Assembly: GCA_021741245.1 (NCBI GenBank)
Contig: JAIOYF010000021.1
Location: 1 to 57,143, forward strand
DNA from: Paracoccaceae bacterium
Lineage (GTDB): Bacteria > Pseudomonadota > Alphaproteobacteria > Rhodobacterales > Rhodobacteraceae
Direction of reading: 5' to 3'
DNA: 57,143 nt
The notes beneath the pieces are model-generated. The model was not told where the DNA came from. It searched no databases and saw only the letters and a list, made by a program, of their open reading frames with translations. Shown piece after piece: positions 1-57,143 of this stretch (its first letter is position 1; each line of letters opens with the position of its first letter). A program made the position numbers and the translations under genes.

Positions 1-1
1 C

Positions 2-169
2 CCCGGCTACTGGCTGTATGACGATGAAAAACGGCGTCAGGCGCGCATGCCGTCTGCGTCGAAAGACCCAACACCGAACGCCGCCGCCCACACAAAAGGG
101 AAACCATTCCGTCTCGCAGACTTCTTCAGCACCCTGCTAGGCGTGACTGCTCTGACGCAAGCGTGCTGA
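2..169 (+). mobile_element. 3' end of a probable insertion-sequence transposase, cut by the window edge
   Basis: An open frame enters from the left edge and ends at a TGA at 167-169. It encodes a basic, polar tail (GYWLYDDEKRRQAR, then KGKPFRLADFFSTLL) of the kind seen at the C-terminus of DDE transposases. The DNA just before base 137 looks like an IS terminus, and CTAG at 137-140 could be a target duplication of the YTAR type used by IS5-like elements. Directly after it the minus-strand reductase pseudogene begins, so the junction coincides with a truncated host gene. The family is not identified, the frame runs through the presumed IS end into host DNA, and the other terminus is outside the window. 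The mobile-element call is inference. Confidence 0.42.
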
Positions 170-832
170 GCGTGGCTTTGAACGCGTGATCTTGCCCACT
201 GCGCAAACCATAGAACAGCTGCACCGGGGTGTCTGGCCTATCGGCAAGCGCGGATTTCAGCATTGAGAGGATAGGCGAGATCCCGATCCCCCCCGCAATG
301 AACACAGCGCGCGCTTTTGCATCAGGGGAAAGACGAATTGGCCAGAAGGCGCCCTGACATTCAAGATCAAGCCAAGGTTCGCCTCATCCAACAGCCAGCC
401 TGAGGCGACCCCATCCTCAACGTCTGGCTTGGCTGCCGACGCCAGGGCCCGCTTGACGGTGATGCGGTATTGCGCGGGGTCGGGGGTATCCGACATCGAA
501 TAGCATCGGACAACCCTTGCGGATGCCTCTGGCCCGTCAACGGCAAGCGAGAGTGTCAGGAATTGCCCCGGCTTGAAGGGTGGCAAGGGTGCATCGTCAA
601 CCGGCACCAGCGCTAAAGAACATTGCGTTTGCGCAAGATCTTCATAGGTGCGCTCGGCAATGCGGAAATCCCGCAATCCCTCCCATGCGGCTTGGACCAG
701 CCTTGGGCTGGCGGATACGCTTGCCTGCGCAACGGCGCTGTGCACGTTGCGCCAGACCGCAAGAGCCACGGCCAACAAAAGCTGCAAGCCAAAGGCGACG
801 GCAAGATAGCCAAGAAGCGCCAGCGCACCACC
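141..832 (-). pseudogene. Broken FAD/NAD(P)-dependent ferredoxin-reductase-like oxidoreductase
   Basis: The 5' part (832 to about 345) encodes a hydrophobic segment rich in Leu, Ala and Val, then a ferredoxin-reductase-type FAD domain with a lipid/flavin loop reading VVRCYSMSDTPDPAQYRITVKR and a GWLLDEANLG segment. After APSGQFVF the frame breaks. One nucleotide over, the protein continues as AKARAVFIAGGIGISPILSM and a nucleotide-binding segment ending in TLASEQS near 141, where the presumed IS begins. The N-terminus is also suspect, because an in-frame TAA lies at 833-835 just before the hydrophobic helix. Intact relatives usually carry a C-terminal 2Fe-2S domain, absent here. I see at least one frameshift plus a 3' truncation, so no working enzyme is expected. 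Confidence 0.72.
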
Positions 833-879
833 TTAAGCACGCAACGGTCAAGGGATTCTCTGGCCTGCTTTCGCCTGCC

Positions 880-1275
880 TTACCCTGTAACCTTGCCATC
901 GAAATGCTCCAACGACGCTGTCGCCATCGCCTTTGTCTTTTGCTCAAGCTGATCAAGGTGATTGGGCGGGCCGTAAATGGTATAGACCTTTAGCGGCTTG
1001 TCCCCCGTGTTGATCAGGTTGTGAAAAGCCCCGGCCGGCACGACAATGCCTGTGCCGGGTTTGACCTTTTGCGTCACCCCGTCGATTGCAATTTCGCCTT
1101 TGCCTTGCTCGACACGAAAGAACTGGTCATGCGTGGCATGCGTTTCCGCGCCGATATCTTGGCCCGGCTTGAGGGACATCAACACCAGTTGCAGATTCTG
1201 GCCCGTGTAAAGAACATGGCGGAAATCCTTGTTCTCTTCGGTCAGATCCTCAATATCATCGCAATAACCCTTCAT
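880..1275 (-). CDS. Small single-domain cupin protein
   Basis: This 131-residue protein is a one-domain cupin. Cupin motif 1 is visible as ETHATHDQFFRVEQG, with two His and a Glu as likely metal ligands, and motif 2 is PGTGIVVPAGAFHNLINTG with the third His. Similar stand-alone cupins, often annotated as mannose-6-phosphate-isomerase-like, bind a metal, but their substrate is usually unknown. The ATG at 1275 was chosen because AAGGAAG lies 5-6 nt upstream and the cupin fold begins soon after; the frame stays open further upstream without a good ribosome site. It follows the type I secretion operon on the same strand after a 148-bp gap, so cotranscription is possible but not evident. Confidence 0.85.
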   Translation of the reverse strand: MKGYCDDIEDLTEENKDFRHVLYTGQNLQLVLMSLKPGQDIGAETHATHDQFFRVEQGKGEIAIDGVTQKVKPGTGIVVPAGAFHNLINTGDKPLKVYTIYGPPNHLDQLEQKTKAMATASLEHFDGKVTG

Positions 1276-1423
1276 CGCAGCTTCCTTTTTGACGGCGGAT
1301 CGGAGCGCGACCCAAAATGGGGTCCGTCCCACGGCAAAAGACTGCATGGAAAGGGTTTGCGGCGCACTGATCCATATTAACACGGCACGGGCCGAGGGCG
1401 TGAATGCGACCTGCCGTTGCGGA

Positions 1424-2617
1424 TTAACGCTCGCGCAGGGCCTCGCCGGATTTGTACAGCGGCTTGGTCAGATAGTGCAGGATGGTCTTTCCACCTGTCT
1501 GCAACTCTACCGTTGCCTGCATACCGGGACGGATTTCCAGCTTGCGCTGCCGTTCCGTCAAGTGGGACATATCCACCCGCAGCGTGACCTTGTAATGGGG
1601 GTCACCATCGGGCGTCCGCGCGCGTTCATCCTTGAACGTATCGGCGGAAACGAAATGCACCGTGGCCTGAAGGCTGCCGTAAATCGTGTAATCATAGGCA
1701 GATAGCTTGATCGTAGCCTCTTGCCCCATGCGCACCTGCGCAATGTCTCGGGGTTTGACCTGAGCCTCGATGAACAGTTCTTCATCCAGCGGGATGATCT
1801 GCATGATCTCTTCGCCCGGTCGTACCACGCCGCCAATAGTGGTGACCGAAAGCTTGTTCACCACGCCGCGCATCGGGGCGACAAGATGGGTGCGCGACAA
1901 CTGATCTTGCGATTGCTTCAGCCGCTGACGCAGCGAGGCAAGCTCGGCCTGCGTTTCGGCATAGGTATTGGCGCGGTCGAGTTCCGCCATGGTGCGTGCC
2001 TGCGCCAGTTGCGCTGCAGCATCCGAGGCGGCCTTGCGCGCGCGGGTCACCTCGATCAGCGGGGCGACCTCGCGCTCATACATCCGTTCCAGCAGGTCCC
2101 GCTCGGCATCGGCTTGCAAAAGAACGGCCTTGGCACCGCCGATGCGGGCGGATTGCTCATCCATACGGGCCGCCAAAAGCGCCCGCTCGGATGCGACGAC
2201 ATCGGGCACACGCGCGGCGATGTCTTCGGTCACGAGGAAATCTGTCTCCCCCGCCAATTCCGCTTCAAGCCGCATCCGGCGGGCCTCCAGCGAATAGATC
2301 TGATCGGTCAGATCATCCACGGCAGCCTTGTATTGCGTGCCATAAAGCCGGGCGAGGGTCTGGCCAGGGTCCACAACATCGCCTTCGGCCACGTCAAGCT
2401 CGGCCAAGATCCCGCCTTCGAGGTTCTGAATGATCTGCGGCCGCGACGACGACACCACCTGCCCATCGGCCCGCACAATCTCGGCCACCCAGGCAAAGCT
2501 GGCCCAAAGCACAAAAATCAGGAACACCGCGCCAATCAGCCAGATGGTCAGGCTGGGGCGGTGCATGCGGCCATCAAGGCCGTGGTCAAAGGTTTGGCCG
2601 TGATCATAGGTCGTCAT
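1424..2617 (-). CDS. Type I secretion periplasmic adaptor (HlyD/PrtE family)
   Basis: This 397-residue membrane-fusion protein would bridge the inner-membrane ABC exporter and the outer-membrane TolC-like duct. It has a short cytoplasmic N-terminus, one membrane helix at about residues 24-45, and a first lipoyl half-motif around GGILAELDVAEGDVVDPGQT. A long alpha-helical hairpin rich in Ala, Glu and Arg follows, then a second lipoyl half (LVAPMRGVVNKLSV) and a beta-barrel with the family motif PLDEELFIEAQV. The ATG at 2617 overlaps the stop of the ABC gene as ATGA, which indicates translational coupling. It is the last gene of the four-gene secretion operon. Length and architecture are normal for PrtE/LapC-type adaptors. 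Confidence 0.93.
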   Translation of the reverse strand: MTTYDHGQTFDHGLDGRMHRPSLTIWLIGAVFLIFVLWASFAWVAEIVRADGQVVSSSRPQIIQNLEGGILAELDVAEGDVVDPGQTLARLYGTQYKAAVDDLTDQIYSLEARRMRLEAELAGETDFLVTEDIAARVPDVVASERALLAARMDEQSARIGGAKAVLLQADAERDLLERMYEREVAPLIEVTRARKAASDAAAQLAQARTMAELDRANTYAETQAELASLRQRLKQSQDQLSRTHLVAPMRGVVNKLSVTTIGGVVRPGEEIMQIIPLDEELFIEAQVKPRDIAQVRMGQEATIKLSAYDYTIYGSLQATVHFVSADTFKDERARTPDGDPHYKVTLRVDMSHLTERQRKLEIRPGMQATVELQTGGKTILHYLTKPLYKSGEALRER

Positions 2618-4866
2618 TGCGCGCCCCCTGCGACCAAGGGCGCATTGGGCTGTGCCCCCTTCATCAGATGTGCAAGAACGGCATCCCTTGGCCCATCCAC
2701 CGCCAGTTTGCCATTTTGCAAGATCACCGTGCGCGACGTCAGCTGCAAGATCGGCACGCGGTGCGTGGCAATGATCGCCGTGCGCCCCTCCAGCCACGTA
2801 TGCAGGCGACTGACAAGGGTGCCTTCCAGCGTCTGATCCAGCGCCGCCGTCGGTTCATCCAGAATTGCCACTGCGGGGTCTTGCAACCACAGCCGCGCCC
2901 AGCCGATGGACTGGCGCTGCCCGACGGAAAGCCCCTCGCCCATCTCCTTGATCTCAAGGTCAAGGCCGCGCGGGTGATTGCGCACAAATTGCCCTAGTCC
3001 AGCAAAATCCAGCGCGGCCAACAGGCGGTCGTCGCTGCGCTCTAGCTGCGTGGTGTTCAGGTTTTCGCGGAGCGATCCGGCCAGCAGCCGCACCTCTTGC
3101 CCCAAATAGCCAATGCCACGGCGCAGGTCGCGTGGATGCACCTGTCCCAGATCGACGCCATCGATCAAAACCCGCCCGCTTGAAGGGTCATAAAGACCCG
3201 CCAAAAGCCGAAGCAGGGTCGATTTTCCTGACCCATTGGTGCCGAGAACGGCGATATGCTGACCCGCCGGAATGGAAAGTGCGGGAATATCAACCGACGG
3301 CGCGGACTGCGGATCATAGCGGAATTCAAGGGCCCGCACCTCATAGGCCCCGGTCAGCTTTTCGCGGCGCAGATACTTGCGGGTGCTGTCCTCGGTCTGT
3401 TTGGCCTCGGCAATGGCATCCAGCGCCTGAAGCGCCGCCTTGACATTCGACCAACGCGCCATCGTCGCCGAAAGCTGGCTAAGCGGGCCAAGGGTGCGCC
3501 CGGTCAGGATACCGATGGCGATGATCGTGCCCACGGTGAATTCCCCGGCAAAGACCATATAGGCCCCGACCATGACCGCCCCGATATAGGTCGCCTGCTG
3601 CACCGCCTGCGCCCAATAGGTCAGGATCGAGGTCAACTTGCGCTGATCTGCGGATTTCACGGCGTTGAGCGTAACCAGCTCCGCCCACAACCGCTTTACC
3701 CGATCCTCCCCCCGCGTCACCGTGACGGTTTCAGACTCGAACACCGCCTCATACAGCAGTTTTGATTGCCGGATGGACGCGCCCTGACTGGCTTGGGTCA
3801 TCGCGACCATGCGGTCAGCCATCAAGAATCCGGGCAGGACCATCAAGATCCCGCCCGCAATCAGGACCCAGACAATATTGCCCCCGATCGAGGCGACAAG
3901 CGCCAAGAAGATCATGATGAAGGGCAGGTCGGCAATCGTGCCGATGGTAGAGGCGGTAAAGAATTCCCGCACAGAGCCGAATTCCCGCATCGCATTGAAC
4001 ATCTGGCTTGGCCGACGCTCGGCCGGGTTGGCCTTCATGCCCAACAGGCGGTTCATCAGATGATCTTGCACCACCAGTTCAATCCGCCGTCCGGTGACAT
4101 CCATCAGGCCGGATCGCGCCGATTTCAGCAGCCCTTCCATCAAGATCGCAAGGAACGCGCCCAGCGCCAGAACCCAAAGCGTGGCCTCGGATTGGTGCGG
4201 AATGACGCGGTCATAGACTTGAAGCGAGAACAGCGCGACCGAGACGGCCAGCAGGTTTGCAACCAGCGATCCCGCCGCCACTTCCAGCAGTTGGCGACGA
4301 TACTTCTGGAACTCGCCCCAGAACCAATGGTGTTCAATGGCCGTTGAATGGCGCTTTTCCAGATCGGCCATTGTGGTGCGGGCGCGCAGGATTCTGCCTG
4401 TATAGACACTTTTAAAATCCACACGCGGCACTTCTGCCCGGCAACCCGGGGCGGTTGGGTCATAGATTTCAACCCTTCCTTCTGTCTCGGCCAGCACCAG
4501 AACGATCTGGCCAGAGGTCATCTCAGCCAAGGCTGGCCAATGGCCGTAACCGGAACGTGGGGCCCGTTCGACGCGGGCGGTCAGGCCGCTCGCCCGCAGG
4601 GCGGTGCAAAGCTCTGCCAGACCAATCTGGCCATCACTGCTGACGTAGCGAAGTTGTTCCAGCAGATCGGCAGCGGCGACTTCACGCCCAAGAAGGCTGG
4701 CATAGACACTTGCCAATTGGGCGCGGTTCTGTGCGCGTTCGGTTGCCTTTGCGTCTGCAAGACGCGGGGCTGTGGCGCTGTTTGCTTGGTCGGGTGTCTC
4801 TGATGCCCTCGTTTTTGCCTTTCGGCTGGCATTCATGTCAAAGGCGATCACTCTGTCTGATGTCAC
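2614..4866 (-). CDS. Type I secretion ABC transporter, permease-ATPase fusion with C39-like N-domain
   Basis: This 750-residue protein would drive ATP-dependent export of the neighbouring Ig-repeat protein. Residues about 45-160 resemble a degenerate C39 peptidase-like domain as found in LapB/RTX exporters; I see no convincing catalytic Cys-His pair. Membrane helices occupy about 195-460. The nucleotide-binding domain shows Walker A GTNGSGKST (542-550), signature LSVGQRQ (646-652), Walker B VAILDE (666-671) and an H-loop ATH near 701. The GTG at 4866 overlaps the stop of the TolC gene; an alternative ATG lies at 4836 and the sequence does not settle the choice. The stop overlaps the next ATG. 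Confidence 0.93.
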   Translation of the reverse strand: MTSDRVIAFDMNASRKAKTRASETPDQANSATAPRLADAKATERAQNRAQLASVYASLLGREVAAADLLEQLRYVSSDGQIGLAELCTALRASGLTARVERAPRSGYGHWPALAEMTSGQIVLVLAETEGRVEIYDPTAPGCRAEVPRVDFKSVYTGRILRARTTMADLEKRHSTAIEHHWFWGEFQKYRRQLLEVAAGSLVANLLAVSVALFSLQVYDRVIPHQSEATLWVLALGAFLAILMEGLLKSARSGLMDVTGRRIELVVQDHLMNRLLGMKANPAERRPSQMFNAMREFGSVREFFTASTIGTIADLPFIMIFLALVASIGGNIVWVLIAGGILMVLPGFLMADRMVAMTQASQGASIRQSKLLYEAVFESETVTVTRGEDRVKRLWAELVTLNAVKSADQRKLTSILTYWAQAVQQATYIGAVMVGAYMVFAGEFTVGTIIAIGILTGRTLGPLSQLSATMARWSNVKAALQALDAIAEAKQTEDSTRKYLRREKLTGAYEVRALEFRYDPQSAPSVDIPALSIPAGQHIAVLGTNGSGKSTLLRLLAGLYDPSSGRVLIDGVDLGQVHPRDLRRGIGYLGQEVRLLAGSLRENLNTTQLERSDDRLLAALDFAGLGQFVRNHPRGLDLEIKEMGEGLSVGQRQSIGWARLWLQDPAVAILDEPTAALDQTLEGTLVSRLHTWLEGRTAIIATHRVPILQLTSRTVILQNGKLAVDGPRDAVLAHLMKGAQPNAPLVAGGAQ

Positions 4867-6218
4867 AACGTCGCCCCGTCCACCAACACGCCACGTTCCA
4901 ATGCGATCTGAAGTCTAAGGTCTGCGGCAATATAGGTCAGAGCCACCTGATCCCGCTGCGCCCGTGAGAAACTTTCATACTGTTGGACCAGTTCCAAAAG
5001 GGTTCTGCGGCCCAGTTTGTACTGCTCGGTGAACAGTGAAAGGTTGCTTTCGGTCTGGCGCAACACATCAGCGCCTATGGTCTGGCGCGAAATGACCTGA
5101 TCCATCTCGCGCTGCAGCGCAATGATCCGGCGGTTTGCATCCTCTGCGGCTTGCGCGGTGCGCCGCCCGACCAGATCCCCCGTCGCATTCAGCGCCTCGC
5201 GCTCGGCGGAACTGCCAAAGCCAAAGGTGCCGCCACCCGCGCTCAGGCCGCCATCAATGCCACTTTTGCCCAAGCCAACCGACGCACCAAGGCTTGGCAG
5301 CATCCCTGCCTTGGCCATCTGCGCCTCTGCGATGGAACGGGCCCCTTCGGCGCGGGCTTTCAGAACCGTGATGGCCTGCGGGGTGGGTTGATCGGCAGGA
5401 AGGGACTGAAGACCACTTATGTCTGCCAGCGAACGGGTGGTCATTGCCGAAAGCTCTGACATCGCCGCACCTTCGGCCTGGCGATCTGCTGCCTGCATGG
5501 CCCGCATCTCCGCCAGCTTTTGCAACAGGACATTCTGTTCAGACCGGTCCGACAAGCCACCATCAACCCGCAGGGCCATGATGCGTTCAAATTCCGCAAG
5601 CCGTGTAACCCCAAGGTCCGTCACAGCCGCCTGCTCGCGGGCCCGTTGGGCATTGATATAGTGCTTTAGGCCTTGATAGACCCTTTTATTGGCCTCAATT
5701 GACAGGGTAACGGCCGCAACTTCGACATCTGCTGCGGCATGTGCGCGTTCCGCTTTGCGTCTGCCATTGTCGAAAAGCGCCTGCTCGACAAGGATCGAGG
5801 CGGCGAGGGCCCCAAGCGACGTCAGGTTCACCGACGGCCCGATGGAGGGCAGCCAGTTCTTTGACCGCGCCTCGGCCCGCAATCGGGCAATCCGCAACTC
5901 GGCTGCGGCCACGCCAGCGCCGGCCTCTGTCACCGCCGAAGCCACCTGTGCATAAGGGCCAGTCGTCGGCAGGATAGAGCGGCGCGCCTGAAGGTCGGCG
6001 ATCAGGTCCGAGCGGACATCACCGCTTTGCGTCAGGCCGGACGTGGCTTGTTGGCTTGCCGCAGGCTCAGCCGGGGCCTTGCCCTTGCCAAAACCCATCT
6101 TGGTGACGTTCAGCCCACCCTCGCCCCCGACACAAGCCGACAGAAGGCCAAGCGCCGCCAACATCAGGGCAAGGCGCGAAGCCCCGTCCCTGATTTTTGC
6201 CATTCCACACTTAGGCAT
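4863..6218 (-). CDS. TolC-family outer-membrane efflux lipoprotein
   Basis: This 451-residue protein would form the outer-membrane duct of the type I system. The N-terminus carries a signal peptide with a lipobox, LLSAC, so the mature protein should be lipid-anchored through that Cys. The rest is dominated by long Ala/Glu/Arg/Gln-rich helices in two related halves, the pattern of the outer-membrane efflux protein family. A C-terminal stretch (LGRRTLLELVQQYESFSRAQ) is typical of TolC-like proteins. The ATG at 6218 follows the adhesin stop by only 13 bp; a second ATG five codons in is possible. Position between the substrate gene and the ABC gene supports a dedicated export role. Confidence 0.9.
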   Translation of the reverse strand: MPKCGMAKIRDGASRLALMLAALGLLSACVGGEGGLNVTKMGFGKGKAPAEPAASQQATSGLTQSGDVRSDLIADLQARRSILPTTGPYAQVASAVTEAGAGVAAAELRIARLRAEARSKNWLPSIGPSVNLTSLGALAASILVEQALFDNGRRKAERAHAAADVEVAAVTLSIEANKRVYQGLKHYINAQRAREQAAVTDLGVTRLAEFERIMALRVDGGLSDRSEQNVLLQKLAEMRAMQAADRQAEGAAMSELSAMTTRSLADISGLQSLPADQPTPQAITVLKARAEGARSIAEAQMAKAGMLPSLGASVGLGKSGIDGGLSAGGGTFGFGSSAEREALNATGDLVGRRTAQAAEDANRRIIALQREMDQVISRQTIGADVLRQTESNLSLFTEQYKLGRRTLLELVQQYESFSRAQRDQVALTYIAADLRLQIALERGVLVDGATL

Positions 6219-6231
6219 ATACTCGCCCCTG

Positions 6232-9200
6232 TCAGATCACCGTTATGTCGTCATCAAGCAGGATCGTCGCACCAGAGGGGCCGACGGTATAAATATTGTA
6301 GATCTCGCCATCGATTTCTTGGGTGTGACCTGTCGAAGTTCCTTCGACAATCGCAACGTGATCGTCTTCGGCCCCTTTGATCACCAATGTCTTGTCCGCG
6401 CCCGTGATGTTCAGGATCTGCGCCTCGGTGATTGTCAGGTTGGCATCTGGCGCAAAGGTCAAGTCGATGGCCGAGAAGTCAAAGCCCGACAGACCCGCAC
6501 GGCCAAGGTTGATTTCCGGGGCGTTGGTGTTGTTCACCACAAGCAGGGTGGAACTTTCATTGCCCGCCAGATCGGTTGTATTCACCACAAGGTAGCTGCC
6601 ATCCGGCACGGGTGTAGAGGTAAACCCGCCCGCGCCGTTATAGCTGCCAAAGCTGACGTTCTGCGTGCCAAAGACATCGTCCACATTGCGAACGGCATCT
6701 ATGTCGCTGGCATGGCCATTGGCATCGATGCGGACGAAGTCGTAGCTTTCGCTCGTTTCATCGGTCTGAATGCGGGTCAGGCCGACGGTGTTACGGGTGA
6801 ACGTCTCAACATTGGGCGCACCGGGTGCGATCGTATCGATGATCAGTGGCTGGCTGTAACTGGCGACGTTTCCGGCCGGATCGGTTGCGGTCACGGTCAC
6901 GCTTGTTTCAACCTCACCACGTGGCAGATTTGCGCCCGAGAAGGTGGTGCTCCAAAGACCGTTGCTGCCCGTCGTCACCGTCATGGTGCCGCCGCCAGCA
7001 ATCTGCACGACAACTGTCGCGCCGGGTTCGGCTGTGCCATTCACGACAAGGCCCTGCTGGGCCTCTTCTGCGTTGAGATAGCCATCCCCGGACAGTTGCG
7101 GTTCTGCGGGGCCAAAGTTGCGAACCAAACGGTCGACTTGAACAGTTTCAGTGTGGGTGCGGCTGTTGCCATAGGCGTCGGTTGCAACAACGGTCAAGTT
7201 AGCCCCGGTTTCACCCTGCGGGATATGACCCGACGGAATGGCCACGGACCATGCACCGTTTGAGGCCACCGTAGCGGCAACAGGTGCACCCAAGCCAAAC
7301 TGAACAATGACTGTGGACCCCGCCTCAACGGTGCCTGTGATGGTCAGGCCACGGGCGGCTTCGGTTTGGTTGATCACCTCATCCGATCCTGCCGAAAGCG
7401 AACCGCGCGTCAGCGGCACAACCTCGGTATCGATCTTGATGGCGTGGGTGGCGCTGGCCGTGTTGCCCAAGATGTCTGTCGCGGTGACGGAAACCGTGGC
7501 GTCGCTGGTCCCTGCGGGGATTTCGCTGGTGGCGAAAGCGGCACTCCATGTCCCGGCGGACGAGGCTGTTACGGTGTGTGTGGCCGTGCCCATGGTCACC
7601 TGTACCGAGGCGCCGGGCTCTGCCGTGCCTGTCAGCGTGACTCCTGCGTTGCGTTCGGCACCCGAGATGACATCGTCGCCCACCTGATTGGCCCCGACAG
7701 CCACGTTCGTTTCGGTATCAACCGAAATCACGCGCCCGGATGTGGCGATGTTCCCGGCCACATCGGTTGCAGTGACGTTTACGGCAGCCTCATAGAACCC
7801 GCCGGGGATGGATCCGGCGGCATAGGTCGCGGTCCATGATCCGCCTGCGTCCGCTGTTACGGTTTTGCTGGTCCCGCCAAACTCAACAACGACCGTCGCG
7901 CCGGGTTCGGCCGTGCCGGTCAGGGCAAAGCCTGCGGTGCGCTCGGCCCCCGAGATGATGTCGTCGCCCACAAGCGGGGCGTTGATCGTGACCGCAGTTG
8001 ACGTATCGACCGCAATGGCACGGGTCGCAGATGTGGTGTTGCCGACACTATCCGTGGCCGTAACCGTCGCAACGGTGGCCCCATCTGCCGGGACTTGCGC
8101 GCCGGGAAAGGTCACGCTCCAACTGCCATCCGCCGCCGTCGTGGCGGCAAGCGTTCTTCCGCCCCACTCAACACTGACGCTTGATCCGGCCTGTGACGAT
8201 CCGGTCATGGTGACGCCGCCCGTGGCCTCCATCATGTTGACGATGTTATCGCCAGCAATCGGATCGGGCGCGAAAGACACCGTGACTTCAGTGTCCACTT
8301 GGAATGTTGCTGAGGTTGATGAGGCATTTCCAGCCGCATCAATGGTGGATGCCGTCACAGTGGCCGTGTAGGTGCCACCTGCGATGCTGCCGGGCGGGAA
8401 GCTGACCGACCAAGTGCCGTCGGCGCCTGCCGTTGTGGTGCTGGTGGAGCCCGCGATGGAAAGGCTGATCACGGCACCGGCAGCGGTTGTTCCGGTGATC
8501 GCAAAGCCTGCATTGAATTCAGATTGCGAAACCGTGTTGTCAGAGGTGACGCTGTTGATCGCAACAGGATGCGGAATTGTGTCGAGCGCCAGAGTGTCAT
8601 TCACGACGGTCTGGTTGCCAAGCGGATCAGTTGCAGTGATCGTGACGTCAACCGTCCGCTCGCCGCCTGCAACTTCCGTTTGTGTAAACGTCACCGACCA
8701 AGTGCCATCAGAACCTACGGTCACGCCATGCGTGGTGCCTTCGATTTCGACGGCAACAGTTGCCCCGGCTTCGCCCGTTCCGGCAATCGTCACCCCGTCT
8801 TCATAGTCAACAAGGTTTTCCAAATCACCGGCATCGACGGTTCCTTCGGTCACGTCAACGGCAGGTGGAGTCATATCAATGATATAGTTTGGACCATCCA
8901 ACAGGGTTTCCGTGCCGTCTGGCTGGGTCACAACAACCTCGGTAGAATAGGTGCCGTCCGGGGGCAGATTGGGGTCAACAAACTCCACGCCCCAGGTCCC
9001 ATCGCTGCCAATGGTCGTCGTTTCCGTGCTGTCACCTGCGGAAACCGTCACCGTGTCGCCCGGTTCACCGGTGCCAGTCACGATGATGACCGGGTTTTCA
9101 GTATTGGTTGTCAGCGTGCCCTGCCCATCCGGGTCATCAACGGTTGGAGCCGCGCGATGGGGCGTAGTGTCGCCACCACCGGGCGTGGTATCCCCGCCGC

Positions 9201-9780
9201 CGGGCGTGGTTTCGCCGCCGCCGGGCGTGGTGTCGCCGCCACCGGGCGTGGTATCGCCGCCACCACCAGCCCCGCCCAGCAGTGCCAGCCCACCAAGGCC
9301 TGCCGCCGCAGCACCAAGTCCGCTGCCCCCTGCCAAAAGCGCAGGCGCAAAAATGCCCATGCCTGCGGGCTCGTCCACGGCGGCCACATTGTCAAGAATA
9401 CCATCGGCCTCTGCAAACCGCAGATCATCCAGCGGGCTCCACTTGTCCCAGCCTTGCGCCGGGCCATAGTTTGCAGCCAGCACCCCGTCAGTTCCCCCCT
9501 CAAGGTGAACTTCCGCGATGGTGCCATCAGCACTCAGGTAAAGATGCTGTTCGCCGCCATCAAAATAGCCCGCCAGTACGATCACACGCCCATCTGCAAG
9601 CTTGATGACAAGGTCACGGCCCTGTTGTTCATAGCCGATGACGTTGGACGGCGAAATGTTCAGCGAAATGCTGTCACCAGTGCCAACTTGAATGAAATTT
9701 CCTTGTTCGTCGCCCGCAACTTTGCCCAGCTGACGACCGCCCGCAGAATCGCGGACGGCGAATTGAACCGCCGTTACCAT
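6232..9780 (-). CDS. Large Ig-like-repeat surface protein (BapA/LapA-like type I secretion substrate)
   Basis: A 1182-residue acidic, Cys-poor protein. The N-terminal ~125 residues look like the prefix domain of BapA-type biofilm proteins, with a VIVLAGYF core. A Gly/Ala-rich hydrophobic stretch (GSGLGAAAAGLGGLALLGG) and five tandem GGGDTTP-type heptads follow. Then come about eight Ig-like repeats of roughly 90 residues, each with a G-x-W core (GTWSVTF, GSWSVTF, GTWSAAF and variants) and a D-x-x-GN turn. The C-terminus ends in an acidic-hydrophobic tail (ILLDDDITVI) like type I secretion signals. I see no nonapeptide RTX calcium repeats. The ATG at 9780 has GGAG 7 nt upstream; a second ATG at 9798 lacks a clear site. 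Its exporter lies immediately downstream. Role inferred: adhesion or biofilm matrix. Confidence 0.88.
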   Translation of the reverse strand: MVTAVQFAVRDSAGGRQLGKVAGDEQGNFIQVGTGDSISLNISPSNVIGYEQQGRDLVIKLADGRVIVLAGYFDGGEQHLYLSADGTIAEVHLEGGTDGVLAANYGPAQGWDKWSPLDDLRFAEADGILDNVAAVDEPAGMGIFAPALLAGGSGLGAAAAGLGGLALLGGAGGGGDTTPGGGDTTPGGGETTPGGGDTTPGGGDTTPHRAAPTVDDPDGQGTLTTNTENPVIIVTGTGEPGDTVTVSAGDSTETTTIGSDGTWGVEFVDPNLPPDGTYSTEVVVTQPDGTETLLDGPNYIIDMTPPAVDVTEGTVDAGDLENLVDYEDGVTIAGTGEAGATVAVEIEGTTHGVTVGSDGTWSVTFTQTEVAGGERTVDVTITATDPLGNQTVVNDTLALDTIPHPVAINSVTSDNTVSQSEFNAGFAITGTTAAGAVISLSIAGSTSTTTAGADGTWSVSFPPGSIAGGTYTATVTASTIDAAGNASSTSATFQVDTEVTVSFAPDPIAGDNIVNMMEATGGVTMTGSSQAGSSVSVEWGGRTLAATTAADGSWSVTFPGAQVPADGATVATVTATDSVGNTTSATRAIAVDTSTAVTINAPLVGDDIISGAERTAGFALTGTAEPGATVVVEFGGTSKTVTADAGGSWTATYAAGSIPGGFYEAAVNVTATDVAGNIATSGRVISVDTETNVAVGANQVGDDVISGAERNAGVTLTGTAEPGASVQVTMGTATHTVTASSAGTWSAAFATSEIPAGTSDATVSVTATDILGNTASATHAIKIDTEVVPLTRGSLSAGSDEVINQTEAARGLTITGTVEAGSTVIVQFGLGAPVAATVASNGAWSVAIPSGHIPQGETGANLTVVATDAYGNSRTHTETVQVDRLVRNFGPAEPQLSGDGYLNAEEAQQGLVVNGTAEPGATVVVQIAGGGTMTVTTGSNGLWSTTFSGANLPRGEVETSVTVTATDPAGNVASYSQPLIIDTIAPGAPNVETFTRNTVGLTRIQTDETSESYDFVRIDANGHASDIDAVRNVDDVFGTQNVSFGSYNGAGGFTSTPVPDGSYLVVNTTDLAGNESSTLLVVNNTNAPEINLGRAGLSGFDFSAIDLTFAPDANLTITEAQILNITGADKTLVIKGAEDDHVAIVEGTSTGHTQEIDGEIYNIYTVGPSGATILLDDDITVI
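9160..9264 (-). repeat. Five tandem 21-bp units encoding the GGGDTTP linker
   Basis: Five adjacent 21-bp units (9160-9180, 9181-9201, 9202-9222, 9223-9243, 9244-9264) each encode one heptad of the GGGDTTP/GGGETTP type. The units differ mostly at third codon positions. They form a flexible linker between the N-terminal prefix domain and the Ig-like repeats. Such repeats can gain or lose units by slippage without changing frame. Confidence 0.9.
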
Positions 9781-9983
9781 TTTACCACTCCGCCTCAAAC
9801 TCGGGACATTTAGCCGCCCGATGTGTTATTTGCCTCCCATTCGAGAGACATTTGGATGAGGCATACATCTATTCGGATACTATTTCTAGGCCATAAGTTT
9901 GGTTTTGATGCATATTATGGAGAATTCCCCTGCATCGTCACCAGACCGTGGCACCAAGGCCAATATCTAGTATGCGGACCCGC
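9781..9983 (-). promoter_or_regulatory. AT-rich leader upstream of the adhesin/type I secretion operon
   Basis: This 203-bp stretch lies between the sugar ABC ATPase stop and the adhesin start and is visibly more AT-rich than its surroundings (for example around 9860-9930). It must hold the promoter of the secretion operon, but I could not assign a convincing -35/-10 pair or an operator. No conserved reading frame is evident in it. Confidence 0.35.
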
Positions 9984-10994
9984 TTACGCAGGGAAATGTC
10001 GCACACGCTGACCTTTATCATCAAAGATCAGGGCACGGTCTTCCAAGATGGTCAGACCCACTGTTTCACCCACGCTGAAATCATGCTCTCCAAACAGGCG
10101 AACCGTCAGCAATCCGTGCGGATCCGCCTGTACATACACCAGCGTTTCGCCGCCAAGCTTCTCAACATGGCTGACATTGCCCGAAATCGCCCCTGCCCCG
10201 CGCTGGATAGTCAGATGTTCAGGCCGAATACCAAGCGTCTCCCCGCGTTTCCCCAAAGCCGCCGACTTCAGGAAATTCATCTGCGGACTGCCAATGAACC
10301 CCGCCACAAAGGTGTTGTCGGGGTCATTATACAGCTGCATCGGGCTTCCCACCTGTTCAACCCGCCCGTCCCGCAAGACCACGATCCGATCTGCCAGCGT
10401 CATCGCCTCCACCTGATCATGGGTGACGTAAATCATCGTCGCCCCCAGATCGCGGTGCAGCTTTGCAATCTCGATCCGCGTGGCCACGCGAAGGGCGGCG
10501 TCCAGATTTGACAGCGGTTCGTCAAACAAGAACAGCTTTGGTGTGCGCACGATGGCGCGGCCAATGGCCACCCGTTGCCTTTGCCCGCCTGACAATTCGG
10601 CAGGCCTGCGGTCCATCAGCTTTTCCAGCGACAGCATCGCGCCTGCCCGGTCGGTGGCAGCCCTGATATCGGGCTTTGCAATACCCGCCTGTTTCAACGC
10701 AAGACCCATGTTGTCGCGCACCGTCAGATGCGGATAGAGCGCATAGGATTGGAACACCATCGCCAGTTCCCGCTTGGCCGGGGCCACATCGTTGACCCTC
10801 GCCCCATCAAGCAAAATGTCCCCTGCGCTTGCATCCTCCAGCCCCGCTATGATGCGCAAAAGCGTGGATTTGCCACAGCCCGACGGGCCGACAAACACAC
10901 AAAACTCGCCGTCGCGCACCTCAAGGTTCACGCCCTTGATGACTTCGGTCGCACCAAAGGCCTTGGTGACAGATTTCAGCTCAAGTGTTCCCAT
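9984..10994 (-). CDS. Sugar ABC transporter ATP-binding protein (UgpC/MsmK type)
   Basis: The 336-residue ATPase would energise uptake through the two permeases encoded just upstream. Walker A is GPSGCGKST (about 36-44), the signature is LSGGQRQRVAIGRA, Walker B is LFLFDEPLSNLDA and the switch His lies in MIYVTHDQVEAMTLADRI. The C-terminal ~100 residues form the regulatory TOBE/OB domain of carbohydrate-type ATPases (LGIRPEHLTI). It is the last gene of the minus-strand amino-sugar operon, starting 3 bp after the oxidoreductase stop. Family and CUT1 class are clear; the substrate is inferred from neighbouring MurQ and NagA. Confidence 0.93.
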   Translation of the reverse strand: MGTLELKSVTKAFGATEVIKGVNLEVRDGEFCVFVGPSGCGKSTLLRIIAGLEDASAGDILLDGARVNDVAPAKRELAMVFQSYALYPHLTVRDNMGLALKQAGIAKPDIRAATDRAGAMLSLEKLMDRRPAELSGGQRQRVAIGRAIVRTPKLFLFDEPLSNLDAALRVATRIEIAKLHRDLGATMIYVTHDQVEAMTLADRIVVLRDGRVEQVGSPMQLYNDPDNTFVAGFIGSPQMNFLKSAALGKRGETLGIRPEHLTIQRGAGAISGNVSHVEKLGGETLVYVQADPHGLLTVRLFGEHDFSVGETVGLTILEDRALIFDDKGQRVRHFPA

Positions 10995-10997
10995 GGA

Positions 10998-12020
10998 TCA
11001 CAGCCTGACAGGTTGGCCCGTGCGCACCGATTGATCAGCGGCAAGGCAGATGGCAAGGGATTGAACCGCATCTTGCATATGGCGGCCAAGGTCGAGGTTT
11101 TCGGTGATGGCGCGCGCCATGAAGGCCTGCTCACGCTGACACAGTTCCTGATGGTCCGGCTCATCCGCCATGCTCAGATCCTGATTGGGCTGGCCATTGC
11201 GGTGGATGCGCAGCATCGATGTCTTGGTGTGGGTGTCATGGTCATCCGACCGCGCGCTTTCCGGCATCTTGATGGAAACGGCCCCATTCGGGCTGACCAC
11301 ATCTTTGACGAAAAACGCCGTGTCAGACATCATCGGGCCCCAGCCCGCCTCATACCAGCCAAGGCTGCCATCGTCGAAGATCACCTGAAAATGGCCATAA
11401 TTATACATGTCAGGCGCAATCTCATCCGACAGGCGCAGCCCCATGCCCCGCACCTCTACCGGTTTGGCATCGGTGATCTGGCACATGACATCCACATAAT
11501 GCACACCACAATCCACGATGGGGCTGGTGGTCTGCATCAGGGTCTTGTGCACCTCCCACGTCGGGCCGCTGCTTTGCTGGTTCAGGTTCAGACGAAACAC
11601 ATATGGCCCGCCTAGCGCCCGCGCTTCGGCGATCAGGCGCATCCAGCTGGGATGGTGGCGCAAGATATACCCAACGACCAGCTTCTTGCCGTTGGCACGG
11701 GCGCAATCCACCACCCGCTGCGCATCGGCCACGGTCGTCGCCAGTGGCTTTTCCACAAACACATGCGCGCCCGCCTCTATCGCCATCACCGCGTAATCGG
11801 CATGGCTGTCGGAATAGGTCGAGATGTTCACCAGATCGGGCGTCGTCTCGGCAAGCGCCGCCCTGAAATCCGGCGTCACCCGATACCCCGCCAAATCGGG
11901 ATGCAACGTTGGCGTGCTGCGATTGACCATCCCCACCAGATCAAACGCCGGATTGCGATGATAGGCCAGCGCATGACTACGCCCCATCGTGCCAAGGCCT
12001 GCAACAAGCGTTCGGATCAT
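10998..12020 (-). CDS. Gfo/Idh/MocA-family NAD(P)-dependent oxidoreductase
   Basis: The 340-residue protein has the N-terminal Rossmann fingerprint VAGLGTMGRSHALAYH and the family motif VEKPLATT, followed by a C-terminal alpha/beta domain with the active-site-like segment DCGVHYVDVM. These enzymes oxidise or epimerise sugars, inositols or their phosphates; some act on amino sugars. Position inside the ABC operon suggests it modifies the imported sugar, perhaps converting a derivative to one the GlcNAc enzymes accept. It overlaps the preceding permease gene by 4 bp (ATGA). The exact substrate cannot be read from the sequence. Confidence 0.9.
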   Translation of the reverse strand: MIRTLVAGLGTMGRSHALAYHRNPAFDLVGMVNRSTPTLHPDLAGYRVTPDFRAALAETTPDLVNISTYSDSHADYAVMAIEAGAHVFVEKPLATTVADAQRVVDCARANGKKLVVGYILRHHPSWMRLIAEARALGGPYVFRLNLNQQSSGPTWEVHKTLMQTTSPIVDCGVHYVDVMCQITDAKPVEVRGMGLRLSDEIAPDMYNYGHFQVIFDDGSLGWYEAGWGPMMSDTAFFVKDVVSPNGAVSIKMPESARSDDHDTHTKTSMLRIHRNGQPNQDLSMADEPDHQELCQREQAFMARAITENLDLGRHMQDAVQSLAICLAADQSVRTGQPVRL

Positions 12021-12853
12021 TTGACAGCCCCCGCTGTGATGCCGCGGATCAATTGCCGCGAGAAGATAAGATACAGAACCAGAACCGGCAAAATGGCGAG
12101 GCTCAGCGCCGCCAGCACCGCGTTCCAGTTGGTGACGAATTGCCCGATGAACACCTGAGAGCCAAGGGTGATGGTCTTCACCTCTTCACTCGGCGCAAGG
12201 ATCAGCGGAAACCACAGATCGTTCCAGATCGGGATCATGGTGAACACCGCCACCGTCGCCATCGCCGGACGCACCAGCGGCAAAACCAGCGTGAAAAAGA
12301 TCGCATATTCAGACAGCCCGTCGATGCGGCCTGCGTTCTTCAGATCATCTGACACATTGCGCATGAATTCCGACAAGATGAACACCGCCAAGGGCAACCC
12401 CTGCGCGGTATAGACAAGGATCAGCGCCGTCAGCGTATTGACCAGCCCCCCTGCCACCATCAGCTGCAAGATAGCGACTGTGCCCAGCCGGATCGGGATC
12501 ATGATGCCAAGCGCCAGATACAGCCCCATCAGTGTATTGCCGCGAAACCGGTATTCTGACAGCGCAAAGGCCGCCATCGCGCCAAACAACAGCACGAAAA
12601 ACAGGCTGGCGCAGGTCACAATCATGGAGTTCTGGAAATACCCGAAGAAATCGCCCTGCTTGAGCACCGTGGTATAGCCCACAAGGTCAAAATTCTCAGG
12701 CCATGGCAGGGACAACGGCTTTGAAAAGATGGCTTTGCGCGATTTGAAACTGTTGATGACGATGACAAACACCGGAAACAGCGCGATCAGCGTATAGGTG
12801 ATCAGCACGGCATGGGCGGCAATCGTGCGGGCGGGTGACAGGCGGGCCGACAT
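12017..12853 (-). CDS. Sugar ABC transporter permease (MalG/UgpE type)
   Basis: A 278-residue inner-membrane protein with six hydrophobic segments. The EAA loop that contacts the ATPase is seen as DDLKNAGRIDGLSEYAIFF, with a conserved Gly, in the C-terminal half. Together with the other permease it forms the CUT1-type translocation pore. The ATG at 12853 shares one base with the stop of the upstream permease gene (TGATG), so the pair is translationally coupled. Length is normal for MalG-like subunits. Confidence 0.93.
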   Translation of the reverse strand: MSARLSPARTIAAHAVLITYTLIALFPVFVIVINSFKSRKAIFSKPLSLPWPENFDLVGYTTVLKQGDFFGYFQNSMIVTCASLFFVLLFGAMAAFALSEYRFRGNTLMGLYLALGIMIPIRLGTVAILQLMVAGGLVNTLTALILVYTAQGLPLAVFILSEFMRNVSDDLKNAGRIDGLSEYAIFFTLVLPLVRPAMATVAVFTMIPIWNDLWFPLILAPSEEVKTITLGSQVFIGQFVTNWNAVLAALSLAILPVLVLYLIFSRQLIRGITAGAVK

Positions 12854-13770
12854 CAGAACTGATACCTCCGCAGCCGGGTCTGGATGCCGAACAGATAGAC
12901 GCAGACCCCCAGCAGAATGATCCCGAACATCGCCCCGGCAATCGCGGACCCCATATAGGGATCGCCCAGTTGCAACTGGAACCCAAAGAAGGTGCGATAC
13001 AAGAATGTGCCCAGAATATCCGTGCTGAAATCCGGCCCCGCCAACGCGCCTTGGGCGACATAGATCAGGTCAAACGCGTTGAAATTGCCAACAAAGGTCA
13101 GGATCGAGATGATGCCGATCGACGGCAAGATCAGCGGCAGCTTGATCTTCCAGAACTGGCTTGCCCCTGTGATCCCGTCCATTTCTGCGGCCTCCAGCAC
13201 CTCGTCGGGAATGGACAGCAATGCCGCATAGATCAGCATCATCGGAATCCCCACGAACTGCCAGACCGAGACCAACGCAAGCGCGGTCAGCGCGTATTCT
13301 TCCTTTCCCAGCCATGGCGCGAACAGGCTTTTCAGCCCCACCGCATCCAGCATCCCCGGCGCAATGCCCCAGATTGGCGACAAGATCAGCTTCCAGACAA
13401 AGCCCACGATCACGAAACTGAGGATCGTCGGGATGAAAATCGCCGTGCGATAGAACGCGGCCATCCGCAGCCTTGGCGTCGAAAGGATCGCGGCAAGAGC
13501 AATGCCAATGGGGTTTTGCACCAGCATATGGATCAAGAAAAACCACGCGTTATTGCCAAGCGCATTCCAGAACGCCCCCGACCAGCGTGGGTCCCCAAAC
13601 AGGGTGGCAAAGTTTGCCAACCCGACAAACACAACGCCGTCATCCCCCTTGTTGAACAACGAAAAATTCAATGTCCCAAACAGCGGGATGATCATGATCG
13701 CCGTATAGACCAGCACAGCAGGCGCCAGAAACACAGCAATATGCCATCGGACAGGTTTGCGCGATGCCAT
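12853..13770 (-). CDS. Sugar ABC transporter permease (MalF/UgpA type)
   Basis: A 305-residue inner-membrane protein with six predicted helices and the EAA motif EVLEAAEMDGITGASQFWKI, typical of MalF/UgpA permeases that pair with a MalG-type partner. It follows the substrate-binding-protein gene after a 91-bp gap containing a strong hairpin, a usual arrangement that keeps permease expression below that of the binding protein. An ATG at 13770 with an upstream purine-rich GGAGGGG supports the start. Confidence 0.93.
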   Translation of the reverse strand: MASRKPVRWHIAVFLAPAVLVYTAIMIIPLFGTLNFSLFNKGDDGVVFVGLANFATLFGDPRWSGAFWNALGNNAWFFLIHMLVQNPIGIALAAILSTPRLRMAAFYRTAIFIPTILSFVIVGFVWKLILSPIWGIAPGMLDAVGLKSLFAPWLGKEEYALTALALVSVWQFVGIPMMLIYAALLSIPDEVLEAAEMDGITGASQFWKIKLPLILPSIGIISILTFVGNFNAFDLIYVAQGALAGPDFSTDILGTFLYRTFFGFQLQLGDPYMGSAIAGAMFGIILLGVCVYLFGIQTRLRRYQF

Positions 13771-13812
13771 GGCCCCCTCCTGCTTTCATCTGTTCAAAAA
13801 TATCCTCGGGGA

Positions 13813-13843
13813 GGACCGGAGGGGCAGACAGCCCCTCCGGTCC
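13813..13843 (-). terminator. Perfect 13-bp stem-loop between binding-protein and permease genes
   Basis: The arms GGACCGGAGGGGC (13813-13825) and GCCCCTCCGGTCC (13831-13843) are perfectly complementary around a 5-nt loop. There is no long U-tract, so complete termination is unlikely. Such a structure 3' of a binding-protein gene usually protects that mRNA or attenuates read-through into the permease genes. Confidence 0.8.
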
Positions 13844-13861
13844 CCAAGGTGCAGCCAGCGC

Positions 13862-15109
13862 TTACTTCTGGGGGGCGTACCAGCTTGCCAAGCCCTCTTG
13901 CAGACGCGCTCCTGCCGCCTCGGGCGTCTCGGTGCCCTTGATCACATTTGCGCTTGCGTTCCAGGTCTCATTTTCAAGGTTTGGCGTGCCACGCGACAGG
14001 ATTTGATAGGTCGAGCGGATCGTCGACTGGCACTTGCCGCGCCATGACACGAACTCTTGCGCCAGCGGGTCCTGCATCTCGACCGGGGTTGAATTCAGGC
14101 TGAAGAACCCGGGCAAGGCATTGGCATACATCGTGGCGAATTCGGGCGTGCCTACCCATTCAAGAAAGACCTTGGCGGCCTCGGCATTGGGCGACTTTGC
14201 GTTCATGCCGATTGCGATGTCGGTATGGTCGCTGATATAGCAGGTATCCCCAGCCGCCTGAACCGGGGGTGCAAAGGCCCCCATGGCAAATCCGGCCTGC
14301 GCGTTAAAGCCCGAGATTTCCCAGCTTCCGGCAGGGTAGATCGCTGCACGACCAAGGGTGAACAGGTTCTGGCTGTCTGGGTAGGTCTGCGCTTCAAACC
14401 CGTCACCCAGATAGTCCTTCCATTTGGCCAGCGTGGCATAGGGGGCCACCCAATCCGCATCGGTCAGTTTCTGGGTACCCGCGATCAGCGCCAGACGGCC
14501 CTCTTCGCCCTTCCAATAGTTTGGCCCGATGTTGTTATATCCCATCGTGGCCGCTTCCCACTGGTCATTGGTGCCCATGGCCATCGGGATATAGGAGCCG
14601 TCAGCCTTGATCTTGTCGAGGGCAGCAAAGAAATCAGCCTCGGTTTCGGGCACTGTGATGCCCAGCGCGTCAAAGGCGTCTTTGTTGTAGATAAACCCAT
14701 GGATCACCGATGCCATCGGCACACAGAAGGTGGCCGCGCCATCATCCGTCTGCCAAGCCGATTTTGCCACGGACGAGAAGTTTGCCATGCTGGCAAGGCC
14801 CGACAGATCGGCCAGATGACCACCGCTATAAAGCTGCAACGAGGCGTCGAAGGGGCGGCAGGTGATCAAATCACCGGCGCTGCCTGCCGCCAGCTTTGAA
14901 TTGAGGACGGCATTGTATTCCGCCGGGGCAGAGGGGGAAAACACCACCTTGATATCGGGGTGCTGTGCCTCAAACGCAGGGATGATCTGGTCTTGCCAGA
15001 TGGTCAGGTCATCATTGCGCCAGCTTTCGATGGTAAGGGTGGTTTCCGCAAGGGTAGGACCAGCCAACAATGTGCTGGTCAAAAGCGCCGTAAGATAAGT
15101 CTTTTTCAT
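13862..15109 (-). CDS. Extracellular sugar-binding protein of the ABC transporter (family 1)
   Basis: A 415-residue secreted protein with a Sec signal peptide (MKKTYLTALLTSTLLAG, probable cleavage after TLA). The body is a type 1 solute-binding fold for oligosaccharides or glycosides (TLTIESWRNDDLTIWQDQI at the mature N-terminus). It would capture the sugar in the periplasm and deliver it to the MalF/MalG-type permeases. The ATG at 15109 was preferred over an upstream one at 15145 because the signal peptide starts here and GGGAG lies about 9 nt upstream. It begins 42 bp after the MurQ gene, so the two are probably cotranscribed. Confidence 0.92.
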   Translation of the reverse strand: MKKTYLTALLTSTLLAGPTLAETTLTIESWRNDDLTIWQDQIIPAFEAQHPDIKVVFSPSAPAEYNAVLNSKLAAGSAGDLITCRPFDASLQLYSGGHLADLSGLASMANFSSVAKSAWQTDDGAATFCVPMASVIHGFIYNKDAFDALGITVPETEADFFAALDKIKADGSYIPMAMGTNDQWEAATMGYNNIGPNYWKGEEGRLALIAGTQKLTDADWVAPYATLAKWKDYLGDGFEAQTYPDSQNLFTLGRAAIYPAGSWEISGFNAQAGFAMGAFAPPVQAAGDTCYISDHTDIAIGMNAKSPNAEAAKVFLEWVGTPEFATMYANALPGFFSLNSTPVEMQDPLAQEFVSWRGKCQSTIRSTYQILSRGTPNLENETWNASANVIKGTETPEAAGARLQEGLASWYAPQK

Positions 15110-15151
15110 CGTCGTCGTCTCCCGGTTGGTGGGCTTTTTGCCCATTTGCTT

Positions 15152-16039
15152 TCAGATAGTGATCAGATGCGGCGCAAGATGCCAGTCAGTTTCGTGCAGC
15201 GCACGCGCGGCCTGTTCGGGGCTGGCCCCTTTTGCAATCAAGATTGCCGGTTTCACAGCACCCCCTGATTTCGACAGGGCATGACGTGCGGCCTCGGGTG
15301 TTACACTGGCCAATTGTTCCACGATACGGGCGGCCCGGTCGATCAGCTTGGCGTTATCCGCAACAACATTGACCATATAACCATCATGCACATGGCCCAG
15401 CCCAATGCCCACCAAAACCGACAGCATGTTCAGCGCGACCTTTTGCGTCGTGCCAGCCCCCATGCGGGTTGATCCGCTGATGATCTCGGGGCCTGTGTCC
15501 AGCAAGACCGGAATATCGGCAAGCCGCAGCAAGGGTGATGCGTCAACATTGGCAAAGCCCACAACGACGACGCCCCGCGCCTGCGCCTCACGCGCGATGG
15601 TCAGCGTATAAGGCGTGCCCCCGGATGCCGCGAGGCAAAGGACAACATCCCCCGCACCCAAGCCCGAACGGTCAATATCGGCCAGCGCAAGGGCCGGGTC
15701 ATCCTCCACCCCGCCTTGCATATGCAACAGTGCCTGTGCGCCACCCGCAAACATCATCGGCACCTGTTCGGGTGCGATCCCAAACGTGCCGGGCAATTCC
15801 AGACAATCGGCCAGCGCCATCAGGCCCGAAGATCCCGCCCCGGCATAGCCCATCTTGCCACCCCGGCGCAGAGCCTGCGTCGCCGCATCGGCCGCGGCAC
15901 TGATCTGGCCCATCACCGGGCGCAAGGATTGAAGCGCGGCAATCTGGGCCGTCAGGATCTGGTCAAGCACAACCATGCCATCACGGGCATGCAGCCCGTC
16001 AGAATGGTCATGTCTGGATTCTGTGCGACGTTGATCCAC
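15152..16039 (-). CDS. murQ: N-acetylmuramic acid 6-phosphate etherase (MurQ-like)
   Basis: A SIS-fold lyase of 295 residues that would cleave the lactyl ether of MurNAc-6-P to give GlcNAc-6-P and D-lactate. The phosphosugar-binding segment GYAGAGSSGLMALADCLELP keeps the Glu expected at the catalytic position (E. coli reads DxxECPPTFG). The hallmark ISGSTRMGAGTTQKVALN is present. I start it at the GTG at 16039, preceded by a strong GGAGGAATCAC; the longer frame to 16144 would add residues unlike the family. It heads the leftward operon and faces the kinase gene across a 152-bp operator region. Its product would feed the deacetylase NagA encoded in the rightward operon. Confidence 0.86.
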   Translation of the reverse strand: MDQRRTESRHDHSDGLHARDGMVVLDQILTAQIAALQSLRPVMGQISAAADAATQALRRGGKMGYAGAGSSGLMALADCLELPGTFGIAPEQVPMMFAGGAQALLHMQGGVEDDPALALADIDRSGLGAGDVVLCLAASGGTPYTLTIAREAQARGVVVVGFANVDASPLLRLADIPVLLDTGPEIISGSTRMGAGTTQKVALNMLSVLVGIGLGHVHDGYMVNVVADNAKLIDRAARIVEQLASVTPEAARHALSKSGGAVKPAILIAKGASPEQAARALHETDWHLAPHLITI

Positions 16040-16063
16040 GTGATTCCTCCGATTGAAACAACA

Positions 16064-16080
16064 ATGCCAAATCAATACCA
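16064..16080 (-). promoter_or_regulatory. Putative GntR operator facing murQ
   Basis: Read on the minus strand this is TGGTATTGATTTGGCAT, which matches 15 of 17 bases of the site facing the kinase gene. It is built from two hexamers spaced 11 bp apart, about one helical turn. It lies 25 bp upstream of the murQ GTG, in the range of a repressor site overlapping the start of transcription. Confidence 0.6.
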
Positions 16081-16137
16081 ATTGTAAAGCATCTTTGTAA
16101 TTCCCGGCATAAATGGCAATTAAGGGCCCTAATGACG

Positions 16138-16169
16138 ATACCACTTTTCAAATGGTATTGTTTTGGTAT
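16138..16169 (+). promoter_or_regulatory. Putative GntR operator facing the kinase operon
   Basis: TGGTATTGTTTTGGTAT occupies 16153-16169, and an inverted half-site ATACCA lies at 16138-16143. The tandem TGGTAT half-sites are 11 bp apart. The region lies 22 bp upstream of the kinase ATG. HutC/GntR regulators of amino-sugar genes bind T-G-G-T/A-C-C-A type dyads, and such a regulator is encoded two genes downstream. The binding assignment is inference. Confidence 0.6.
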
Positions 16170-16191
16170 CTTAGTGCCATGGGGGATTCGC

Positions 16192-17046
16192 ATGGCGCTG
16201 TATCTTGGCATTGATGGGGGCGGAACGGGGTGCCGGGCCGTGGTGGCGGATGCGGCTGGCACGGTGCTTGGCCGGGGTCAGTCTGGGCCCGCCAATATCG
16301 CCTCGGACCCTTCACGCGCGCGCAGCAACATCCTTGACGCCACGCATCAGGCCCTGAGCCAAGCAGTCGGGGCCGCTGCGCTGGGCGCTGAGCTGGGGCG
16401 TTTGCGGGCGGGTCTTGGTCTTGCCGGTGCCAATGCTGCGGGTGCCGTAGGACGCTTGCAATTGGACCTGCCCTTTGCGCAGACACGCATTGAAACCGAT
16501 GCGGTGACCGCCGCCATGGGTGCTTTGGCTGGGACGGATGGGGTGGTTGCGGCCATCGGAACGGGATCGGTCTTTGCCTCGATCAGACGCGGTCAGTTTC
16601 GCCAGATCGGCGGCTGGGGGTTTACCTTGGGGGATGAGGGCAGCGCCGCCGTGCTGGGCCGGTCAATCCTGTCTTATGCCCTGAGGGCGCAGGATGGCTA
16701 TGCAGAGATCACGCCCCTGTTGGCCGAACTGCTAAAGGATCACGGCGGGCCGTCTGGCATCGTCACCTTTGCGCAATCGGCCAGGCCAACTGATTTTGCC
16801 GCACTGGCCCCGCGCGTGACCAGCTCTGACGATCCTGCTGCACAAATCCTCATGCAGTCAGCCACGCAGTCCGTCGCCAGCGCCATCAAGGTTTTGCGCG
16901 ACGGTGACGCCTTGCCCGTGGTGTTTACCGGTGGCTTGGGTCCGGTCTACCGCGCGCGTCTGTCGCAGACCGAACGCTGGGCCATCAAGGATGCCGCAGG
17001 CACGGCACTGGATGGGGCGTTGATGCTGGCGCGCGGGGCACTTTGA
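16192..17046 (+). CDS. BadF/BadG-type amino-sugar kinase (GlcNAc kinase-like)
   Basis: A 284-residue ATPase of the actin-like BadF/BadG/BcrA/BcrD family, which includes mammalian and bacterial N-acetylglucosamine kinases. It shows phosphate-1 motif LGIDGGGTGCRAV at the N-terminus, a second phosphate-binding segment VVAAIGTGSVFA, a Gly-rich GGWGFTLGDEGSAAVLG and an adenosine motif VVFTGGLGPVY. It would phosphorylate imported GlcNAc or MurNAc at C6. The ATG at 16192 has GGGGGA 6 nt upstream; an in-frame ATG at 16132 lies inside the operator region and is less likely. It heads the rightward operon and is coupled to the regulator gene (TGATG). Confidence 0.88.
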   Translation: MALYLGIDGGGTGCRAVVADAAGTVLGRGQSGPANIASDPSRARSNILDATHQALSQAVGAAALGAELGRLRAGLGLAGANAAGAVGRLQLDLPFAQTRIETDAVTAAMGALAGTDGVVAAIGTGSVFASIRRGQFRQIGGWGFTLGDEGSAAVLGRSILSYALRAQDGYAEITPLLAELLKDHGGPSGIVTFAQSARPTDFAALAPRVTSSDDPAAQILMQSATQSVASAIKVLRDGDALPVVFTGGLGPVYRARLSQTERWAIKDAAGTALDGALMLARGAL

Positions 17047-17816
17047 TGGAGCGCATCTTCTCCCCCCTTGGCTTTGATGACCCCGGCGCGGGCCCGCTGT
17101 ACCTGCAACTGCAACGCCGGATTGCCGATGCAATTGCGGGTGGCAGGCTTGCCCCCGGCAACAGCCTTCCGGCCGAACGGGACATGGCCACGATGACAGG
17201 GCTAAGCCGTGTCACCGTGCGCAAGGCGGTGCAGGCACTGGTGGCGGGCGGCCAATTGGTGCAACGGCGCGGGTCTGGCACCTTTGTTGCGCCCAAGATT
17301 GAGCGTTTGGAACAGGCGCTGTCGCTGCTGACCAGCTTTACCGAAGACATGGCCCGGCGCGGCAAAACCGTTGAGTCGGTCTGGCTGGCGCGGCAAGTGA
17401 CCACACCTTCGCCCGAAGAGGTCATGGCGCTTGGCCTTGGCGCGGGCGAACGCGTGGCGCGGCTGGAACGGGTGCGCAGGTCCGATGGCGTGCCGCTGGC
17501 GATTGAACGGGCCTCGCTCAGCCTGCAAACCTTGCCCGATCCCGCAAGTGTAGAGACGAGTCTGTATGCCGTGCTTCAGGATCGGGGGCTGCGCCCCGTG
17601 CGGGCGGTGCAGCGGATTTCGGCCTCGAACCTCGGGGCAAAGGATGCCGAGCTTTTGGGCGTAGCCACAGGCGCGGCGGGCCTGCGGATTGAACGGATCG
17701 GCTACCTGCCCTCTGGTCGCGTGGTCGAATTCACGCGCTCGCTTTATCGCGGCGATGCCTATGACTTTGCGGTGGAACTTACCCTTGCCCCAAGCCTTGA
17801 AGGATCAAACGGATGA
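17046..17816 (+). CDS. GntR/HutC-family transcriptional regulator
   Basis: A 256-residue repressor-type protein. The N-terminal winged helix-turn-helix (about 15-75) reads LPAERDMATMTGLSRVTVRK with the recognition helix at its end, followed by the wing GSGTFVAP. The C-terminal UTRA domain (about 95-250) would bind an effector such as GlcNAc-6-P or GlcN-6-P, as in NagR/YvoA. It sits within the operon it probably controls, sharing a base with the kinase stop and overlapping the SIS-gene ATG by 4 bp. The mirrored sites at 16064-16080 and 16153-16169 are its likely targets. Confidence 0.92.
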   Translation: MERIFSPLGFDDPGAGPLYLQLQRRIADAIAGGRLAPGNSLPAERDMATMTGLSRVTVRKAVQALVAGGQLVQRRGSGTFVAPKIERLEQALSLLTSFTEDMARRGKTVESVWLARQVTTPSPEEVMALGLGAGERVARLERVRRSDGVPLAIERASLSLQTLPDPASVETSLYAVLQDRGLRPVRAVQRISASNLGAKDAELLGVATGAAGLRIERIGYLPSGRVVEFTRSLYRGDAYDFAVELTLAPSLEGSNG

Positions 17817-18838
17817 CCGATACGCATATGGCCCGCGAAGTGGCCGAGATACCAATTGCGGCGGCGCGGTTTCTGGATGGGTCAAAAGATCAGGTTGCGG
17901 CGGCAGCCGCTGCCATGCAGGGCATTGATCCGGCCCTAGTCATCACCGTGGCACGGGGATCATCAGACCATGCCGCCACCTATATGAAATATGCGATCGA
18001 GCTTTTGGCTGGGGTGCCCGTCGCCTCGGTCGGGCCGTCAATCGCGTCGATCTACGGTCAAACCCTGCGGCTTTCGCGGGCGGCCTGCATCGGCATTTCG
18101 CAATCGGGTCAAAGCCCGGATATCGTAGAAATGATCCGTTCGGCGCAATCGGGTGGTGCCCTGACCATTGGCATCACAAATTCCCAAAGCAGTCCGATGG
18201 CGATGGCATCCGACCATTGCTTGGAGTTGCGCGCAGGCGTGGAGCAAAGCGTCGCCGCCACGAAAACCTTTGTCGTGTCGGTGTTGGCCGGTCTGAAACT
18301 GCTGGCCGAATGGCGTGATGATGACCCGTTGCGCCAAGCCATCGCCACCGCCCCAAAGGCGATGCAAGACGCCCTTTCGCTTGACTGGTCGCCGCTTGCT
18401 GCCAGGCTGTCGCGGGCCGGCTCCGCCTATATTCTGGGCCGCGGACCCGCCTTTGCCATCGCAAATGAAGCGGCGCTGAAATTCAAGGAAACCTGTGGTC
18501 TGCATGCCGAGGCCTATTCGGCGGCAGAGGTTCTGCATGGCCCGGCCGCCATTGTGCAATCCCAATTTCCCGTCCTTGCCCTTGGCGTCACCGACGCGGC
18601 CCTGCCGCATGTTGTGACCACGGCAGAGCGGTTGGCCGCCCAAGGTGCAGATGTCTTTGTGACCGGGGCCGAGGCAAAGGGCTGCACCCGACTGCCCGTG
18701 GTGCCGGATCTGCATTCGTTGATCGCGCCTTTGGTTCTTTCGGTGTCATTCTACGCCTTTGTCGAAGTCTTGGCCCGGCGACGCGGGTTCAATCCCGACG
18801 TGCCACCGCATCTGCGCAAAATCACGGAGACGATGTGA
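17813..18838 (+). CDS. SIS-domain glucosamine-6-phosphate deaminase (NagB-II/GlmS C-domain type)
   Basis: A 341-residue protein made of two SIS domains, like the isomerase half of GlmS but without the glutaminase domain. Phosphosugar loops are visible as VARGSSDHAATYMKY and GISQSGQSPDIVEM. The C-terminal segment (EVLARRRGFNPDVPPHLRKITETM) ends like GlmS/AgaS proteins. In catabolic clusters this type converts GlcN-6-P to fructose-6-P and ammonia in place of NagB. It overlaps the regulator gene (ATGA) and the NagA gene (TGATG). Confidence 0.9.
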   Translation: MTDTHMAREVAEIPIAAARFLDGSKDQVAAAAAAMQGIDPALVITVARGSSDHAATYMKYAIELLAGVPVASVGPSIASIYGQTLRLSRAACIGISQSGQSPDIVEMIRSAQSGGALTIGITNSQSSPMAMASDHCLELRAGVEQSVAATKTFVVSVLAGLKLLAEWRDDDPLRQAIATAPKAMQDALSLDWSPLAARLSRAGSAYILGRGPAFAIANEAALKFKETCGLHAEAYSAAEVLHGPAAIVQSQFPVLALGVTDAALPHVVTTAERLAAQGADVFVTGAEAKGCTRLPVVPDLHSLIAPLVLSVSFYAFVEVLARRRGFNPDVPPHLRKITETM

Positions 18839-19962
18839 TGAAACGGGCGTTCACCGGGGCAAGCGTCTTTGACGGCCATCAACTGCATCCAGATGCGGTG
18901 CTGATTGTCGAGGGCGAAAAGGTCTCTGATATCGCGGAATCGGTGCCAAAAGGGGCCGAAGAGATTCATTTCAACGGCGGTATTGTCGCGCCGGGGCTGA
19001 TCGATTTACAGGTTAATGGCGGCGGTGGATGGATGGTTGACGGCCAGACAGATCGCGCCCGCCTTGCCCGGATTTGCGCGGTTCATGCAGGTCTGGGCGC
19101 GACCGGGATTTTGCCCACGCTGATCACCGACAGCTACGAGTCCACCCAGAGGGTGATTCAGGCTGGCATTGAGGCGATGGGCACACCCGGCTTTTTGGGC
19201 CTGCATCTGGAAGGCCCGCATCTGGACCCAAGGCGCAAGGGCGCGCATGACCCACGGTTGATCCGGCCGATGACGGATCGGGATCTGGACCTTTTGGTAG
19301 CGGCGGCCAGCGCCCTGCCGTGCCTTTTGGTGACCGTCGCCCCCTCTGCCGTCACCAATGCGCAGATCACGGCATTGGCCGATGCCGGAGTAATCGTCAG
19401 CCTTGGCCACAGCGATTGCACCGCCGCCGAGGCCCTCGCGGCCATTGATGCAGGCGCGCGCTGCGTGACGCATCTGTTCAACGCCATGAGCCAGCTTGGC
19501 AATCGTGAGCCGGGCCTTGTTGGTGCAGCCCTTGGCACCGACGTCGCCTTGGGCCTGATCGCGGATGGCATTCATGTGGCACCGACCGTGATCCGCATCG
19601 CCATGGCCGCGCGCCCCGAAGGCGTGTTTCTGGTTTCGGATTGCATGGCGGCGGCGGGCACGGATCAGACTGAGTTCACCTTGAACGGTCGGCGTATCCT
19701 GCGCGGCAATGGCCGTCTGACCTTGGAGGATGGAACCTTGGCCGGGGCAGACCTGACGTTGCCGCGCGCGCTGGAGGTTATGGTGCGGACGGTCGGCCTG
19801 CCCGTTGAACAGGCCCTGCGCATGGCAACAGCCACGCCCGCCGCGCTGATCGGCAATCGGGACATCGGCCATTTACGGCAGGGGGCCGAGGCAAGTCTGG
19901 TGCATCTGGATGGCCAATTGTGCCTGACATCCGTCTGGCAAAAGGGTCAAAAACGGCTCTAA
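18838..19962 (+). CDS. nagA: N-acetylglucosamine-6-phosphate deacetylase
   Basis: A 374-residue amidohydrolase-superfamily enzyme that would turn GlcNAc-6-P into GlcN-6-P and acetate. Family landmarks are in order: GLIDLQVNGGGG, the metal-ligand Glu in LHLEGPHLDPRRKGAHD, GHSDCTAAEA, the His in VTHLFNAMSQLGNREPG, ADGIHVAP, and the catalytic Asp in LVSDCMAAAG. It follows the deaminase gene with a one-base overlap, completing the GlcNAc-6-P to Fru-6-P route. An upstream GTG at 18835 is possible. Its TAA overlaps the convergent HyuB stop on the other strand. Confidence 0.95.
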   Translation: MKRAFTGASVFDGHQLHPDAVLIVEGEKVSDIAESVPKGAEEIHFNGGIVAPGLIDLQVNGGGGWMVDGQTDRARLARICAVHAGLGATGILPTLITDSYESTQRVIQAGIEAMGTPGFLGLHLEGPHLDPRRKGAHDPRLIRPMTDRDLDLLVAAASALPCLLVTVAPSAVTNAQITALADAGVIVSLGHSDCTAAEALAAIDAGARCVTHLFNAMSQLGNREPGLVGAALGTDVALGLIADGIHVAPTVIRIAMAARPEGVFLVSDCMAAAGTDQTEFTLNGRRILRGNGRLTLEDGTLAGADLTLPRALEVMVRTVGLPVEQALRMATATPAALIGNRDIGHLRQGAEASLVHLDGQLCLTSVWQKGQKRL

Positions 19963-21653
19963 CCTTGCCAATTCCACAGTTTTTTCGCCTGTTCGGCGGT
20001 GTATCGGCCAAGGCGGACGTCTTCGGCAATCAAGGCCGGATCACGCCCTGCCGGATCGCCATATCCCCCGCCGCCCGGCGTACGTACGCGCACCCTGTCA
20101 CCCGGCGAAAGGGTAATGTCCTGCGCCTTTGACAGATGCGGCGGCACATAAACGTCGCCGTTTCGCGTGACCTCCACCCGGTTCACCGCACCATCCATGC
20201 CACCTTGCACGCCCTGCGGGCCAACCCGCCCGTGATCCATCACGAAACTTGCCCGCGCATGGCCCCGCAGAAGCTCAATCTCATAATCCAAGCCAAAGCC
20301 ACCCCGATGCGCGCCCGCCCCGCCGGACCCTTCGTGCAGGGCATAGCGGCGGTACAGCACCGGGAAATTCTGCTCCATGATTTCAACTGGCGGGGCCTTG
20401 GAAATGCCGATCGTCGAGCAGCCATTTGACAGCCCATCATGATCGGCATTGCCGCCATAGCCGCCACCCGAAATCTGATACATCACGAAATCACGTCCCT
20501 TTTCGGGATCATGCCCGCCAAGGCCGAAATTCCCGCTTGTGCCCGCAGGGGCCGCCGTCACCCGGTCAGGCAGGGCCTGCACAAGGGCGGCAAAGACCGC
20601 CTCGGCGATGCGCTGGCTGACTTCGGCCGCGCAACCAGATACGGGGCGCGGGTAATGGGCGTCAAGGAAAGTGCCCTCGATCCCGATGACATGCAGCGGC
20701 TCAAACGCGCCAGCACTGATCGGCACATCGGGGAAAATGTGGCGCATGGCCAGATAGACCGAAGACAGGGTCGTCGCCCGTACCGAATTCATCGGCCCCA
20801 TGCACGGCAGCGAAGATCCGGCAAAGTCAAAGGTCAGCCCCTGTTGCGTTGTGGTGACCGATAGCGCAATGGTCAGCGGTTCATTCACCACCCCATCGGA
20901 ATCCACGATGGCCGTGGCCCGATAAGTCCCCGGCGGGATGAGGTCGATCATTGCCCGCATCTGCCGGGCAGCAAGGCCGCGCATCTCGGCAATGGCGGCT
21001 GTGACCGTGTCATCGCCATAGCGGTCCATAAGGCCCGCCAACCGCTCTGCCCCTACCAAAAGCGCCGAGGCTTGCGCCTTTACATCGCCGATCCGCTGTT
21101 CACTGACCCGGATGTTGGAGCAGATGATCTGGTAAATTTCAGTGTCCAACACGCCCTTTTTGAACAATTTCACCGGAGGCAGGCGCAAACCTTCTTGTTC
21201 CGCGCTGATGGCACTTGCGGAAAAGCCGCCGGGAACGGCGCCGCCGGTATCGGGCCAATGCCCAGTGTTGGACAGCCAGCAAAAGATGCGCCCCTCCCAC
21301 CAAACGGGCATGGCAAAGCGCACATCCATCAGATGGGTGCCGCCAAGATAGGGGTCGTTGACGATATAGATATCACCCGGTTCGGGTGCCGCGGTTTCGC
21401 CCGAACGGATGCGTTCGATGATGGTGCGGGTGGAAAACTGCATCACACCGACAAAGACCGGAAGGCCCTTTGACCCTTGGGCAATCAAGCTGCCATCCTC
21501 GGCGCTATAGATCCCGTCGGATCGGTCATCCGCCTCGGCAATCACCGGCGAAAAGGCGGCGCGGCTAAAGGTCAGGTCCATCTCATCACAGACCTGCTGC
21601 AATCCCGCTTGCAGCACGGCAAGGGTGACGGGGTCTAGGCCGGGTTTGGTCAT
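19959..21653 (-). CDS. Hydantoinase B/oxoprolinase family subunit, first copy
   Basis: A 564-residue HyuB-type protein (DPVTLAVLQAGLQQVCDEMD at the start). It keeps the family blocks VNDPYLGGTHLMDV and GGYGGNADHDGL and the C-terminal LSPGDRVRVRTPGGGGYGDP. HyuB pairs with HyuA to form ATP-dependent enzymes that open cyclic amides (N-methylhydantoinase, 5-oxoprolinase) or carboxylate acetone-like substrates. The ATG at 21653 overlaps the HyuA stop (ATGA). It is the last gene of the Liv-transporter operon, and its stop overlaps that of nagA on the opposite strand. Substrate unknown. Confidence 0.92.
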   Translation of the reverse strand: MTKPGLDPVTLAVLQAGLQQVCDEMDLTFSRAAFSPVIAEADDRSDGIYSAEDGSLIAQGSKGLPVFVGVMQFSTRTIIERIRSGETAAPEPGDIYIVNDPYLGGTHLMDVRFAMPVWWEGRIFCWLSNTGHWPDTGGAVPGGFSASAISAEQEGLRLPPVKLFKKGVLDTEIYQIICSNIRVSEQRIGDVKAQASALLVGAERLAGLMDRYGDDTVTAAIAEMRGLAARQMRAMIDLIPPGTYRATAIVDSDGVVNEPLTIALSVTTTQQGLTFDFAGSSLPCMGPMNSVRATTLSSVYLAMRHIFPDVPISAGAFEPLHVIGIEGTFLDAHYPRPVSGCAAEVSQRIAEAVFAALVQALPDRVTAAPAGTSGNFGLGGHDPEKGRDFVMYQISGGGYGGNADHDGLSNGCSTIGISKAPPVEIMEQNFPVLYRRYALHEGSGGAGAHRGGFGLDYEIELLRGHARASFVMDHGRVGPQGVQGGMDGAVNRVEVTRNGDVYVPPHLSKAQDITLSPGDRVRVRTPGGGGYGDPAGRDPALIAEDVRLGRYTAEQAKKLWNWQG

Positions 21654-23671
21654 TGGGGCACCGTCACGATCAGGTTTCCGTCTGTATCCGAGGTTACCAC
21701 ACAGCCGGGTTCCACGATTGTTGTCGTATCCATCTGCTCGATGATCGCGGGGCCCGTCAAATACAGGGCCAGCGGCAGATGATCTCGCCAATAGACCGGC
21801 GTTTCAACCCAGCCCCCGAACCAAACGGGGCGCGAGGCCATGGGTTCGGCCCGGTCTTTACGCAAAATAGGGTCTATCAATGCGGAAAGGTCGAATTCCG
21901 GGCGCATCCCGTTGACCGATACATTCAGGTTCACCAGATTGGCCTTGATGCTGGGCAGGTCCACCCGGAACCTTGCGTGATAGGCGGCCTCAAACAGGCG
22001 CTGCATTTCTTCACGGCCCGGAGTGGCCGATGGCAGGGGCACGCGCAGCAGGTGGGTTTGGCCGACAAATTGCATATCCGCGGAATATTCGGCACGCGTT
22101 CCGGTCAGGGTGATCTTTTCTTGCGCAATCAGACGCCGCCCTTCGGCCTCTTGTTCGGCCAGAACCGCATGCACAGTCTCGATATCCACACTATCAAGCG
22201 GGCGGTTCAGCGTGCGCACAAAATCGTGCCGCAGGTCGGCCACGACGCAGCCAAGCGCATTTGTGATGCCTGGACGGGCGGGGATCAGCACGCGTGGCAC
22301 CGCAAGTTCCCGCGCGAGTGCCACCGCATGCAATGGCCCGGCCCCGCCAAAGGCGAATAGCGCGAAATCGCGCGGATCGGCCCCAAGCGAAATGCTGACC
22401 ATACGGATTGCCCCCGCCATATGGGTATTGGCGATGCGCACCACCGCCTCGGCCGCCTGTTCGACCGACAAGCCAAGGGGGCGGGCGATCTGGTCGTGCA
22501 TCGCGGCGCGCGCGGCTTCGGCCGCCTGACCAAAGCGTTCGGCAGGCAGACGACCAAGGATCAGGTTGGCGTCCGAGATCGTGACGCGCGTGCCGCCCCG
22601 CCCATAGCAGATCGGTCCGGGGGTAGACCCCGCACTTTCCGGCCCCACGCGCAGCAAACCACCCGCATCAATCCGCGCAATCGATCCTCCACCTGCCCCC
22701 ACAGTGCGCACATCGACCATGGGCACATGGATCGGCATGGCATATTCCACTTCGATCTCATTCGAGACGGGAGCCTTTCCCGCGCGGATCATCGCCACAT
22801 CGGTGGAGGTGCCGCCCATGTCATAGGTCAAAAGGTCCGGCATCCCCGCACGCCGCCCCGTCGCCACCGCCGCCATCACGCCCGAGGCCGGGCCGGACAT
22901 CACCGTTTTCACCGCCTCTTTCGACACCAACCTTGCGGAAACCATTCCCCCATTGCCATTCATCACCAACAGGTCATGGGCATAGCCACGATCCGCCAAT
23001 TGATCGGCAAGGCGGCTGACATAACGCTCCAGCAAGGGCTGCACGCTGGCATTCACGGCAGCAGTCACGCCCCGCTCATACTCGCGGCTTTCCGACAGCA
23101 AGGCATGCCCCATGGTGATATAGTCATTGTGCCAGACGCGGGCCGCCACTTCAGCCGCGCGCTTTTCGTGTTCAGGGTTGGCATAGGCATGCAAGAAGTG
23201 GATCACAAGGCTTTCACAGCCCATTTCCAGTAATGCCAGAGCCGCTTTTTCAACGGCAACCTCATCAAGCGGCGTAAGCACACGCCCACGTGCATCCAGC
23301 CGTTCCGGCACTTCCAGCCGCAGGTCGCGGGGAATGATGGGAACAAAGCGGCCGTGCATGCCATAGGCCTGCGGGCGGGTGCGGCGGCCCAGTTCCAGCA
23401 CATCGCGAAAGCCTTCGGTGGTGATCAGGCCGGTTTTGCACAAAGCGCGTTCCAGCACCGCATTGGTGGTGGTCGTGGTGCCATGCACGATCAGGTCGAT
23501 TGCAGACAAATCCGCGCCCGCGGCGTCGAACGCTGCCAGAACCCCCGGCGCCTGATTGGGCAGGCTGGTCGGCACCTTGGCCAGACGCACCGTGCCGTGG
23601 TCGGGATCAAAGATCACCAGATCGGTAAAGGTGCCGCCAACATCCACACCTGCGACAAGGCCTGCCATCAT
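21650..23671 (-). CDS. Hydantoinase A/oxoprolinase family subunit, first copy
   Basis: A 673-residue HyuA-type ATPase subunit. The N-terminal phosphate-binding motif is VAGVDVGGTFTDLVIFD and the signature VHGTTTTTNAVLER follows; the central actin-like ATP fold carries TYDMGGTSTDVAMI and TVGAGGGSIARID. It would activate the amide carbonyl for the partner HyuB. It is coupled to the LivF stop (ATGATG; ATG at 23671 or 23668) and to HyuB (ATGA), placing the pair directly under the transporter genes. This suggests the imported compound is the enzyme's substrate. Confidence 0.93.
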   Translation of the reverse strand: MMAGLVAGVDVGGTFTDLVIFDPDHGTVRLAKVPTSLPNQAPGVLAAFDAAGADLSAIDLIVHGTTTTTNAVLERALCKTGLITTEGFRDVLELGRRTRPQAYGMHGRFVPIIPRDLRLEVPERLDARGRVLTPLDEVAVEKAALALLEMGCESLVIHFLHAYANPEHEKRAAEVAARVWHNDYITMGHALLSESREYERGVTAAVNASVQPLLERYVSRLADQLADRGYAHDLLVMNGNGGMVSARLVSKEAVKTVMSGPASGVMAAVATGRRAGMPDLLTYDMGGTSTDVAMIRAGKAPVSNEIEVEYAMPIHVPMVDVRTVGAGGGSIARIDAGGLLRVGPESAGSTPGPICYGRGGTRVTISDANLILGRLPAERFGQAAEAARAAMHDQIARPLGLSVEQAAEAVVRIANTHMAGAIRMVSISLGADPRDFALFAFGGAGPLHAVALARELAVPRVLIPARPGITNALGCVVADLRHDFVRTLNRPLDSVDIETVHAVLAEQEAEGRRLIAQEKITLTGTRAEYSADMQFVGQTHLLRVPLPSATPGREEMQRLFEAAYHARFRVDLPSIKANLVNLNVSVNGMRPEFDLSALIDPILRKDRAEPMASRPVWFGGWVETPVYWRDHLPLALYLTGPAIIEQMDTTTIVEPGCVVTSDTDGNLIVTVPQ

Positions 23672-24366
23672 ACACCCACAAACTGGCGAAACAGGCTCGA
23701 TTGCGGCCCAAGGTCGCCGGTTGCCACCTCGGCCTCAACCCGGCCATGCGCCATGAAGCAAACCCGATCCGACATCTTCAAAACGGCATCCACCCTTTGT
23801 TCGACCAACACCGTCGCCATGCCCGTTTTGCGCAGGCTGAGAACTGTGTCGCGGATCAGTTGAATCATGGAGGGTTGCAACCCCTCGGTCGGTTCATCCA
23901 GCAAAAGCACCTGCGGCTCAAGGCACAGGGCGCGCGCAATCGCCAGCATCTGCTGTTCGCCCCCCGACAGGGTTGATGACACCTGATCCAGACGCTCACG
24001 CAGCCGCGGAAACAGGTCCAATACAAAGTCCCGCGTTTTCGCGCCCTTTTTCCGTGCGAGAAGGCCTACCTCGATATTCTCAGCCACTGTCAGCGGACCA
24101 AAGAGACGCCGCCCCTGCGGCACATAGGCGATGCCCTCCATCGGCACCTTATGCGCGGGCAGGCTTTGCACCGCCTTGCCATTGAGGGTGATCGTGCCGG
24201 CACTGGCCGGAACAAGACCCATGATCGCCTTCATCAGCGTCGATTTTCCGGCACCGTTGCGCCCCATGATGCAAGTCACCTCGCCCGCCTGCGCCTGAAA
24301 CGACAGGTCGCGCAAAATGGTGATATTGCCGTATCCGGCGGACAGCCCCTCAACCTTCAGCATCAT
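23668..24366 (-). CDS. Liv-type ABC transporter ATP-binding protein (LivF-like)
   Basis: A 232-residue ATPase of the branched-chain-amino-acid/urea transporter class. Walker A is GRNGAGKST, the signature LSGGEQQMLAIARAL, Walker B VLLLDEPTEGLQP. Short length without a long C-terminal extension and the SMIQLI segment identify the LivF rather than the LivG member. The start is placed at tandem ATGs (24366/24363) where similarity to the family begins; the gene overlaps livG by 17 bp. It belongs to a complete SBP-H-M-G-F set. Confidence 0.94.
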   Translation of the reverse strand: MMLKVEGLSAGYGNITILRDLSFQAQAGEVTCIMGRNGAGKSTLMKAIMGLVPASAGTITLNGKAVQSLPAHKVPMEGIAYVPQGRRLFGPLTVAENIEVGLLARKKGAKTRDFVLDLFPRLRERLDQVSSTLSGGEQQMLAIARALCLEPQVLLLDEPTEGLQPSMIQLIRDTVLSLRKTGMATVLVEQRVDAVLKMSDRVCFMAHGRVEAEVATGDLGPQSSLFRQFVGV

Positions 24367-25072
24367 CGCCCCCACCCAGATAGGCGTTCTGAACCTCGGG
24401 ATTGGACCTGATCGCATCGGGGGCGCCCGTCGCCAGCACCTTGCCAAAGTTCAGCACGGTGATCTGCGTGGCAAGATCCATCACCACATCCATGTTATGC
24501 TCGATAAGCAAAACCGTCGTTGCAGGAACAAGGCTGCGCACCAGCGTCTTGAACCCCTCGATCTCACCCGCCGCAAGGCCCTGGGTCGGCTCATCCAGAA
24601 TGAGGATACGGGGTTTCAGCGCAAGGCCCATGGCCACCTCCAGCAGGCGTTGATGCCCGTAAGACAGGTTTCCAGCCAGTTCTCCGCCAAATCCCGCCAG
24701 ATTGACCTGCGCCAGCGCCGCCGCGACCTGGGCCTCCAGGCCCAAGGCGCCCGCGCTTTGGGCGGCCAGTGCGACATTGTCAAACACCGTCAGCCGTGGG
24801 TAAACCGAGGTGATCTGAAACGTATAGGCGATGCCTTTTTTCACTCGCGCATGGGCGGGCAGGCGGGTGATATCCTCGTCCGCCAAGGTGATGGTCCCGG
24901 ATTGCACGGGAATGCGGCCGGACAGCAGGCTGACAAAGGTTGTCTTGCCCGCGCCATTGGGGCCAATCAGGGCGTGAATTTCGCCCTGTTGCAGCCGGAA
25001 ATCCACCCCATCAACCGCGCGCAAGCCGCCAAAGTGGCGCGTCAGACCCTTTGCCTCCATCAAGGCAGCCAT
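24350..25072 (-). CDS. Liv-type ABC transporter ATP-binding protein (LivG-like)
   Basis: A 240-residue ATPase. Walker A is GPNGAGKTT, the signature LSYGHQRLLEVAMGLA, Walker B ILILDEPTQGLAAGE, and the H-loop sits in VLLIEHNMDVVMDLA. The C-terminal extension expected of LivG-type subunits is present (LATGAPDAIRSNPEVQNAYLG). It overlaps livM by 13 bp and livF by 17 bp, so the ATPases are translated from a compact polycistronic message. Confidence 0.94.
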   Translation of the reverse strand: MAALMEAKGLTRHFGGLRAVDGVDFRLQQGEIHALIGPNGAGKTTFVSLLSGRIPVQSGTITLADEDITRLPAHARVKKGIAYTFQITSVYPRLTVFDNVALAAQSAGALGLEAQVAAALAQVNLAGFGGELAGNLSYGHQRLLEVAMGLALKPRILILDEPTQGLAAGEIEGFKTLVRSLVPATTVLLIEHNMDVVMDLATQITVLNFGKVLATGAPDAIRSNPEVQNAYLGGGDDAEG

Positions 25073-26004
25073 TTCAGCCCCCTTTCGCGGATGGTGCCCA
25101 AAATGCCCTTGGGCGCAAACAGCACCAGCACCACCAAGGCCGCGCCCACAACAAACAGATAGGCCGTGGTATAACCTGACGCGATGTCGATCAGATAGAA
25201 CATCAACAGCGCGCCCAGAAACGGCCCGATCACCGTGCCTGCCCCCCCCAAGAGCACATAAAGCATCGGCAGGATCGAATATTGGATGGTGGCAAATGTG
25301 GCCCCAACATAGCCAAACAGCATCCCATAAGCTGCCCCGGCCATCCCGGCATAAAGGCCCGAGATTACCAGCGCCGTCAGCTTTACACGAAACGGGTTAT
25401 AGCCCAGCATCCGGCTGCGCTCTTCATTCTCGCGCATCGCGACCATGACGCGGCCAAAGGGGGACCGGACAAGCCACAGGCAGATCAGCATGGCAATGGC
25501 AAACAGGATCAACGCCGCCATATAGCGCGGGGTGTCCGTCGACAGATCAAAGCCCGCGATCATTCGCGCCGCACTATCGACGACAAAGCCCTCGTCCCCG
25601 CCGGTATGGGTGTTGAGATAAAGCAACGTGAGATAGCCCGCCTGCGCAAACATCAGCGTCACGATCATGAAACTGACCCCCGCCGTGCGCAGCGCCAAAA
25701 GCCCGACCAGTCCCGCAAGCGCCCCCCCGGCAACCAGCCCCGCGATCAGGGCTGGAACAGGGGCCCAGCCAAGGGTCCAGATCGGCAGGCCCATGCCATA
25801 CATTCCGGCGGCAAAGAACAGCGCATGGCCCAGCGACAAAAGCCCCGTATAGCCAAAGGCGATGTTATAGCCCATGGCAAACACCGACAGCACCATGATC
25901 CGCGAGACATTGGTCGCGTGATAGGACGGCAGCATGAATTGCGCCGCAAACAGCACCGCGATCAGGCCCAGATGCAACGCCAGAGGTTTTGCGGAAAGGC
26001 TCAT
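25060..26004 (-). CDS. Liv-type ABC transporter permease (LivM-like)
   Basis: A 314-residue inner-membrane permease with about eight to ten hydrophobic segments. The LivM core is visible as GYNIAFGYTGLLSLGHALFF and the ATPase-contacting loop as SPFGRVMVAMRENEERSRMLGYN. It pairs with LivH to form the channel. The ATG at 26004 overlaps the livH stop (ATGA). Normal length and architecture. Confidence 0.94.
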   Translation of the reverse strand: MSLSAKPLALHLGLIAVLFAAQFMLPSYHATNVSRIMVLSVFAMGYNIAFGYTGLLSLGHALFFAAGMYGMGLPIWTLGWAPVPALIAGLVAGGALAGLVGLLALRTAGVSFMIVTLMFAQAGYLTLLYLNTHTGGDEGFVVDSAARMIAGFDLSTDTPRYMAALILFAIAMLICLWLVRSPFGRVMVAMRENEERSRMLGYNPFRVKLTALVISGLYAGMAGAAYGMLFGYVGATFATIQYSILPMLYVLLGGAGTVIGPFLGALLMFYLIDIASGYTTAYLFVVGAALVVLVLFAPKGILGTIRERGLKWLP

Positions 26005-26879
26005 GTCTTTGCCCCGAACAGGCCCTGTGGGCGAAAGACAAGGACAAGCGCCACCAGAAGCGTCGCAATGATCTTGGCCAGCGTTGGCGAAAAGAACATC
26101 GAGATCACGCCATCCGATAGGCCGATGATCAGGGCTGCCACCAAAGTGCCGCGCAGGGATCCAAGGCCACCGATGATCACCACGATAAACGACAGCAGCA
26201 GCGGGTCATGGCCCATCAGGTAATGTGCCTGCTGGATCGGCACGATCAATACCGCCGCCGCCGCCGCAAGCGCCGCACCAAGGGCAAATGTGCCTGCATA
26301 GACCCTGTCGACATTGATGCCAAAGGCCCGCGCAGTCTCCATATCCACCTGAGTGGCCCGCATGACCAACCCGGCCTTTGTGCGGGTCATAAAGGCCCAG
26401 ACGCCAAGCAAGATCAGACCTGCCGCCAGCACTACGAACAGCTTGTAGCCGGAATAGCCGAACCACGGAAATTGAAGGCGCAGATTGAAGGGCGGCTCTA
26501 CCGGGCGCGCATCGGGGCCATAAAAGGTCAGTGCCGTCTGCTGCAAGATGTAAAGAAGCCCGATCGTGGCCACGATTGTCGCCTCGGGATCATATTTCAA
26601 CCGCTTGAGCACAAACACATCTGCAAGCCATGCTATCGCCCCGACGACCAAGGGCGCAATCAGCAGGGCCGCCAACCAGCCTATCGCAGGGGGAAACGGC
26701 AGATAGTGGGTGACAAACCATGCGGTGACGGCACCCAGCATGAAAAACTCGCCATGTGCCACGTTGACGACCCGCATCACGCCAAACACGAGGCTGAGGC
26801 CGATGGCCGTCAGCGCCAGCACAGCCGCCATGACGGTGCCTTCCAGCAGGGCAAGAAAAAGAAATGGTCCGAAGGCCAC
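26001..26879 (-). CDS. Liv-type ABC transporter permease (LivH-like)
   Basis: A 292-residue inner-membrane permease. The LivH signature GLSLVFGVMRVVNVAHGEFFML is present, interrupted by nothing unusual, and the cytoplasmic EAA-like loop reads KAGLVMRATQVDMETARAFG. It lies 70 bp after the binding-protein gene, across a hairpin. With LivM it forms the pore for the substrate captured by the Tat-like-exported binding protein. Confidence 0.94.
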   Translation of the reverse strand: MAFGPFLFLALLEGTVMAAVLALTAIGLSLVFGVMRVVNVAHGEFFMLGAVTAWFVTHYLPFPPAIGWLAALLIAPLVVGAIAWLADVFVLKRLKYDPEATIVATIGLLYILQQTALTFYGPDARPVEPPFNLRLQFPWFGYSGYKLFVVLAAGLILLGVWAFMTRTKAGLVMRATQVDMETARAFGINVDRVYAGTFALGAALAAAAAVLIVPIQQAHYLMGHDPLLLSFIVVIIGGLGSLRGTLVAALIIGLSDGVISMFFSPTLAKIIATLLVALVLVFRPQGLFGAKT

Positions 26880-26913
26880 GTGGCAATCCCGCGTGTTTGA
26901 GGAAAATGGTGGC

Positions 26914-26935
26914 GGGCGCAGCTATGGCCGCGCCC
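26914..26935 (-). terminator. Stem-loop between the Liv binding-protein and permease genes
   Basis: Arms GGGCGC (26914-26919) and GCGCCC (26930-26935) pair, and the stem extends by a GC/GC pair after one mismatch around a TATG loop. No U-tract follows. Its position just 3' of a binding-protein gene parallels the hairpin at 13813-13843 and suggests transcript protection or attenuation. Confidence 0.55.
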
Positions 26936-26949
26936 GAAGTCAGAAAGGA

Positions 26950-28230
26950 TCAGAACGACTGCGTGGTATAGTCGACGGCATCCGGATACATGCCATCTTC
27001 AAGGCTGGTGGTATGGGCGCGGATAAGCTTCCCGCCTTCGACCTTTGAGATGAACTGATGGCCAAAGACCTGATGGGTCTTGCCGTTGAACCGCTTGTCG
27101 CCCTGCACATGGGCAAGGCTTGCGGGCATATCGGTCATCGCCTCGACGGCTTCGACAAACTTCTGTCGATCCGCTGTGGATTGATAGCCCGATGCCTCCA
27201 TCCCGGCCTTGATCACATGCAAGGTTTCCCAGACGCTGAACATATGCGCATAGGTTGACACGTCCTTGGCATCCGAAATGCTGGCCCCATTGTCATCCAC
27301 CCCAACGGCGGCGCGATAGGCGGTTTCATGGTCGGAAGCATCTGCCTGCTTTACGCGGTTGTGCCCCTCCCAGAAATGGGTGCCCTCAAGGAATTCCAGC
27401 CCCGGCGAGGCGGTGTCGACCGCCTCAAGCGAGTCGATAAAGCCAAAGATTTCCGGGCGCGCGCCCGATCCATAGAACTCCCCCAGTTCTTTGACAAAAG
27501 TCAGAACGGCAGGGCCAACCATGACGTGATACAGCACCTCGGTATCCGCCGGGATCTGCGGCATATAACGGGTAAAGCTGGTCTCGGTCGGCGGAATTGC
27601 GACTTGGGCGATGACTTGGCCACCGCCTGCCTCCACCGCCGCGGTAAAGAAATCGCGGTGATCATGGCCAAAGGCATAGTCGGGGAACACCATGGTGACC
27701 TTCTTGCCAAGATTGGCCAGAACCCATGGCGCCATGGAAGAAACCTGTGCGCGCACATCGGTGATGCCGGGCTGCATGGTCCACCGGTTCAGCATGCCGC
27801 TGGCCACGTGATAGCCTTCGGAACAGACCAGATAGGGCACTTTCAACTCTGCCGCACGCGGGGCGGTGCCGATGACCACATGGCTGAAAAGCGGCCCGAA
27901 CACGAGGTCGCATCCCGCCTGACTGACCAGCTTTTCAACAACCTCTGCGCCGCGCTTTGGATCGGTGCCGTCGTCTTCAAAAAGGATTTCAACCGGGCGA
28001 CCATTGATGCCACCGCCATCGTTGATCACCTTTAGCGCAGCCTGCGCTGTGCGTTCATACCAGCGGCCATAGGCGGCACCAATCCCCGTGCGGTGCAACT
28101 GAAAGCCCAGCTTGATGGGTGCCGATTGGGCCCAGACCGGGGCGACAAAGCCCGCAGCCAAAAGCCCCGCGCCAGCGCCCTTGAGAACCGCGCGCCGAGA
28201 TGGTGATAATCCAAACACTTCCTTGGTCAT
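26950..28230 (-). CDS. Liv-type ABC transporter substrate-binding protein
   Basis: A 426-residue periplasmic binding protein of the Leu/Ile/Val-urea-amide class (type 1 periplasmic fold). The N-terminus carries SRRAVLKGAGAGLLAAGF ending in VWAQ, a twin-arginine-like signal. The mature part starts IKLGFQLHRTGIGAAYGRW and keeps the family VINDGGGINGRPVEI. Related proteins bind amides, urea or aromatic acids as well as amino acids. The ATG at 28230 was chosen with GGAG 9 nt upstream; an ATG 15 bp earlier overlaps that site. A 21-bp dyad upstream (28294-28314) may be its operator. Confidence 0.9.
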   Translation of the reverse strand: MTKEVFGLSPSRRAVLKGAGAGLLAAGFVAPVWAQSAPIKLGFQLHRTGIGAAYGRWYERTAQAALKVINDGGGINGRPVEILFEDDGTDPKRGAEVVEKLVSQAGCDLVFGPLFSHVVIGTAPRAAELKVPYLVCSEGYHVASGMLNRWTMQPGITDVRAQVSSMAPWVLANLGKKVTMVFPDYAFGHDHRDFFTAAVEAGGGQVIAQVAIPPTETSFTRYMPQIPADTEVLYHVMVGPAVLTFVKELGEFYGSGARPEIFGFIDSLEAVDTASPGLEFLEGTHFWEGHNRVKQADASDHETAYRAAVGVDDNGASISDAKDVSTYAHMFSVWETLHVIKAGMEASGYQSTADRQKFVEAVEAMTDMPASLAHVQGDKRFNGKTHQVFGHQFISKVEGGKLIRAHTTSLEDGMYPDAVDYTTQSF

Positions 28231-28293
28231 TTCTCGTTTCTCCACTGTTGCAGGGCGCTTCTTGGATCGAACGCCTCTGGGTTAAGGTTGTGC

Positions 28294-28314
28294 GTATACA
28301 AACGATTTGTCTAC
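28294..28314 (-). promoter_or_regulatory. Imperfect dyad upstream of the Liv operon
   Basis: Arms GTATACAAA (28294-28302) and TTTGTCTAC (28306-28314) are complementary at 8 of 9 positions around CGA. It lies 64 bp before the binding-protein ATG, in the only sizeable gap between the two minus-strand gene blocks. Its left part resembles a motif at 36045-36057 beside the marR gene. The MarR-operator role is inference. Confidence 0.5.
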
Positions 28315-28320
28315 ATTTAT

Positions 28321-29670
28321 TTACCCTGATCTGGCCGTCGACAGGAGCCAAAGACCCAAGACGGTATAGCCGACCATAAGCGCCGTCATCGGAAGATGCG
28401 CTGCCGCCCTTGTGTCGGTTCCCACCAGTCGCAAGGCCAGCAAAACCGCCAGAATATGGGCCCCCAGAATTGCAGCGAACTGAACGCCATAGATCAGCGG
28501 CATGATCCGGGAATCGGTCAGGAACCCGAAGGACACATAGAACGGCGGCAGGCCCAACACCTCATCCCCGCGAAACAGCGGGTCATTCAGCGCGGCCAGC
28601 GTGTATTGCCCGACCGTCAGCAGCGTCACAAAGTAATGGGCGGCGTGATAGCCTGCGGCGATGGCCAGAAACGACAGCATCACCGGGCCGGGGGCAAACC
28701 GCTTGCCGCTGATGATCTGCCCGGCCCGGACCACAGCCCATATGGTCGAGATGGTCATGGCCCAGACGCCGATCAGGCCAAAGGTGTTCACCAACATCAC
28801 AGCCGAGCGCCCCGTCGGCTCCAGCGGGTTTTCCCCGATCAGGCCCTGCCACCAGAATGTCTCGGCCAGCCCGTCAAAGGTCAGCGCGGCAAGGGCAAGG
28901 GTGATAAAGGCCATGGCAGAGACGGAAAGTGGCGGCATAGCCAGAATTTGCGTGCCGGGCCAACCCCGCATCAATCGGGCCCGATTGCCGCTAAGCTCCA
29001 GCCAAAAGGGCGCGACCTTGGCCAGATAGCCCATGAAAACTGTCAGAAACTCGCCTTGCCCCAACCACTCTTCCCCTTCGGCCACGGCCAGCACAAAGAT
29101 CACTAGCCAATAGGCCATGGCCAGAACCGCAAGCTCATAGGGATCATCGGGGGATAATGACACGATCTGGAACCAAGCAAACCCCGCGTAAAGCGCCACC
29201 GCTGGCCAATGGCCGAACCGCGACAGGCCAGCCGTGCCTGTTCGCCCCAAAAGCGTGCGCATGATCCGCACCGGGGCTGTCCACGGGTTGATGGACCGCC
29301 ACAGGTTGCCAAAGAGAACCGAGCCGATAGGCACTACTATCCAGACACCTGTCCAGAACACCAGAGTCATAAGATTGTGCATCGGATCACGCGCGCCAAA
29401 GACGCCGATCAAAACCAGCCCGCAAAAGCACAGGAACGACAGATAAGAGGATACCGAGACGGGCAGCAAAATCCGCCGCTCCATCACCTCTACCGCGTTC
29501 ATCCGGGGCAAACGGTCAGCAACCGCCCCCATGACAGCCGTGATGGCAACCGTGATCGCGGCCCCGGTGATATAGTGCCCCGTTGGCAGGGTCAGGATCA
29601 CCGAGGGAGGCAGGGCGCAGGCAAAGGCTGCGCCGGGCAGAAGCATGAATGCCCCTGCTAGCCGTTTCAT
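28321..29670 (-). CDS. Polytopic membrane protein of unknown function
   Basis: I do not recognise a characterised family for this 449-residue protein. It has roughly ten to twelve hydrophobic segments. Distinct conserved-looking pieces are SYLSFLCFCGLVLIGVFGAR, a Trp-rich NLWRSINPWTAPVR and a His pair in AAGYHAAHYFVTLL that could bind a cofactor or metal. Similar proteins are, from memory, sometimes labelled fenitrothion hydrolase on weak grounds. The ATG at 29670 overlaps the AA_synth stop (ATGA), so it is translated with the catabolic genes. An N-terminal signal-like segment ends in AFACAL. It may be a secondary transporter or a membrane redox component. Confidence 0.8.
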   Translation of the reverse strand: MKRLAGAFMLLPGAAFACALPPSVILTLPTGHYITGAAITVAITAVMGAVADRLPRMNAVEVMERRILLPVSVSSYLSFLCFCGLVLIGVFGARDPMHNLMTLVFWTGVWIVVPIGSVLFGNLWRSINPWTAPVRIMRTLLGRTGTAGLSRFGHWPAVALYAGFAWFQIVSLSPDDPYELAVLAMAYWLVIFVLAVAEGEEWLGQGEFLTVFMGYLAKVAPFWLELSGNRARLMRGWPGTQILAMPPLSVSAMAFITLALAALTFDGLAETFWWQGLIGENPLEPTGRSAVMLVNTFGLIGVWAMTISTIWAVVRAGQIISGKRFAPGPVMLSFLAIAAGYHAAHYFVTLLTVGQYTLAALNDPLFRGDEVLGLPPFYVSFGFLTDSRIMPLIYGVQFAAILGAHILAVLLALRLVGTDTRAAAHLPMTALMVGYTVLGLWLLSTARSG

Positions 29671-30248
29671 CGCAGGCCATCCTCGCCCTTGACCTGCCAA
29701 ACCTCCAGCCCGCCCATGCGTGAATTCACACGCGGCCCCTTGGCCATGGCAAGAACGAACATGATTTCATCAGCGCGCGGCCCGTCCGGGCAAGCAATGG
29801 TAAAGGCATCAAAATGGCTGCGGACATAGGCCGCGTTGATATGGCCAAGCGGCACGTCCAAGCTGCTGCCCATGCCGCCCACCTTCATCGCCGAAGGCAC
29901 GATGGCGCGGCTTTCGCCCAGCCGTTCGCGCATCGCATAGCCGCCCGGCACATGCCAAAGCGCGCCATGCTCTACCTCGCCATTTTCGCCGACGATGGCC
30001 CCTTTGCCATAGCCGTCGATCCCCTCACGCCCGCCCAAGGCCGCAATCAACTTGTCGGTCAGCATCAGGCCAAGGGGTTTAAGATCCTCCATCGCGGGTT
30101 GCAGATCGGCGTGAAAGCCGCGCGCAAAGGGGTTGGCGCAGATCGCAAGGACCGCCCCACGCAAGCGCGGCGCAGACAGGGCAGTGCCCCCTTCGTGAAA
30201 AATCTGCTCGATCTGCAGGGCGATTTTTCGAACCGGAAAATCAGGCAA
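29667..30248 (-). CDS. Amino acid synthesis (AA_synth, DUF1185) family protein
   Basis: A 193-residue soluble protein of the AA_synth family, whose biochemical function is not established despite the name. Recognisable segments are ANPFARGFHADLQPAMEDL, GYGKGAIVGENGEVEHGALWH and MKVGGMGSSLDVPLGHI. I place the start at the TTG at 30248 because AGGAG lies 7 nt upstream; a TTG at 30263 is less well placed. It sits between the UPF0280 gene and the membrane-protein gene and overlaps both. Such proteins recur beside Mo hydroxylases and HNR-like genes, suggesting a role in ring catabolism. Confidence 0.85.
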   Translation of the reverse strand: MPDFPVRKIALQIEQIFHEGGTALSAPRLRGAVLAICANPFARGFHADLQPAMEDLKPLGLMLTDKLIAALGGREGIDGYGKGAIVGENGEVEHGALWHVPGGYAMRERLGESRAIVPSAMKVGGMGSSLDVPLGHINAAYVRSHFDAFTIACPDGPRADEIMFVLAMAKGPRVNSRMGGLEVWQVKGEDGLR

Positions 30249-31077
30249 GGGGCATCTCCTCAAGGGCTAGGGACCCGACGGTCCTGTGTTCAGGGTGCAG
30301 GAAAAGGGCTGCAGCTTCAATAAGGCCAGCGTTCTTGTACTGTTGCGCAACAGCCTGACCTGCCAAAAGGGCTGTGGCAACCTCGGATCGGGTCAAAGGG
30401 CCGACCTGAACCGTAACGGGCCGATCCCCCAGATCACTGTCGGCCTGCAGATCACACGCGGGGCGGCGTTGAATGGCCGGATGATCCCCAAGCGTGACTG
30501 CATTGGCAATCATTGTGGCCGCTGCATCGGCCATGGCGGCTGTTCGGGCCAGAACAGTCACTGAATCCGCGATGCCAAAAGACCAGCTGCGCCCTCGCCA
30601 GCCCGAGGTTGCGATACCACGCGCCGCATCTTGGGACTGCACCTTGACCCGTGCCAAGACATCACCCTGACCAGCAACGGCACAGGTCAGGCTTTCGCCT
30701 TGGGTCAGGTAAAGGGCGATATCCCCGCCGTTATTGGCATAGGCGCGCTGAATGCCGGGCGCGGCAAGGCAAGCCAGAATTTCTTCGGCCACCGATCCTG
30801 CGACCGCCGCCATCGGGGTGATGAAATCCGGGTGAAACGCCGCTGTGGCCCGCGCCATGCGTTGCCCGATCATCGATTTGGGTTGGCCTGCCGCGCGGCG
30901 CAATTCTGGCAATTCGCTGGCGAGTTCCGCCAGAACAGTGTCGAATCTTGCAATGGCGCTCTGCTCCGCCATGCTGATGGCCCCGGCATCTCCCCAGCAT
31001 TGGGCAATAATGTCGATGGGGCCATGGTGCATGTGCAACCGCCCATCGGGAAGGCGTTGAACCTCCGCCCCGGTCAT
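30241..31077 (-). CDS. UPF0280 family protein (ApbE-like fold)
   Basis: A 278-residue UPF0280 protein, a family distantly related to the flavin transferase ApbE. Landmarks are FHPDFITPMAAVAGSVAEEI, YANNGGDIALYL and ATSGWRGRSWSFGIADSVTV. The ATG at 31077 overlaps the HNR-like stop (ATGA). ApbE-type proteins attach FMN covalently to partners, so a maturation role for a flavoprotein of this pathway is conceivable; this is inference, since no UPF0280 activity is known to me. Confidence 0.88.
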   Translation of the reverse strand: MTGAEVQRLPDGRLHMHHGPIDIIAQCWGDAGAISMAEQSAIARFDTVLAELASELPELRRAAGQPKSMIGQRMARATAAFHPDFITPMAAVAGSVAEEILACLAAPGIQRAYANNGGDIALYLTQGESLTCAVAGQGDVLARVKVQSQDAARGIATSGWRGRSWSFGIADSVTVLARTAAMADAAATMIANAVTLGDHPAIQRRPACDLQADSDLGDRPVTVQVGPLTRSEVATALLAGQAVAQQYKNAGLIEAAALFLHPEHRTVGSLALEEMPLA

Positions 31078-32516
31078 CCGTCTTGATCCGGCCAAGGCGC
31101 GACCCTTGCCGCGGTTGGGTATTCGCCACCTTCTGCCCGCGTTTCTTCCAACGTGCGGATGGCCGCAAGATGCCCGCCAAGGGCTTCATAATCCCCGCGA
31201 GGCAAGGTGAATTCCAGCGGGGCGACCAAGGCTGGGGTCGGCACATAGCCAAAAGCGCCCTTGGGCAGGCGCGTCACATCAACCATAAATGTGATTCCGC
31301 CACCGGGCCAGATATAGCACGCGGCACCACCACTGGTCAGCCGCGTCGCGCCGGATTGAATGGACCGAGTCAGCCGCACCGGGTTTTTTGTCACCCCCGC
31401 CCGCAGGCTGCCCCCGGCCCCGCCCATGAACAAAACCGTGCAAAGCGACGGCTCACAATTCTCGTCGATCAGCCGAACCGAATCGCGCAGCGCCTCGGGC
31501 AAGGGCTGCTGTTGTGGCACCAGATCGTGATCCAGCACGTAATAGCCAAATTCCTCACCCGTGGTGGACACCATGAGCATCGTCAGACCGGGCCGCGCCC
31601 CCTTTTTGGCGTTCCATTCCCCCAAGATCTCCAGCGGGTCGGTCAGCCGCGTGCCACCCCAGCCAAGACCCGGCTCTGACACCTTGAAATACCGTCCCGG
31701 AGTGGACCGGCTGCCCTTGATCTTGATGCCGGTTGCTTGCCAATCCAGCACCTTTCCAGCCTGATGTTCACTGACAACGCCGGTGATATGGTCATCGACC
31801 ACCACCACCTCATCCACCAGACCCCGCCATTGGCTGGCAAACATACCAATGGTGGCCGACCCGCAGCCCACCCGCATCCGCCGTTCCAATTGGCCATCCA
31901 CGATCGGGGGTTTTCCGGCCTGCACCACCACCGATGATCCGTCGTCGATGGTCAGTTCCACCGCCTCGCCATTGCACAGGGCCAGCATCGCAGAACAGGT
32001 GATCCGCCCCTCGGCCTTGCTGCCCCCGGTCAGGTGATGCACCCCCCCAAGCGACAGCATCTGGCTGCCATATTCGGCGGTGGTCACATGGCCCACACCC
32101 TCGCCACCCGCGCGCACAATGGCACCCTCTGCGCCAAGGTGGCGGTCGGTGTCGATCTTTACCTTGACCCCGCAATAGGAAAAAATCGCTTCCGTCACCA
32201 CCGTCACCATATCCGCCCCCTCGATGACGGAAGAGACGATAAAGGGCGCGGGCTTGTAATCGGGATAGGTGGTGCCAGAGCCGATTCCGGTCACGAAACT
32301 GTCGGTTGGCAGCGGGTCACCATCCCATTCGCGTGCCGCAAAGGGGACAATCCGTTGCCCCGTGGTCAGCGACCGTGACAGCATCACCACCGGGTCCGTG
32401 CGCACGATACGACCATCGGCATTGGCATAGCGGTCACAGGCGCCTGTTTGGCCCGGCGCGATAAAGCACATCACCGGGCAGGCATCGCAACGGATCTTTT
32501 CTGCGGTTTGGGTCAT
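31074..32516 (-). CDS. 6-hydroxynicotinate reductase-like iron-sulfur protein
   Basis: This 480-residue protein resembles 6-hydroxynicotinate reductase (HNR) of Eubacterium barkeri, which reduces 6-hydroxynicotinate to 1,4,5,6-tetrahydro-6-oxonicotinate with ferredoxin. The N-terminus has four Cys (C10, C13, C17, C27; CDACPVMC then GAC), suited to a 4Fe-4S cluster. Further on are Gly-rich blocks GVHHLTGGSKAEGRITCSA and the C-terminal GGAACYIWPGGGITFMVDV. HNR homologues in aerobes are mostly uncharacterised. It is translationally coupled to the Mo hydroxylase above and UPF0280 below, so it probably acts on the hydroxylated product. Family call fairly firm; substrate inferred. Confidence 0.82.
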   Translation of the reverse strand: MTQTAEKIRCDACPVMCFIAPGQTGACDRYANADGRIVRTDPVVMLSRSLTTGQRIVPFAAREWDGDPLPTDSFVTGIGSGTTYPDYKPAPFIVSSVIEGADMVTVVTEAIFSYCGVKVKIDTDRHLGAEGAIVRAGGEGVGHVTTAEYGSQMLSLGGVHHLTGGSKAEGRITCSAMLALCNGEAVELTIDDGSSVVVQAGKPPIVDGQLERRMRVGCGSATIGMFASQWRGLVDEVVVVDDHITGVVSEHQAGKVLDWQATGIKIKGSRSTPGRYFKVSEPGLGWGGTRLTDPLEILGEWNAKKGARPGLTMLMVSTTGEEFGYYVLDHDLVPQQQPLPEALRDSVRLIDENCEPSLCTVLFMGGAGGSLRAGVTKNPVRLTRSIQSGATRLTSGGAACYIWPGGGITFMVDVTRLPKGAFGYVPTPALVAPLEFTLPRGDYEALGGHLAAIRTLEETRAEGGEYPTAARVAPWPDQDG

Positions 32517-35197
32517 GACGCACCCTTTATCGCCGCCAGAACACGGTGCGGCAGGGCGGGCACCTTTGTGATGACCGCACCCGTGGCATGGCGGATCGCA
32601 TTAAGGATGGCGGGCGCTGTCGGGATCAAGACATGCTCACCCAGACCCTTTGCGCCATAGGGGCCTTCGGGATCGGGCACCTCGATCAGCAGGCTTTCAA
32701 TCGGGGGCACGTCACCAATGGTGGGGATCAGATAGTCGTGCAGGTTTTCCGTGCGCCCCGGAATATACTCTTCCATCATTGCAAGGCCGATACCTTGGGC
32801 AATCCCGCCCTCAATCTGCCCTTCGGCCAATTGCGGGTTGATGGCGTGGCCCACATCATGTGCTGCCGTGATCTTGATCAGGCGCAGCGTGCCAAGGGCA
32901 GGGTCCACCTCCAGCTCCACCATCTGCGCGCCATAACCATAAAGGGCATAGGGCTTGCCCTGCCCGTTTTCATCCAGCCCCGATGTCGGCGGGTCATAGG
33001 TTTCTTGCGCAGTCAGCGCATAGCCGAATGCATCTGCGGGCAAGGTCGCCAGATCAATCTCGCGCCGCGTGGCACCATCAGTCACCGTCAGAACCGACCC
33101 CTTGAGAGAAAACCGTGCCCCCTCCCCGGCATTGGCAAGGCGAAGAACACGTGTGCGCAATGCCTCGGCCGCAGCTTTGGCCGCGCGACCCGAAACAAAG
33201 GTTTGGCGGCTGGCGGATGTCTTGCCGGCATCCGGGGTCAGGTGCGTGTCAGGCCCGACCAAGACCAGATCGCGCAAGGGCAGGCCCAGCGCTTGTGCCG
33301 CAATCTGGGCAATCACAGTGTTTGACCCCTGCCCAATATCCGTGGCGCCTTGATGCAAGATCACCCGCCCATCCTGCGACAGACCGATACGGATCGTTGA
33401 GGGGTTTGGCAGCGAGGTGTTGCCGCAGCCATACCAGCACGACGCCACCCCCACACCCCGGCGCATCGGACCAGTGGCGCGGGCCGCATCAGACAGCGCC
33501 CTTGCCCAATGCGGGCGCAGCGCCTCCAGACAATCGGCTATCCCGACAGCGGACAGGACTTGCCCCGTGGCCGACGCATCCCCATCCCGCAGGGCGTTCA
33601 GAATTCGAAACTCCAACCGGTCCAACCCGGCCTTTTCCGCCAATTGGTCAAAGATCGTCTCTTGCCACAGGGCCGCCTGCGGCACCCCAAAGCCGCGAAA
33701 CGCACCCGAGACAGGCCCATGCGTATGGATGGCGCGGGCCGTTGCCCGGATATGCGGCGTAAAATAGGGACCCGAGACGTGAACCGGCACCCTGTTGGCA
33801 ACCGTGGGCCCCCAACTTGAATAAGCACCCGTGTTAAAGCGCCCCTCGAACTCAACTGCCGTGATGCGCCCTGCGGCATCACACCCAATCCGGCCCTTCA
33901 TCTCGGCAGGATGGCGCTTGGTGGTCGATGACATGCTTTCGCCTCGGCTATAGGTCATGCGGCAGGGCCGCCCCGTCTTCAGCGTGACCAAGCCCAAAAG
34001 CGGTTGCAAACTGACATCGAGTTTGGAGCCGAACCCGCCGCCAACCGCAGATGGAATGATCCGCACCCTGTCGGTGGGCAGGTTCAGAATCAGCGCGGTA
34101 TCATCCCTGTCCATCACGGGGGCCTGCGTGCAGGCACGGATCACCAAGGTGTCGCCGTCCATCCACGCACTTCCCGCCTCGGGCTCGATATAGGCATGTT
34201 CAACGAATGAGGTTTCCATCGCAGCCTCCACCACATGGGCAGAACTGGCCATGGCCTGCGCGGGATCGCCCTTTTGCAACCGCCCCTCGATCAGTCGGTT
34301 TCCCGGACGGGCGGGATGCAAAAGGGCGGCCCCCTCTGCCTCGGCCTCTGCCGGGGTCATCAGGGCGGCAAGGGGCTGCCATGTGATTGGAAAGGCCGCA
34401 AAATCAGGCTCTGCGCCTGCCTCGAACGCCACAAGGGCGACACATTCGCCGCGAAAGCGGGCTGGGCTTTGGGCAATGGCGGGTTGATCGGCAAAGGGCG
34501 GAATCACGCCAAAAGCATTGCGCCCCGGAATATCTGCGGCGGTGAAGACTGCGGCCACCCCGGCACGGGCGGCAAAGGCTGCAAGATCACCAAACGTAAA
34601 GGCAGCGTGATTGTGCGGCGACCGGATGGCCCTGACGACAAGCGCCCCGTCCGGCGCAAAATCGGCACCAAAACTGTCACCCGCCACCTTGGCCGCCCCA
34701 TCCAGCCGCGCCACTGCCTCTCCCACCCGGCCAGCGACCGGGTCCGCAACCGCTGCTGGTCCTGTGTCGCAAACAGCCGCTATGATCTTGCGATACCCTG
34801 TGCAGCGGCACAAAACACCGCCCAGCGCGTCTTTCGCCTCATGTTCCGAGGGGGCCGGATTGCGGCGCAACAGATCGACGGCGGCCATCAACATGCCCGG
34901 CGTGCAGATGCCACATTGCGCCGCACCATGGCGCAGAAATGACGCCTTCAACCTTGCAAGATCGTGATCTTCGGCCTCAACCGTTTCGATGTTGGCCCCA
35001 TCGGCCCGGGCGGCGGGCACCATGCAGGCGCAAACCTGCTGGCCATCCATCAACACGGTACAGGCCCCGCAATCGCCCGCATCGCAACCGACCTTGGTTC
35101 CCTTTTGCCCCAAAGTCTCACGCAAGACTTCGGTCAATCGGGTTGTTGGGGGGGTGTCTGCCGATACCGACTGGCCGTTAAGGGTAAAGGTGATCAT
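32513..35197 (-). CDS. Fused 2Fe-2S/molybdopterin hydroxylase (xanthine dehydrogenase family)
   Basis: An 894-residue fusion of the small and large subunits of a Mo hydroxylase. Residues 1-160 are the 2Fe-2S part: CDAGDCGACTVL for the plant-type cluster, then CGICTPGM and CRCTGY for the helical-domain cluster. The remainder is the aldehyde oxidase/xanthine dehydrogenase large subunit with GAFRGFGVPQAALWQE, GATDIGQGSNTVIAQIAAQA and the C-terminal GAKGLGEHVL containing the active-site Glu. It would hydroxylate a carbon next to ring nitrogen. The two parts are usually separate genes. The FAD subunit is encoded upstream with an ATGA overlap, and HNR downstream likewise. Confidence 0.93.
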   Translation of the reverse strand: MITFTLNGQSVSADTPPTTRLTEVLRETLGQKGTKVGCDAGDCGACTVLMDGQQVCACMVPAARADGANIETVEAEDHDLARLKASFLRHGAAQCGICTPGMLMAAVDLLRRNPAPSEHEAKDALGGVLCRCTGYRKIIAAVCDTGPAAVADPVAGRVGEAVARLDGAAKVAGDSFGADFAPDGALVVRAIRSPHNHAAFTFGDLAAFAARAGVAAVFTAADIPGRNAFGVIPPFADQPAIAQSPARFRGECVALVAFEAGAEPDFAAFPITWQPLAALMTPAEAEAEGAALLHPARPGNRLIEGRLQKGDPAQAMASSAHVVEAAMETSFVEHAYIEPEAGSAWMDGDTLVIRACTQAPVMDRDDTALILNLPTDRVRIIPSAVGGGFGSKLDVSLQPLLGLVTLKTGRPCRMTYSRGESMSSTTKRHPAEMKGRIGCDAAGRITAVEFEGRFNTGAYSSWGPTVANRVPVHVSGPYFTPHIRATARAIHTHGPVSGAFRGFGVPQAALWQETIFDQLAEKAGLDRLEFRILNALRDGDASATGQVLSAVGIADCLEALRPHWARALSDAARATGPMRRGVGVASCWYGCGNTSLPNPSTIRIGLSQDGRVILHQGATDIGQGSNTVIAQIAAQALGLPLRDLVLVGPDTHLTPDAGKTSASRQTFVSGRAAKAAAEALRTRVLRLANAGEGARFSLKGSVLTVTDGATRREIDLATLPADAFGYALTAQETYDPPTSGLDENGQGKPYALYGYGAQMVELEVDPALGTLRLIKITAAHDVGHAINPQLAEGQIEGGIAQGIGLAMMEEYIPGRTENLHDYLIPTIGDVPPIESLLIEVPDPEGPYGAKGLGEHVLIPTAPAILNAIRHATGAVITKVPALPHRVLAAIKGAS

Positions 35198-36021
35198 GCC
35201 ATAGCCCCCAAGACCGCGCGTTTGACCAGCTCCACCGCCGCATCCATTCTATAGGTGGCAGTGGCCCGGATATCATCAATGGGTGCCAAATCTGCGGCAA
35301 TCACCTCGGCTGTCAAAAGCGGCGTCACCTTGGCGACATCTGCGCCCATAAGTGCGGTTTCCGCCGCGTACAGCCTGCGCGCCGTTGCCGAACAAGAGCC
35401 GACGGCTACGGCACAGGTGGCAATGCGCCCATCGTGCACCTCGATCCGCGCCGCAACCATGGCAATCGAGATCACCAGATAGGCCCGCGCCCCCAGCTTT
35501 ACAAACGCGGACCGACCGCCAAGGCCAGCTTGCGGCAGGATCACCGCGCTCAACACCTCATCCTCGTGCCGCGCAGTTTTTCGGGGGCCCAGCAAAAAGG
35601 CAGACAGCGCAACCTCACGGGTTGCGTGGGGCGACGTAAGTTCGACCCGCGCATCACAGGCAAGCAGGGGCGGGATACCGTCAGCGGCGGGTGAGGCATT
35701 GCACAGATTGCCGCCAATGGTACCCGCGTTCTGAATTTGTCGGCCACCCACCTGAAGTGCCGCTTGTTGCAAGGCGCGGGCGGCGGGGGGCAAATCTGCC
35801 GTGGCAATCTCGGTCCATGTGGTGCAGGCCCCGATCCGCAGATCCCCGCCCACGGTGATGCCTCGCAACCCCGGCACTGCCATCAGATCCAGAATGCTGC
35901 CATCCAACTGAGCTGCCGCACTTGGGTAAAGATCGGTTCCGCCCGCCAGCACACGGTGCGGCCCCTTTGCAAGATGGCTGCGCAGATCTGGCAGTGACGT
36001 TGGCCGCGCGTAGTTGCGCAT
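35194..36021 (-). CDS. FAD-binding subunit of the molybdenum hydroxylase (CoxM type)
   Basis: A 275-residue FAD-domain subunit. FAD contacts are visible as LAGGTDLYP and GTIGGNLCNASPAAD; the family C-terminal domain follows. It would pass electrons from the 2Fe-2S clusters of the fused partner to an acceptor. The ATG at 36021 begins the minus-strand operon, diverging from a marR gene over a 121-bp gap; the stop overlaps the ATG of the fused hydroxylase gene. Confidence 0.92.
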   Translation of the reverse strand: MRNYARPTSLPDLRSHLAKGPHRVLAGGTDLYPSAAAQLDGSILDLMAVPGLRGITVGGDLRIGACTTWTEIATADLPPAARALQQAALQVGGRQIQNAGTIGGNLCNASPAADGIPPLLACDARVELTSPHATREVALSAFLLGPRKTARHEDEVLSAVILPQAGLGGRSAFVKLGARAYLVISIAMVAARIEVHDGRIATCAVAVGSCSATARRLYAAETALMGADVAKVTPLLTAEVIAADLAPIDDIRATATYRMDAAVELVKRAVLGAMA

Positions 36022-36044
36022 GGAAGACCCCCTGCGGTCGAATT

Positions 36045-36060
36045 ATTGTTTGTGTGCAAA
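36045..36060. promoter_or_regulatory. Candidate MarR operator in the coxM-marR divergent promoter
   Basis: TTTG and CAAA (36049-36052, 36057-36060) form a dyad around TGTG. Read on the minus strand, 36045-36057 is GCACACAAACAAT, matching 10 of 13 bases of the left part of the Liv-operon dyad at 28294-28306 (GTATACAAACGAT). MarR regulators commonly bind within such divergent gaps. Assignment is inference. Confidence 0.45.
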
Positions 36061-36142
36061 TCAGTTTGGAACCGGGGCAGGCTATGTGTCAACGACTCTT
36101 ATCGTTCTTGCGCGAAAGCCCGGCTGGGGCTAATCCAAAACC

Positions 36143-36562
36143 ATGACAGACAGACCAAATTATGTGCTGGACGATCAGATCGGCTATCTGCTGCGGCGCG
36201 TGACCCAGCGGCATCTGGCCATTTTCAACGACGCGATCCCTTTGGTCACAACCACCCAATTTGCGGTCATCGCGCGTTTGGTTCAGCTTGGCCCGATGTC
36301 GCAAAACCTTTTGGGGCGTGAGACTGCGATGGATGCCGCGACGATCAAGGGCGTAGTTGACCGTCTGTCACGTGAGGGCTTTGTCAGCACCACCCCCGAT
36401 CCAGATGACAAACGCAGGTTGACCGTGACGCTGACTCCAGCCGGGGCTGCCTTGTTTGACGCGCAAGTGGCAATCGCCCTGAACATTTCCGACAAGACCC
36501 TCGCGCCCTTGAACGCAGATGAACGGGCACAGCTGATTGGCCTGATGTCAAAACTGACCTGA
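36143..36562 (+). CDS. MarR-family transcriptional regulator
   Basis: A 139-residue winged-helix regulator with the MarR pattern: a dimerisation helix at each end, a helix-turn-helix around MSQNLLGRETAMDAATIKGV and a wing containing DPDDKRRLTVTLT. It is divergent from the Mo hydroxylase/HNR operon, as NicR (MarR type, nicotinate catabolism in Pseudomonas) is near nic genes. A repressor relieved by a pathway intermediate is the likely mode. The effector cannot be deduced. Confidence 0.92.
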   Translation: MTDRPNYVLDDQIGYLLRRVTQRHLAIFNDAIPLVTTTQFAVIARLVQLGPMSQNLLGRETAMDAATIKGVVDRLSREGFVSTTPDPDDKRRLTVTLTPAGAALFDAQVAIALNISDKTLAPLNADERAQLIGLMSKLT

Positions 36563-36651
36563 GGCCGAAGCAGACATTCAACTGTCGCTTTTCTCCGGTG
36601 ACTCGCCTGATTGTGCCGTTAGCCTTTGCTTGACCCATGCAGGAGGCAAGA

Positions 36652-38685
36652 ATGTCAAACGATCCGCTATTGCAGCCCTATCAGCTGAAACATCTGACGC
36701 TGCGCAACCGGATCATGACCACGAGCCATGAACCTGCCTATCCCGAGGATGGGATGCCAAAGGATCGCTATCGGCTTTACCACCTTGAGCGGGCCAAGGC
36801 AGGCGTTGCCCTGACGATGACGGCAGGCTCCGCCGCTGTGTCGCGCGACAGCCCCCCGGTGTTCAACAACATCCTTGCCTATAAGGACGAGGTTGTGGGC
36901 TGGATGAAGCGCCTGACCGATGATTGCCACGAGGCGGGGGCGGCGGTGATGATCCAACTGACCCACCTTGGCCGCCGCACGCGCTGGGACAAGGGCGATT
37001 GGCTGCCCGTTGTGGGTGCGGGATCATCGCGCGAACCGGCACATCGCGCCTTTCCCAAGGTGATCGAGGATTGGGACATTGCCCGCATCATCGAAGACTA
37101 CGCCGATGCCGCCGAACGCATGAAGGCGGCGGGTCTGGATGGGGTGGAGTTCGAATGCTACGGCCACCTGATGGATCAGTTCATGTCGCCCCTGACCAAC
37201 AGTCTGGACGGGCCCTATGGTGGTAGCCTTGAGAACCGCGCGCGGTTTTCGATGGACGTGCTGGCCGCCTGCCGCAAGCGGGTAGGGGCCGATTTTCTGC
37301 TGGGCGTGCGGTTTACGGCGGATGAGGATGCCGCCGGTGGGATCACCGCCGATGAAGGCGTGGCCATCGGCAAGATGTTCCGCGACTCTGGCCTTGTTGA
37401 TTTCCTCAATATCATCAAGGGGCGGATTCATACCGACCCCGCGATGACGGATGTGATCCCGATTCAGGGCATGCGCGCCGCGCCGCATCTGGATTTCGCA
37501 GGCCGGGTGCGGGCCGAGGTGGGCCTGCCCACCTTTCACGCCGCCCGGATTCCCGATGTGGCAACGGCACGCTATGCCATCCAGTCGGGACAGTTGGATA
37601 TGGTGGGCATGACCCGCGCCCATATGGCCGACCCGCATATCGTGCGTAAGATCATGGAAGGGCGCGAACAAGATATCCGCCCCTGCGTCGGGGCCACCTA
37701 TTGCCTTGATCGTATCTATCAAGGCGGCATGGCGCTGTGCATTCACAACCCCGCCACCGGGCGCGAAGAAGAGATGCCGCATGTGATCGCGCCAGCGGCG
37801 CAGGCAAAGCATGTCGTGATCGTGGGCGCAGGCCCGGCCGGGCTTGAAGCCGCGCGTGTTGCGGCAGAGCGCGGGCACCGTGTCACCGTTTTTGAGGCCG
37901 CAGATCAACCCGGCGGCCAGATCCGCCTGACCGCCAAGACCAAGCGCCGGGCCGAGATGATCGGCATCATCGATTGGCGCATGGCACAATGCGCGGCCCG
38001 TGGTGTGGAGTTTTCCTTTAACACATGGGCAGAGGCATCCGATGTGCTGGCGCTGTCCCCCGATGTTGTGATCATCGCAACGGGCGGCCTGCCCGAAACC
38101 GCGGTTCTGGACGCAGGCAATGATCTGGTTGTCTCGGCTTGGGATATTCTGTCGGGCGATGTGAAACCGGGCAGCAATGTGCTGCTTTATGACGATGCAG
38201 GCGATCACACCGCGTTGCAAGCCGCCCAGCATTTGGCCGAATCCGGGGCCACCGTAGAAGTCATGACACCAGACCGCAGTTTCGCCCCCGAGATCATGGG
38301 GATGAACCTTGTTCCCTATATGCGCGCCCTGCAAGACAAGGCCGTCACCTTTACCGTCACCTATCGCCTTCAGGCGGTGGAGCGGCAGGGCAATCAGCTT
38401 TTGGCGATCATTGGGTCAGACTACGCGACCCTGCGCAAGGAACGCCTGTTTGATCAGATCGTGGTCAACCATGGCACGCAGCCCTTGGCCGGGATCTATT
38501 TCGACCTCAAACCGCTGTCCCAAAATCTGGGTGCCTTGGATCATACGGCCCTCTTGGCAGGTGCGGCGCAGCCCGAGGGAGATGGCCCTCGGGGCTTTCA
38601 GCTCTTTCGGATCGGTGATGCCGTTGCCGCCCGCAATACCCATGCGGCGATCTATGATGCCTTGCGACTGTTGAAGGATATCTGA
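36652..38685 (+). CDS. TMADH/2,4-dienoyl-CoA reductase-type flavoprotein (N-demethylase-like)
   Basis: A 677-residue oxidoreductase. Residues 1-330 are an Old Yellow Enzyme TIM barrel for FMN; a Cys-rich linker and a C-terminal FAD/NAD(P) domain follow, with VVIVGAGPAGLEAARVAAERG. The ATG at 36652 has AGGAGG 6 nt upstream, which overrules the earlier ATG at 36637. Close relatives include N-methylproline and dimethylamine-type demethylases. The iron-sulfur motif is C345, C351, C363 with Ala at 348, where TMADH and dienoyl-CoA reductase have Cys; so three of four ligands are in place. It follows marR by 89 bp on the same strand. Likely action: removing an N-methyl group or reducing a C=C bond. 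Confidence 0.88.
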   Translation: MSNDPLLQPYQLKHLTLRNRIMTTSHEPAYPEDGMPKDRYRLYHLERAKAGVALTMTAGSAAVSRDSPPVFNNILAYKDEVVGWMKRLTDDCHEAGAAVMIQLTHLGRRTRWDKGDWLPVVGAGSSREPAHRAFPKVIEDWDIARIIEDYADAAERMKAAGLDGVEFECYGHLMDQFMSPLTNSLDGPYGGSLENRARFSMDVLAACRKRVGADFLLGVRFTADEDAAGGITADEGVAIGKMFRDSGLVDFLNIIKGRIHTDPAMTDVIPIQGMRAAPHLDFAGRVRAEVGLPTFHAARIPDVATARYAIQSGQLDMVGMTRAHMADPHIVRKIMEGREQDIRPCVGATYCLDRIYQGGMALCIHNPATGREEEMPHVIAPAAQAKHVVIVGAGPAGLEAARVAAERGHRVTVFEAADQPGGQIRLTAKTKRRAEMIGIIDWRMAQCAARGVEFSFNTWAEASDVLALSPDVVIIATGGLPETAVLDAGNDLVVSAWDILSGDVKPGSNVLLYDDAGDHTALQAAQHLAESGATVEVMTPDRSFAPEIMGMNLVPYMRALQDKAVTFTVTYRLQAVERQGNQLLAIIGSDYATLRKERLFDQIVVNHGTQPLAGIYFDLKPLSQNLGALDHTALLAGAAQPEGDGPRGFQLFRIGDAVAARNTHAAIYDALRLLKDI

Positions 38686-39057
38686 CCTGTCGTAGCGGTG
38701 GGGCAACACTAAAGCGCCGTTCTGCAAACGTCGCATCCATCGCAGCCGCCCTCTGACCCGCTAAAGCTGGTTCGGGGGCCTGACCCATGCCTTCTTGCAG
38801 CAACCAGTTTTCTGCCGGTCTTGGCTGCCAAGAGGGCTGCGCCTCTCTCAGGGTTTGCTGTGATTTTTGGCAAGGCGCTGGAAGCTGCGCCTGTTTCAAG
38901 GGAAATTCACGGAAATTCGAGGTCAGCGCTTGACCTTTTCCGGCACGGCCTGATCCCCTTTGGAAACCTTCCACCGCCCAAGGCGCGGGGACGGGGAACC
39001 AACCGCTGGGCCTTTGCCCCTGATAGCTGACCAGATCGCCAGAAAAAGGACCGCCAG
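38686..39057. other. Non-coding gap between flavoprotein and quinone-reductase genes
   Basis: This 372-bp stretch contains no convincing reading frame. A short direct repeat, GGAAATTC at 38900-38907 and 38911-38918, is the only structure I noticed. I found no clear terminator. It probably holds the promoter of the downstream pair. Confidence 0.4.
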
Positions 39058-40041
39058 ATGCGCGCTGTGATATTCGATGCCCCAGACGGAAGGCCGGACT
39101 CGACCGTGATCCGCGATGTGGCTGATCCGGTGGCGGGGCCGGGGCAGGCGCTGGTCAGGATTTCCCATGCCGGGCTGAACTACGCCGATCTGATGATGCG
39201 GCAGGGGATTTATCCCCACCCAAAGGGCTATCCGCTGATCGCCGGGCTGGAACTGGCAGGAACGGTTGTCGACGTGGGTCCCGGTGTTACGGCTGTCGCC
39301 CCCGGTGATCGGGTCGCCGCCTTTAGCGAGGATGCAGGCGCCTTTGCCGAGCTGTGTGCCGTGCCGGTAGAGCGGATCATCCACCTGCCCGATAGGATTG
39401 GCCTTGACACGGCGGCGGCATCTTACGTTCAGGCGCTGACGGCGTGGAACCTGCTTCATAATGTCAGCGCGACCAAGCCCGGCGATGTCGTGCTGATCCA
39501 TGCCATCGGTGGCGGTGTCGGGCTGTTCTTGACACAACTGGCCAAGGCGGCCGGGGCGACCGTCATCGGCACCGTTGGCACCGCGGGCAAAGAGGCGCGC
39601 GCGCTGGACTATGGCGCGGATCTGGTCATCAACCGGGCCGAGACGGATTTCGTCGCCGCCACGCTGGCCTTTAGCGGCGGTCGCGGCGTTGACAAGGTGG
39701 TGGATTCAACCGGTGCCTCTATCCTTGATCGCAGTTTCGACACGATCCGCAAGCTGGGCCATGTGGTCAGCTATGGCGAGGCCGAGGGCAAGCCCTTTGC
39801 CAATCTGTGGGAGCGGCTGGTCCAGAAGTCGCTGACCTTTACACGCATGCATCTTGGCCACCTCGACTATGGCTCAGACATCTGGCGGCGTGGGGTTGCT
39901 GAGGTGATGTCGGGGATCGAAAACGGGACGATCCAAGTGCCCATCGAAGGCGTTTTCACCTTTGAGACGGTCGAGGACATGTTCGCGGCCCTTGCCTCGC
40001 GCCAGACGGCAGGCAAGCTGATCCTGAAGATCGGCGCATGA
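39058..40041 (+). CDS. Zinc-independent quinone oxidoreductase (MDR family, zeta-crystallin-like)
   Basis: A 327-residue NADPH-dependent medium-chain reductase. The N-terminal GroES-like domain begins MRAVIFDAPDG and contains HAGLNYADLMMRQG; the nucleotide-binding loop is AIGGGVGLFLTQLAKAAGA. It lacks the Cys ligands of the structural zinc lobe. AAGGA lies 8 nt before the ATG. The stop overlaps the next ATG (ATGA), pairing it with the amidohydrolase. Its role may be to reduce an enone or quinone-like intermediate. Confidence 0.9.
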   Translation: MRAVIFDAPDGRPDSTVIRDVADPVAGPGQALVRISHAGLNYADLMMRQGIYPHPKGYPLIAGLELAGTVVDVGPGVTAVAPGDRVAAFSEDAGAFAELCAVPVERIIHLPDRIGLDTAAASYVQALTAWNLLHNVSATKPGDVVLIHAIGGGVGLFLTQLAKAAGATVIGTVGTAGKEARALDYGADLVINRAETDFVAATLAFSGGRGVDKVVDSTGASILDRSFDTIRKLGHVVSYGEAEGKPFANLWERLVQKSLTFTRMHLGHLDYGSDIWRRGVAEVMSGIENGTIQVPIEGVFTFETVEDMFAALASRQTAGKLILKIGA

Positions 40042-41582
40042 CTGTCGATTGCCTGATCGAGGCCGGGGCAATCCTGACCGGGCGTGGGCCGGACGGGCAG
40101 ATGGGGGTGGCTCGCCATGCGGCGATCCGCGTGAAGGCGGGCCTGATCGCCGAGATTGGCCCGACGGCAGACCTTGTCGCGCGTCGCCCTGCCCTTGTGC
40201 GCCATGGCGGCCCGGGTCTGATCGCGATGCCGGGTCTGGTGAACGCCCACCACCATTTCGGCCTGACGCCGCTGATGGCAGGCGTGCCCTTTGCGCCGTT
40301 GGAATTCTGGCTGCCCCGGTTCTGGGCGATGCGCGGTCTGGGGCCGCGGCTTGATACGCTGTTCTCAGCCATCGAGATGCTGGAAAGCGGCACGACGACG
40401 GTGCATCACATCCACAGCGGCCTGACCGGAACGCCCGAGGCGTGGAGCGCAACATCCGATGCGACCCTTGACGCCTATGCCGAGATCGGGATGCGCGCGG
40501 GCTATTCCTTCATGATGCGCGACCGCAATCTGCTGAGCTATGAAGATGACGCCGGCCTTTTGGCCAGCCTTCCGGGCCCCCTGCGCGACTGGCTGTCCCC
40601 CCAGCTTGCCCCGGCGGCTGTGCCAACGCGAGACTACATGGACTTTTTCACCAGCCTGCGCGCGCGGCGCACGGGTCCGAGCGTTCGGGTCAACCTTGCC
40701 CCCGCCAACCTGCATTGGTGCAGCGATGCCAGCCTTCAGATGATCATCCAGACTGCCCGCGACCATGGCGCGCAGGTTCACATGCACCTGCTGGAAACCG
40801 AACGGCAGGCGCGGTTTTCGACGCGCCTGAATGGCTGCACCGCAATTGCCCATCTGAAGGCGTTGGACTGCCTTGGCCCGAACCTGACCTTGGGCCATGT
40901 GAACTGGGCCACGCCCGAGGATCTTGACCTGCTGGCGGACTGCGGCTGCATGGTTTGCCACAATGCCAGTTCGGGCCTGCGTCTGGGCAGCGGCATCGCC
41001 CCGGTCAACCAGATGCGCGCGCGTGGCATCCCGCTGGCCCTTGGCATCGACCAGTCCAATATCGCCGATGATCGCGACATGACGCTGGAAATGAAGCTGG
41101 TCTGGGCGCTGCATCGGGAAACCGGCCTGTTCAACGACCGCCCAGACGCGACCGAGGTGATCGCAATGGCGACCGAAGGCGGCGCACGTTCGGCAGGGTT
41201 TGGTGGCCAGATTGGTCGGCTGGAGCCGGGATTTCAGGCCGACATCGTGCTGATGCGTGCAGCGGATATCGGTCGGCCCATGATGAGTGCGCGAACGCCC
41301 CTGACCGATGCCGTGCTGCACCGGGGTGGCAAGGCGGCCATCGAACAGGTCTTTGTCGCCGGGCAAGAAGTCGTGCGCAAAGGACGCGTCACCATGATCG
41401 ACCGCGACGCCGTGATGGCCGAGATTGCCGACCGTCTTTCCCACCCGGAAACAGCCGCAGAAGCGACCGCTTGGGATATGGTGAACACCCTTGTCCCGAT
41501 CTTGGAGGACCGGATCGGGCAGGATATGGGGCACCGCAATCAACCCTACCGCTATAATGCCTTTCACAATGGGGGCGAATAG
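40038..41582 (+). CDS. ATZ/TRZ-type amidohydrolase (cyclic amidine/amide hydrolase)
   Basis: A 514-residue metal-dependent hydrolase of the subfamily with atrazine chlorohydrolase, TrzN and guanine/cytosine deaminases. Metal ligands are seen in order: HxH in GLVNAHHHFG, His in VHMHLLE, His in LTLGHVNWATPEDL and the catalytic Asp in GIDQSNIADD (family usually GTDG/GSDG). It hydrolyses ring C-N bonds or removes substituents; in HNR-type pathways an amidohydrolase (enamidase) opens the reduced ring, so this protein is a candidate for that step. That assignment is inference. It is coupled to the quinone reductase gene. Confidence 0.9.
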   Translation: MTVDCLIEAGAILTGRGPDGQMGVARHAAIRVKAGLIAEIGPTADLVARRPALVRHGGPGLIAMPGLVNAHHHFGLTPLMAGVPFAPLEFWLPRFWAMRGLGPRLDTLFSAIEMLESGTTTVHHIHSGLTGTPEAWSATSDATLDAYAEIGMRAGYSFMMRDRNLLSYEDDAGLLASLPGPLRDWLSPQLAPAAVPTRDYMDFFTSLRARRTGPSVRVNLAPANLHWCSDASLQMIIQTARDHGAQVHMHLLETERQARFSTRLNGCTAIAHLKALDCLGPNLTLGHVNWATPEDLDLLADCGCMVCHNASSGLRLGSGIAPVNQMRARGIPLALGIDQSNIADDRDMTLEMKLVWALHRETGLFNDRPDATEVIAMATEGGARSAGFGGQIGRLEPGFQADIVLMRAADIGRPMMSARTPLTDAVLHRGGKAAIEQVFVAGQEVVRKGRVTMIDRDAVMAEIADRLSHPETAAEATAWDMVNTLVPILEDRIGQDMGHRNQPYRYNAFHNGGE

Positions 41583-41744
41583 GACCGCAACACCGAAAAT
41601 TTGCCTGGCCTTTCCCTCGGCTGATCAGGCGCTCGGCAATGGCCGCAAGGACCCCTGTCGGGCAAGATAACCTGTGGATCAAAGGCGCGATCATAACCCA
41701 CAACAGCTCACACCGCGCACCGATCCTGTTTGCTGAACCGGCTC

Positions 41745-43529
41745 TTACAAGGTCTGTTGCCCATCCCGATGAAGCCGCCGAGACGCGCGCGCAGCCTGTG
41801 TTGCGGCGACATCGGGCAAGCCGCCCTGCAGCACAACGCCGAAATCCCGCAGCGCCACATCCGCCGGGATCAGCCCATCGGCCACATCCCGTGCCACCAC
41901 TTCGGGCGCACGGGCCAAGGCATCGCCGTAACCCCCACCGCAGGGCCCGCGAGAGATGAGCTTGTCACCAGCGTGAACCTTGCAATACGGAACCTTGGAC
42001 GGCAAAACCCGCTCTGTTCCGTCTGCTGACCTAAGGGTCAATGACGCCACATGCCCGTCAGCTCCGCCGTCAAATCCCCAAGGTGCATAGGTGTGCCCAT
42101 CACCTTCAAGCGAAAAACCCGCATCGTTCAGAAAGGTGAATTCCCGGATCGCCCCGATCCCACCCCGCCATTCGCCCGGCGCCATCCGATCCTCGCGCAA
42201 TTCATAGCGGTCAACACGCAGGGGAATATGGCTTTCGATGTCTTCAACCGGGTTGTTCCGGGTGTTGGCGTAAAGCGTATCGACCGCATCCATCCCGTCC
42301 ATGCCATAGCGGCCGCCATAGCTGCCTTCCATGATCTCCATATGGACCCAATGGTTGCCCTCATTCAGACCCGAAATCGCCACCACCCGCAGGTTGCCGA
42401 TCCCGGCCGAAACCTGATGCGGAACCGCCTGCGCCAGCGCCTTCATCACTGTGTCGGCCAATTGATTGCCCGAGCAGAACCGCGCGATGACGGGCGCGGG
42501 AAAGATCGGGTTGGCAAGGCATCCGCGTGGGGCCACAATCTGAATGGGGCGTGTCAGGCCCGAGTTTTGTGGAATCTGGCCATAGGTCACGCTGTCCAGC
42601 AGGATCGACCGGATCGTAAGCCAGATCGCGCAATCCACTGTTCCCACCAGCGGCATGTTCACCGGCTTGTCGGGAAGTTGCGGCGCGGTGCCGGTCAGAT
42701 CAACCACAAGGCTATCGCCCCGCACCTTTAGCGTCACGACCAGCGGCAGATTCTTGCGCGACGGATCGGGATCGTCAAGATAGCCGTCCAGATGGGTCGT
42801 GGCACTATAGTCGCCATCAGGCAGGGCCGCGATGGCCTGCCGCATCAGGCGTTCGGAATAATCCATTAGATCCTCAAACGCGGCATCAATGGCCGTGGTC
42901 CCATAGGTTTTCACCAGCGTCAGGAACCGGGCGGCGCCGATGCGGGCCGCCTCGATCTGCGCCTCCATGTCGCCCACCACCAGCTCTGGCGCGCGGATAT
43001 TGGCCCGCAAGATGTGCCAGACCGGATGCACCTTTTCGCCCCTGTCATAGACCTTGATCGCCTTGAACTGCAGCCCCTCGGCATAGGTGTCAACGGCATC
43101 GACGATCCCGCAACTGCCGGGGCTGAGGGCCCCGATGTCAAGATGATGCGCCGTTGTGACGGACCATGCGACAAGGGCGCCATCAAGGAACACGGGCACG
43201 CAAAACGCCACATCGGGGCCGTGGCTGGCCCCGCCATAGGGATCGTTGTGCATGATCACGTCGCCGGGGCGTACCGCCTCGCCACGCTGTTCCATCACTT
43301 CGCGCACATTGCGGACATAGCCCGGGATCGGCCCCGATTGCAGGGGCGTCGACATCTTGCATTCGCACATCTGCCGACCCGTCGCGTCGGTCAGCGCCGC
43401 GCCGAAATCCTCGGACTCGCGGATGATCGAGGAATAGGACATGCGCATCAGCTTGTGCCCCATCTCGATGGCGATGTTTTCAAGCGCGCCCTGAATCACG
43501 GCACCAGTGACAGGATCAATGCGGGTCAT
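41745..43529 (-). CDS. Hydantoinase B/oxoprolinase family subunit, second copy
   Basis: A 594-residue HyuB-type protein distinct from the 564-residue copy at 19959-21653. It starts MTRIDPVTGAVIQGALENIA and keeps MHNDPYGGASHGPDV, GSYGGRYGMDGMDAV and the C-terminal GDKLISRGPCGGGYGDAL. The ATG at 43529 overlaps the stop of its HyuA partner (ATGA). It ends 162 bp from the convergent amidohydrolase stop. It would form the second ATP-dependent cyclic-amide hydrolase or a carboxylase of this island. Confidence 0.92.
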   Translation of the reverse strand: MTRIDPVTGAVIQGALENIAIEMGHKLMRMSYSSIIRESEDFGAALTDATGRQMCECKMSTPLQSGPIPGYVRNVREVMEQRGEAVRPGDVIMHNDPYGGASHGPDVAFCVPVFLDGALVAWSVTTAHHLDIGALSPGSCGIVDAVDTYAEGLQFKAIKVYDRGEKVHPVWHILRANIRAPELVVGDMEAQIEAARIGAARFLTLVKTYGTTAIDAAFEDLMDYSERLMRQAIAALPDGDYSATTHLDGYLDDPDPSRKNLPLVVTLKVRGDSLVVDLTGTAPQLPDKPVNMPLVGTVDCAIWLTIRSILLDSVTYGQIPQNSGLTRPIQIVAPRGCLANPIFPAPVIARFCSGNQLADTVMKALAQAVPHQVSAGIGNLRVVAISGLNEGNHWVHMEIMEGSYGGRYGMDGMDAVDTLYANTRNNPVEDIESHIPLRVDRYELREDRMAPGEWRGGIGAIREFTFLNDAGFSLEGDGHTYAPWGFDGGADGHVASLTLRSADGTERVLPSKVPYCKVHAGDKLISRGPCGGGYGDALARAPEVVARDVADGLIPADVALRDFGVVLQGGLPDVAATQAARASRRLHRDGQQTL

Positions 43530-45604
43530 ACGGCGGCCTCCAGCGTGATAATGATGCTTCCTGTGGGATGCACACAGGCGGTGGCCCCCGGCGGAACGAT
43601 GGTGGTGCTGTCCTTTTGCAACAAGATTGCCGGGCCGGCAAAGGGTGTGTCCACCGGCAGAAGCGTTCGCCGATAGACGGGCGTTGAAAAGGTTTTCAGC
43701 CCCTCAGTGCCACGAAACACGCAATCCGCCTGCCGGACCAGCGCGGCAGATAGGCTGCCACCCTCGGGCGCGGTCATGTGTTTCAGCTTGGGCAGAGCGC
43801 CCGTGGCCGTGACGCGCAGATTGACCACCTCAATCGGGCTTGCGCGAAAGGCATGCCCGTATTCGCCCGCATGCGCGGAATGAAAATCCTCCCAGACCTG
43901 CACGATGGTTGCGGCATCAATCGCGCCCATGGGCAGCGGCACTTTAAGCTCGTAGCCCTGCCCGACATAGCGCAGGTCGGCGCTGCGGCGGAACTGAACC
44001 GCTTCGGGTGCAACACCATCATCTTCCAGACGGGCGGCTAGTTCGGCCTCCATTTCGGTGCAATCGCGGGCGATGCGGTCTGTGTCGATGGCGGTTGAGA
44101 CCTGAAACTGTGTGCGGATCGCATCGTATTTCAGATCCGTGGTCAAAAGCCCCATGGCAGAGTTGATCCCCGGATAGGGCGGCACGATTACCTCGGGGAT
44201 GGACAGCATCGCCGCAACCTCGGCCCCATGCAGCGGCCCGGCACCCCCCATCGCCACAAGCGCAAAGCCGCGCGGGTCGATCCCCTTTTGCACCGTGCGC
44301 GACCGGATCGCATTCGCCATATTGGCGTTCAGGATCGTCAGTACGCCCTCGGCCGTTTCCAGCAGCCCCATGCCCAGCGTTTCGGACAATCTGGCGATCA
44401 CCGCATGCGAGGCTGCGACATCCAGCGCCATATCACCGCCCAGAAAATCACCGGGGTCCAGCCGCCCAAGCACCACATTGGCATCGGTGACCGTAGGCTC
44501 GGTCCCACCGCGCCCGTAGGCGGCAGGTCCGGGCACCGCGCCCGCACTTTGCGGCCCGACGCGAAACGCGCCGCCCCGGTCCACATGCGCGATAGAGCCA
44601 CCGCCCGCCCCGATGGTATGAATGTCGAGCATCGGCATCAGCAGCGGAAACCCGGCAATCGAGGTTGACCGTGCATCTGTTTCGGCAAAGACCCCGTCCA
44701 CGACGATGCCGATATCCGCCGAGGTGCCCCCAATATCAAAGGTGATCAGCCGCGACCGCCCGCATTGCGCGCCGATCCAACCACCACCCAACACGCCAGC
44801 CGCCAACCCCGAAAGCAGGGTCAACGCAGGCTTGTCCGTGACCATCCGCGGTGTCGCCACGCCACCGTTCGACGCCATCACCCGCAGATCGCCCCGCACC
44901 CCGATCCGGCGCAGCGCCTGCCCCAGCCCCGCAATATAGCGATCCACCTTTGGCCCGACAAAAGCGGCAAGTGCCGCTGTCGTAAACCGCTCAAACTCGC
45001 GGAACTGGGGTGAGATGAACGAGGATGTGGTGACGAAAGCCTCGGGCATCACCTCTTGCACGATGGCCTTGGCCCGCACCTCATGCGCCGGATTGAGGTA
45101 GGAAAACAGAAAACAGATCGCCACCGACTCCACCCCTGCATCGCGAAGCTCGGTCGCGGCGCGGCGCACGCCATCCTCATCCAGCGGCACCAGCTCCTGT
45201 CCGGTCGGTGGCACCAGCCGCCCAGCCACCGTCTTGCGATCTTGGCGCTGGATCAGGGGCCGGTTCTGCCACGGAAGCTCTTGCATGATGGAATAGTGCT
45301 CCACCCGCTGATGCCGACCGATATGCAGCACATCGCGAAACCCCTCGTTGGTGATCATCCCGGAGCGTGCACCCTTGCCCTCAAGGACCGCATTCGTCGC
45401 AGTGGTGGTGCCGTGAAAGACATAGTCAATGTCGGATGGGGCAATGCCGTTCATCTGGCACAGCGCCGTGATCCCCTGCATGACCCCGCGCGATGGATCA
45501 TCCGGGGTGGTCGAGACCTTGTGGATGCCAAGGGAACCCGTGCCCAGATCGCAATAAACAAGATCCGTAAAGGTCCCGCCAACGTCAACGCCGATCGCCT
45601 TCAT
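43526..45604 (-). CDS. Hydantoinase A/oxoprolinase family subunit, second copy
   Basis: A 692-residue HyuA-type ATPase subunit. It starts MKAIGVDVGGTFTDLVYCDL, with VFHGTTTATNAVLEGKGARS, TFDIGGTSADIGIV and TIGAGGGSIAHVDRGG. The ATG at 45604 has AGGTGGGGG upstream and matches the family start; an ATG 18 bp earlier adds only MAGGGP. The gene heads a two-gene operon divergent from the HyuC-type amidase over 257 bp. Differences from the first HyuA in length and sequence suggest different substrates rather than redundancy. Confidence 0.93.
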   Translation of the reverse strand: MKAIGVDVGGTFTDLVYCDLGTGSLGIHKVSTTPDDPSRGVMQGITALCQMNGIAPSDIDYVFHGTTTATNAVLEGKGARSGMITNEGFRDVLHIGRHQRVEHYSIMQELPWQNRPLIQRQDRKTVAGRLVPPTGQELVPLDEDGVRRAATELRDAGVESVAICFLFSYLNPAHEVRAKAIVQEVMPEAFVTTSSFISPQFREFERFTTAALAAFVGPKVDRYIAGLGQALRRIGVRGDLRVMASNGGVATPRMVTDKPALTLLSGLAAGVLGGGWIGAQCGRSRLITFDIGGTSADIGIVVDGVFAETDARSTSIAGFPLLMPMLDIHTIGAGGGSIAHVDRGGAFRVGPQSAGAVPGPAAYGRGGTEPTVTDANVVLGRLDPGDFLGGDMALDVAASHAVIARLSETLGMGLLETAEGVLTILNANMANAIRSRTVQKGIDPRGFALVAMGGAGPLHGAEVAAMLSIPEVIVPPYPGINSAMGLLTTDLKYDAIRTQFQVSTAIDTDRIARDCTEMEAELAARLEDDGVAPEAVQFRRSADLRYVGQGYELKVPLPMGAIDAATIVQVWEDFHSAHAGEYGHAFRASPIEVVNLRVTATGALPKLKHMTAPEGGSLSAALVRQADCVFRGTEGLKTFSTPVYRRTLLPVDTPFAGPAILLQKDSTTIVPPGATACVHPTGSIIITLEAAV

Positions 45605-45861
45605 GGGGCCCCCACCTGCCACTTAAGCTTTGACTATGGCATTGTGCAGTCAGAGTGCAGCAAGTGGCCGCTGTCCAGATCGGCAGCATCCTACGATTCT
45701 TGCCAATTTCGCCTAAAGTTTAGACACTTGACCAATAGGCCATAAGTAGAACGGGCAGTCTGCACAGATTGGTCTGACCCCCATCGCTACGCCATGTCGA
45801 CAGACCCGTTCGATATGGTGGAAATAGAGGCGACTCACCCGATCCTCAAAGGAAACCCGAC

Positions 45862-47106
45862 ATGACCACAGATCGAAACCCAAGGATTGATGTGGCAGAG
45901 GTTGAGCGCATGATCCTGTCACTGGGGGCCATCGGGGCGCATTTGGGAACGGGGGTCTGGCGAACGGCCTATTCGCCCGAATGGGTGACGGCCAACGCCC
46001 TTGTCGCGGATTGGTGCCACAAGGCGGGTCTGACAGTCCGGTCAGACGCTGCGGGGAACCTGTGGGCACGGGCCGAGGGGACAGAGGGCGGCAAGGCCAT
46101 TGTCTCTGGCTCACATATTGACAGCCAGTGTCCGGGCGGGCGGTATGATGGCGCACTGGGCATCATCGCAGCGCTTGCAGCGATCACCGCCCTGAAACGC
46201 GACTTTGGCCCGCCGCGCCGCCCCTTGGAACTTGTGTCGCTGTGCGAAGAAGAGGGCAGTCGCTTTCCAACTGCAGGCTTTTGGGGATCGCGCGCCATTG
46301 TGGGCAAGATCGCGCAGGGCGATATCGAAACGGTGACCGAGGCAAACGGGGGCAGTATTGCCGCCGCCATGGCCCATATCGGTCTTGATCCGGCGCGCAT
46401 TGGCGAGGCGCGGCGTGATGATATCGCGGCTTTCCTGGAACTGCACATCGAACAGGGGCCGGTGTTGGAACACGCAAACCGGCCCGTCGCCGTGGTTGAT
46501 GCGATCACCGCGATCCGCCACACAAGAGTCACGCTGACCGGCGAGCAGAACCATGCCGGTGCCTTTCCGATGGATCTGCGCCGCGATCCGATGGCCGGTT
46601 TTGCCGAGGCCACGTCGGCCCTGATCGACCATGCCCATAGGCTGGGTCGGCCCGCCGTCACCACGATCGGCTCATGCCTGCCCTACCCCAACGCCCCCGC
46701 CGTCATCCCCCGCTCTGTCACCTTTACCATTGATGCCCGCCACCCGGACCCCGCTGCGGCCGCAAAAATGCACGAGGTTCATGCCGCCCTGCTGCATGAG
46801 ATCGCGGCGCGGCGCGGTCTTGAGTTGAAGATGGAGGTGCAGTTTGATCATCCGGCCTGCCTGAGCGATCCAGGCCTTGTCGCTGCCCTCGAATCCTCTG
46901 CCACACGACAAGGAATTCCGGCCATCCGCATGGCCAGTGGCGCGGGGCATGACTCGCAACAGTTGGCGGCGGTTTGCCCGGTTGCGATGGTCTTTGTTCG
47001 CAGTGCTGGCGGTCGCAGCCATACGCCAGAAGAATTCTCGACCCTTGATGACATCGTGGCGGGAATCCGGGTGTTGGCCGGGGCGTTGCACAGCCTCGCC
47101 TACTGA
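45862..47106 (+). CDS. M20-family N-carbamoyl-amino acid/allantoate amidohydrolase (HyuC type)
   Basis: A 414-residue zinc-dependent amidase. Metal and substrate residues are visible in GSHIDSQCPGGRYDGALGI, LCEEEGSRFP, LELHIEQGPVLE and the C-terminal SGAGHDSQQLA. The lid/dimerisation domain begins near GEQNHAGAFPMDLRRDP. The family removes carbamoyl or ureido groups from products of hydantoinases, which fits its position beside HyuAB. The ATG at 45862 has AAAGGA 9 nt upstream. The gene is monocistronic or leads toward the deacetylase operon after a 371-bp gap. Confidence 0.92.
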   Translation: MTTDRNPRIDVAEVERMILSLGAIGAHLGTGVWRTAYSPEWVTANALVADWCHKAGLTVRSDAAGNLWARAEGTEGGKAIVSGSHIDSQCPGGRYDGALGIIAALAAITALKRDFGPPRRPLELVSLCEEEGSRFPTAGFWGSRAIVGKIAQGDIETVTEANGGSIAAAMAHIGLDPARIGEARRDDIAAFLELHIEQGPVLEHANRPVAVVDAITAIRHTRVTLTGEQNHAGAFPMDLRRDPMAGFAEATSALIDHAHRLGRPAVTTIGSCLPYPNAPAVIPRSVTFTIDARHPDPAAAAKMHEVHAALLHEIAARRGLELKMEVQFDHPACLSDPGLVAALESSATRQGIPAIRMASGAGHDSQQLAAVCPVAMVFVRSAGGRSHTPEEFSTLDDIVAGIRVLAGALHSLAY

Positions 47107-47477
47107 ACCGCCGCGCGGAGTCTCCAGCACAGTTTCCTGCCTTATGTGTGCAAAAAACAGGCAACTGCCGCCAAGACTTGGTCAGGAAAACGGCGCAGGT
47201 CCGCCTTCCATGCTGTCGTGTGTTTTAAAGACTGGAGGTCTGCACCGCCCCTGTCTTTAGTGACGCGATAGATGGGGGAGGGCGGACTTTGCGTTCACGG
47301 CACGAACTTGAGTTTGCTTTTGTGACAAAGCGTTGCGGCAGTCCCCTTGCCCTAACCCAAAGTTCGCATCTGTTCGCCCCCCTGCGCATGATCGGGCCTA
47401 ACACGGCCACGCCTATTCCCCGGGGCCTTGAGCGATCCGCTCTGGTCGACCGATACCCCCTTTCAGGAGACAAATAA
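47107..47477. other. Non-coding gap before the deacetylase operon
   Basis: This 371-bp stretch has no supported gene. It contains TGTGTGCAAA at 47145-47154, identical to ten bases of the candidate MarR operator at 36051-36060. The rest presumably includes the promoter and a long leader for the deacetylase gene, whose ribosome site AGGAG lies just before 47478. Confidence 0.4.
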
Positions 47478-48380
47478 GTGACAAAGAAAATCATGTGCGC
47501 CTTTGGCACCGACATCGACTCGGTGGCCGGTTGGATCGGGTCCTATGGCGGCGGGGACAGCCCTTCGGACATTCAGCGCGGCATATTTGCGACCGAGGTC
47601 GGGATCCCGCGCCTGCTGCGCATGTTCAAGAAATACGATATGCAGACCAGCTTTTTCATCCCCGGTCATAGCCTTGAAACTTTTCCCAAGGAAATGCAGA
47701 TGATCGTGGACGCGGGGCATGAGGTCGGCGCGCATGGCTATTTGCACGAGAACCCGGTTGCCATGACGCCCACGCAAGAAGAGGCGGTTCTGGTCAAGTC
47801 GATCGAACTGATCGAAAAGCTGACAGGTAAGGCACCTAAGGGTTACGTTGCACCTTGGTGGGAAATGTCGAACTCCACCGCAGCGCTTTTGCAGAAATAC
47901 GGCTTTTCCTACGATCACAGCCAAGGGTATCGCGACTTTCAGCCGTTCTACGCCCGCGTCGGCGACGAATGGAACACCATCGACTACACCAAGACCGCAG
48001 CCGAATGGATGCATCCGCTAAAGCACGGGAAAGAGATCGACCTCGTCGATATCGCGGCCAATTGGTATGTCGATGACCTGCCGCCGATGATGTTCATGAA
48101 AAAGGCTCCCAACAGCCACGGCTTTGTCAACCCGCGCGATATTGAGCAGATGTGGCGCGACCAGTTCGACTGGGTGTACCGCGAGATGGACTATGCCGTG
48201 TTCGCCTTCACCATCCATCCTGACGTGTCGGGCCGCCCGCAGGTTCTGTTGATGCTGGAGCGTCTGATCGAGTATATCAGCGGCCATGATGGCGTTGAAT
48301 GGATGACCTTTGACAAGATCGCCGATGACTTCCGCGCGCGCTTTCCGTTCGAGGGTGGCACGCGGCCCGAAGTCATCTGA
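47478..48380 (+). CDS. Polysaccharide-deacetylase-fold hydrolase (PuuE/HP0310-like)
   Basis: A 300-residue NodB-homology hydrolase of the cyclic-imidase/PuuE-like branch, which in other bacteria acts on amides such as allantoin as well as on peptidoglycan sugars. The metal-binding region is GTDIDS near the N-terminus and [13 protein letters not shown] (H-x3-H type); [12 protein letters not shown] carries the C-terminal His. No signal peptide is present, so it is cytoplasmic and unlikely to act on cell wall. The start is a GTG at 47478 with AGGAG 9 nt upstream. It leads a tight operon with a CxxC protein and a COG0523 GTPase, implying metal dependence. Confidence 0.88.
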
Positions 48381-48391
48381 GGGAGGGGCCT

Positions 48392-48688
48392 ATGTGCGCC
48401 AGTTGCGGCTATCCGGCAGCGCCGGGCCATTGGACCGAGGCCGGTGCCGCAACTGCGCCCGACCGGCTGCGCGCCCGTTTTCGGCGGGCGCAGGTGCTCA
48501 AAGCTATGCTGCAGGGGTCTGGCCTTGTTGCCCATGACGGCGGGCTGGTGCCGGGCATCCAGCTTGCCACCCTCAGCGGCAATCAGACCATTGTGCCCGA
48601 TCTGGAGCAGGTGTGGATTGCGGCGGAAGAGATGACCGGACGGGTGATTGATCCGCTTGATCCCCGGTTTTGGGGCGGGGACGGCTAA
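48392..48688 (+). CDS. Small conserved CxxC protein of unknown function
   Basis: A 98-residue protein I cannot assign to a named family. The N-terminus is MCASCGYPAAPGHWTEAG with a CxxC pair and a nearby His that could bind zinc or iron. A helical segment (LRARFRRAQVLKAML) and a C-terminal half ending DPLDPRFWGG follow. A strong purine tract GGGAGGGG precedes the ATG, 11 bp after the deacetylase stop, and the GTPase start follows by 1 bp. This spacing suggests an accessory to metal delivery or to the hydrolase. Confidence 0.82.
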   Translation: MCASCGYPAAPGHWTEAGAATAPDRLRARFRRAQVLKAMLQGSGLVAHDGGLVPGIQLATLSGNQTIVPDLEQVWIAAEEMTGRVIDPLDPRFWGGDG

Positions 48689-48689
48689 G

Positions 48690-49658
48690 GTGGCCGAACC
48701 CGAAGGACGGATCAGGCTGACGCTTTTGGGTGGCTATCTTGGCTCTGGCAAGACAACATGGCTGAGGCATCAGTTGCATGCCGGAACGTTCGGCCGTGTG
48801 CATGTCGTCGTGAACGAGGCCGCCGAAATCCCGGTTGATGATGCACTTTTGGGTGGGGCTGCGGGCCTGACCGTTCTTGCCGGGGGCTGCGTGTGCTGCA
48901 CTGGCCGCGGCGATCTTGTTGCGGCCCTGCGGGATCTTTGTGATCAGCGCAGCAGTGTCGCAGATTCTGGCGCAAGGATCGAACGGATCGTGCTGGAAAC
49001 CAGCGGTCTTGCCGACCCAGCCCCCATCGTTGCCGCCCTGCGGGCCGATCCCATCCTTGCCCGGCACATCGTGATTGGTGAGATTGTGGTGGCGGTGGAC
49101 GCGGCCCATGGCCTTGCCCAATTGTCCGACGACCCTTTGGGTCGGCGCCAGGTTGAGGCTGCAGACAGGCTGATCCTGACAAAACTTGATGCCGTCGGGG
49201 CAGAGGCGATCGCACGGCTCCAACTGGCTCTGCGCTCGCTCAATCCGGGGGCCACCCTTTCGGCGGCCGTCATGGGATCATGGATGGCGCTGCCCGAGGT
49301 ACCGCCGGGCACGCAGCCCCCGACGCTCCCCCTGCTGCCCGATGGCGACGCAGAGCCGCTTTTGCCCGTCCGTCTGTCGCTTGGGCCAGAGCCGGATTGG
49401 GCCGCACTGGGCGTCTGGCTATCGGCCCTTTTGCACGCGCGGGGCGACCAGATCGTCCGGGTCAAGGGCGTGGTGCAGACCCCTGCGGGGCGGCTTTTGT
49501 TGCAAACCGTGCGGCGGGTCGTGCAACCGCCTGAAATATTGCCAGCGGGTGAGGATAGGGGGGGTCTTGACAACGGGATCGTCGTGATTGGACGTGGCTT
49601 CCAGCCCCAAGCCCTTCACGCCTCCTTCCGCCATTTCCTGAACCCGACGGTGCCTTAG
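48690..49658 (+). CDS. COG0523-family metallochaperone GTPase (CobW/YeiR/ZNG1-like)
   Basis: A 322-residue G3E-family GTPase. Walker A is LLGGYLGSGKTT, the metal-binding CxCC motif sits in AGGCVCCTGRGD, the switch-like LETSGLADPAP follows and the guanine-specificity loop is ILTKLDAV (variant of NKxD). These proteins hand Zn, Co or Fe to a client enzyme. The GTG at 48690 starts 1 bp after the CxxC gene; an overlapping GTG at 48648 is an alternative. The C-terminal CobW_C part is compact. The upstream deacetylase-fold hydrolase is the obvious candidate client; HyuC and the amidohydrolase are others. Confidence 0.9.
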   Translation: MAEPEGRIRLTLLGGYLGSGKTTWLRHQLHAGTFGRVHVVVNEAAEIPVDDALLGGAAGLTVLAGGCVCCTGRGDLVAALRDLCDQRSSVADSGARIERIVLETSGLADPAPIVAALRADPILARHIVIGEIVVAVDAAHGLAQLSDDPLGRRQVEAADRLILTKLDAVGAEAIARLQLALRSLNPGATLSAAVMGSWMALPEVPPGTQPPTLPLLPDGDAEPLLPVRLSLGPEPDWAALGVWLSALLHARGDQIVRVKGVVQTPAGRLLLQTVRRVVQPPEILPAGEDRGGLDNGIVVIGRGFQPQALHASFRHFLNPTVP

Positions 49659-49758
49659 GCCAGACCGTGTTCTTGCCGCACAATCGCAGTCCTTTTCCCG
49701 GTAACCGCTCGCCTTCAGACAGGAAGACGGGGTCTTTGCCGTTGGTGCCCGAGGCCTT

Positions 49759-50199
49759 TCAATCGCCAAAGCCTTTTTGCAGGGCCTCGATCTGCGCATC
49801 GATGGCGGCGCGTTGATCTATCAACATCTCATGCAGCGTCGGATGGTTAACTGTTGCTTCGATCGCCTCGGCATAGGCATGGATCAGTCGTTCTTCGCCC
49901 CCGATGATGCGGGGCAAGGCAGAGGTGTCGAGCGTATCAAACCAATCTTGTGCTGTCGCGACCGCCACACGGACAGCGCCCATCATTGAGCCGCTGTTTT
50001 CGGGGTGGCCGCCCATGGATTCCAATTCGGTCATGACTTCGGCAGCATGCGCCTTGTGGAGCGCATGGAGACGTTGCACCACTGGCTGCAAATCTTCATC
50101 GGCGCGATCTACCATCAAGCTATACCCTTTGATGATATCGGCCAAATCGGTGCTAAGCTTCGAAGTGACGGCAGTCGGGTCATTTGTTTTGATCGGCAT
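49759..50199 (-). CDS. DUF2383/PA2169-family ferritin-like four-helix protein
   Basis: A 146-residue all-helical protein of the DUF2383 (PA2169) family. It shows repeated Asp/Glu/His-containing helices (LADIIKGYSLMVDRADEDL and EERLIHAYAEAIEATVNHP) compatible with a ferritin-like bundle. Homologues are common in alphaproteobacterial stress regulons, function unknown. AAGGAG lies 7 nt before the ATG at 50199, and a GGAAC-type EcfG promoter lies just upstream. Expression under EcfG is inference from that site. Confidence 0.88.
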   Translation of the reverse strand: MPIKTNDPTAVTSKLSTDLADIIKGYSLMVDRADEDLQPVVQRLHALHKAHAAEVMTELESMGGHPENSGSMMGAVRVAVATAQDWFDTLDTSALPRIIGGEERLIHAYAEAIEATVNHPTLHEMLIDQRAAIDAQIEALQKGFGD

Positions 50200-50220
50200 G
50201 ATGGACTCCTTTCGAAGACC

Positions 50221-50246
50221 AACATCGCAACGGGGCAGCAGGTTCC
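50221..50246 (-). promoter_or_regulatory. EcfG-type promoter of the DUF2383 gene
   Basis: On the minus strand GGAAC (50246-50242) is followed after 17 bp by TGTT (50224-50221). The consensus for EcfG-type sigma factors is GGAAC, 16-17 bp, CGTT. The predicted start of transcription lies only about 10-15 bp before the coding sequence, giving a very short leader that still includes the ribosome site. Confidence 0.65.
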
Positions 50247-50325
50247 ATCAATTTTCGAAGCCAGTCACCAGCAGGGGTGCGCCTGATCCTTGCCACTGGG
50301 GGGGATTGGGGTGTCTGTCCCGATC

Positions 50326-52047
50326 TTACCCCAAGGCATTTTCATCGGGGTGGGACAGCTTCTGAAATGACAGCAGCACCCGGTATTCGGCGGATTCTTC
50401 CACCACCTGAAGATTGCCATCGAGTTGCGACGAAAACGCCTCGATCAGGCGGCTTCCCAGACCAGAGCCATCAATATCTTCAAAGTGATTGCCCTGTGAT
50501 CCACAGGAGTTGGAAATGAGCAGCGACACAGTTCCCGTCGTACTTTCGCGCAAGGCAAAGCGGATCGACGGGGTCTTGCCCTCATCCGCGCCAATATACT
50601 TGGTGGCATTTGTCAAAGCCTCGGTTGCAAGCAACGACAAAGGCACGGCCTGATCCGGATCAAGCAAGACCGGATCAAGATGGATGTCGATTTCAACATC
50701 ACTCTGTTTGGCAAGACCCAAGTTCAAGACAGCAGAGACGATCTCTTGCAGCAGGCGATCCGCCCGCACAGCATCGACCTTCCTGCCGCTGTAAAGGGCA
50801 TGGTGAATGGTTGAAAGACTCATGACCCGATCCTGAACACGTCTCAGGATCCGTCTTGCATCTTCCGACCGCACGCCACGTATCTGCATGTTGAGGATCG
50901 ACGCGATGAGTTGCAGGTTGTTCTTGACGCGGTGATGCACCTCACGGAGCAAAAGTTCCTTTTCGAGCAGGTTGTCTTGCAAGATCTTATGGTCGGCCAC
51001 GACATGGTCGATCAGCGCATTATAGCTTGCTGTAATACTACGGATCTCTCTTGGGGCGTCTTCGGGCGTCTTGAATTTGTGGGAGGCATCCTTGATGTTG
51101 AATGTGTTCATCTGCCGCGACAGACGCGACAGGTGGCGCAGGACAAGCCGGTTCACAGCCAGAATGGCGACCAAAAGGCTTGCCAACCACATCAACAGCG
51201 GAAAGAACGGCGCCGTCTTGCCAAGGAGCGCGCCTCCAAAGGGCTCCATGCGCGTGGTCCAGATGGCCACGGCGTAAATCTGTCCGGGAATCATCGGCAC
51301 GATGGCCACCGGAAAATCCGTGCCATTCTGGTCGGTCTTCGGCACCAGAACACCGCTGCGGGGGATCACCATCATGTCCGGTTGCATGCCCAGTTGTTCG
51401 AACTGCACAAGTCCTTCGGCCCCGGTGCTGGCCGTCAGAACCGTGCCGTCTGCGGCAAATACCGCAAGGGCGGCCCCTTCCATCTCGGCCATAAGCAAGA
51501 CATCGGTCAGATCATTGGGGACAGAGATCGCTTGCCCGCCGATCAAGGACCCCGTTTTTGGGTCAAAGACGGGAACCAGAACGACCAGAACGGGAAACTG
51601 AACCGCTGGGCCAATGCGCTTCATTGTCACAAGGAGTCGGGGGTTTGCAACGAAATCAACCCAGTCGTGTTGCGCGGAAAAATCGAAATCACCCTCGGCG
51701 CTGGAACAGCGCATCAACCCATCCGCGGCGACAAACCCGGCAAAGGCGAATTCGGAATTATTGGCCACAAACCGCCGCATGATCACTGCGCAACCTTCCG
51801 TCTGCAGATCGGACGCGGCCGCTATGGCACCCAATCCGGCCGCAGCCCCAAACGCGCGGCGAAACAGCGCCTCTTGTTCTGCCGCAGCAAAGTTCGTCCT
51901 TGCCAGAAGATCGCGTGCAACAAGATCATCCGCATCCTTGATCAAGGAAAGCGTCTGAAAAACTGCCACCAACCCAAGCGGCAGCAAGGCGACCGTTAAA
52001 AGCACGATAAGCTTGGTCTTGAGTGATTGCATCCAACGCAGCGCCAC
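50326..52047 (-). CDS. HisKA_2-family sensor histidine kinase of the general stress response
   Basis: A 573-residue membrane sensor. Helix 1 is at about 13-33 and helix 2 at about 281-303, enclosing a periplasmic sensor region of roughly 245 residues. A HAMP-like linker leads to the HisKA_2 dimerisation box EVHHRVKNNLQL (His371/372) and a HATPase with LLATEALTNATKY and GSGLGSRLIEAF. Kinases of this family phosphorylate PhyR. The GTG at 52047 has AGGGG close upstream; an internal ATG at 52032 has no ribosome site. It follows the ecfG gene by 36 bp and is probably cotranscribed with nepR-ecfG. Confidence 0.92.
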   Translation of the reverse strand: MALRWMQSLKTKLIVLLTVALLPLGLVAVFQTLSLIKDADDLVARDLLARTNFAAAEQEALFRRAFGAAAGLGAIAAASDLQTEGCAVIMRRFVANNSEFAFAGFVAADGLMRCSSAEGDFDFSAQHDWVDFVANPRLLVTMKRIGPAVQFPVLVVLVPVFDPKTGSLIGGQAISVPNDLTDVLLMAEMEGAALAVFAADGTVLTASTGAEGLVQFEQLGMQPDMMVIPRSGVLVPKTDQNGTDFPVAIVPMIPGQIYAVAIWTTRMEPFGGALLGKTAPFFPLLMWLASLLVAILAVNRLVLRHLSRLSRQMNTFNIKDASHKFKTPEDAPREIRSITASYNALIDHVVADHKILQDNLLEKELLLREVHHRVKNNLQLIASILNMQIRGVRSEDARRILRRVQDRVMSLSTIHHALYSGRKVDAVRADRLLQEIVSAVLNLGLAKQSDVEIDIHLDPVLLDPDQAVPLSLLATEALTNATKYIGADEGKTPSIRFALRESTTGTVSLLISNSCGSQGNHFEDIDGSGLGSRLIEAFSSQLDGNLQVVEESAEYRVLLSFQKLSHPDENALG

Positions 52048-52083
52048 TTAACCCCTACTCCGCTTTACCGCACATGGGTGTCT

Positions 52084-52632
52084 TCACGTGCCCCGTGACG
52101 CCGAAATCACACCAAGGGTCGCCGCATCCGTCAGTTCCATACTATCGCCGTCTTCAAGATGCAGAAGGTCAGCAAGGCGCGCACGGCCACGATTGGCGCG
52201 ACTTTTGATTGTGCCTACGGCGCAACCACACATTGCGGCGGCCTCTTCATAGGAAAAACCCGATGCGCCCACCAAGATCAGCGCCTCACGTTGCTCATCT
52301 GCAAGCTGGGCAAAGGCCACACGGAAATCTGTCATGGCAAGGCGTCCGTCATGGTCGGGCTTCACCGACATCTGGGCTGCATACTCGCCATCTATGTCTT
52401 GCACCTCACGTCTGCGTTTGCGGTGCAAGGAATAGTAGGTGTTGCGCAAAATCGTGAACAACCACGCCCGCATGTTGGTGCCGGACTCGAACTTGTCGAT
52501 GTTGCTCCATGCTTTGATGACCGTATCTTGAACGATATCGTCTGCCGTTGCGCTGTTTCGAGTCAACGAAATCGCGAATGCGCGCAGTGAAGCCAAATGT
52601 TCGACAATTTCTTCCCTGGGATCACTGGTCAT
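52084..52632 (-). CDS. EcfG-type general stress sigma factor
   Basis: A 182-residue ECF sigma factor of the ECF15/EcfG group. Region 2 contains ADDIVQDTVIKAWSNIDKF and TNMRAWLFTILRNTYYSLHR; region 4 contains LADEQREALILVGASGFSYE and CAVGTIKSRANRGRARL, the -35 recognition helix. It would direct RNA polymerase to GGAAC promoters, four of which are seen nearby. The ATG at 52632 lies inside the end of nepR (11-bp overlap), the standard nepR-ecfG arrangement. Confidence 0.95.
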   Translation of the reverse strand: MTSDPREEIVEHLASLRAFAISLTRNSATADDIVQDTVIKAWSNIDKFESGTNMRAWLFTILRNTYYSLHRKRRREVQDIDGEYAAQMSVKPDHDGRLAMTDFRVAFAQLADEQREALILVGASGFSYEEAAAMCGCAVGTIKSRANRGRARLADLLHLEDGDSMELTDAATLGVISASRGT

Positions 52633-52789
52633 TTATATCCTTGTCGTCGACTGTCTTTGTGTTCTTCAGTCTATTGATAAGTATCAAGAATTTTTCGGGC
52701 AATTCTTCAGCGAGCGTGTCCGCATAGACCCGCTTCAGGTTCTCGTCGATTTGTTGATCCATCTTGGATCTCGGATGTTTTGGGGCCAT
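52622..52789 (-). CDS. nepR: NepR anti-sigma factor
   Basis: A 55-residue protein that would sequester EcfG until phosphorylated PhyR displaces it. The core MDQQIDENLKRVYADTLAEELPEKF is the NepR motif, split here only for length: IDENLKRVYADTL and EELPEKFLILI. The ATG at 52789 has a weak ribosome site (GAAG), but no other in-frame start exists nearby. The 11-bp overlap with ecfG couples translation so that inhibitor and sigma are made together. Confidence 0.92.
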   Translation of the reverse strand: MAPKHPRSKMDQQIDENLKRVYADTLAEELPEKFLILINRLKNTKTVDDKDINDQ

Positions 52790-52835
52790 TTTCTTCGGAT
52801 TGCCATTTTCTAAGCGTGAATGTGCATACAAGGAT

Positions 52836-52862
52836 GGAACTATATCCTGCCAGAAAGGTTCC
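52836..52862. promoter_or_regulatory. Palindromic EcfG promoter serving phyR and nepR-ecfG
   Basis: GGAAC (52836-52840) and GTTCC (52858-52862) are exact inverted copies 17 bp apart. Read rightward the site gives GGAAC, 16 bp, GGTT upstream of phyR; read leftward it gives GGAAC, 16-17 bp, AGTT upstream of nepR-ecfG. The -35 of each direction is therefore the -10 of the other. This fits positive autoregulation of the module by EcfG. Confidence 0.75.
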
Positions 52863-52888
52863 ACAAAACAATGAGTGGGAGTGAAAAG

Positions 52889-53716
52889 ATGACATCTGCA
52901 CCGACAAACGAAGGCCTTGGGGCGGCAGTTGCGGTGGAAATACCCTATCTCAGACGCTTCGCGCGCGCCCTGACCGGGTCGCAGATCATCGGTGACAGGT
53001 TTGCCGAGGCAACCTTGGAAACGATCATCGCCGACCCTTCTGTGATCGGTGGAAAGGTGGCAATCAAGACAGGACTTTTCCGTACTTTTCACTCCATATG
53101 GAGCAGGTCCAATATTGCGCCCGAAGACCCCGCCCCCTCCGACTCGGGCTTGGAGCAAACGGCGCAGTGGCGATTGCAGGGTCTTAGTGAAAACTCACGC
53201 GAAGCGCTGCTTTTGAACGCAATCGAGGGGTTTGCCGCCCATGACATCGCTGAAATCTTGTCTGTGTCCCGCAGTGAAGCGGCTCGCTTGATCGAGGCTG
53301 CCCGAGATGAGATGGGCGCTATGGTCAGTGGGGACGTCTTGATCATCGAGGATGAAGCGATCATTGCAATGGATCTGCAGTCGATTGTCACCGGAATGGG
53401 CCACCGCGCACCCGACATCGCAAGGACACGTGATGCCGCAATCCGTGTGGGTATCGCCAAAGCCCCCGACCTGATCCTTGCCGATGTTCAACTGGCCGAC
53501 AAATCCTCGGGCATTGATGCGGTCAATGCCTTGCTTGCGGCATTGGGTGATGTGCCGGTCATCTTCATCACCGCATTTCCTGAGCGCTTGTTGACCGGCG
53601 CGCGACCAGAACCCGCTTTCTTGATCACCAAACCCTATTCCGAGGAACAGGTACGCGCCGCCGTCAGCCAAGCGATGTTCTTTGCATCGACCAAGGGCAT
53701 TCTTGAACGCGGCTGA
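52889..53716 (+). CDS. phyR: PhyR response regulator (sigma-like domain plus receiver)
   Basis: A 275-residue anti-anti-sigma factor. Residues about 15-140 mimic EcfG regions 2 and 4 (IPYLRRFARALTGSQ, then LSENSREALLLNAIEGFAAHD). A receiver domain follows with acidic pocket E154/D155, phosphoacceptor D199, T228 and K248. When phosphorylated it would bind NepR and free EcfG. The ATG at 52889 has GGGAG 8 nt upstream, better than the ATG at 52871. It diverges from nepR-ecfG with a shared palindromic promoter. Confidence 0.95.
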   Translation: MTSAPTNEGLGAAVAVEIPYLRRFARALTGSQIIGDRFAEATLETIIADPSVIGGKVAIKTGLFRTFHSIWSRSNIAPEDPAPSDSGLEQTAQWRLQGLSENSREALLLNAIEGFAAHDIAEILSVSRSEAARLIEAARDEMGAMVSGDVLIIEDEAIIAMDLQSIVTGMGHRAPDIARTRDAAIRVGIAKAPDLILADVQLADKSSGIDAVNALLAALGDVPVIFITAFPERLLTGARPEPAFLITKPYSEEQVRAAVSQAMFFASTKGILERG

Positions 53717-53754
53717 TCTGACAAACCTTATTATTTCGGGAAAGGTGGGGCGTC

Positions 53755-53796
53755 GGGGCCAGCCAACACCGCTTTGGGGCCAGCCAACACCGCTTT
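53755..53796. repeat. Perfect tandem duplication of a 21-bp unit
   Basis: Bases 53755-53775 are repeated exactly at 53776-53796 (unit starts GGGGCCAGCC and ends CACCGCTTT). It lies between phyR and the DUF1328 gene, upstream of the EcfG-type promoter. No reading frame uses it. It may be a recent slippage event or paired binding sites. Confidence 0.85.
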
Positions 53797-53851
53797 GGCT
53801 AGACCTTGAACATCACAACCCGCTGCCCTGAGAAGTTTTTGCCCTTCGAAG

Positions 53852-53877
53852 GGAACCGAACCAAGCAGACGCGCGTT
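53852..53877 (+). promoter_or_regulatory. EcfG-type promoter of the DUF1328 gene
   Basis: GGAAC (53852-53856), 17 bp, CGTT (53874-53877) matches the EcfG consensus exactly. The predicted transcript start is about 25 bp before the DUF1328 ATG at 53909. Confidence 0.8.
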
Positions 53878-53908
53878 CTTCGTACATCACAATCGAGGAG
53901 TTACGACT

Positions 53909-54079
53909 ATGCTAGGATGGAGCATCACTTTCCTCATCATCGCACTTATTGCGGCCTTCTTCGGATTTGGCGGCATTGCCACGGCGTCTGCCGGAATTGC
54001 GCAGTTGCTGTTCTACATCTTTCTTGTGCTGTTCGTTATTGCGGTTGCCGTGCGTGTGCTGCGCGGCCGGGCCCCCTGA
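53909..54079 (+). CDS. DUF1328/UPF0391 small membrane protein
   Basis: A 56-residue protein with two hydrophobic helices ([20 protein letters not shown] and [16 protein letters not shown]) ending in a basic VRVLRGRAP tail. This is the DUF1328/UPF0391 family, often induced by stress in alphaproteobacteria; function unknown. GAGGAG lies 8 nt before the ATG and an EcfG-type promoter lies directly upstream. It is a complete gene despite its size. Confidence 0.92.
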
Positions 54080-54178
54080 CGACAAAGAAGACCGCCGCAA
54101 GACCTGAGCGGTCGGTTCAGCGGGCGCGGTGGCAAGGCTACCTTTGGCCTCTGAAAAACGCGGCCTCTTCGAAAAGAT

Positions 54179-54204
54179 GGAACCCGAAGCGCCTTTGGCG
54201 CGTT
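54179..54204 (+). promoter_or_regulatory. EcfG-type promoter of the csbD-like operon
   Basis: GGAAC (54179-54183), 17 bp, CGTT (54201-54204) is an exact consensus match. It precedes the CsbD-like ATG by 67 bp, leaving a leader of about 60 nt that contains a direct repeat and a small dyad (54221-54257). Confidence 0.8.
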
Positions 54205-54220
54205 GACCACCTGTAACCGT

Positions 54221-54257
54221 ATCGGCCCTGCCATGGGATGGCATCGGCCCTGACATG
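54221..54257 (+). repeat. Direct repeat and dyad in the csbD leader
   Basis: ATCGGCCCTGCCATG (54221-54235) recurs as ATCGGCCCTGACATG (54243-54257), 14 of 15 bases. Between them GCCAT and ATGGC (54230-54242) form a perfect 5-bp dyad around GGG. The structure sits in the predicted untranslated leader just before the AAGGAG ribosome site. Confidence 0.7.
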
Positions 54258-54271
54258 AAGGAGACACATAT

Positions 54272-54469
54272 ATGAACCGTGACCAGATTGAAGGAAAATG
54301 GACAGAAATCAAAGGCCGCGTCCGTGAAGCCTATGGCGAAATCTCTGATGACGAGATTGAGCAGGCGAAAGGCGACCGCGAAAAGATGGAGGGCATCCTG
54401 CAGCAAAAGCTGGGCAAGTCCAAGGAAGAGGTGCGCAACATCGTCGATGACATTCTGGCAAAGGTCTGA
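54272..54469 (+). CDS. CsbD-family general stress protein
   Basis: A 65-residue CsbD-like protein (MNRDQIEGKWTEIKGRVREA at the start). The family is small, charged and helical, and strongly induced by general stress sigma factors; its molecular role is unknown. AAGGAG lies 8 nt before the ATG. It is followed after 3 bp by a general-stress flavin-fold gene, so the two form an operon under the EcfG-type promoter at 54179. Confidence 0.95.
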   Translation: MNRDQIEGKWTEIKGRVREAYGEISDDEIEQAKGDREKMEGILQQKLGKSKEEVRNIVDDILAKV

Positions 54470-54472
54470 GCA

Positions 54473-55006
54473 ATGGCCGACCCTGATCCGAAAAATCTCG
54501 ACGAATCCCGAAATGTGCTTTGGTCGCATCTCGAGGAAGAGCGCGTGTGCATGCTGTGGGTAAAAGGCTCACAGCAGCACCCCCAACCGATGACGATGTT
54601 TGCGGATCAAGATCGCGCAACGATCTGGTTCATCGCATCCGCCGACAGTGATTTGGTCGGGGCAATCGCGGATAAGGCGCGTGGCCGTGATGTTGATGCG
54701 GGCCTTACCATTCAGACCAACAAGAATGCCTATATGGCGAGTCTGGTGGGCCGCGTGGAAATCTCACAAGATACTGAAAAGCTGGACGAATTGTGGGACG
54801 TTGCCATGGCCGCCTGGTTCGAGGCAGGGCGTGCAGATCCGAAGGTGCGCCTGTTGAAGTTCACCCCACGCGAGGCTTCTATCTGGTCGTCGCAAACAAA
54901 CCCGGTTCTCTTTGGAATCAAGGTGATGCGTGCGGCGATGGTAAAAGGTGCCAACAAACCGGATGTCGGGACACATGAGGTGATCAGGTCGTTCGAAACG
55001 GCGTGA
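54473..55006 (+). CDS. General stress protein 26-like (pyridoxamine 5'-phosphate oxidase fold)
   Basis: A 177-residue split-barrel protein of the general stress protein 26 branch of the pyridoxamine-phosphate-oxidase superfamily. Landmarks are an N-terminal LWSHLEEERVCMLWVKG, PMTMFADQDRATIWFIASAD and the C-terminal VRLLKFTPREASIW. Members bind FMN, FAD or F420-like cofactors; whether this one is an enzyme is unknown. It begins 3 bp after csbD and should share its EcfG control. Confidence 0.9.
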   Translation: MADPDPKNLDESRNVLWSHLEEERVCMLWVKGSQQHPQPMTMFADQDRATIWFIASADSDLVGAIADKARGRDVDAGLTIQTNKNAYMASLVGRVEISQDTEKLDELWDVAMAAWFEAGRADPKVRLLKFTPREASIWSSQTNPVLFGIKVMRAAMVKGANKPDVGTHEVIRSFETA

Positions 55007-55158
55007 GCTGAGGACGGCAAATCGTTCCCCATATCGAGTCTTGCGCACCTTTCTGCCCCGGCGGACTCGTGCTTTGCAAAGTGTTGGCGACAGACCGCGT
55101 TGTTTCATACCAGCGTCCATCAGGACCACCAATCAGCCAATAGGCAGGAGGCCCGCGT

Positions 55159-55989
55159 TTGACCCAAGAGAAGAAACCCAACGCTGCGGCAACCAGGCAC
55201 GAAGAGCATCAGGTGGAGCGGACGGCGACACTCCCGTCGCGTCTTATCTATGAGGTGATCCGGCGGGACGGCGAGGAAGAACTGGATCGCCCGATGACGG
55301 CATTGCTTTGGTCCGGGGTGGCCGCAGGTCTTTTGATCAGCACCTCGGTTCTGGGCGAGGCCATTCTGGTGGCCCATCTTCCCGATCACACCGGCAGCTT
55401 CTTGATCGAGAACTTGGGATATTCGCTGGGTTTCTTGCTGGTGATTATCGGCCGCATGCAGTTGTTTACGGAAAATACGATCACGACGGTCTTGCCTTTG
55501 GCCGCCAATCCCGCACCTGCCATGTTTGTAAAGGTGGCCCGGCTGTGGCTGACGGTGCTTTTGGCCAATGTCGTGGGCGCAACCTGTGCTTCGGTTTTTC
55601 TTACCCAAAGCGGGGTCTTGGATGGGCCTGTCTACAGGGCACTTCTGGAGATCTCTGGACATGCGACCAGTTTTGACATGGCCGATGGGTTTCTCAAGGC
55701 CATTCCTGCAGGCGTTCTTGTCGCGGCTATTGTCTGGATGTTGCCAAGCGCCCAATACGCAAAGTTTGCTGTGATCGTGACTTTCACCTGGCTGATCGCG
55801 GCCGGCGATTTTCTTCATATCGTGGCCGGAACGGTCGAAGTCTCGGCGATGATCCTTGTCGGCGGGCTGTCGCTCACGGATGGCGTCGGCACATTCTTTG
55901 TCCCCGTTCTGGCCGGAAATATCGTGGGCGGCACGCTTGTATTTGCTTTGCTCGCCTGGGCTCAAGTCAAAGAGGAGGTTGAAAAATGA
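55159..55989 (+). CDS. Formate/nitrite transporter (FNT) family channel, YfdC-like
   Basis: A 276-residue inner-membrane protein with six hydrophobic segments after a charged N-terminal tail of about 45 residues. FNT features are the SLGFLLVIIGRMQLFTENT and ANVVGATCAS regions. The long cytoplasmic tail and sequence place it with the YfdC-like branch rather than FocA or NirC; substrate unknown, a small monovalent anion is likely. The start is a TTG at 55159, with AGGAGG 7 nt upstream. It overlaps the PRC-barrel gene (ATGA). I found no GGAAC promoter directly upstream. Confidence 0.9.
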   Translation: MTQEKKPNAAATRHEEHQVERTATLPSRLIYEVIRRDGEEELDRPMTALLWSGVAAGLLISTSVLGEAILVAHLPDHTGSFLIENLGYSLGFLLVIIGRMQLFTENTITTVLPLAANPAPAMFVKVARLWLTVLLANVVGATCASVFLTQSGVLDGPVYRALLEISGHATSFDMADGFLKAIPAGVLVAAIVWMLPSAQYAKFAVIVTFTWLIAAGDFLHIVAGTVEVSAMILVGGLSLTDGVGTFFVPVLAGNIVGGTLVFALLAWAQVKEEVEK

Positions 55990-56771
55990 CCACATCCACA
56001 TCTGAAAACCGAAATCCCGACGAACCTGCTGGGGCGACGCAAGCCCCAGTGTTCTTTGCGATGACCGACGTTTTGCGTTATTCTGCCACAGCCAAAGACG
56101 CGCGGTTCCCGCTGACTGAACTCTTCTTTGAGTCTGAAAAGGGTCTCTTGCGATTTGTCGCACTTGATGTTGGTGGCTGGTTTGACAGGCGCGAAGTGAT
56201 TGTATCAACGCGCTTGATGGGCGATCCGGATGAAAGCACACGGGAATGGCCGGTAGAAATCAGTCCCGACGCCATCAAGGACGCGCCCGAATGGTCAGAT
56301 CCAAAGGTGTTGGACCAGGTGGCGTTCGCCGCCATACAACCGTCAATCCTGGTCGGCCCCTTGGGTGGCCACTTCTCTGGGTTGCCGGCTGTTGATCGGC
56401 GCGGGTCGCAAGACGTGCCAGAAAGGCCCGGCAATTTGAAAGTCGACGGCTTGGAGCGCTTGAATGACTGGGTCGGCCTGCCCGTCTTTGGGCAGACGGG
56501 TGAGGTAGGAACCCTGATTGATTTTCTGTTCGAACCCGAGACTGGTCATCTGTCACATCTTGTCATCGACACCGGCGGGTTCTTTTCGGCGCGGCAGATG
56601 GTCGTGCCGTATGATCTGTTGCGCCACTTAGCAAAGGGAGGGACCCATGTCGTCGTGAACGTGACAGAAAAACAGCTGGCAGAGGCCCCGCCGCTGGAAA
56701 AATTCGATATGCTGAACCGGTCTTGGGTGGACACGTTGCGCGCATATTATCAGCTGACGCCAAGGCTGTAA
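55986..56771 (+). CDS. PRC-barrel domain protein
   Basis: A 261-residue soluble protein with two PRC-barrel-like halves, around FPLTELFFESEKGLLRFVAL (about 40-110) and GLPVFGQTGEVGTLIDFLFE (about 160-230). PRC barrels occur in photosynthetic reaction-centre H subunits, RimM and stress proteins. A membrane segment is absent, so this is not a reaction-centre subunit. It is coupled to the FNT channel gene and may regulate it or act in stress tolerance; function unknown. Confidence 0.85.
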   Translation: MTTSTSENRNPDEPAGATQAPVFFAMTDVLRYSATAKDARFPLTELFFESEKGLLRFVALDVGGWFDRREVIVSTRLMGDPDESTREWPVEISPDAIKDAPEWSDPKVLDQVAFAAIQPSILVGPLGGHFSGLPAVDRRGSQDVPERPGNLKVDGLERLNDWVGLPVFGQTGEVGTLIDFLFEPETGHLSHLVIDTGGFFSARQMVVPYDLLRHLAKGGTHVVVNVTEKQLAEAPPLEKFDMLNRSWVDTLRAYYQLTPRL

Positions 56772-56959
56772 GGTCCACGACCTGAACCATCTTCAGATCG
56801 ACACCCATTGCCTTCTCGCACATGCTACGCATCTGCGGTAAGCGTCCTTTCTGACCGCTCTGGCCGCATCAGGATGGTGTCGTTTAGTGTCCACCACAGG
56901 ATTCGCACGCAGTTTACTCCGTTTTGTTGACCTATTGTTGACCTGGAATGCGGACATGC

Positions 56960-56983
56960 AAAAGCCCCACGGTGAGGCGGGGC
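56960..56983 (-). terminator. Rho-independent terminator of the tRNA-fMet transcript
   Basis: On the minus strand GCCCC (56983-56979) and GGGGC (56968-56964) pair around a 10-nt loop, followed by TTTT (56963-56960). It lies 27 bp beyond the 3' end of the tRNA gene, in the correct orientation. Confidence 0.75.
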
Positions 56984-57010
56984 GTAGGGTATTGTAATCA
57001 TTGTTATTTT

Positions 57011-57087
<77 letters not shown>

Positions 57088-57091
57088 ACGG

Positions 57092-57115
57092 CCCCGATTG
57101 CTATGACTGTCGGGG
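57092..57115. other. Short inverted repeat upstream of tRNA-fMet
   Basis: CCCCGA (57092-57097) and TCGGGG (57110-57115) form a 6-bp stem with a 12-nt loop, followed rightward by ATTTT. It may be a weak terminator for a neighbouring transcript or a processing signal. It lies only 5 bp from the 5' end of the tRNA. Confidence 0.35.
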
Positions 57116-57143
57116 ATTTTGGTATCGTATTGAGAGGATGTCT

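Follow-up and report, generated by a model that had tools for sequence, protein, structure and literature searches.

The window analysed here, a stretch of 57,143 nucleotides from a Paracoccaceae bacterium, contains an operon-like run on the minus strand (36021-19959) that encodes a molybdenum hydroxylase, a 6-hydroxynicotinate reductase (HNR)-like protein, a UPF0280 protein, an AA_synth protein, a membrane protein, a Liv-type transporter and the subunit pair HyuAB1 (Table 1). We consider it likely, with a probability of roughly 0.7, that this operon serves to import nicotinate or a close pyridine carboxylate and to break it down reductively, with HyuAB1 replacing the enamidase and UPF0280 maturing HNR. 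The Liv-type ABC transporter would take up nicotinate, which relatives suggest as the substrate, or a very close pyridine carboxylate; the molybdenum hydroxylase would convert nicotinate to 6-hydroxynicotinate, and the HNR-like Fe-S protein together with reduced ferredoxin would reduce the latter to 1,4,5,6-tetrahydro-6-oxonicotinate (THON). HyuAB1, acting as an ATP-dependent lactamase, would open the THON ring instead of the classical enamidase, and the opened enamine would lose ammonia to yield 2-formylglutarate, to be processed via glutarate as in Azorhizobium. UPF0280 would act as a dedicated maturation factor of HNR. Seven members of the acyl-CoA dehydrogenase family are present in the genome, with no glutaryl-CoA dehydrogenase singled out among them.

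Table 1. Features of the window, with positions, strand and supporting matches
Feature	Position	Strand	Basis
MoFAD, FAD subunit of molybdenum hydroxylase	35194..36021	-	PF00941 3.3e-37, PF03450
MoFused, fused [2Fe-2S] and molybdopterin subunit, predicted nicotinate 6-hydroxylase	32513..35197	-	PF20256, PF02738, PF01799, PF00111
HNR-like protein, predicted 6-hydroxynicotinate reductase	31074..32516	-	annotation of relatives
UPF0280 (COG2122-like), predicted HNR maturation factor	30241..31095	-	NF003322, 338 bits vs cut-off 290
AA_synth (DUF1185) protein, first-paralogue type	29667..30263	-	PF06684 1.4e-63; 3byq, 2qtp
Membrane protein, 9 hydrophobic segments	28321..29700	-	hydropathy
Substrate-binding protein (SBP) of Liv-type ABC transporter	26950..28245	-	PF13458 1.4e-50
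LivH, LivM, LivG, LivF, permeases and ATPases	23668..26879	-	PF02653, PF00005
HyuA1, ATP-binding subunit, predicted THON-opening ATP-dependent lactamase	21650..23671	-	PF01968, PF05378
HyuB1, metal-binding subunit	19959..21791	-	PF02538 2.1e-156
MarR regulator, divergent from operon	36143..36562	+	PF01047
OYE-type flavoprotein, divergent from operon	36637..38685	+	PF00724 9.9e-49
ATZ/TRZ amidohydrolase (ATZ)	40038-41582
HyuB2/A2	41745-45622
HyuC	45862-47106
PuuE/deacetylase-fold protein	47478-48380

Ten of the 12 junctions within the run are overlaps, four of them by 4 bases, as counted on open reading frames taken with their longest start; UPF0280 probably starts at about 31077, and the homology of HyuB1 begins near 21638. 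The best solved relatives of MoFused are the aldehyde oxidoreductases 1dgj/1sij, and nicotinate dehydrogenase of Eubacterium barkeri (3hrd) is among its matches. The membrane protein, which had no match in Pfam, NCBIfam or PDB, may be an accessory to the transporter. Family searches of the window recovered all genes named in the first-pass annotation, whose proposal of a reductive ring-opening route for a pyridine carboxylate fits the presence of genes for import, molybdenum-dependent hydroxylation, HNR reduction and ring opening.

The nicotinate fermentation cluster of E. barkeri comprises ndhFSLM, hnr and ena. Hydroxylation, reduction by HNR and hydrolytic ring opening take place in sequence there, as proposed here, whereas our organism is an alphaproteobacterium with a fused two-gene hydroxylase and no enamidase. 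The further suggestion that the pathway may be undescribed in aerobes did not hold, given that the THON route and its cluster have been reported in Azorhizobium and Bradyrhizobiaceae (PMC3511419); that paper cites work from 1989 and 1992 for the route in aerobic Azorhizobium caulinodans and shows the nicotinate cluster in A. caulinodans, B. japonicum, R. palustris and strain SG-6C. As described there (PMC3511419), the cluster of A. caulinodans (AZC_2804-2790) and Bradyrhizobiaceae SG-6C has a molybdenum hydroxylase, HNR and ABC transporter as in our window, where the hydroxylase adjoins HNR. Its two conserved unknown proteins are probably UPF0280 and AA_synth. It is said to carry the genes for the first three steps (PMC3511419), and an enamidase is therefore expected in it, in contrast to the genome studied here, which has HyuAB1 in place of an enamidase match. 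The THON route with enamidase is already known, and what is new here is HyuAB1 apparently in the position of that enzyme.

Conservation of the core was assessed in 123 HNR loci, with genes labelled by best tblastn match (>80 bits). In most of them the sequence extends no further than about 10 kb from HNR; 90 form a well-flanked subset. UPF0280 is present in all 90, the fused molybdenum subunit in 84 (two of them at only 28-29% identity), the FAD subunit in 83, AA_synth in 76 and the SBP in 60, so that these core genes co-occur widely. Homologues of MarR (66/90), of the membrane protein (32/90) and a ferredoxin-NADP reductase gene (20/90) were also seen. The reductase gene speaks for the proposed route, and so do two loci, L084 and L087, that have an enzyme of the NicAB type where MoFused is missing; in L084 it bears the annotation nicotinate dehydrogenase. 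The OYE-type flavoprotein is a lineage-specific neighbour and not part of the core, being found at 11 of the 123 loci, ten of which are close relatives at ≥77% and one of which matches at 35%. At the genome level, a class sample of 240 alphaproteobacterial genomes contained 38 HNR-positive and 202 HNR-negative ones, and the AA_synth family exceeded its cut-off in 34/38 versus 15/202, leaving out a match of G056 below the cut-off. The AA_synth protein of the window is 54% identical to AAs1 and 44% to AAs2 of Sulfitobacter pontiacus.

The putative assignment of the HNR-like protein is taken from relatives annotated as 6-hydroxynicotinate reductase rather than from direct comparison with E. barkeri Hnr, to which the SG-6C homologue is 42% identical (PMC3511419). 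Seven cysteines (C10, C13, C17, C27, C115, C218 and C354) are conserved in 121/121 aligned sequences and include the Fe-S pattern Cx2Cx3Cx9C, while C174 and C181 occur in 119 and 116 rows, respectively. HNR is a conserved family without a Pfam or NCBIfam model or a PDB relative in the libraries searched; a Pfam scan of 44 members gave GCV_T_C in 39 at E≤1 (best 4e-05), with 15.7 bits versus a cut-off of 25.9 for P0001. The AF2 model of HNR had no fold match in the PDB at E≤0.001, the best listed ones being unrelated; as the model is only moderate (pLDDT 82, pTM 0.72), this says little in favour of a new fold. The residues QSGATRLT were considered as an NqrC-type flavinylation site and rejected, as only one of the four alignment positions is not variable and none of the 121 sequences has the canonical motif.

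UPF0280 is strictly linked to HNR, with 38/38 HNR-positive versus 0/202 HNR-negative genomes of the class sample, not counting one marginal match (6.9e-4) in the HNR-negative G143. Its AF2 model (pLDDT 94) matched 2o34 (1.5e-10) and ApbE 5mgy (4e-5) in Foldseek; at E≤0.001 the PDB yielded 15 matches, two to 2o34 and 13 to ApbE/FmnB/Ftp entries, with modest TM-scores of only 0.3-0.5 to the ApbE entries. According to this model, UPF0280 has an ApbE-like (flavin transferase) fold, which it has in common with ApbE and the COG2122/DUF375 protein DVU1097 (2O34). Its partner here is HNR and not DUF39 or NqrC as in those systems. Histidines at positions 21 and 24 of the window protein, mere candidates for a counterpart of the catalytic His of ApbE, occur in 109 and 105 of 116 aligned rows. 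UPF0280 is probably an HNR maturation factor, and the strict pairing opens the role of the COG2122 family to direct test.

What UPF0280 would bring to HNR is nearly balanced. Delivery of sulfur, persulfide or Fe-S instead of flavin falls only a little short of even odds in our estimate, independently of the other alternatives considered below. COG2122 and DUF39 are needed for homocysteine synthesis, a persulfide role has been proposed, and the homology of COG2122 to ApbE seems to stop short of the flavin-binding region (PMC5764234). Furthermore, the canonical motif Dxx[ST]GA[ST] (PMC12052999), present in partners of ApbE systems, was found in 0/121 HNR sequences, which argues against flavin attachment by UPF0280. 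The ApbE-like fold of the model, however, speaks against sulfur or Fe-S delivery. So does a covalent flavin that has reportedly been found on E. barkeri HNR.

The gene that tracks the missing ring-opening step is HyuAB1. An enamidase query (2VUN family) gave no match in this genome, although elsewhere it had matches of up to 75% in the class sample and 100% in an order-level sample of 196 genomes (137 HNR-negative and 59 HNR-positive, i.e. 58 new ones and this genome). With a threshold of ≥60% identity for either partner, 13 of the 38 HNR-positive genomes of the class had enamidase (64-75%) and the other 25 had HyuB (64-79%), none having both or neither (Fisher 1.8e-10, uncorrected for kinship). 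The exclusion was set beforehand as a test for the order sample, in which 31 of the 59 had enamidase, 25 HyuB, none both and three neither; in each of these three exceptions, the contig that carries HNR also encodes an enamidase at 49-52%. Across both samples, 93 of 96 distinct HNR-positive genomes have exactly one partner at ≥60% and none has both, compared to 3/202 (class) and 0/137 (order) HNR-negative genomes with either. G082 has an enamidase and G114 and G217 a HyuB without HNR, and the HyuB-type genomes G104 and G064 also have enamidase-like matches at 41% and 37%. These absences are not absolute, since the per-genome search scored only part of the candidates (5-7 for HyuB, 7-9 for enamidase), and locally 35 of the 90 well-flanked loci had neither gene. 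HyuAB1 thus appears to replace the enamidase in this genome. If HyuAB does so in as large a share of HNR-bearing genomes as in these samples (25/38 class and 25/59 order HNR-positive genomes), many clusters without the expected enzyme would be explained and a sizeable HyuAB subfamily would gain a substrate.

HyuAB-type clusters might alternatively perform the same chemistry on another pyridine or pyridone, such as another carboxylate or a nicotinate bearing a substituent or an N-methyl group; enamidase would be unable to open the lactam formed on its reduction. We regard this as unlikely, albeit deserving of attention: the transporters differ, with two Liv types whose SBPs are 29% identical, accessory genes such as OYE and a Rieske oxygenase (8/123 loci) vary by locus, and nicotinate itself is deduced from relatives. 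In contrast, the enamidase-bearing HNR cluster of S. pontiacus (2VUN homologue, E 1e-106) has the same hydroxylase/HNR/UPF0280/AA_synth set as here, with a MoFused copy 58% identical to ours, and both HNR types are intermixed on one tree. This tree comprises 58 of the 121 HNR sequences, 50 labelled (class loci genome-wide, other loci locally) and eight unlabelled; the class loci L152, whose HNR is truncated at a contig end, and L153, whose HNR was split over two matches, lie outside the set. The best tree shows eight switches between enamidase and HyuB, four of them forced by supported branches. Weighing against the proposed exchange, the states are clustered (8 changes versus 12.4 in shuffles), and an independent-pair test had only four supported pairs (p 0.125). 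The sister rows G210 and G104 (support 100) differ in state, and the genera g226 and g209 each contain both types.

HyuAB1 could also act elsewhere in the route, on a later lactam or in a carboxylation, while another, unrecognised amidohydrolase opens THON. The HyuAB family does include carboxylases, and acetophenone carboxylases are among the matches of HyuAB1, but the distribution complementary to enamidase in two samples renders this improbable. Moreover, the THON route has no later lactam that we are aware of. Predicted ring opening of THON by HyuAB1 is consistent with its likeness to the two-subunit, ATP-dependent caprolactamase CapAB (6YRA), whose ATP and metal motifs served as reference (PMC8453981). 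HyuA1 matches CapA (6yra_A, 6.5e-110) with DVGGTFTD, DMGGT and GSTPGP seen in the alignment, and HyuB1 matches CapB (6yra_B, 4.6e-75) in an alignment that, read by eye, pairs up the metal residues Asp/His/Asp/His. HyuB1 differs in having no CC at the position of the vicinal disulfide Cys410-Cys411 of CapAB, and HyuAB1 scores below the NCBIfam caprolactamase cut-offs (476 and 300 versus 1000 bits). HyuAB homologues act on many substrates, and HyuAB would only hydrolyse, whereas enamidase hydrolyses and deaminates; both points weigh against the proposed exchange.

Only tentatively do we extend the proposal to a combined one, in which UPF0280 is a cytosolic ApbE-fold enzyme with HNR as its sole client, modifying it with flavin, or with a different cofactor, at a position that does not resemble the known ApbE motif, and in which HyuAB1 represents a new, ATP-dependent THON opener repeatedly exchanged with enamidase. 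If true, this would give UPF0280/COG2122 a role and HyuAB a new activity.

The first-pass annotation had joined the operon to the genes on its right (ATZ, HyuAB2, HyuC and the deacetylase-fold hydrolase) in one 30-kb island for an imported heterocycle; the operon core stood, whereas such an island is very improbable, as strands and gaps mark separate units and the quinone reductase (QOR), ATZ and HyuB2 occur in 0/123 HNR loci. We found no tie between the HNR operon and ATZ, HyuB2/A2, HyuC or the PuuE/deacetylase-fold gene. HyuC and CobW were seen in 0/123 and PuuE in 1/123 loci (28%), genes that lie here >13 kb from HNR, beyond the reach of most loci. QOR, ATZ and HyuAB2 do not accompany the core, and HyuAB2 found no support as a pathway member, with HyuA2 in only 2/123 loci (41-44%). 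ATZ had also been taken for the amidohydrolase step, in analogy to enamidase, and was rejected in this function; the solved structures closest to it are those of deaminases and chlorohydrolases, and at E≤1e-60 it occurs in five of the 196 genomes of the order, namely this genome and four others, one of them HNR-positive. Consistent with the island are the adjacency of the genes in this window and an ATZ homologue (46%) located about 28 kb from HNR in G429.

The reduction of 6-hydroxynicotinate to 1,4,5,6-tetrahydro-6-oxonicotinate (THON) was first found in Eubacterium barkeri and has also been reported from the aerobic Azorhizobium caulinodans. This is stated in PMC3511419, which also describes a Bradyrhizobiaceae strain with a homologue of 6-hydroxynicotinate reductase (HNR; 42% identity to E. 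barkeri HNR) and a conserved cluster in which the genes for steps one to three stand together with those of a putative ABC transporter and of two conserved proteins without known function. The possibility, raised in the first-pass annotation, of a pathway not yet described in aerobes is therefore not tenable. All genes that this annotation had listed were confirmed in the window. A compact run encodes the FAD subunit and the fused [2Fe-2S]/Mo subunit of a Mo hydroxylase, the HNR-like protein, UPF0280, AA_synth, a membrane protein, a Liv-type ABC transporter and the pair HyuA1/HyuB1 (HyuAB1), with the MarR and OYE-type flavoprotein genes divergent from it. On the basis of comparative genomics, this appears to be the known nicotinate pathway with the enamidase replaced by HyuAB1 and with an ApbE-fold protein dedicated to HNR as its partner. 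The window represents positions 1-57143 of contig 24 of a 4.2 Mb genome; among the matches listed, the closest named HNR relative belongs to a MAG titled Sphingomonadales (89%), followed, where a family or genus is given, by Rhodobacteraceae/Paracoccaceae.

Coordinates of the features discussed in the text
Feature	Location	Coordinates	Strand	Remark
Compact run, Mo FAD subunit (36021) to HyuB1 (19959)	window	36021-19959	-	10/12 junctions overlapping
Membrane protein family	window	28321-29700		37% identical to L084 copy
Membrane protein family	L084	5737-7200		
Separate gene set	window	39058-49658		
Ig-like repeat protein	window	2614-9798		
Histidine kinase and PhyR-type regulator	window	50326-53716		
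VanA-type Rieske oxygenase	L086	17058-18125		Pfam scan of this copy
VanA-type Rieske oxygenase	L083	16541-17611		
Enamidase in a genome without HNR	G082:C8	32009-33178		74%
Enamidase with second AA_synth paralogue	L120, L121, L127, L129, L140, L141, L144, L148, L149, L086, L087			HNR loci
AA_synth beside enamidase-like amidohydrolase	L157 (G060)			away from HNR
AA_synth beside enamidase-like amidohydrolase	G202:C292	15581-17333		away from HNR
AA_synth beside enamidase-like amidohydrolase	G210:C1	100028-101824		away from HNR

The THON ring is opened in E. barkeri by a bifunctional enamidase, according to PMC9304392. An amidohydrolase matching this solved enamidase (2VUN) at 1e-106 is encoded at the HNR locus of Sulfitobacter pontiacus, and repeated enamidase searches of the window's genome gave no match, though the same searches matched other genomes. 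In a class-level sample of 240 alphaproteobacterial genomes, HNR was present in 38, of which 13 carried the enamidase at 64-75% identity and the remaining 25 a HyuB orthologue at 64-79%; none had both enzymes or neither, the search having scored only the best candidates per genome. Weak matches of the other kind were enamidase-like in the HyuB-type genomes G104 (41%) and G064 (37%) and HyuB-like in the enamidase-type genomes G065 (45%) and G231 (44%). The exclusion was predicted in advance and then checked at >=60% identity in an order-level sample of 196 genomes, 59 of them with HNR (58 new), where the enamidase was found in 31, HyuB in 25 and both in none. The prediction as written thus held for 56 of the 59; G358, G366 and G413 fell below the 60% line, the contig that carries HNR also encoding an enamidase (49-52%) in each of them. 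Genomes without HNR had either enzyme at >=60% in 3 of 202 (class) and 0 of 137 (order) cases, the three being G082 with the enamidase and G114 and G217 with HyuB. In two genomes without HNR (G114, C26; G217, C30), HyuAB at 59-63% lies next to a distant Mo hydroxylase homologue (27-29%).

A quick maximum-likelihood tree was built from 58 HNR proteins, 50 of them labelled with enamidase or HyuAB. The enzyme state changed 8 times on this tree, fewer than the shuffled mean of 12.4, which shows some clustering of the states, and 4 of the changes were forced by well-supported branches. The HNRs of G210 and G104 are sisters (support 100) with opposite enzyme states, and two genera contain genomes of both types. 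Since the exchange occurred repeatedly on a single reductase tree, it is best explained by the two enzymes performing the same predicted step on the same intermediate. Fisher's test of the exclusion in the class-level sample gave 1.8e-10 with kinship ignored, and an independent-pair test could use just 4 supported pairs, each of which pointed the expected way (p 0.125).

HyuA1 and HyuB1 could be aligned to caprolactamase (6YRA) and N-methylhydantoinase (7HK5). HyuAB1 shares with caprolactamase the ATP motifs of HyuA and the Asp/His/Asp/His metal site of HyuB, as set out in PMC8453981, but in the same alignments lacks the caprolactamase-specific vicinal disulfide. The identity of HyuB1/HyuA1 is 79/71% to an HNR-linked Neorhizobium copy and just 30/38% to the second pair of the window, HyuAB2. 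HyuAB1 would activate the THON lactim in an ATP-dependent manner and cleave the C-N bond to give aminomethylene-glutarate, which would lose ammonia to yield 2-formylglutarate; this deamination might be spontaneous or, as a guess, AA_synth-assisted. No paper containing both 'hydantoinase' and 'hydroxynicotin' was found in the literature searched, with subscription journals mostly outside it.

To delimit the unit, a scan with the HNR protein returned at least 591 encoding stretches, and the 80 loci kept were combined with 6 named plasmid loci and 37 from the class-level genomes to 123 labelled loci, 90 of which have >8 kb on each side of HNR. These 90 contained UPF0280 (90), the fused Mo subunit (84; L149 and L151 at just 28-29%), the Mo FAD subunit (83), AA_synth (76), ABC ATPase (70), permease (67), substrate-binding protein (60), MarR (66), HyuAB (44), enamidase (11), FNR (20) and OYE (9). 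HNR and UPF0280 shared the strand in all 118 loci showing both, with <=400 bases between them in 116. The 30-kb island proposed in the first-pass annotation was thereby narrowed: the genes of the compact run recur together, whereas quinone reductase, ATZ/TRZ amidohydrolase and HyuB2 occurred in 0/123 loci and HyuA2 in 2/123. For HyuC, PuuE and CobW, which in the window are >13 kb away from HNR, loci with flanks of about 10 kb are too short to decide. Within the order-level sample, 5 of the 196 genomes, including the window's own, had the amidohydrolase at E<=1e-60.

The separate gene set (quinone reductase, ATZ/TRZ amidohydrolase, HyuAB2, HyuC, PuuE-like protein, CobW) resembles another route for a heterocycle or hydantoin. 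A VanA-type Rieske oxygenase, possibly a demethylase feeding substituted nicotinates, was seen in 7 of the 90 loci, and the membrane protein family, for which no Pfam match was obtained, in 32.

UPF0280 was present in all 38 HNR-containing class-level genomes and in 0 of 202 others, leaving out one marginal partial match (G143, 6.9e-4). Its AF2 model (pLDDT 94) matched DVU1097 (2O34) at 1.5e-10 and, from 4e-5, flavin transferases of the ApbE/FmnB kind; for these transferases the TM-scores were modest (about 0.3-0.5). Alhapel is said to have described, in 2006, a covalently bound flavin on E. barkeri HNR; if this holds, UPF0280 may be the enzyme that attaches it to HNR. Against flavin attachment stand the absence of the canonical ApbE target motif from all 121 HNR sequences and, in PMC5764234, a COG2122 homology that seems not to extend into the ApbE flavin-binding region and a persulfide role proposed for COG2122. 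The term 'UPF0280' retrieved no paper from the literature searched, which mostly excludes subscription journals.

PF06684 (AA_synth) exceeded the cut-off in 34 of 38 class-level genomes with HNR, the exceptions being G066, G184, G196 and G233, and in 15 of 202 without. A second AA_synth paralogue (AAs2 best hit) was found in 11/11 enamidase loci vs 3/44 HyuAB loci of the well-flanked subset. In G060, G202 (both without an HNR match) and a second place of G210, only about 70-120 bases separate the end of the AA_synth match from an enamidase-like one (41-44%), and this adjacency hints that AA_synth works with the ring-opening step. These pairs away from HNR perhaps represent a related ring-opening route.

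Elsewhere in the window, a large protein that combines a BapA-like N-terminus with bacterial Ig-like repeats is probably part of a secreted adhesin system, its neighbours being an outer-membrane efflux protein and a protein of the ABC exporter type, and the HWE/HisKA_2 histidine kinase with its PhyR-type regulator is a general stress response locus.
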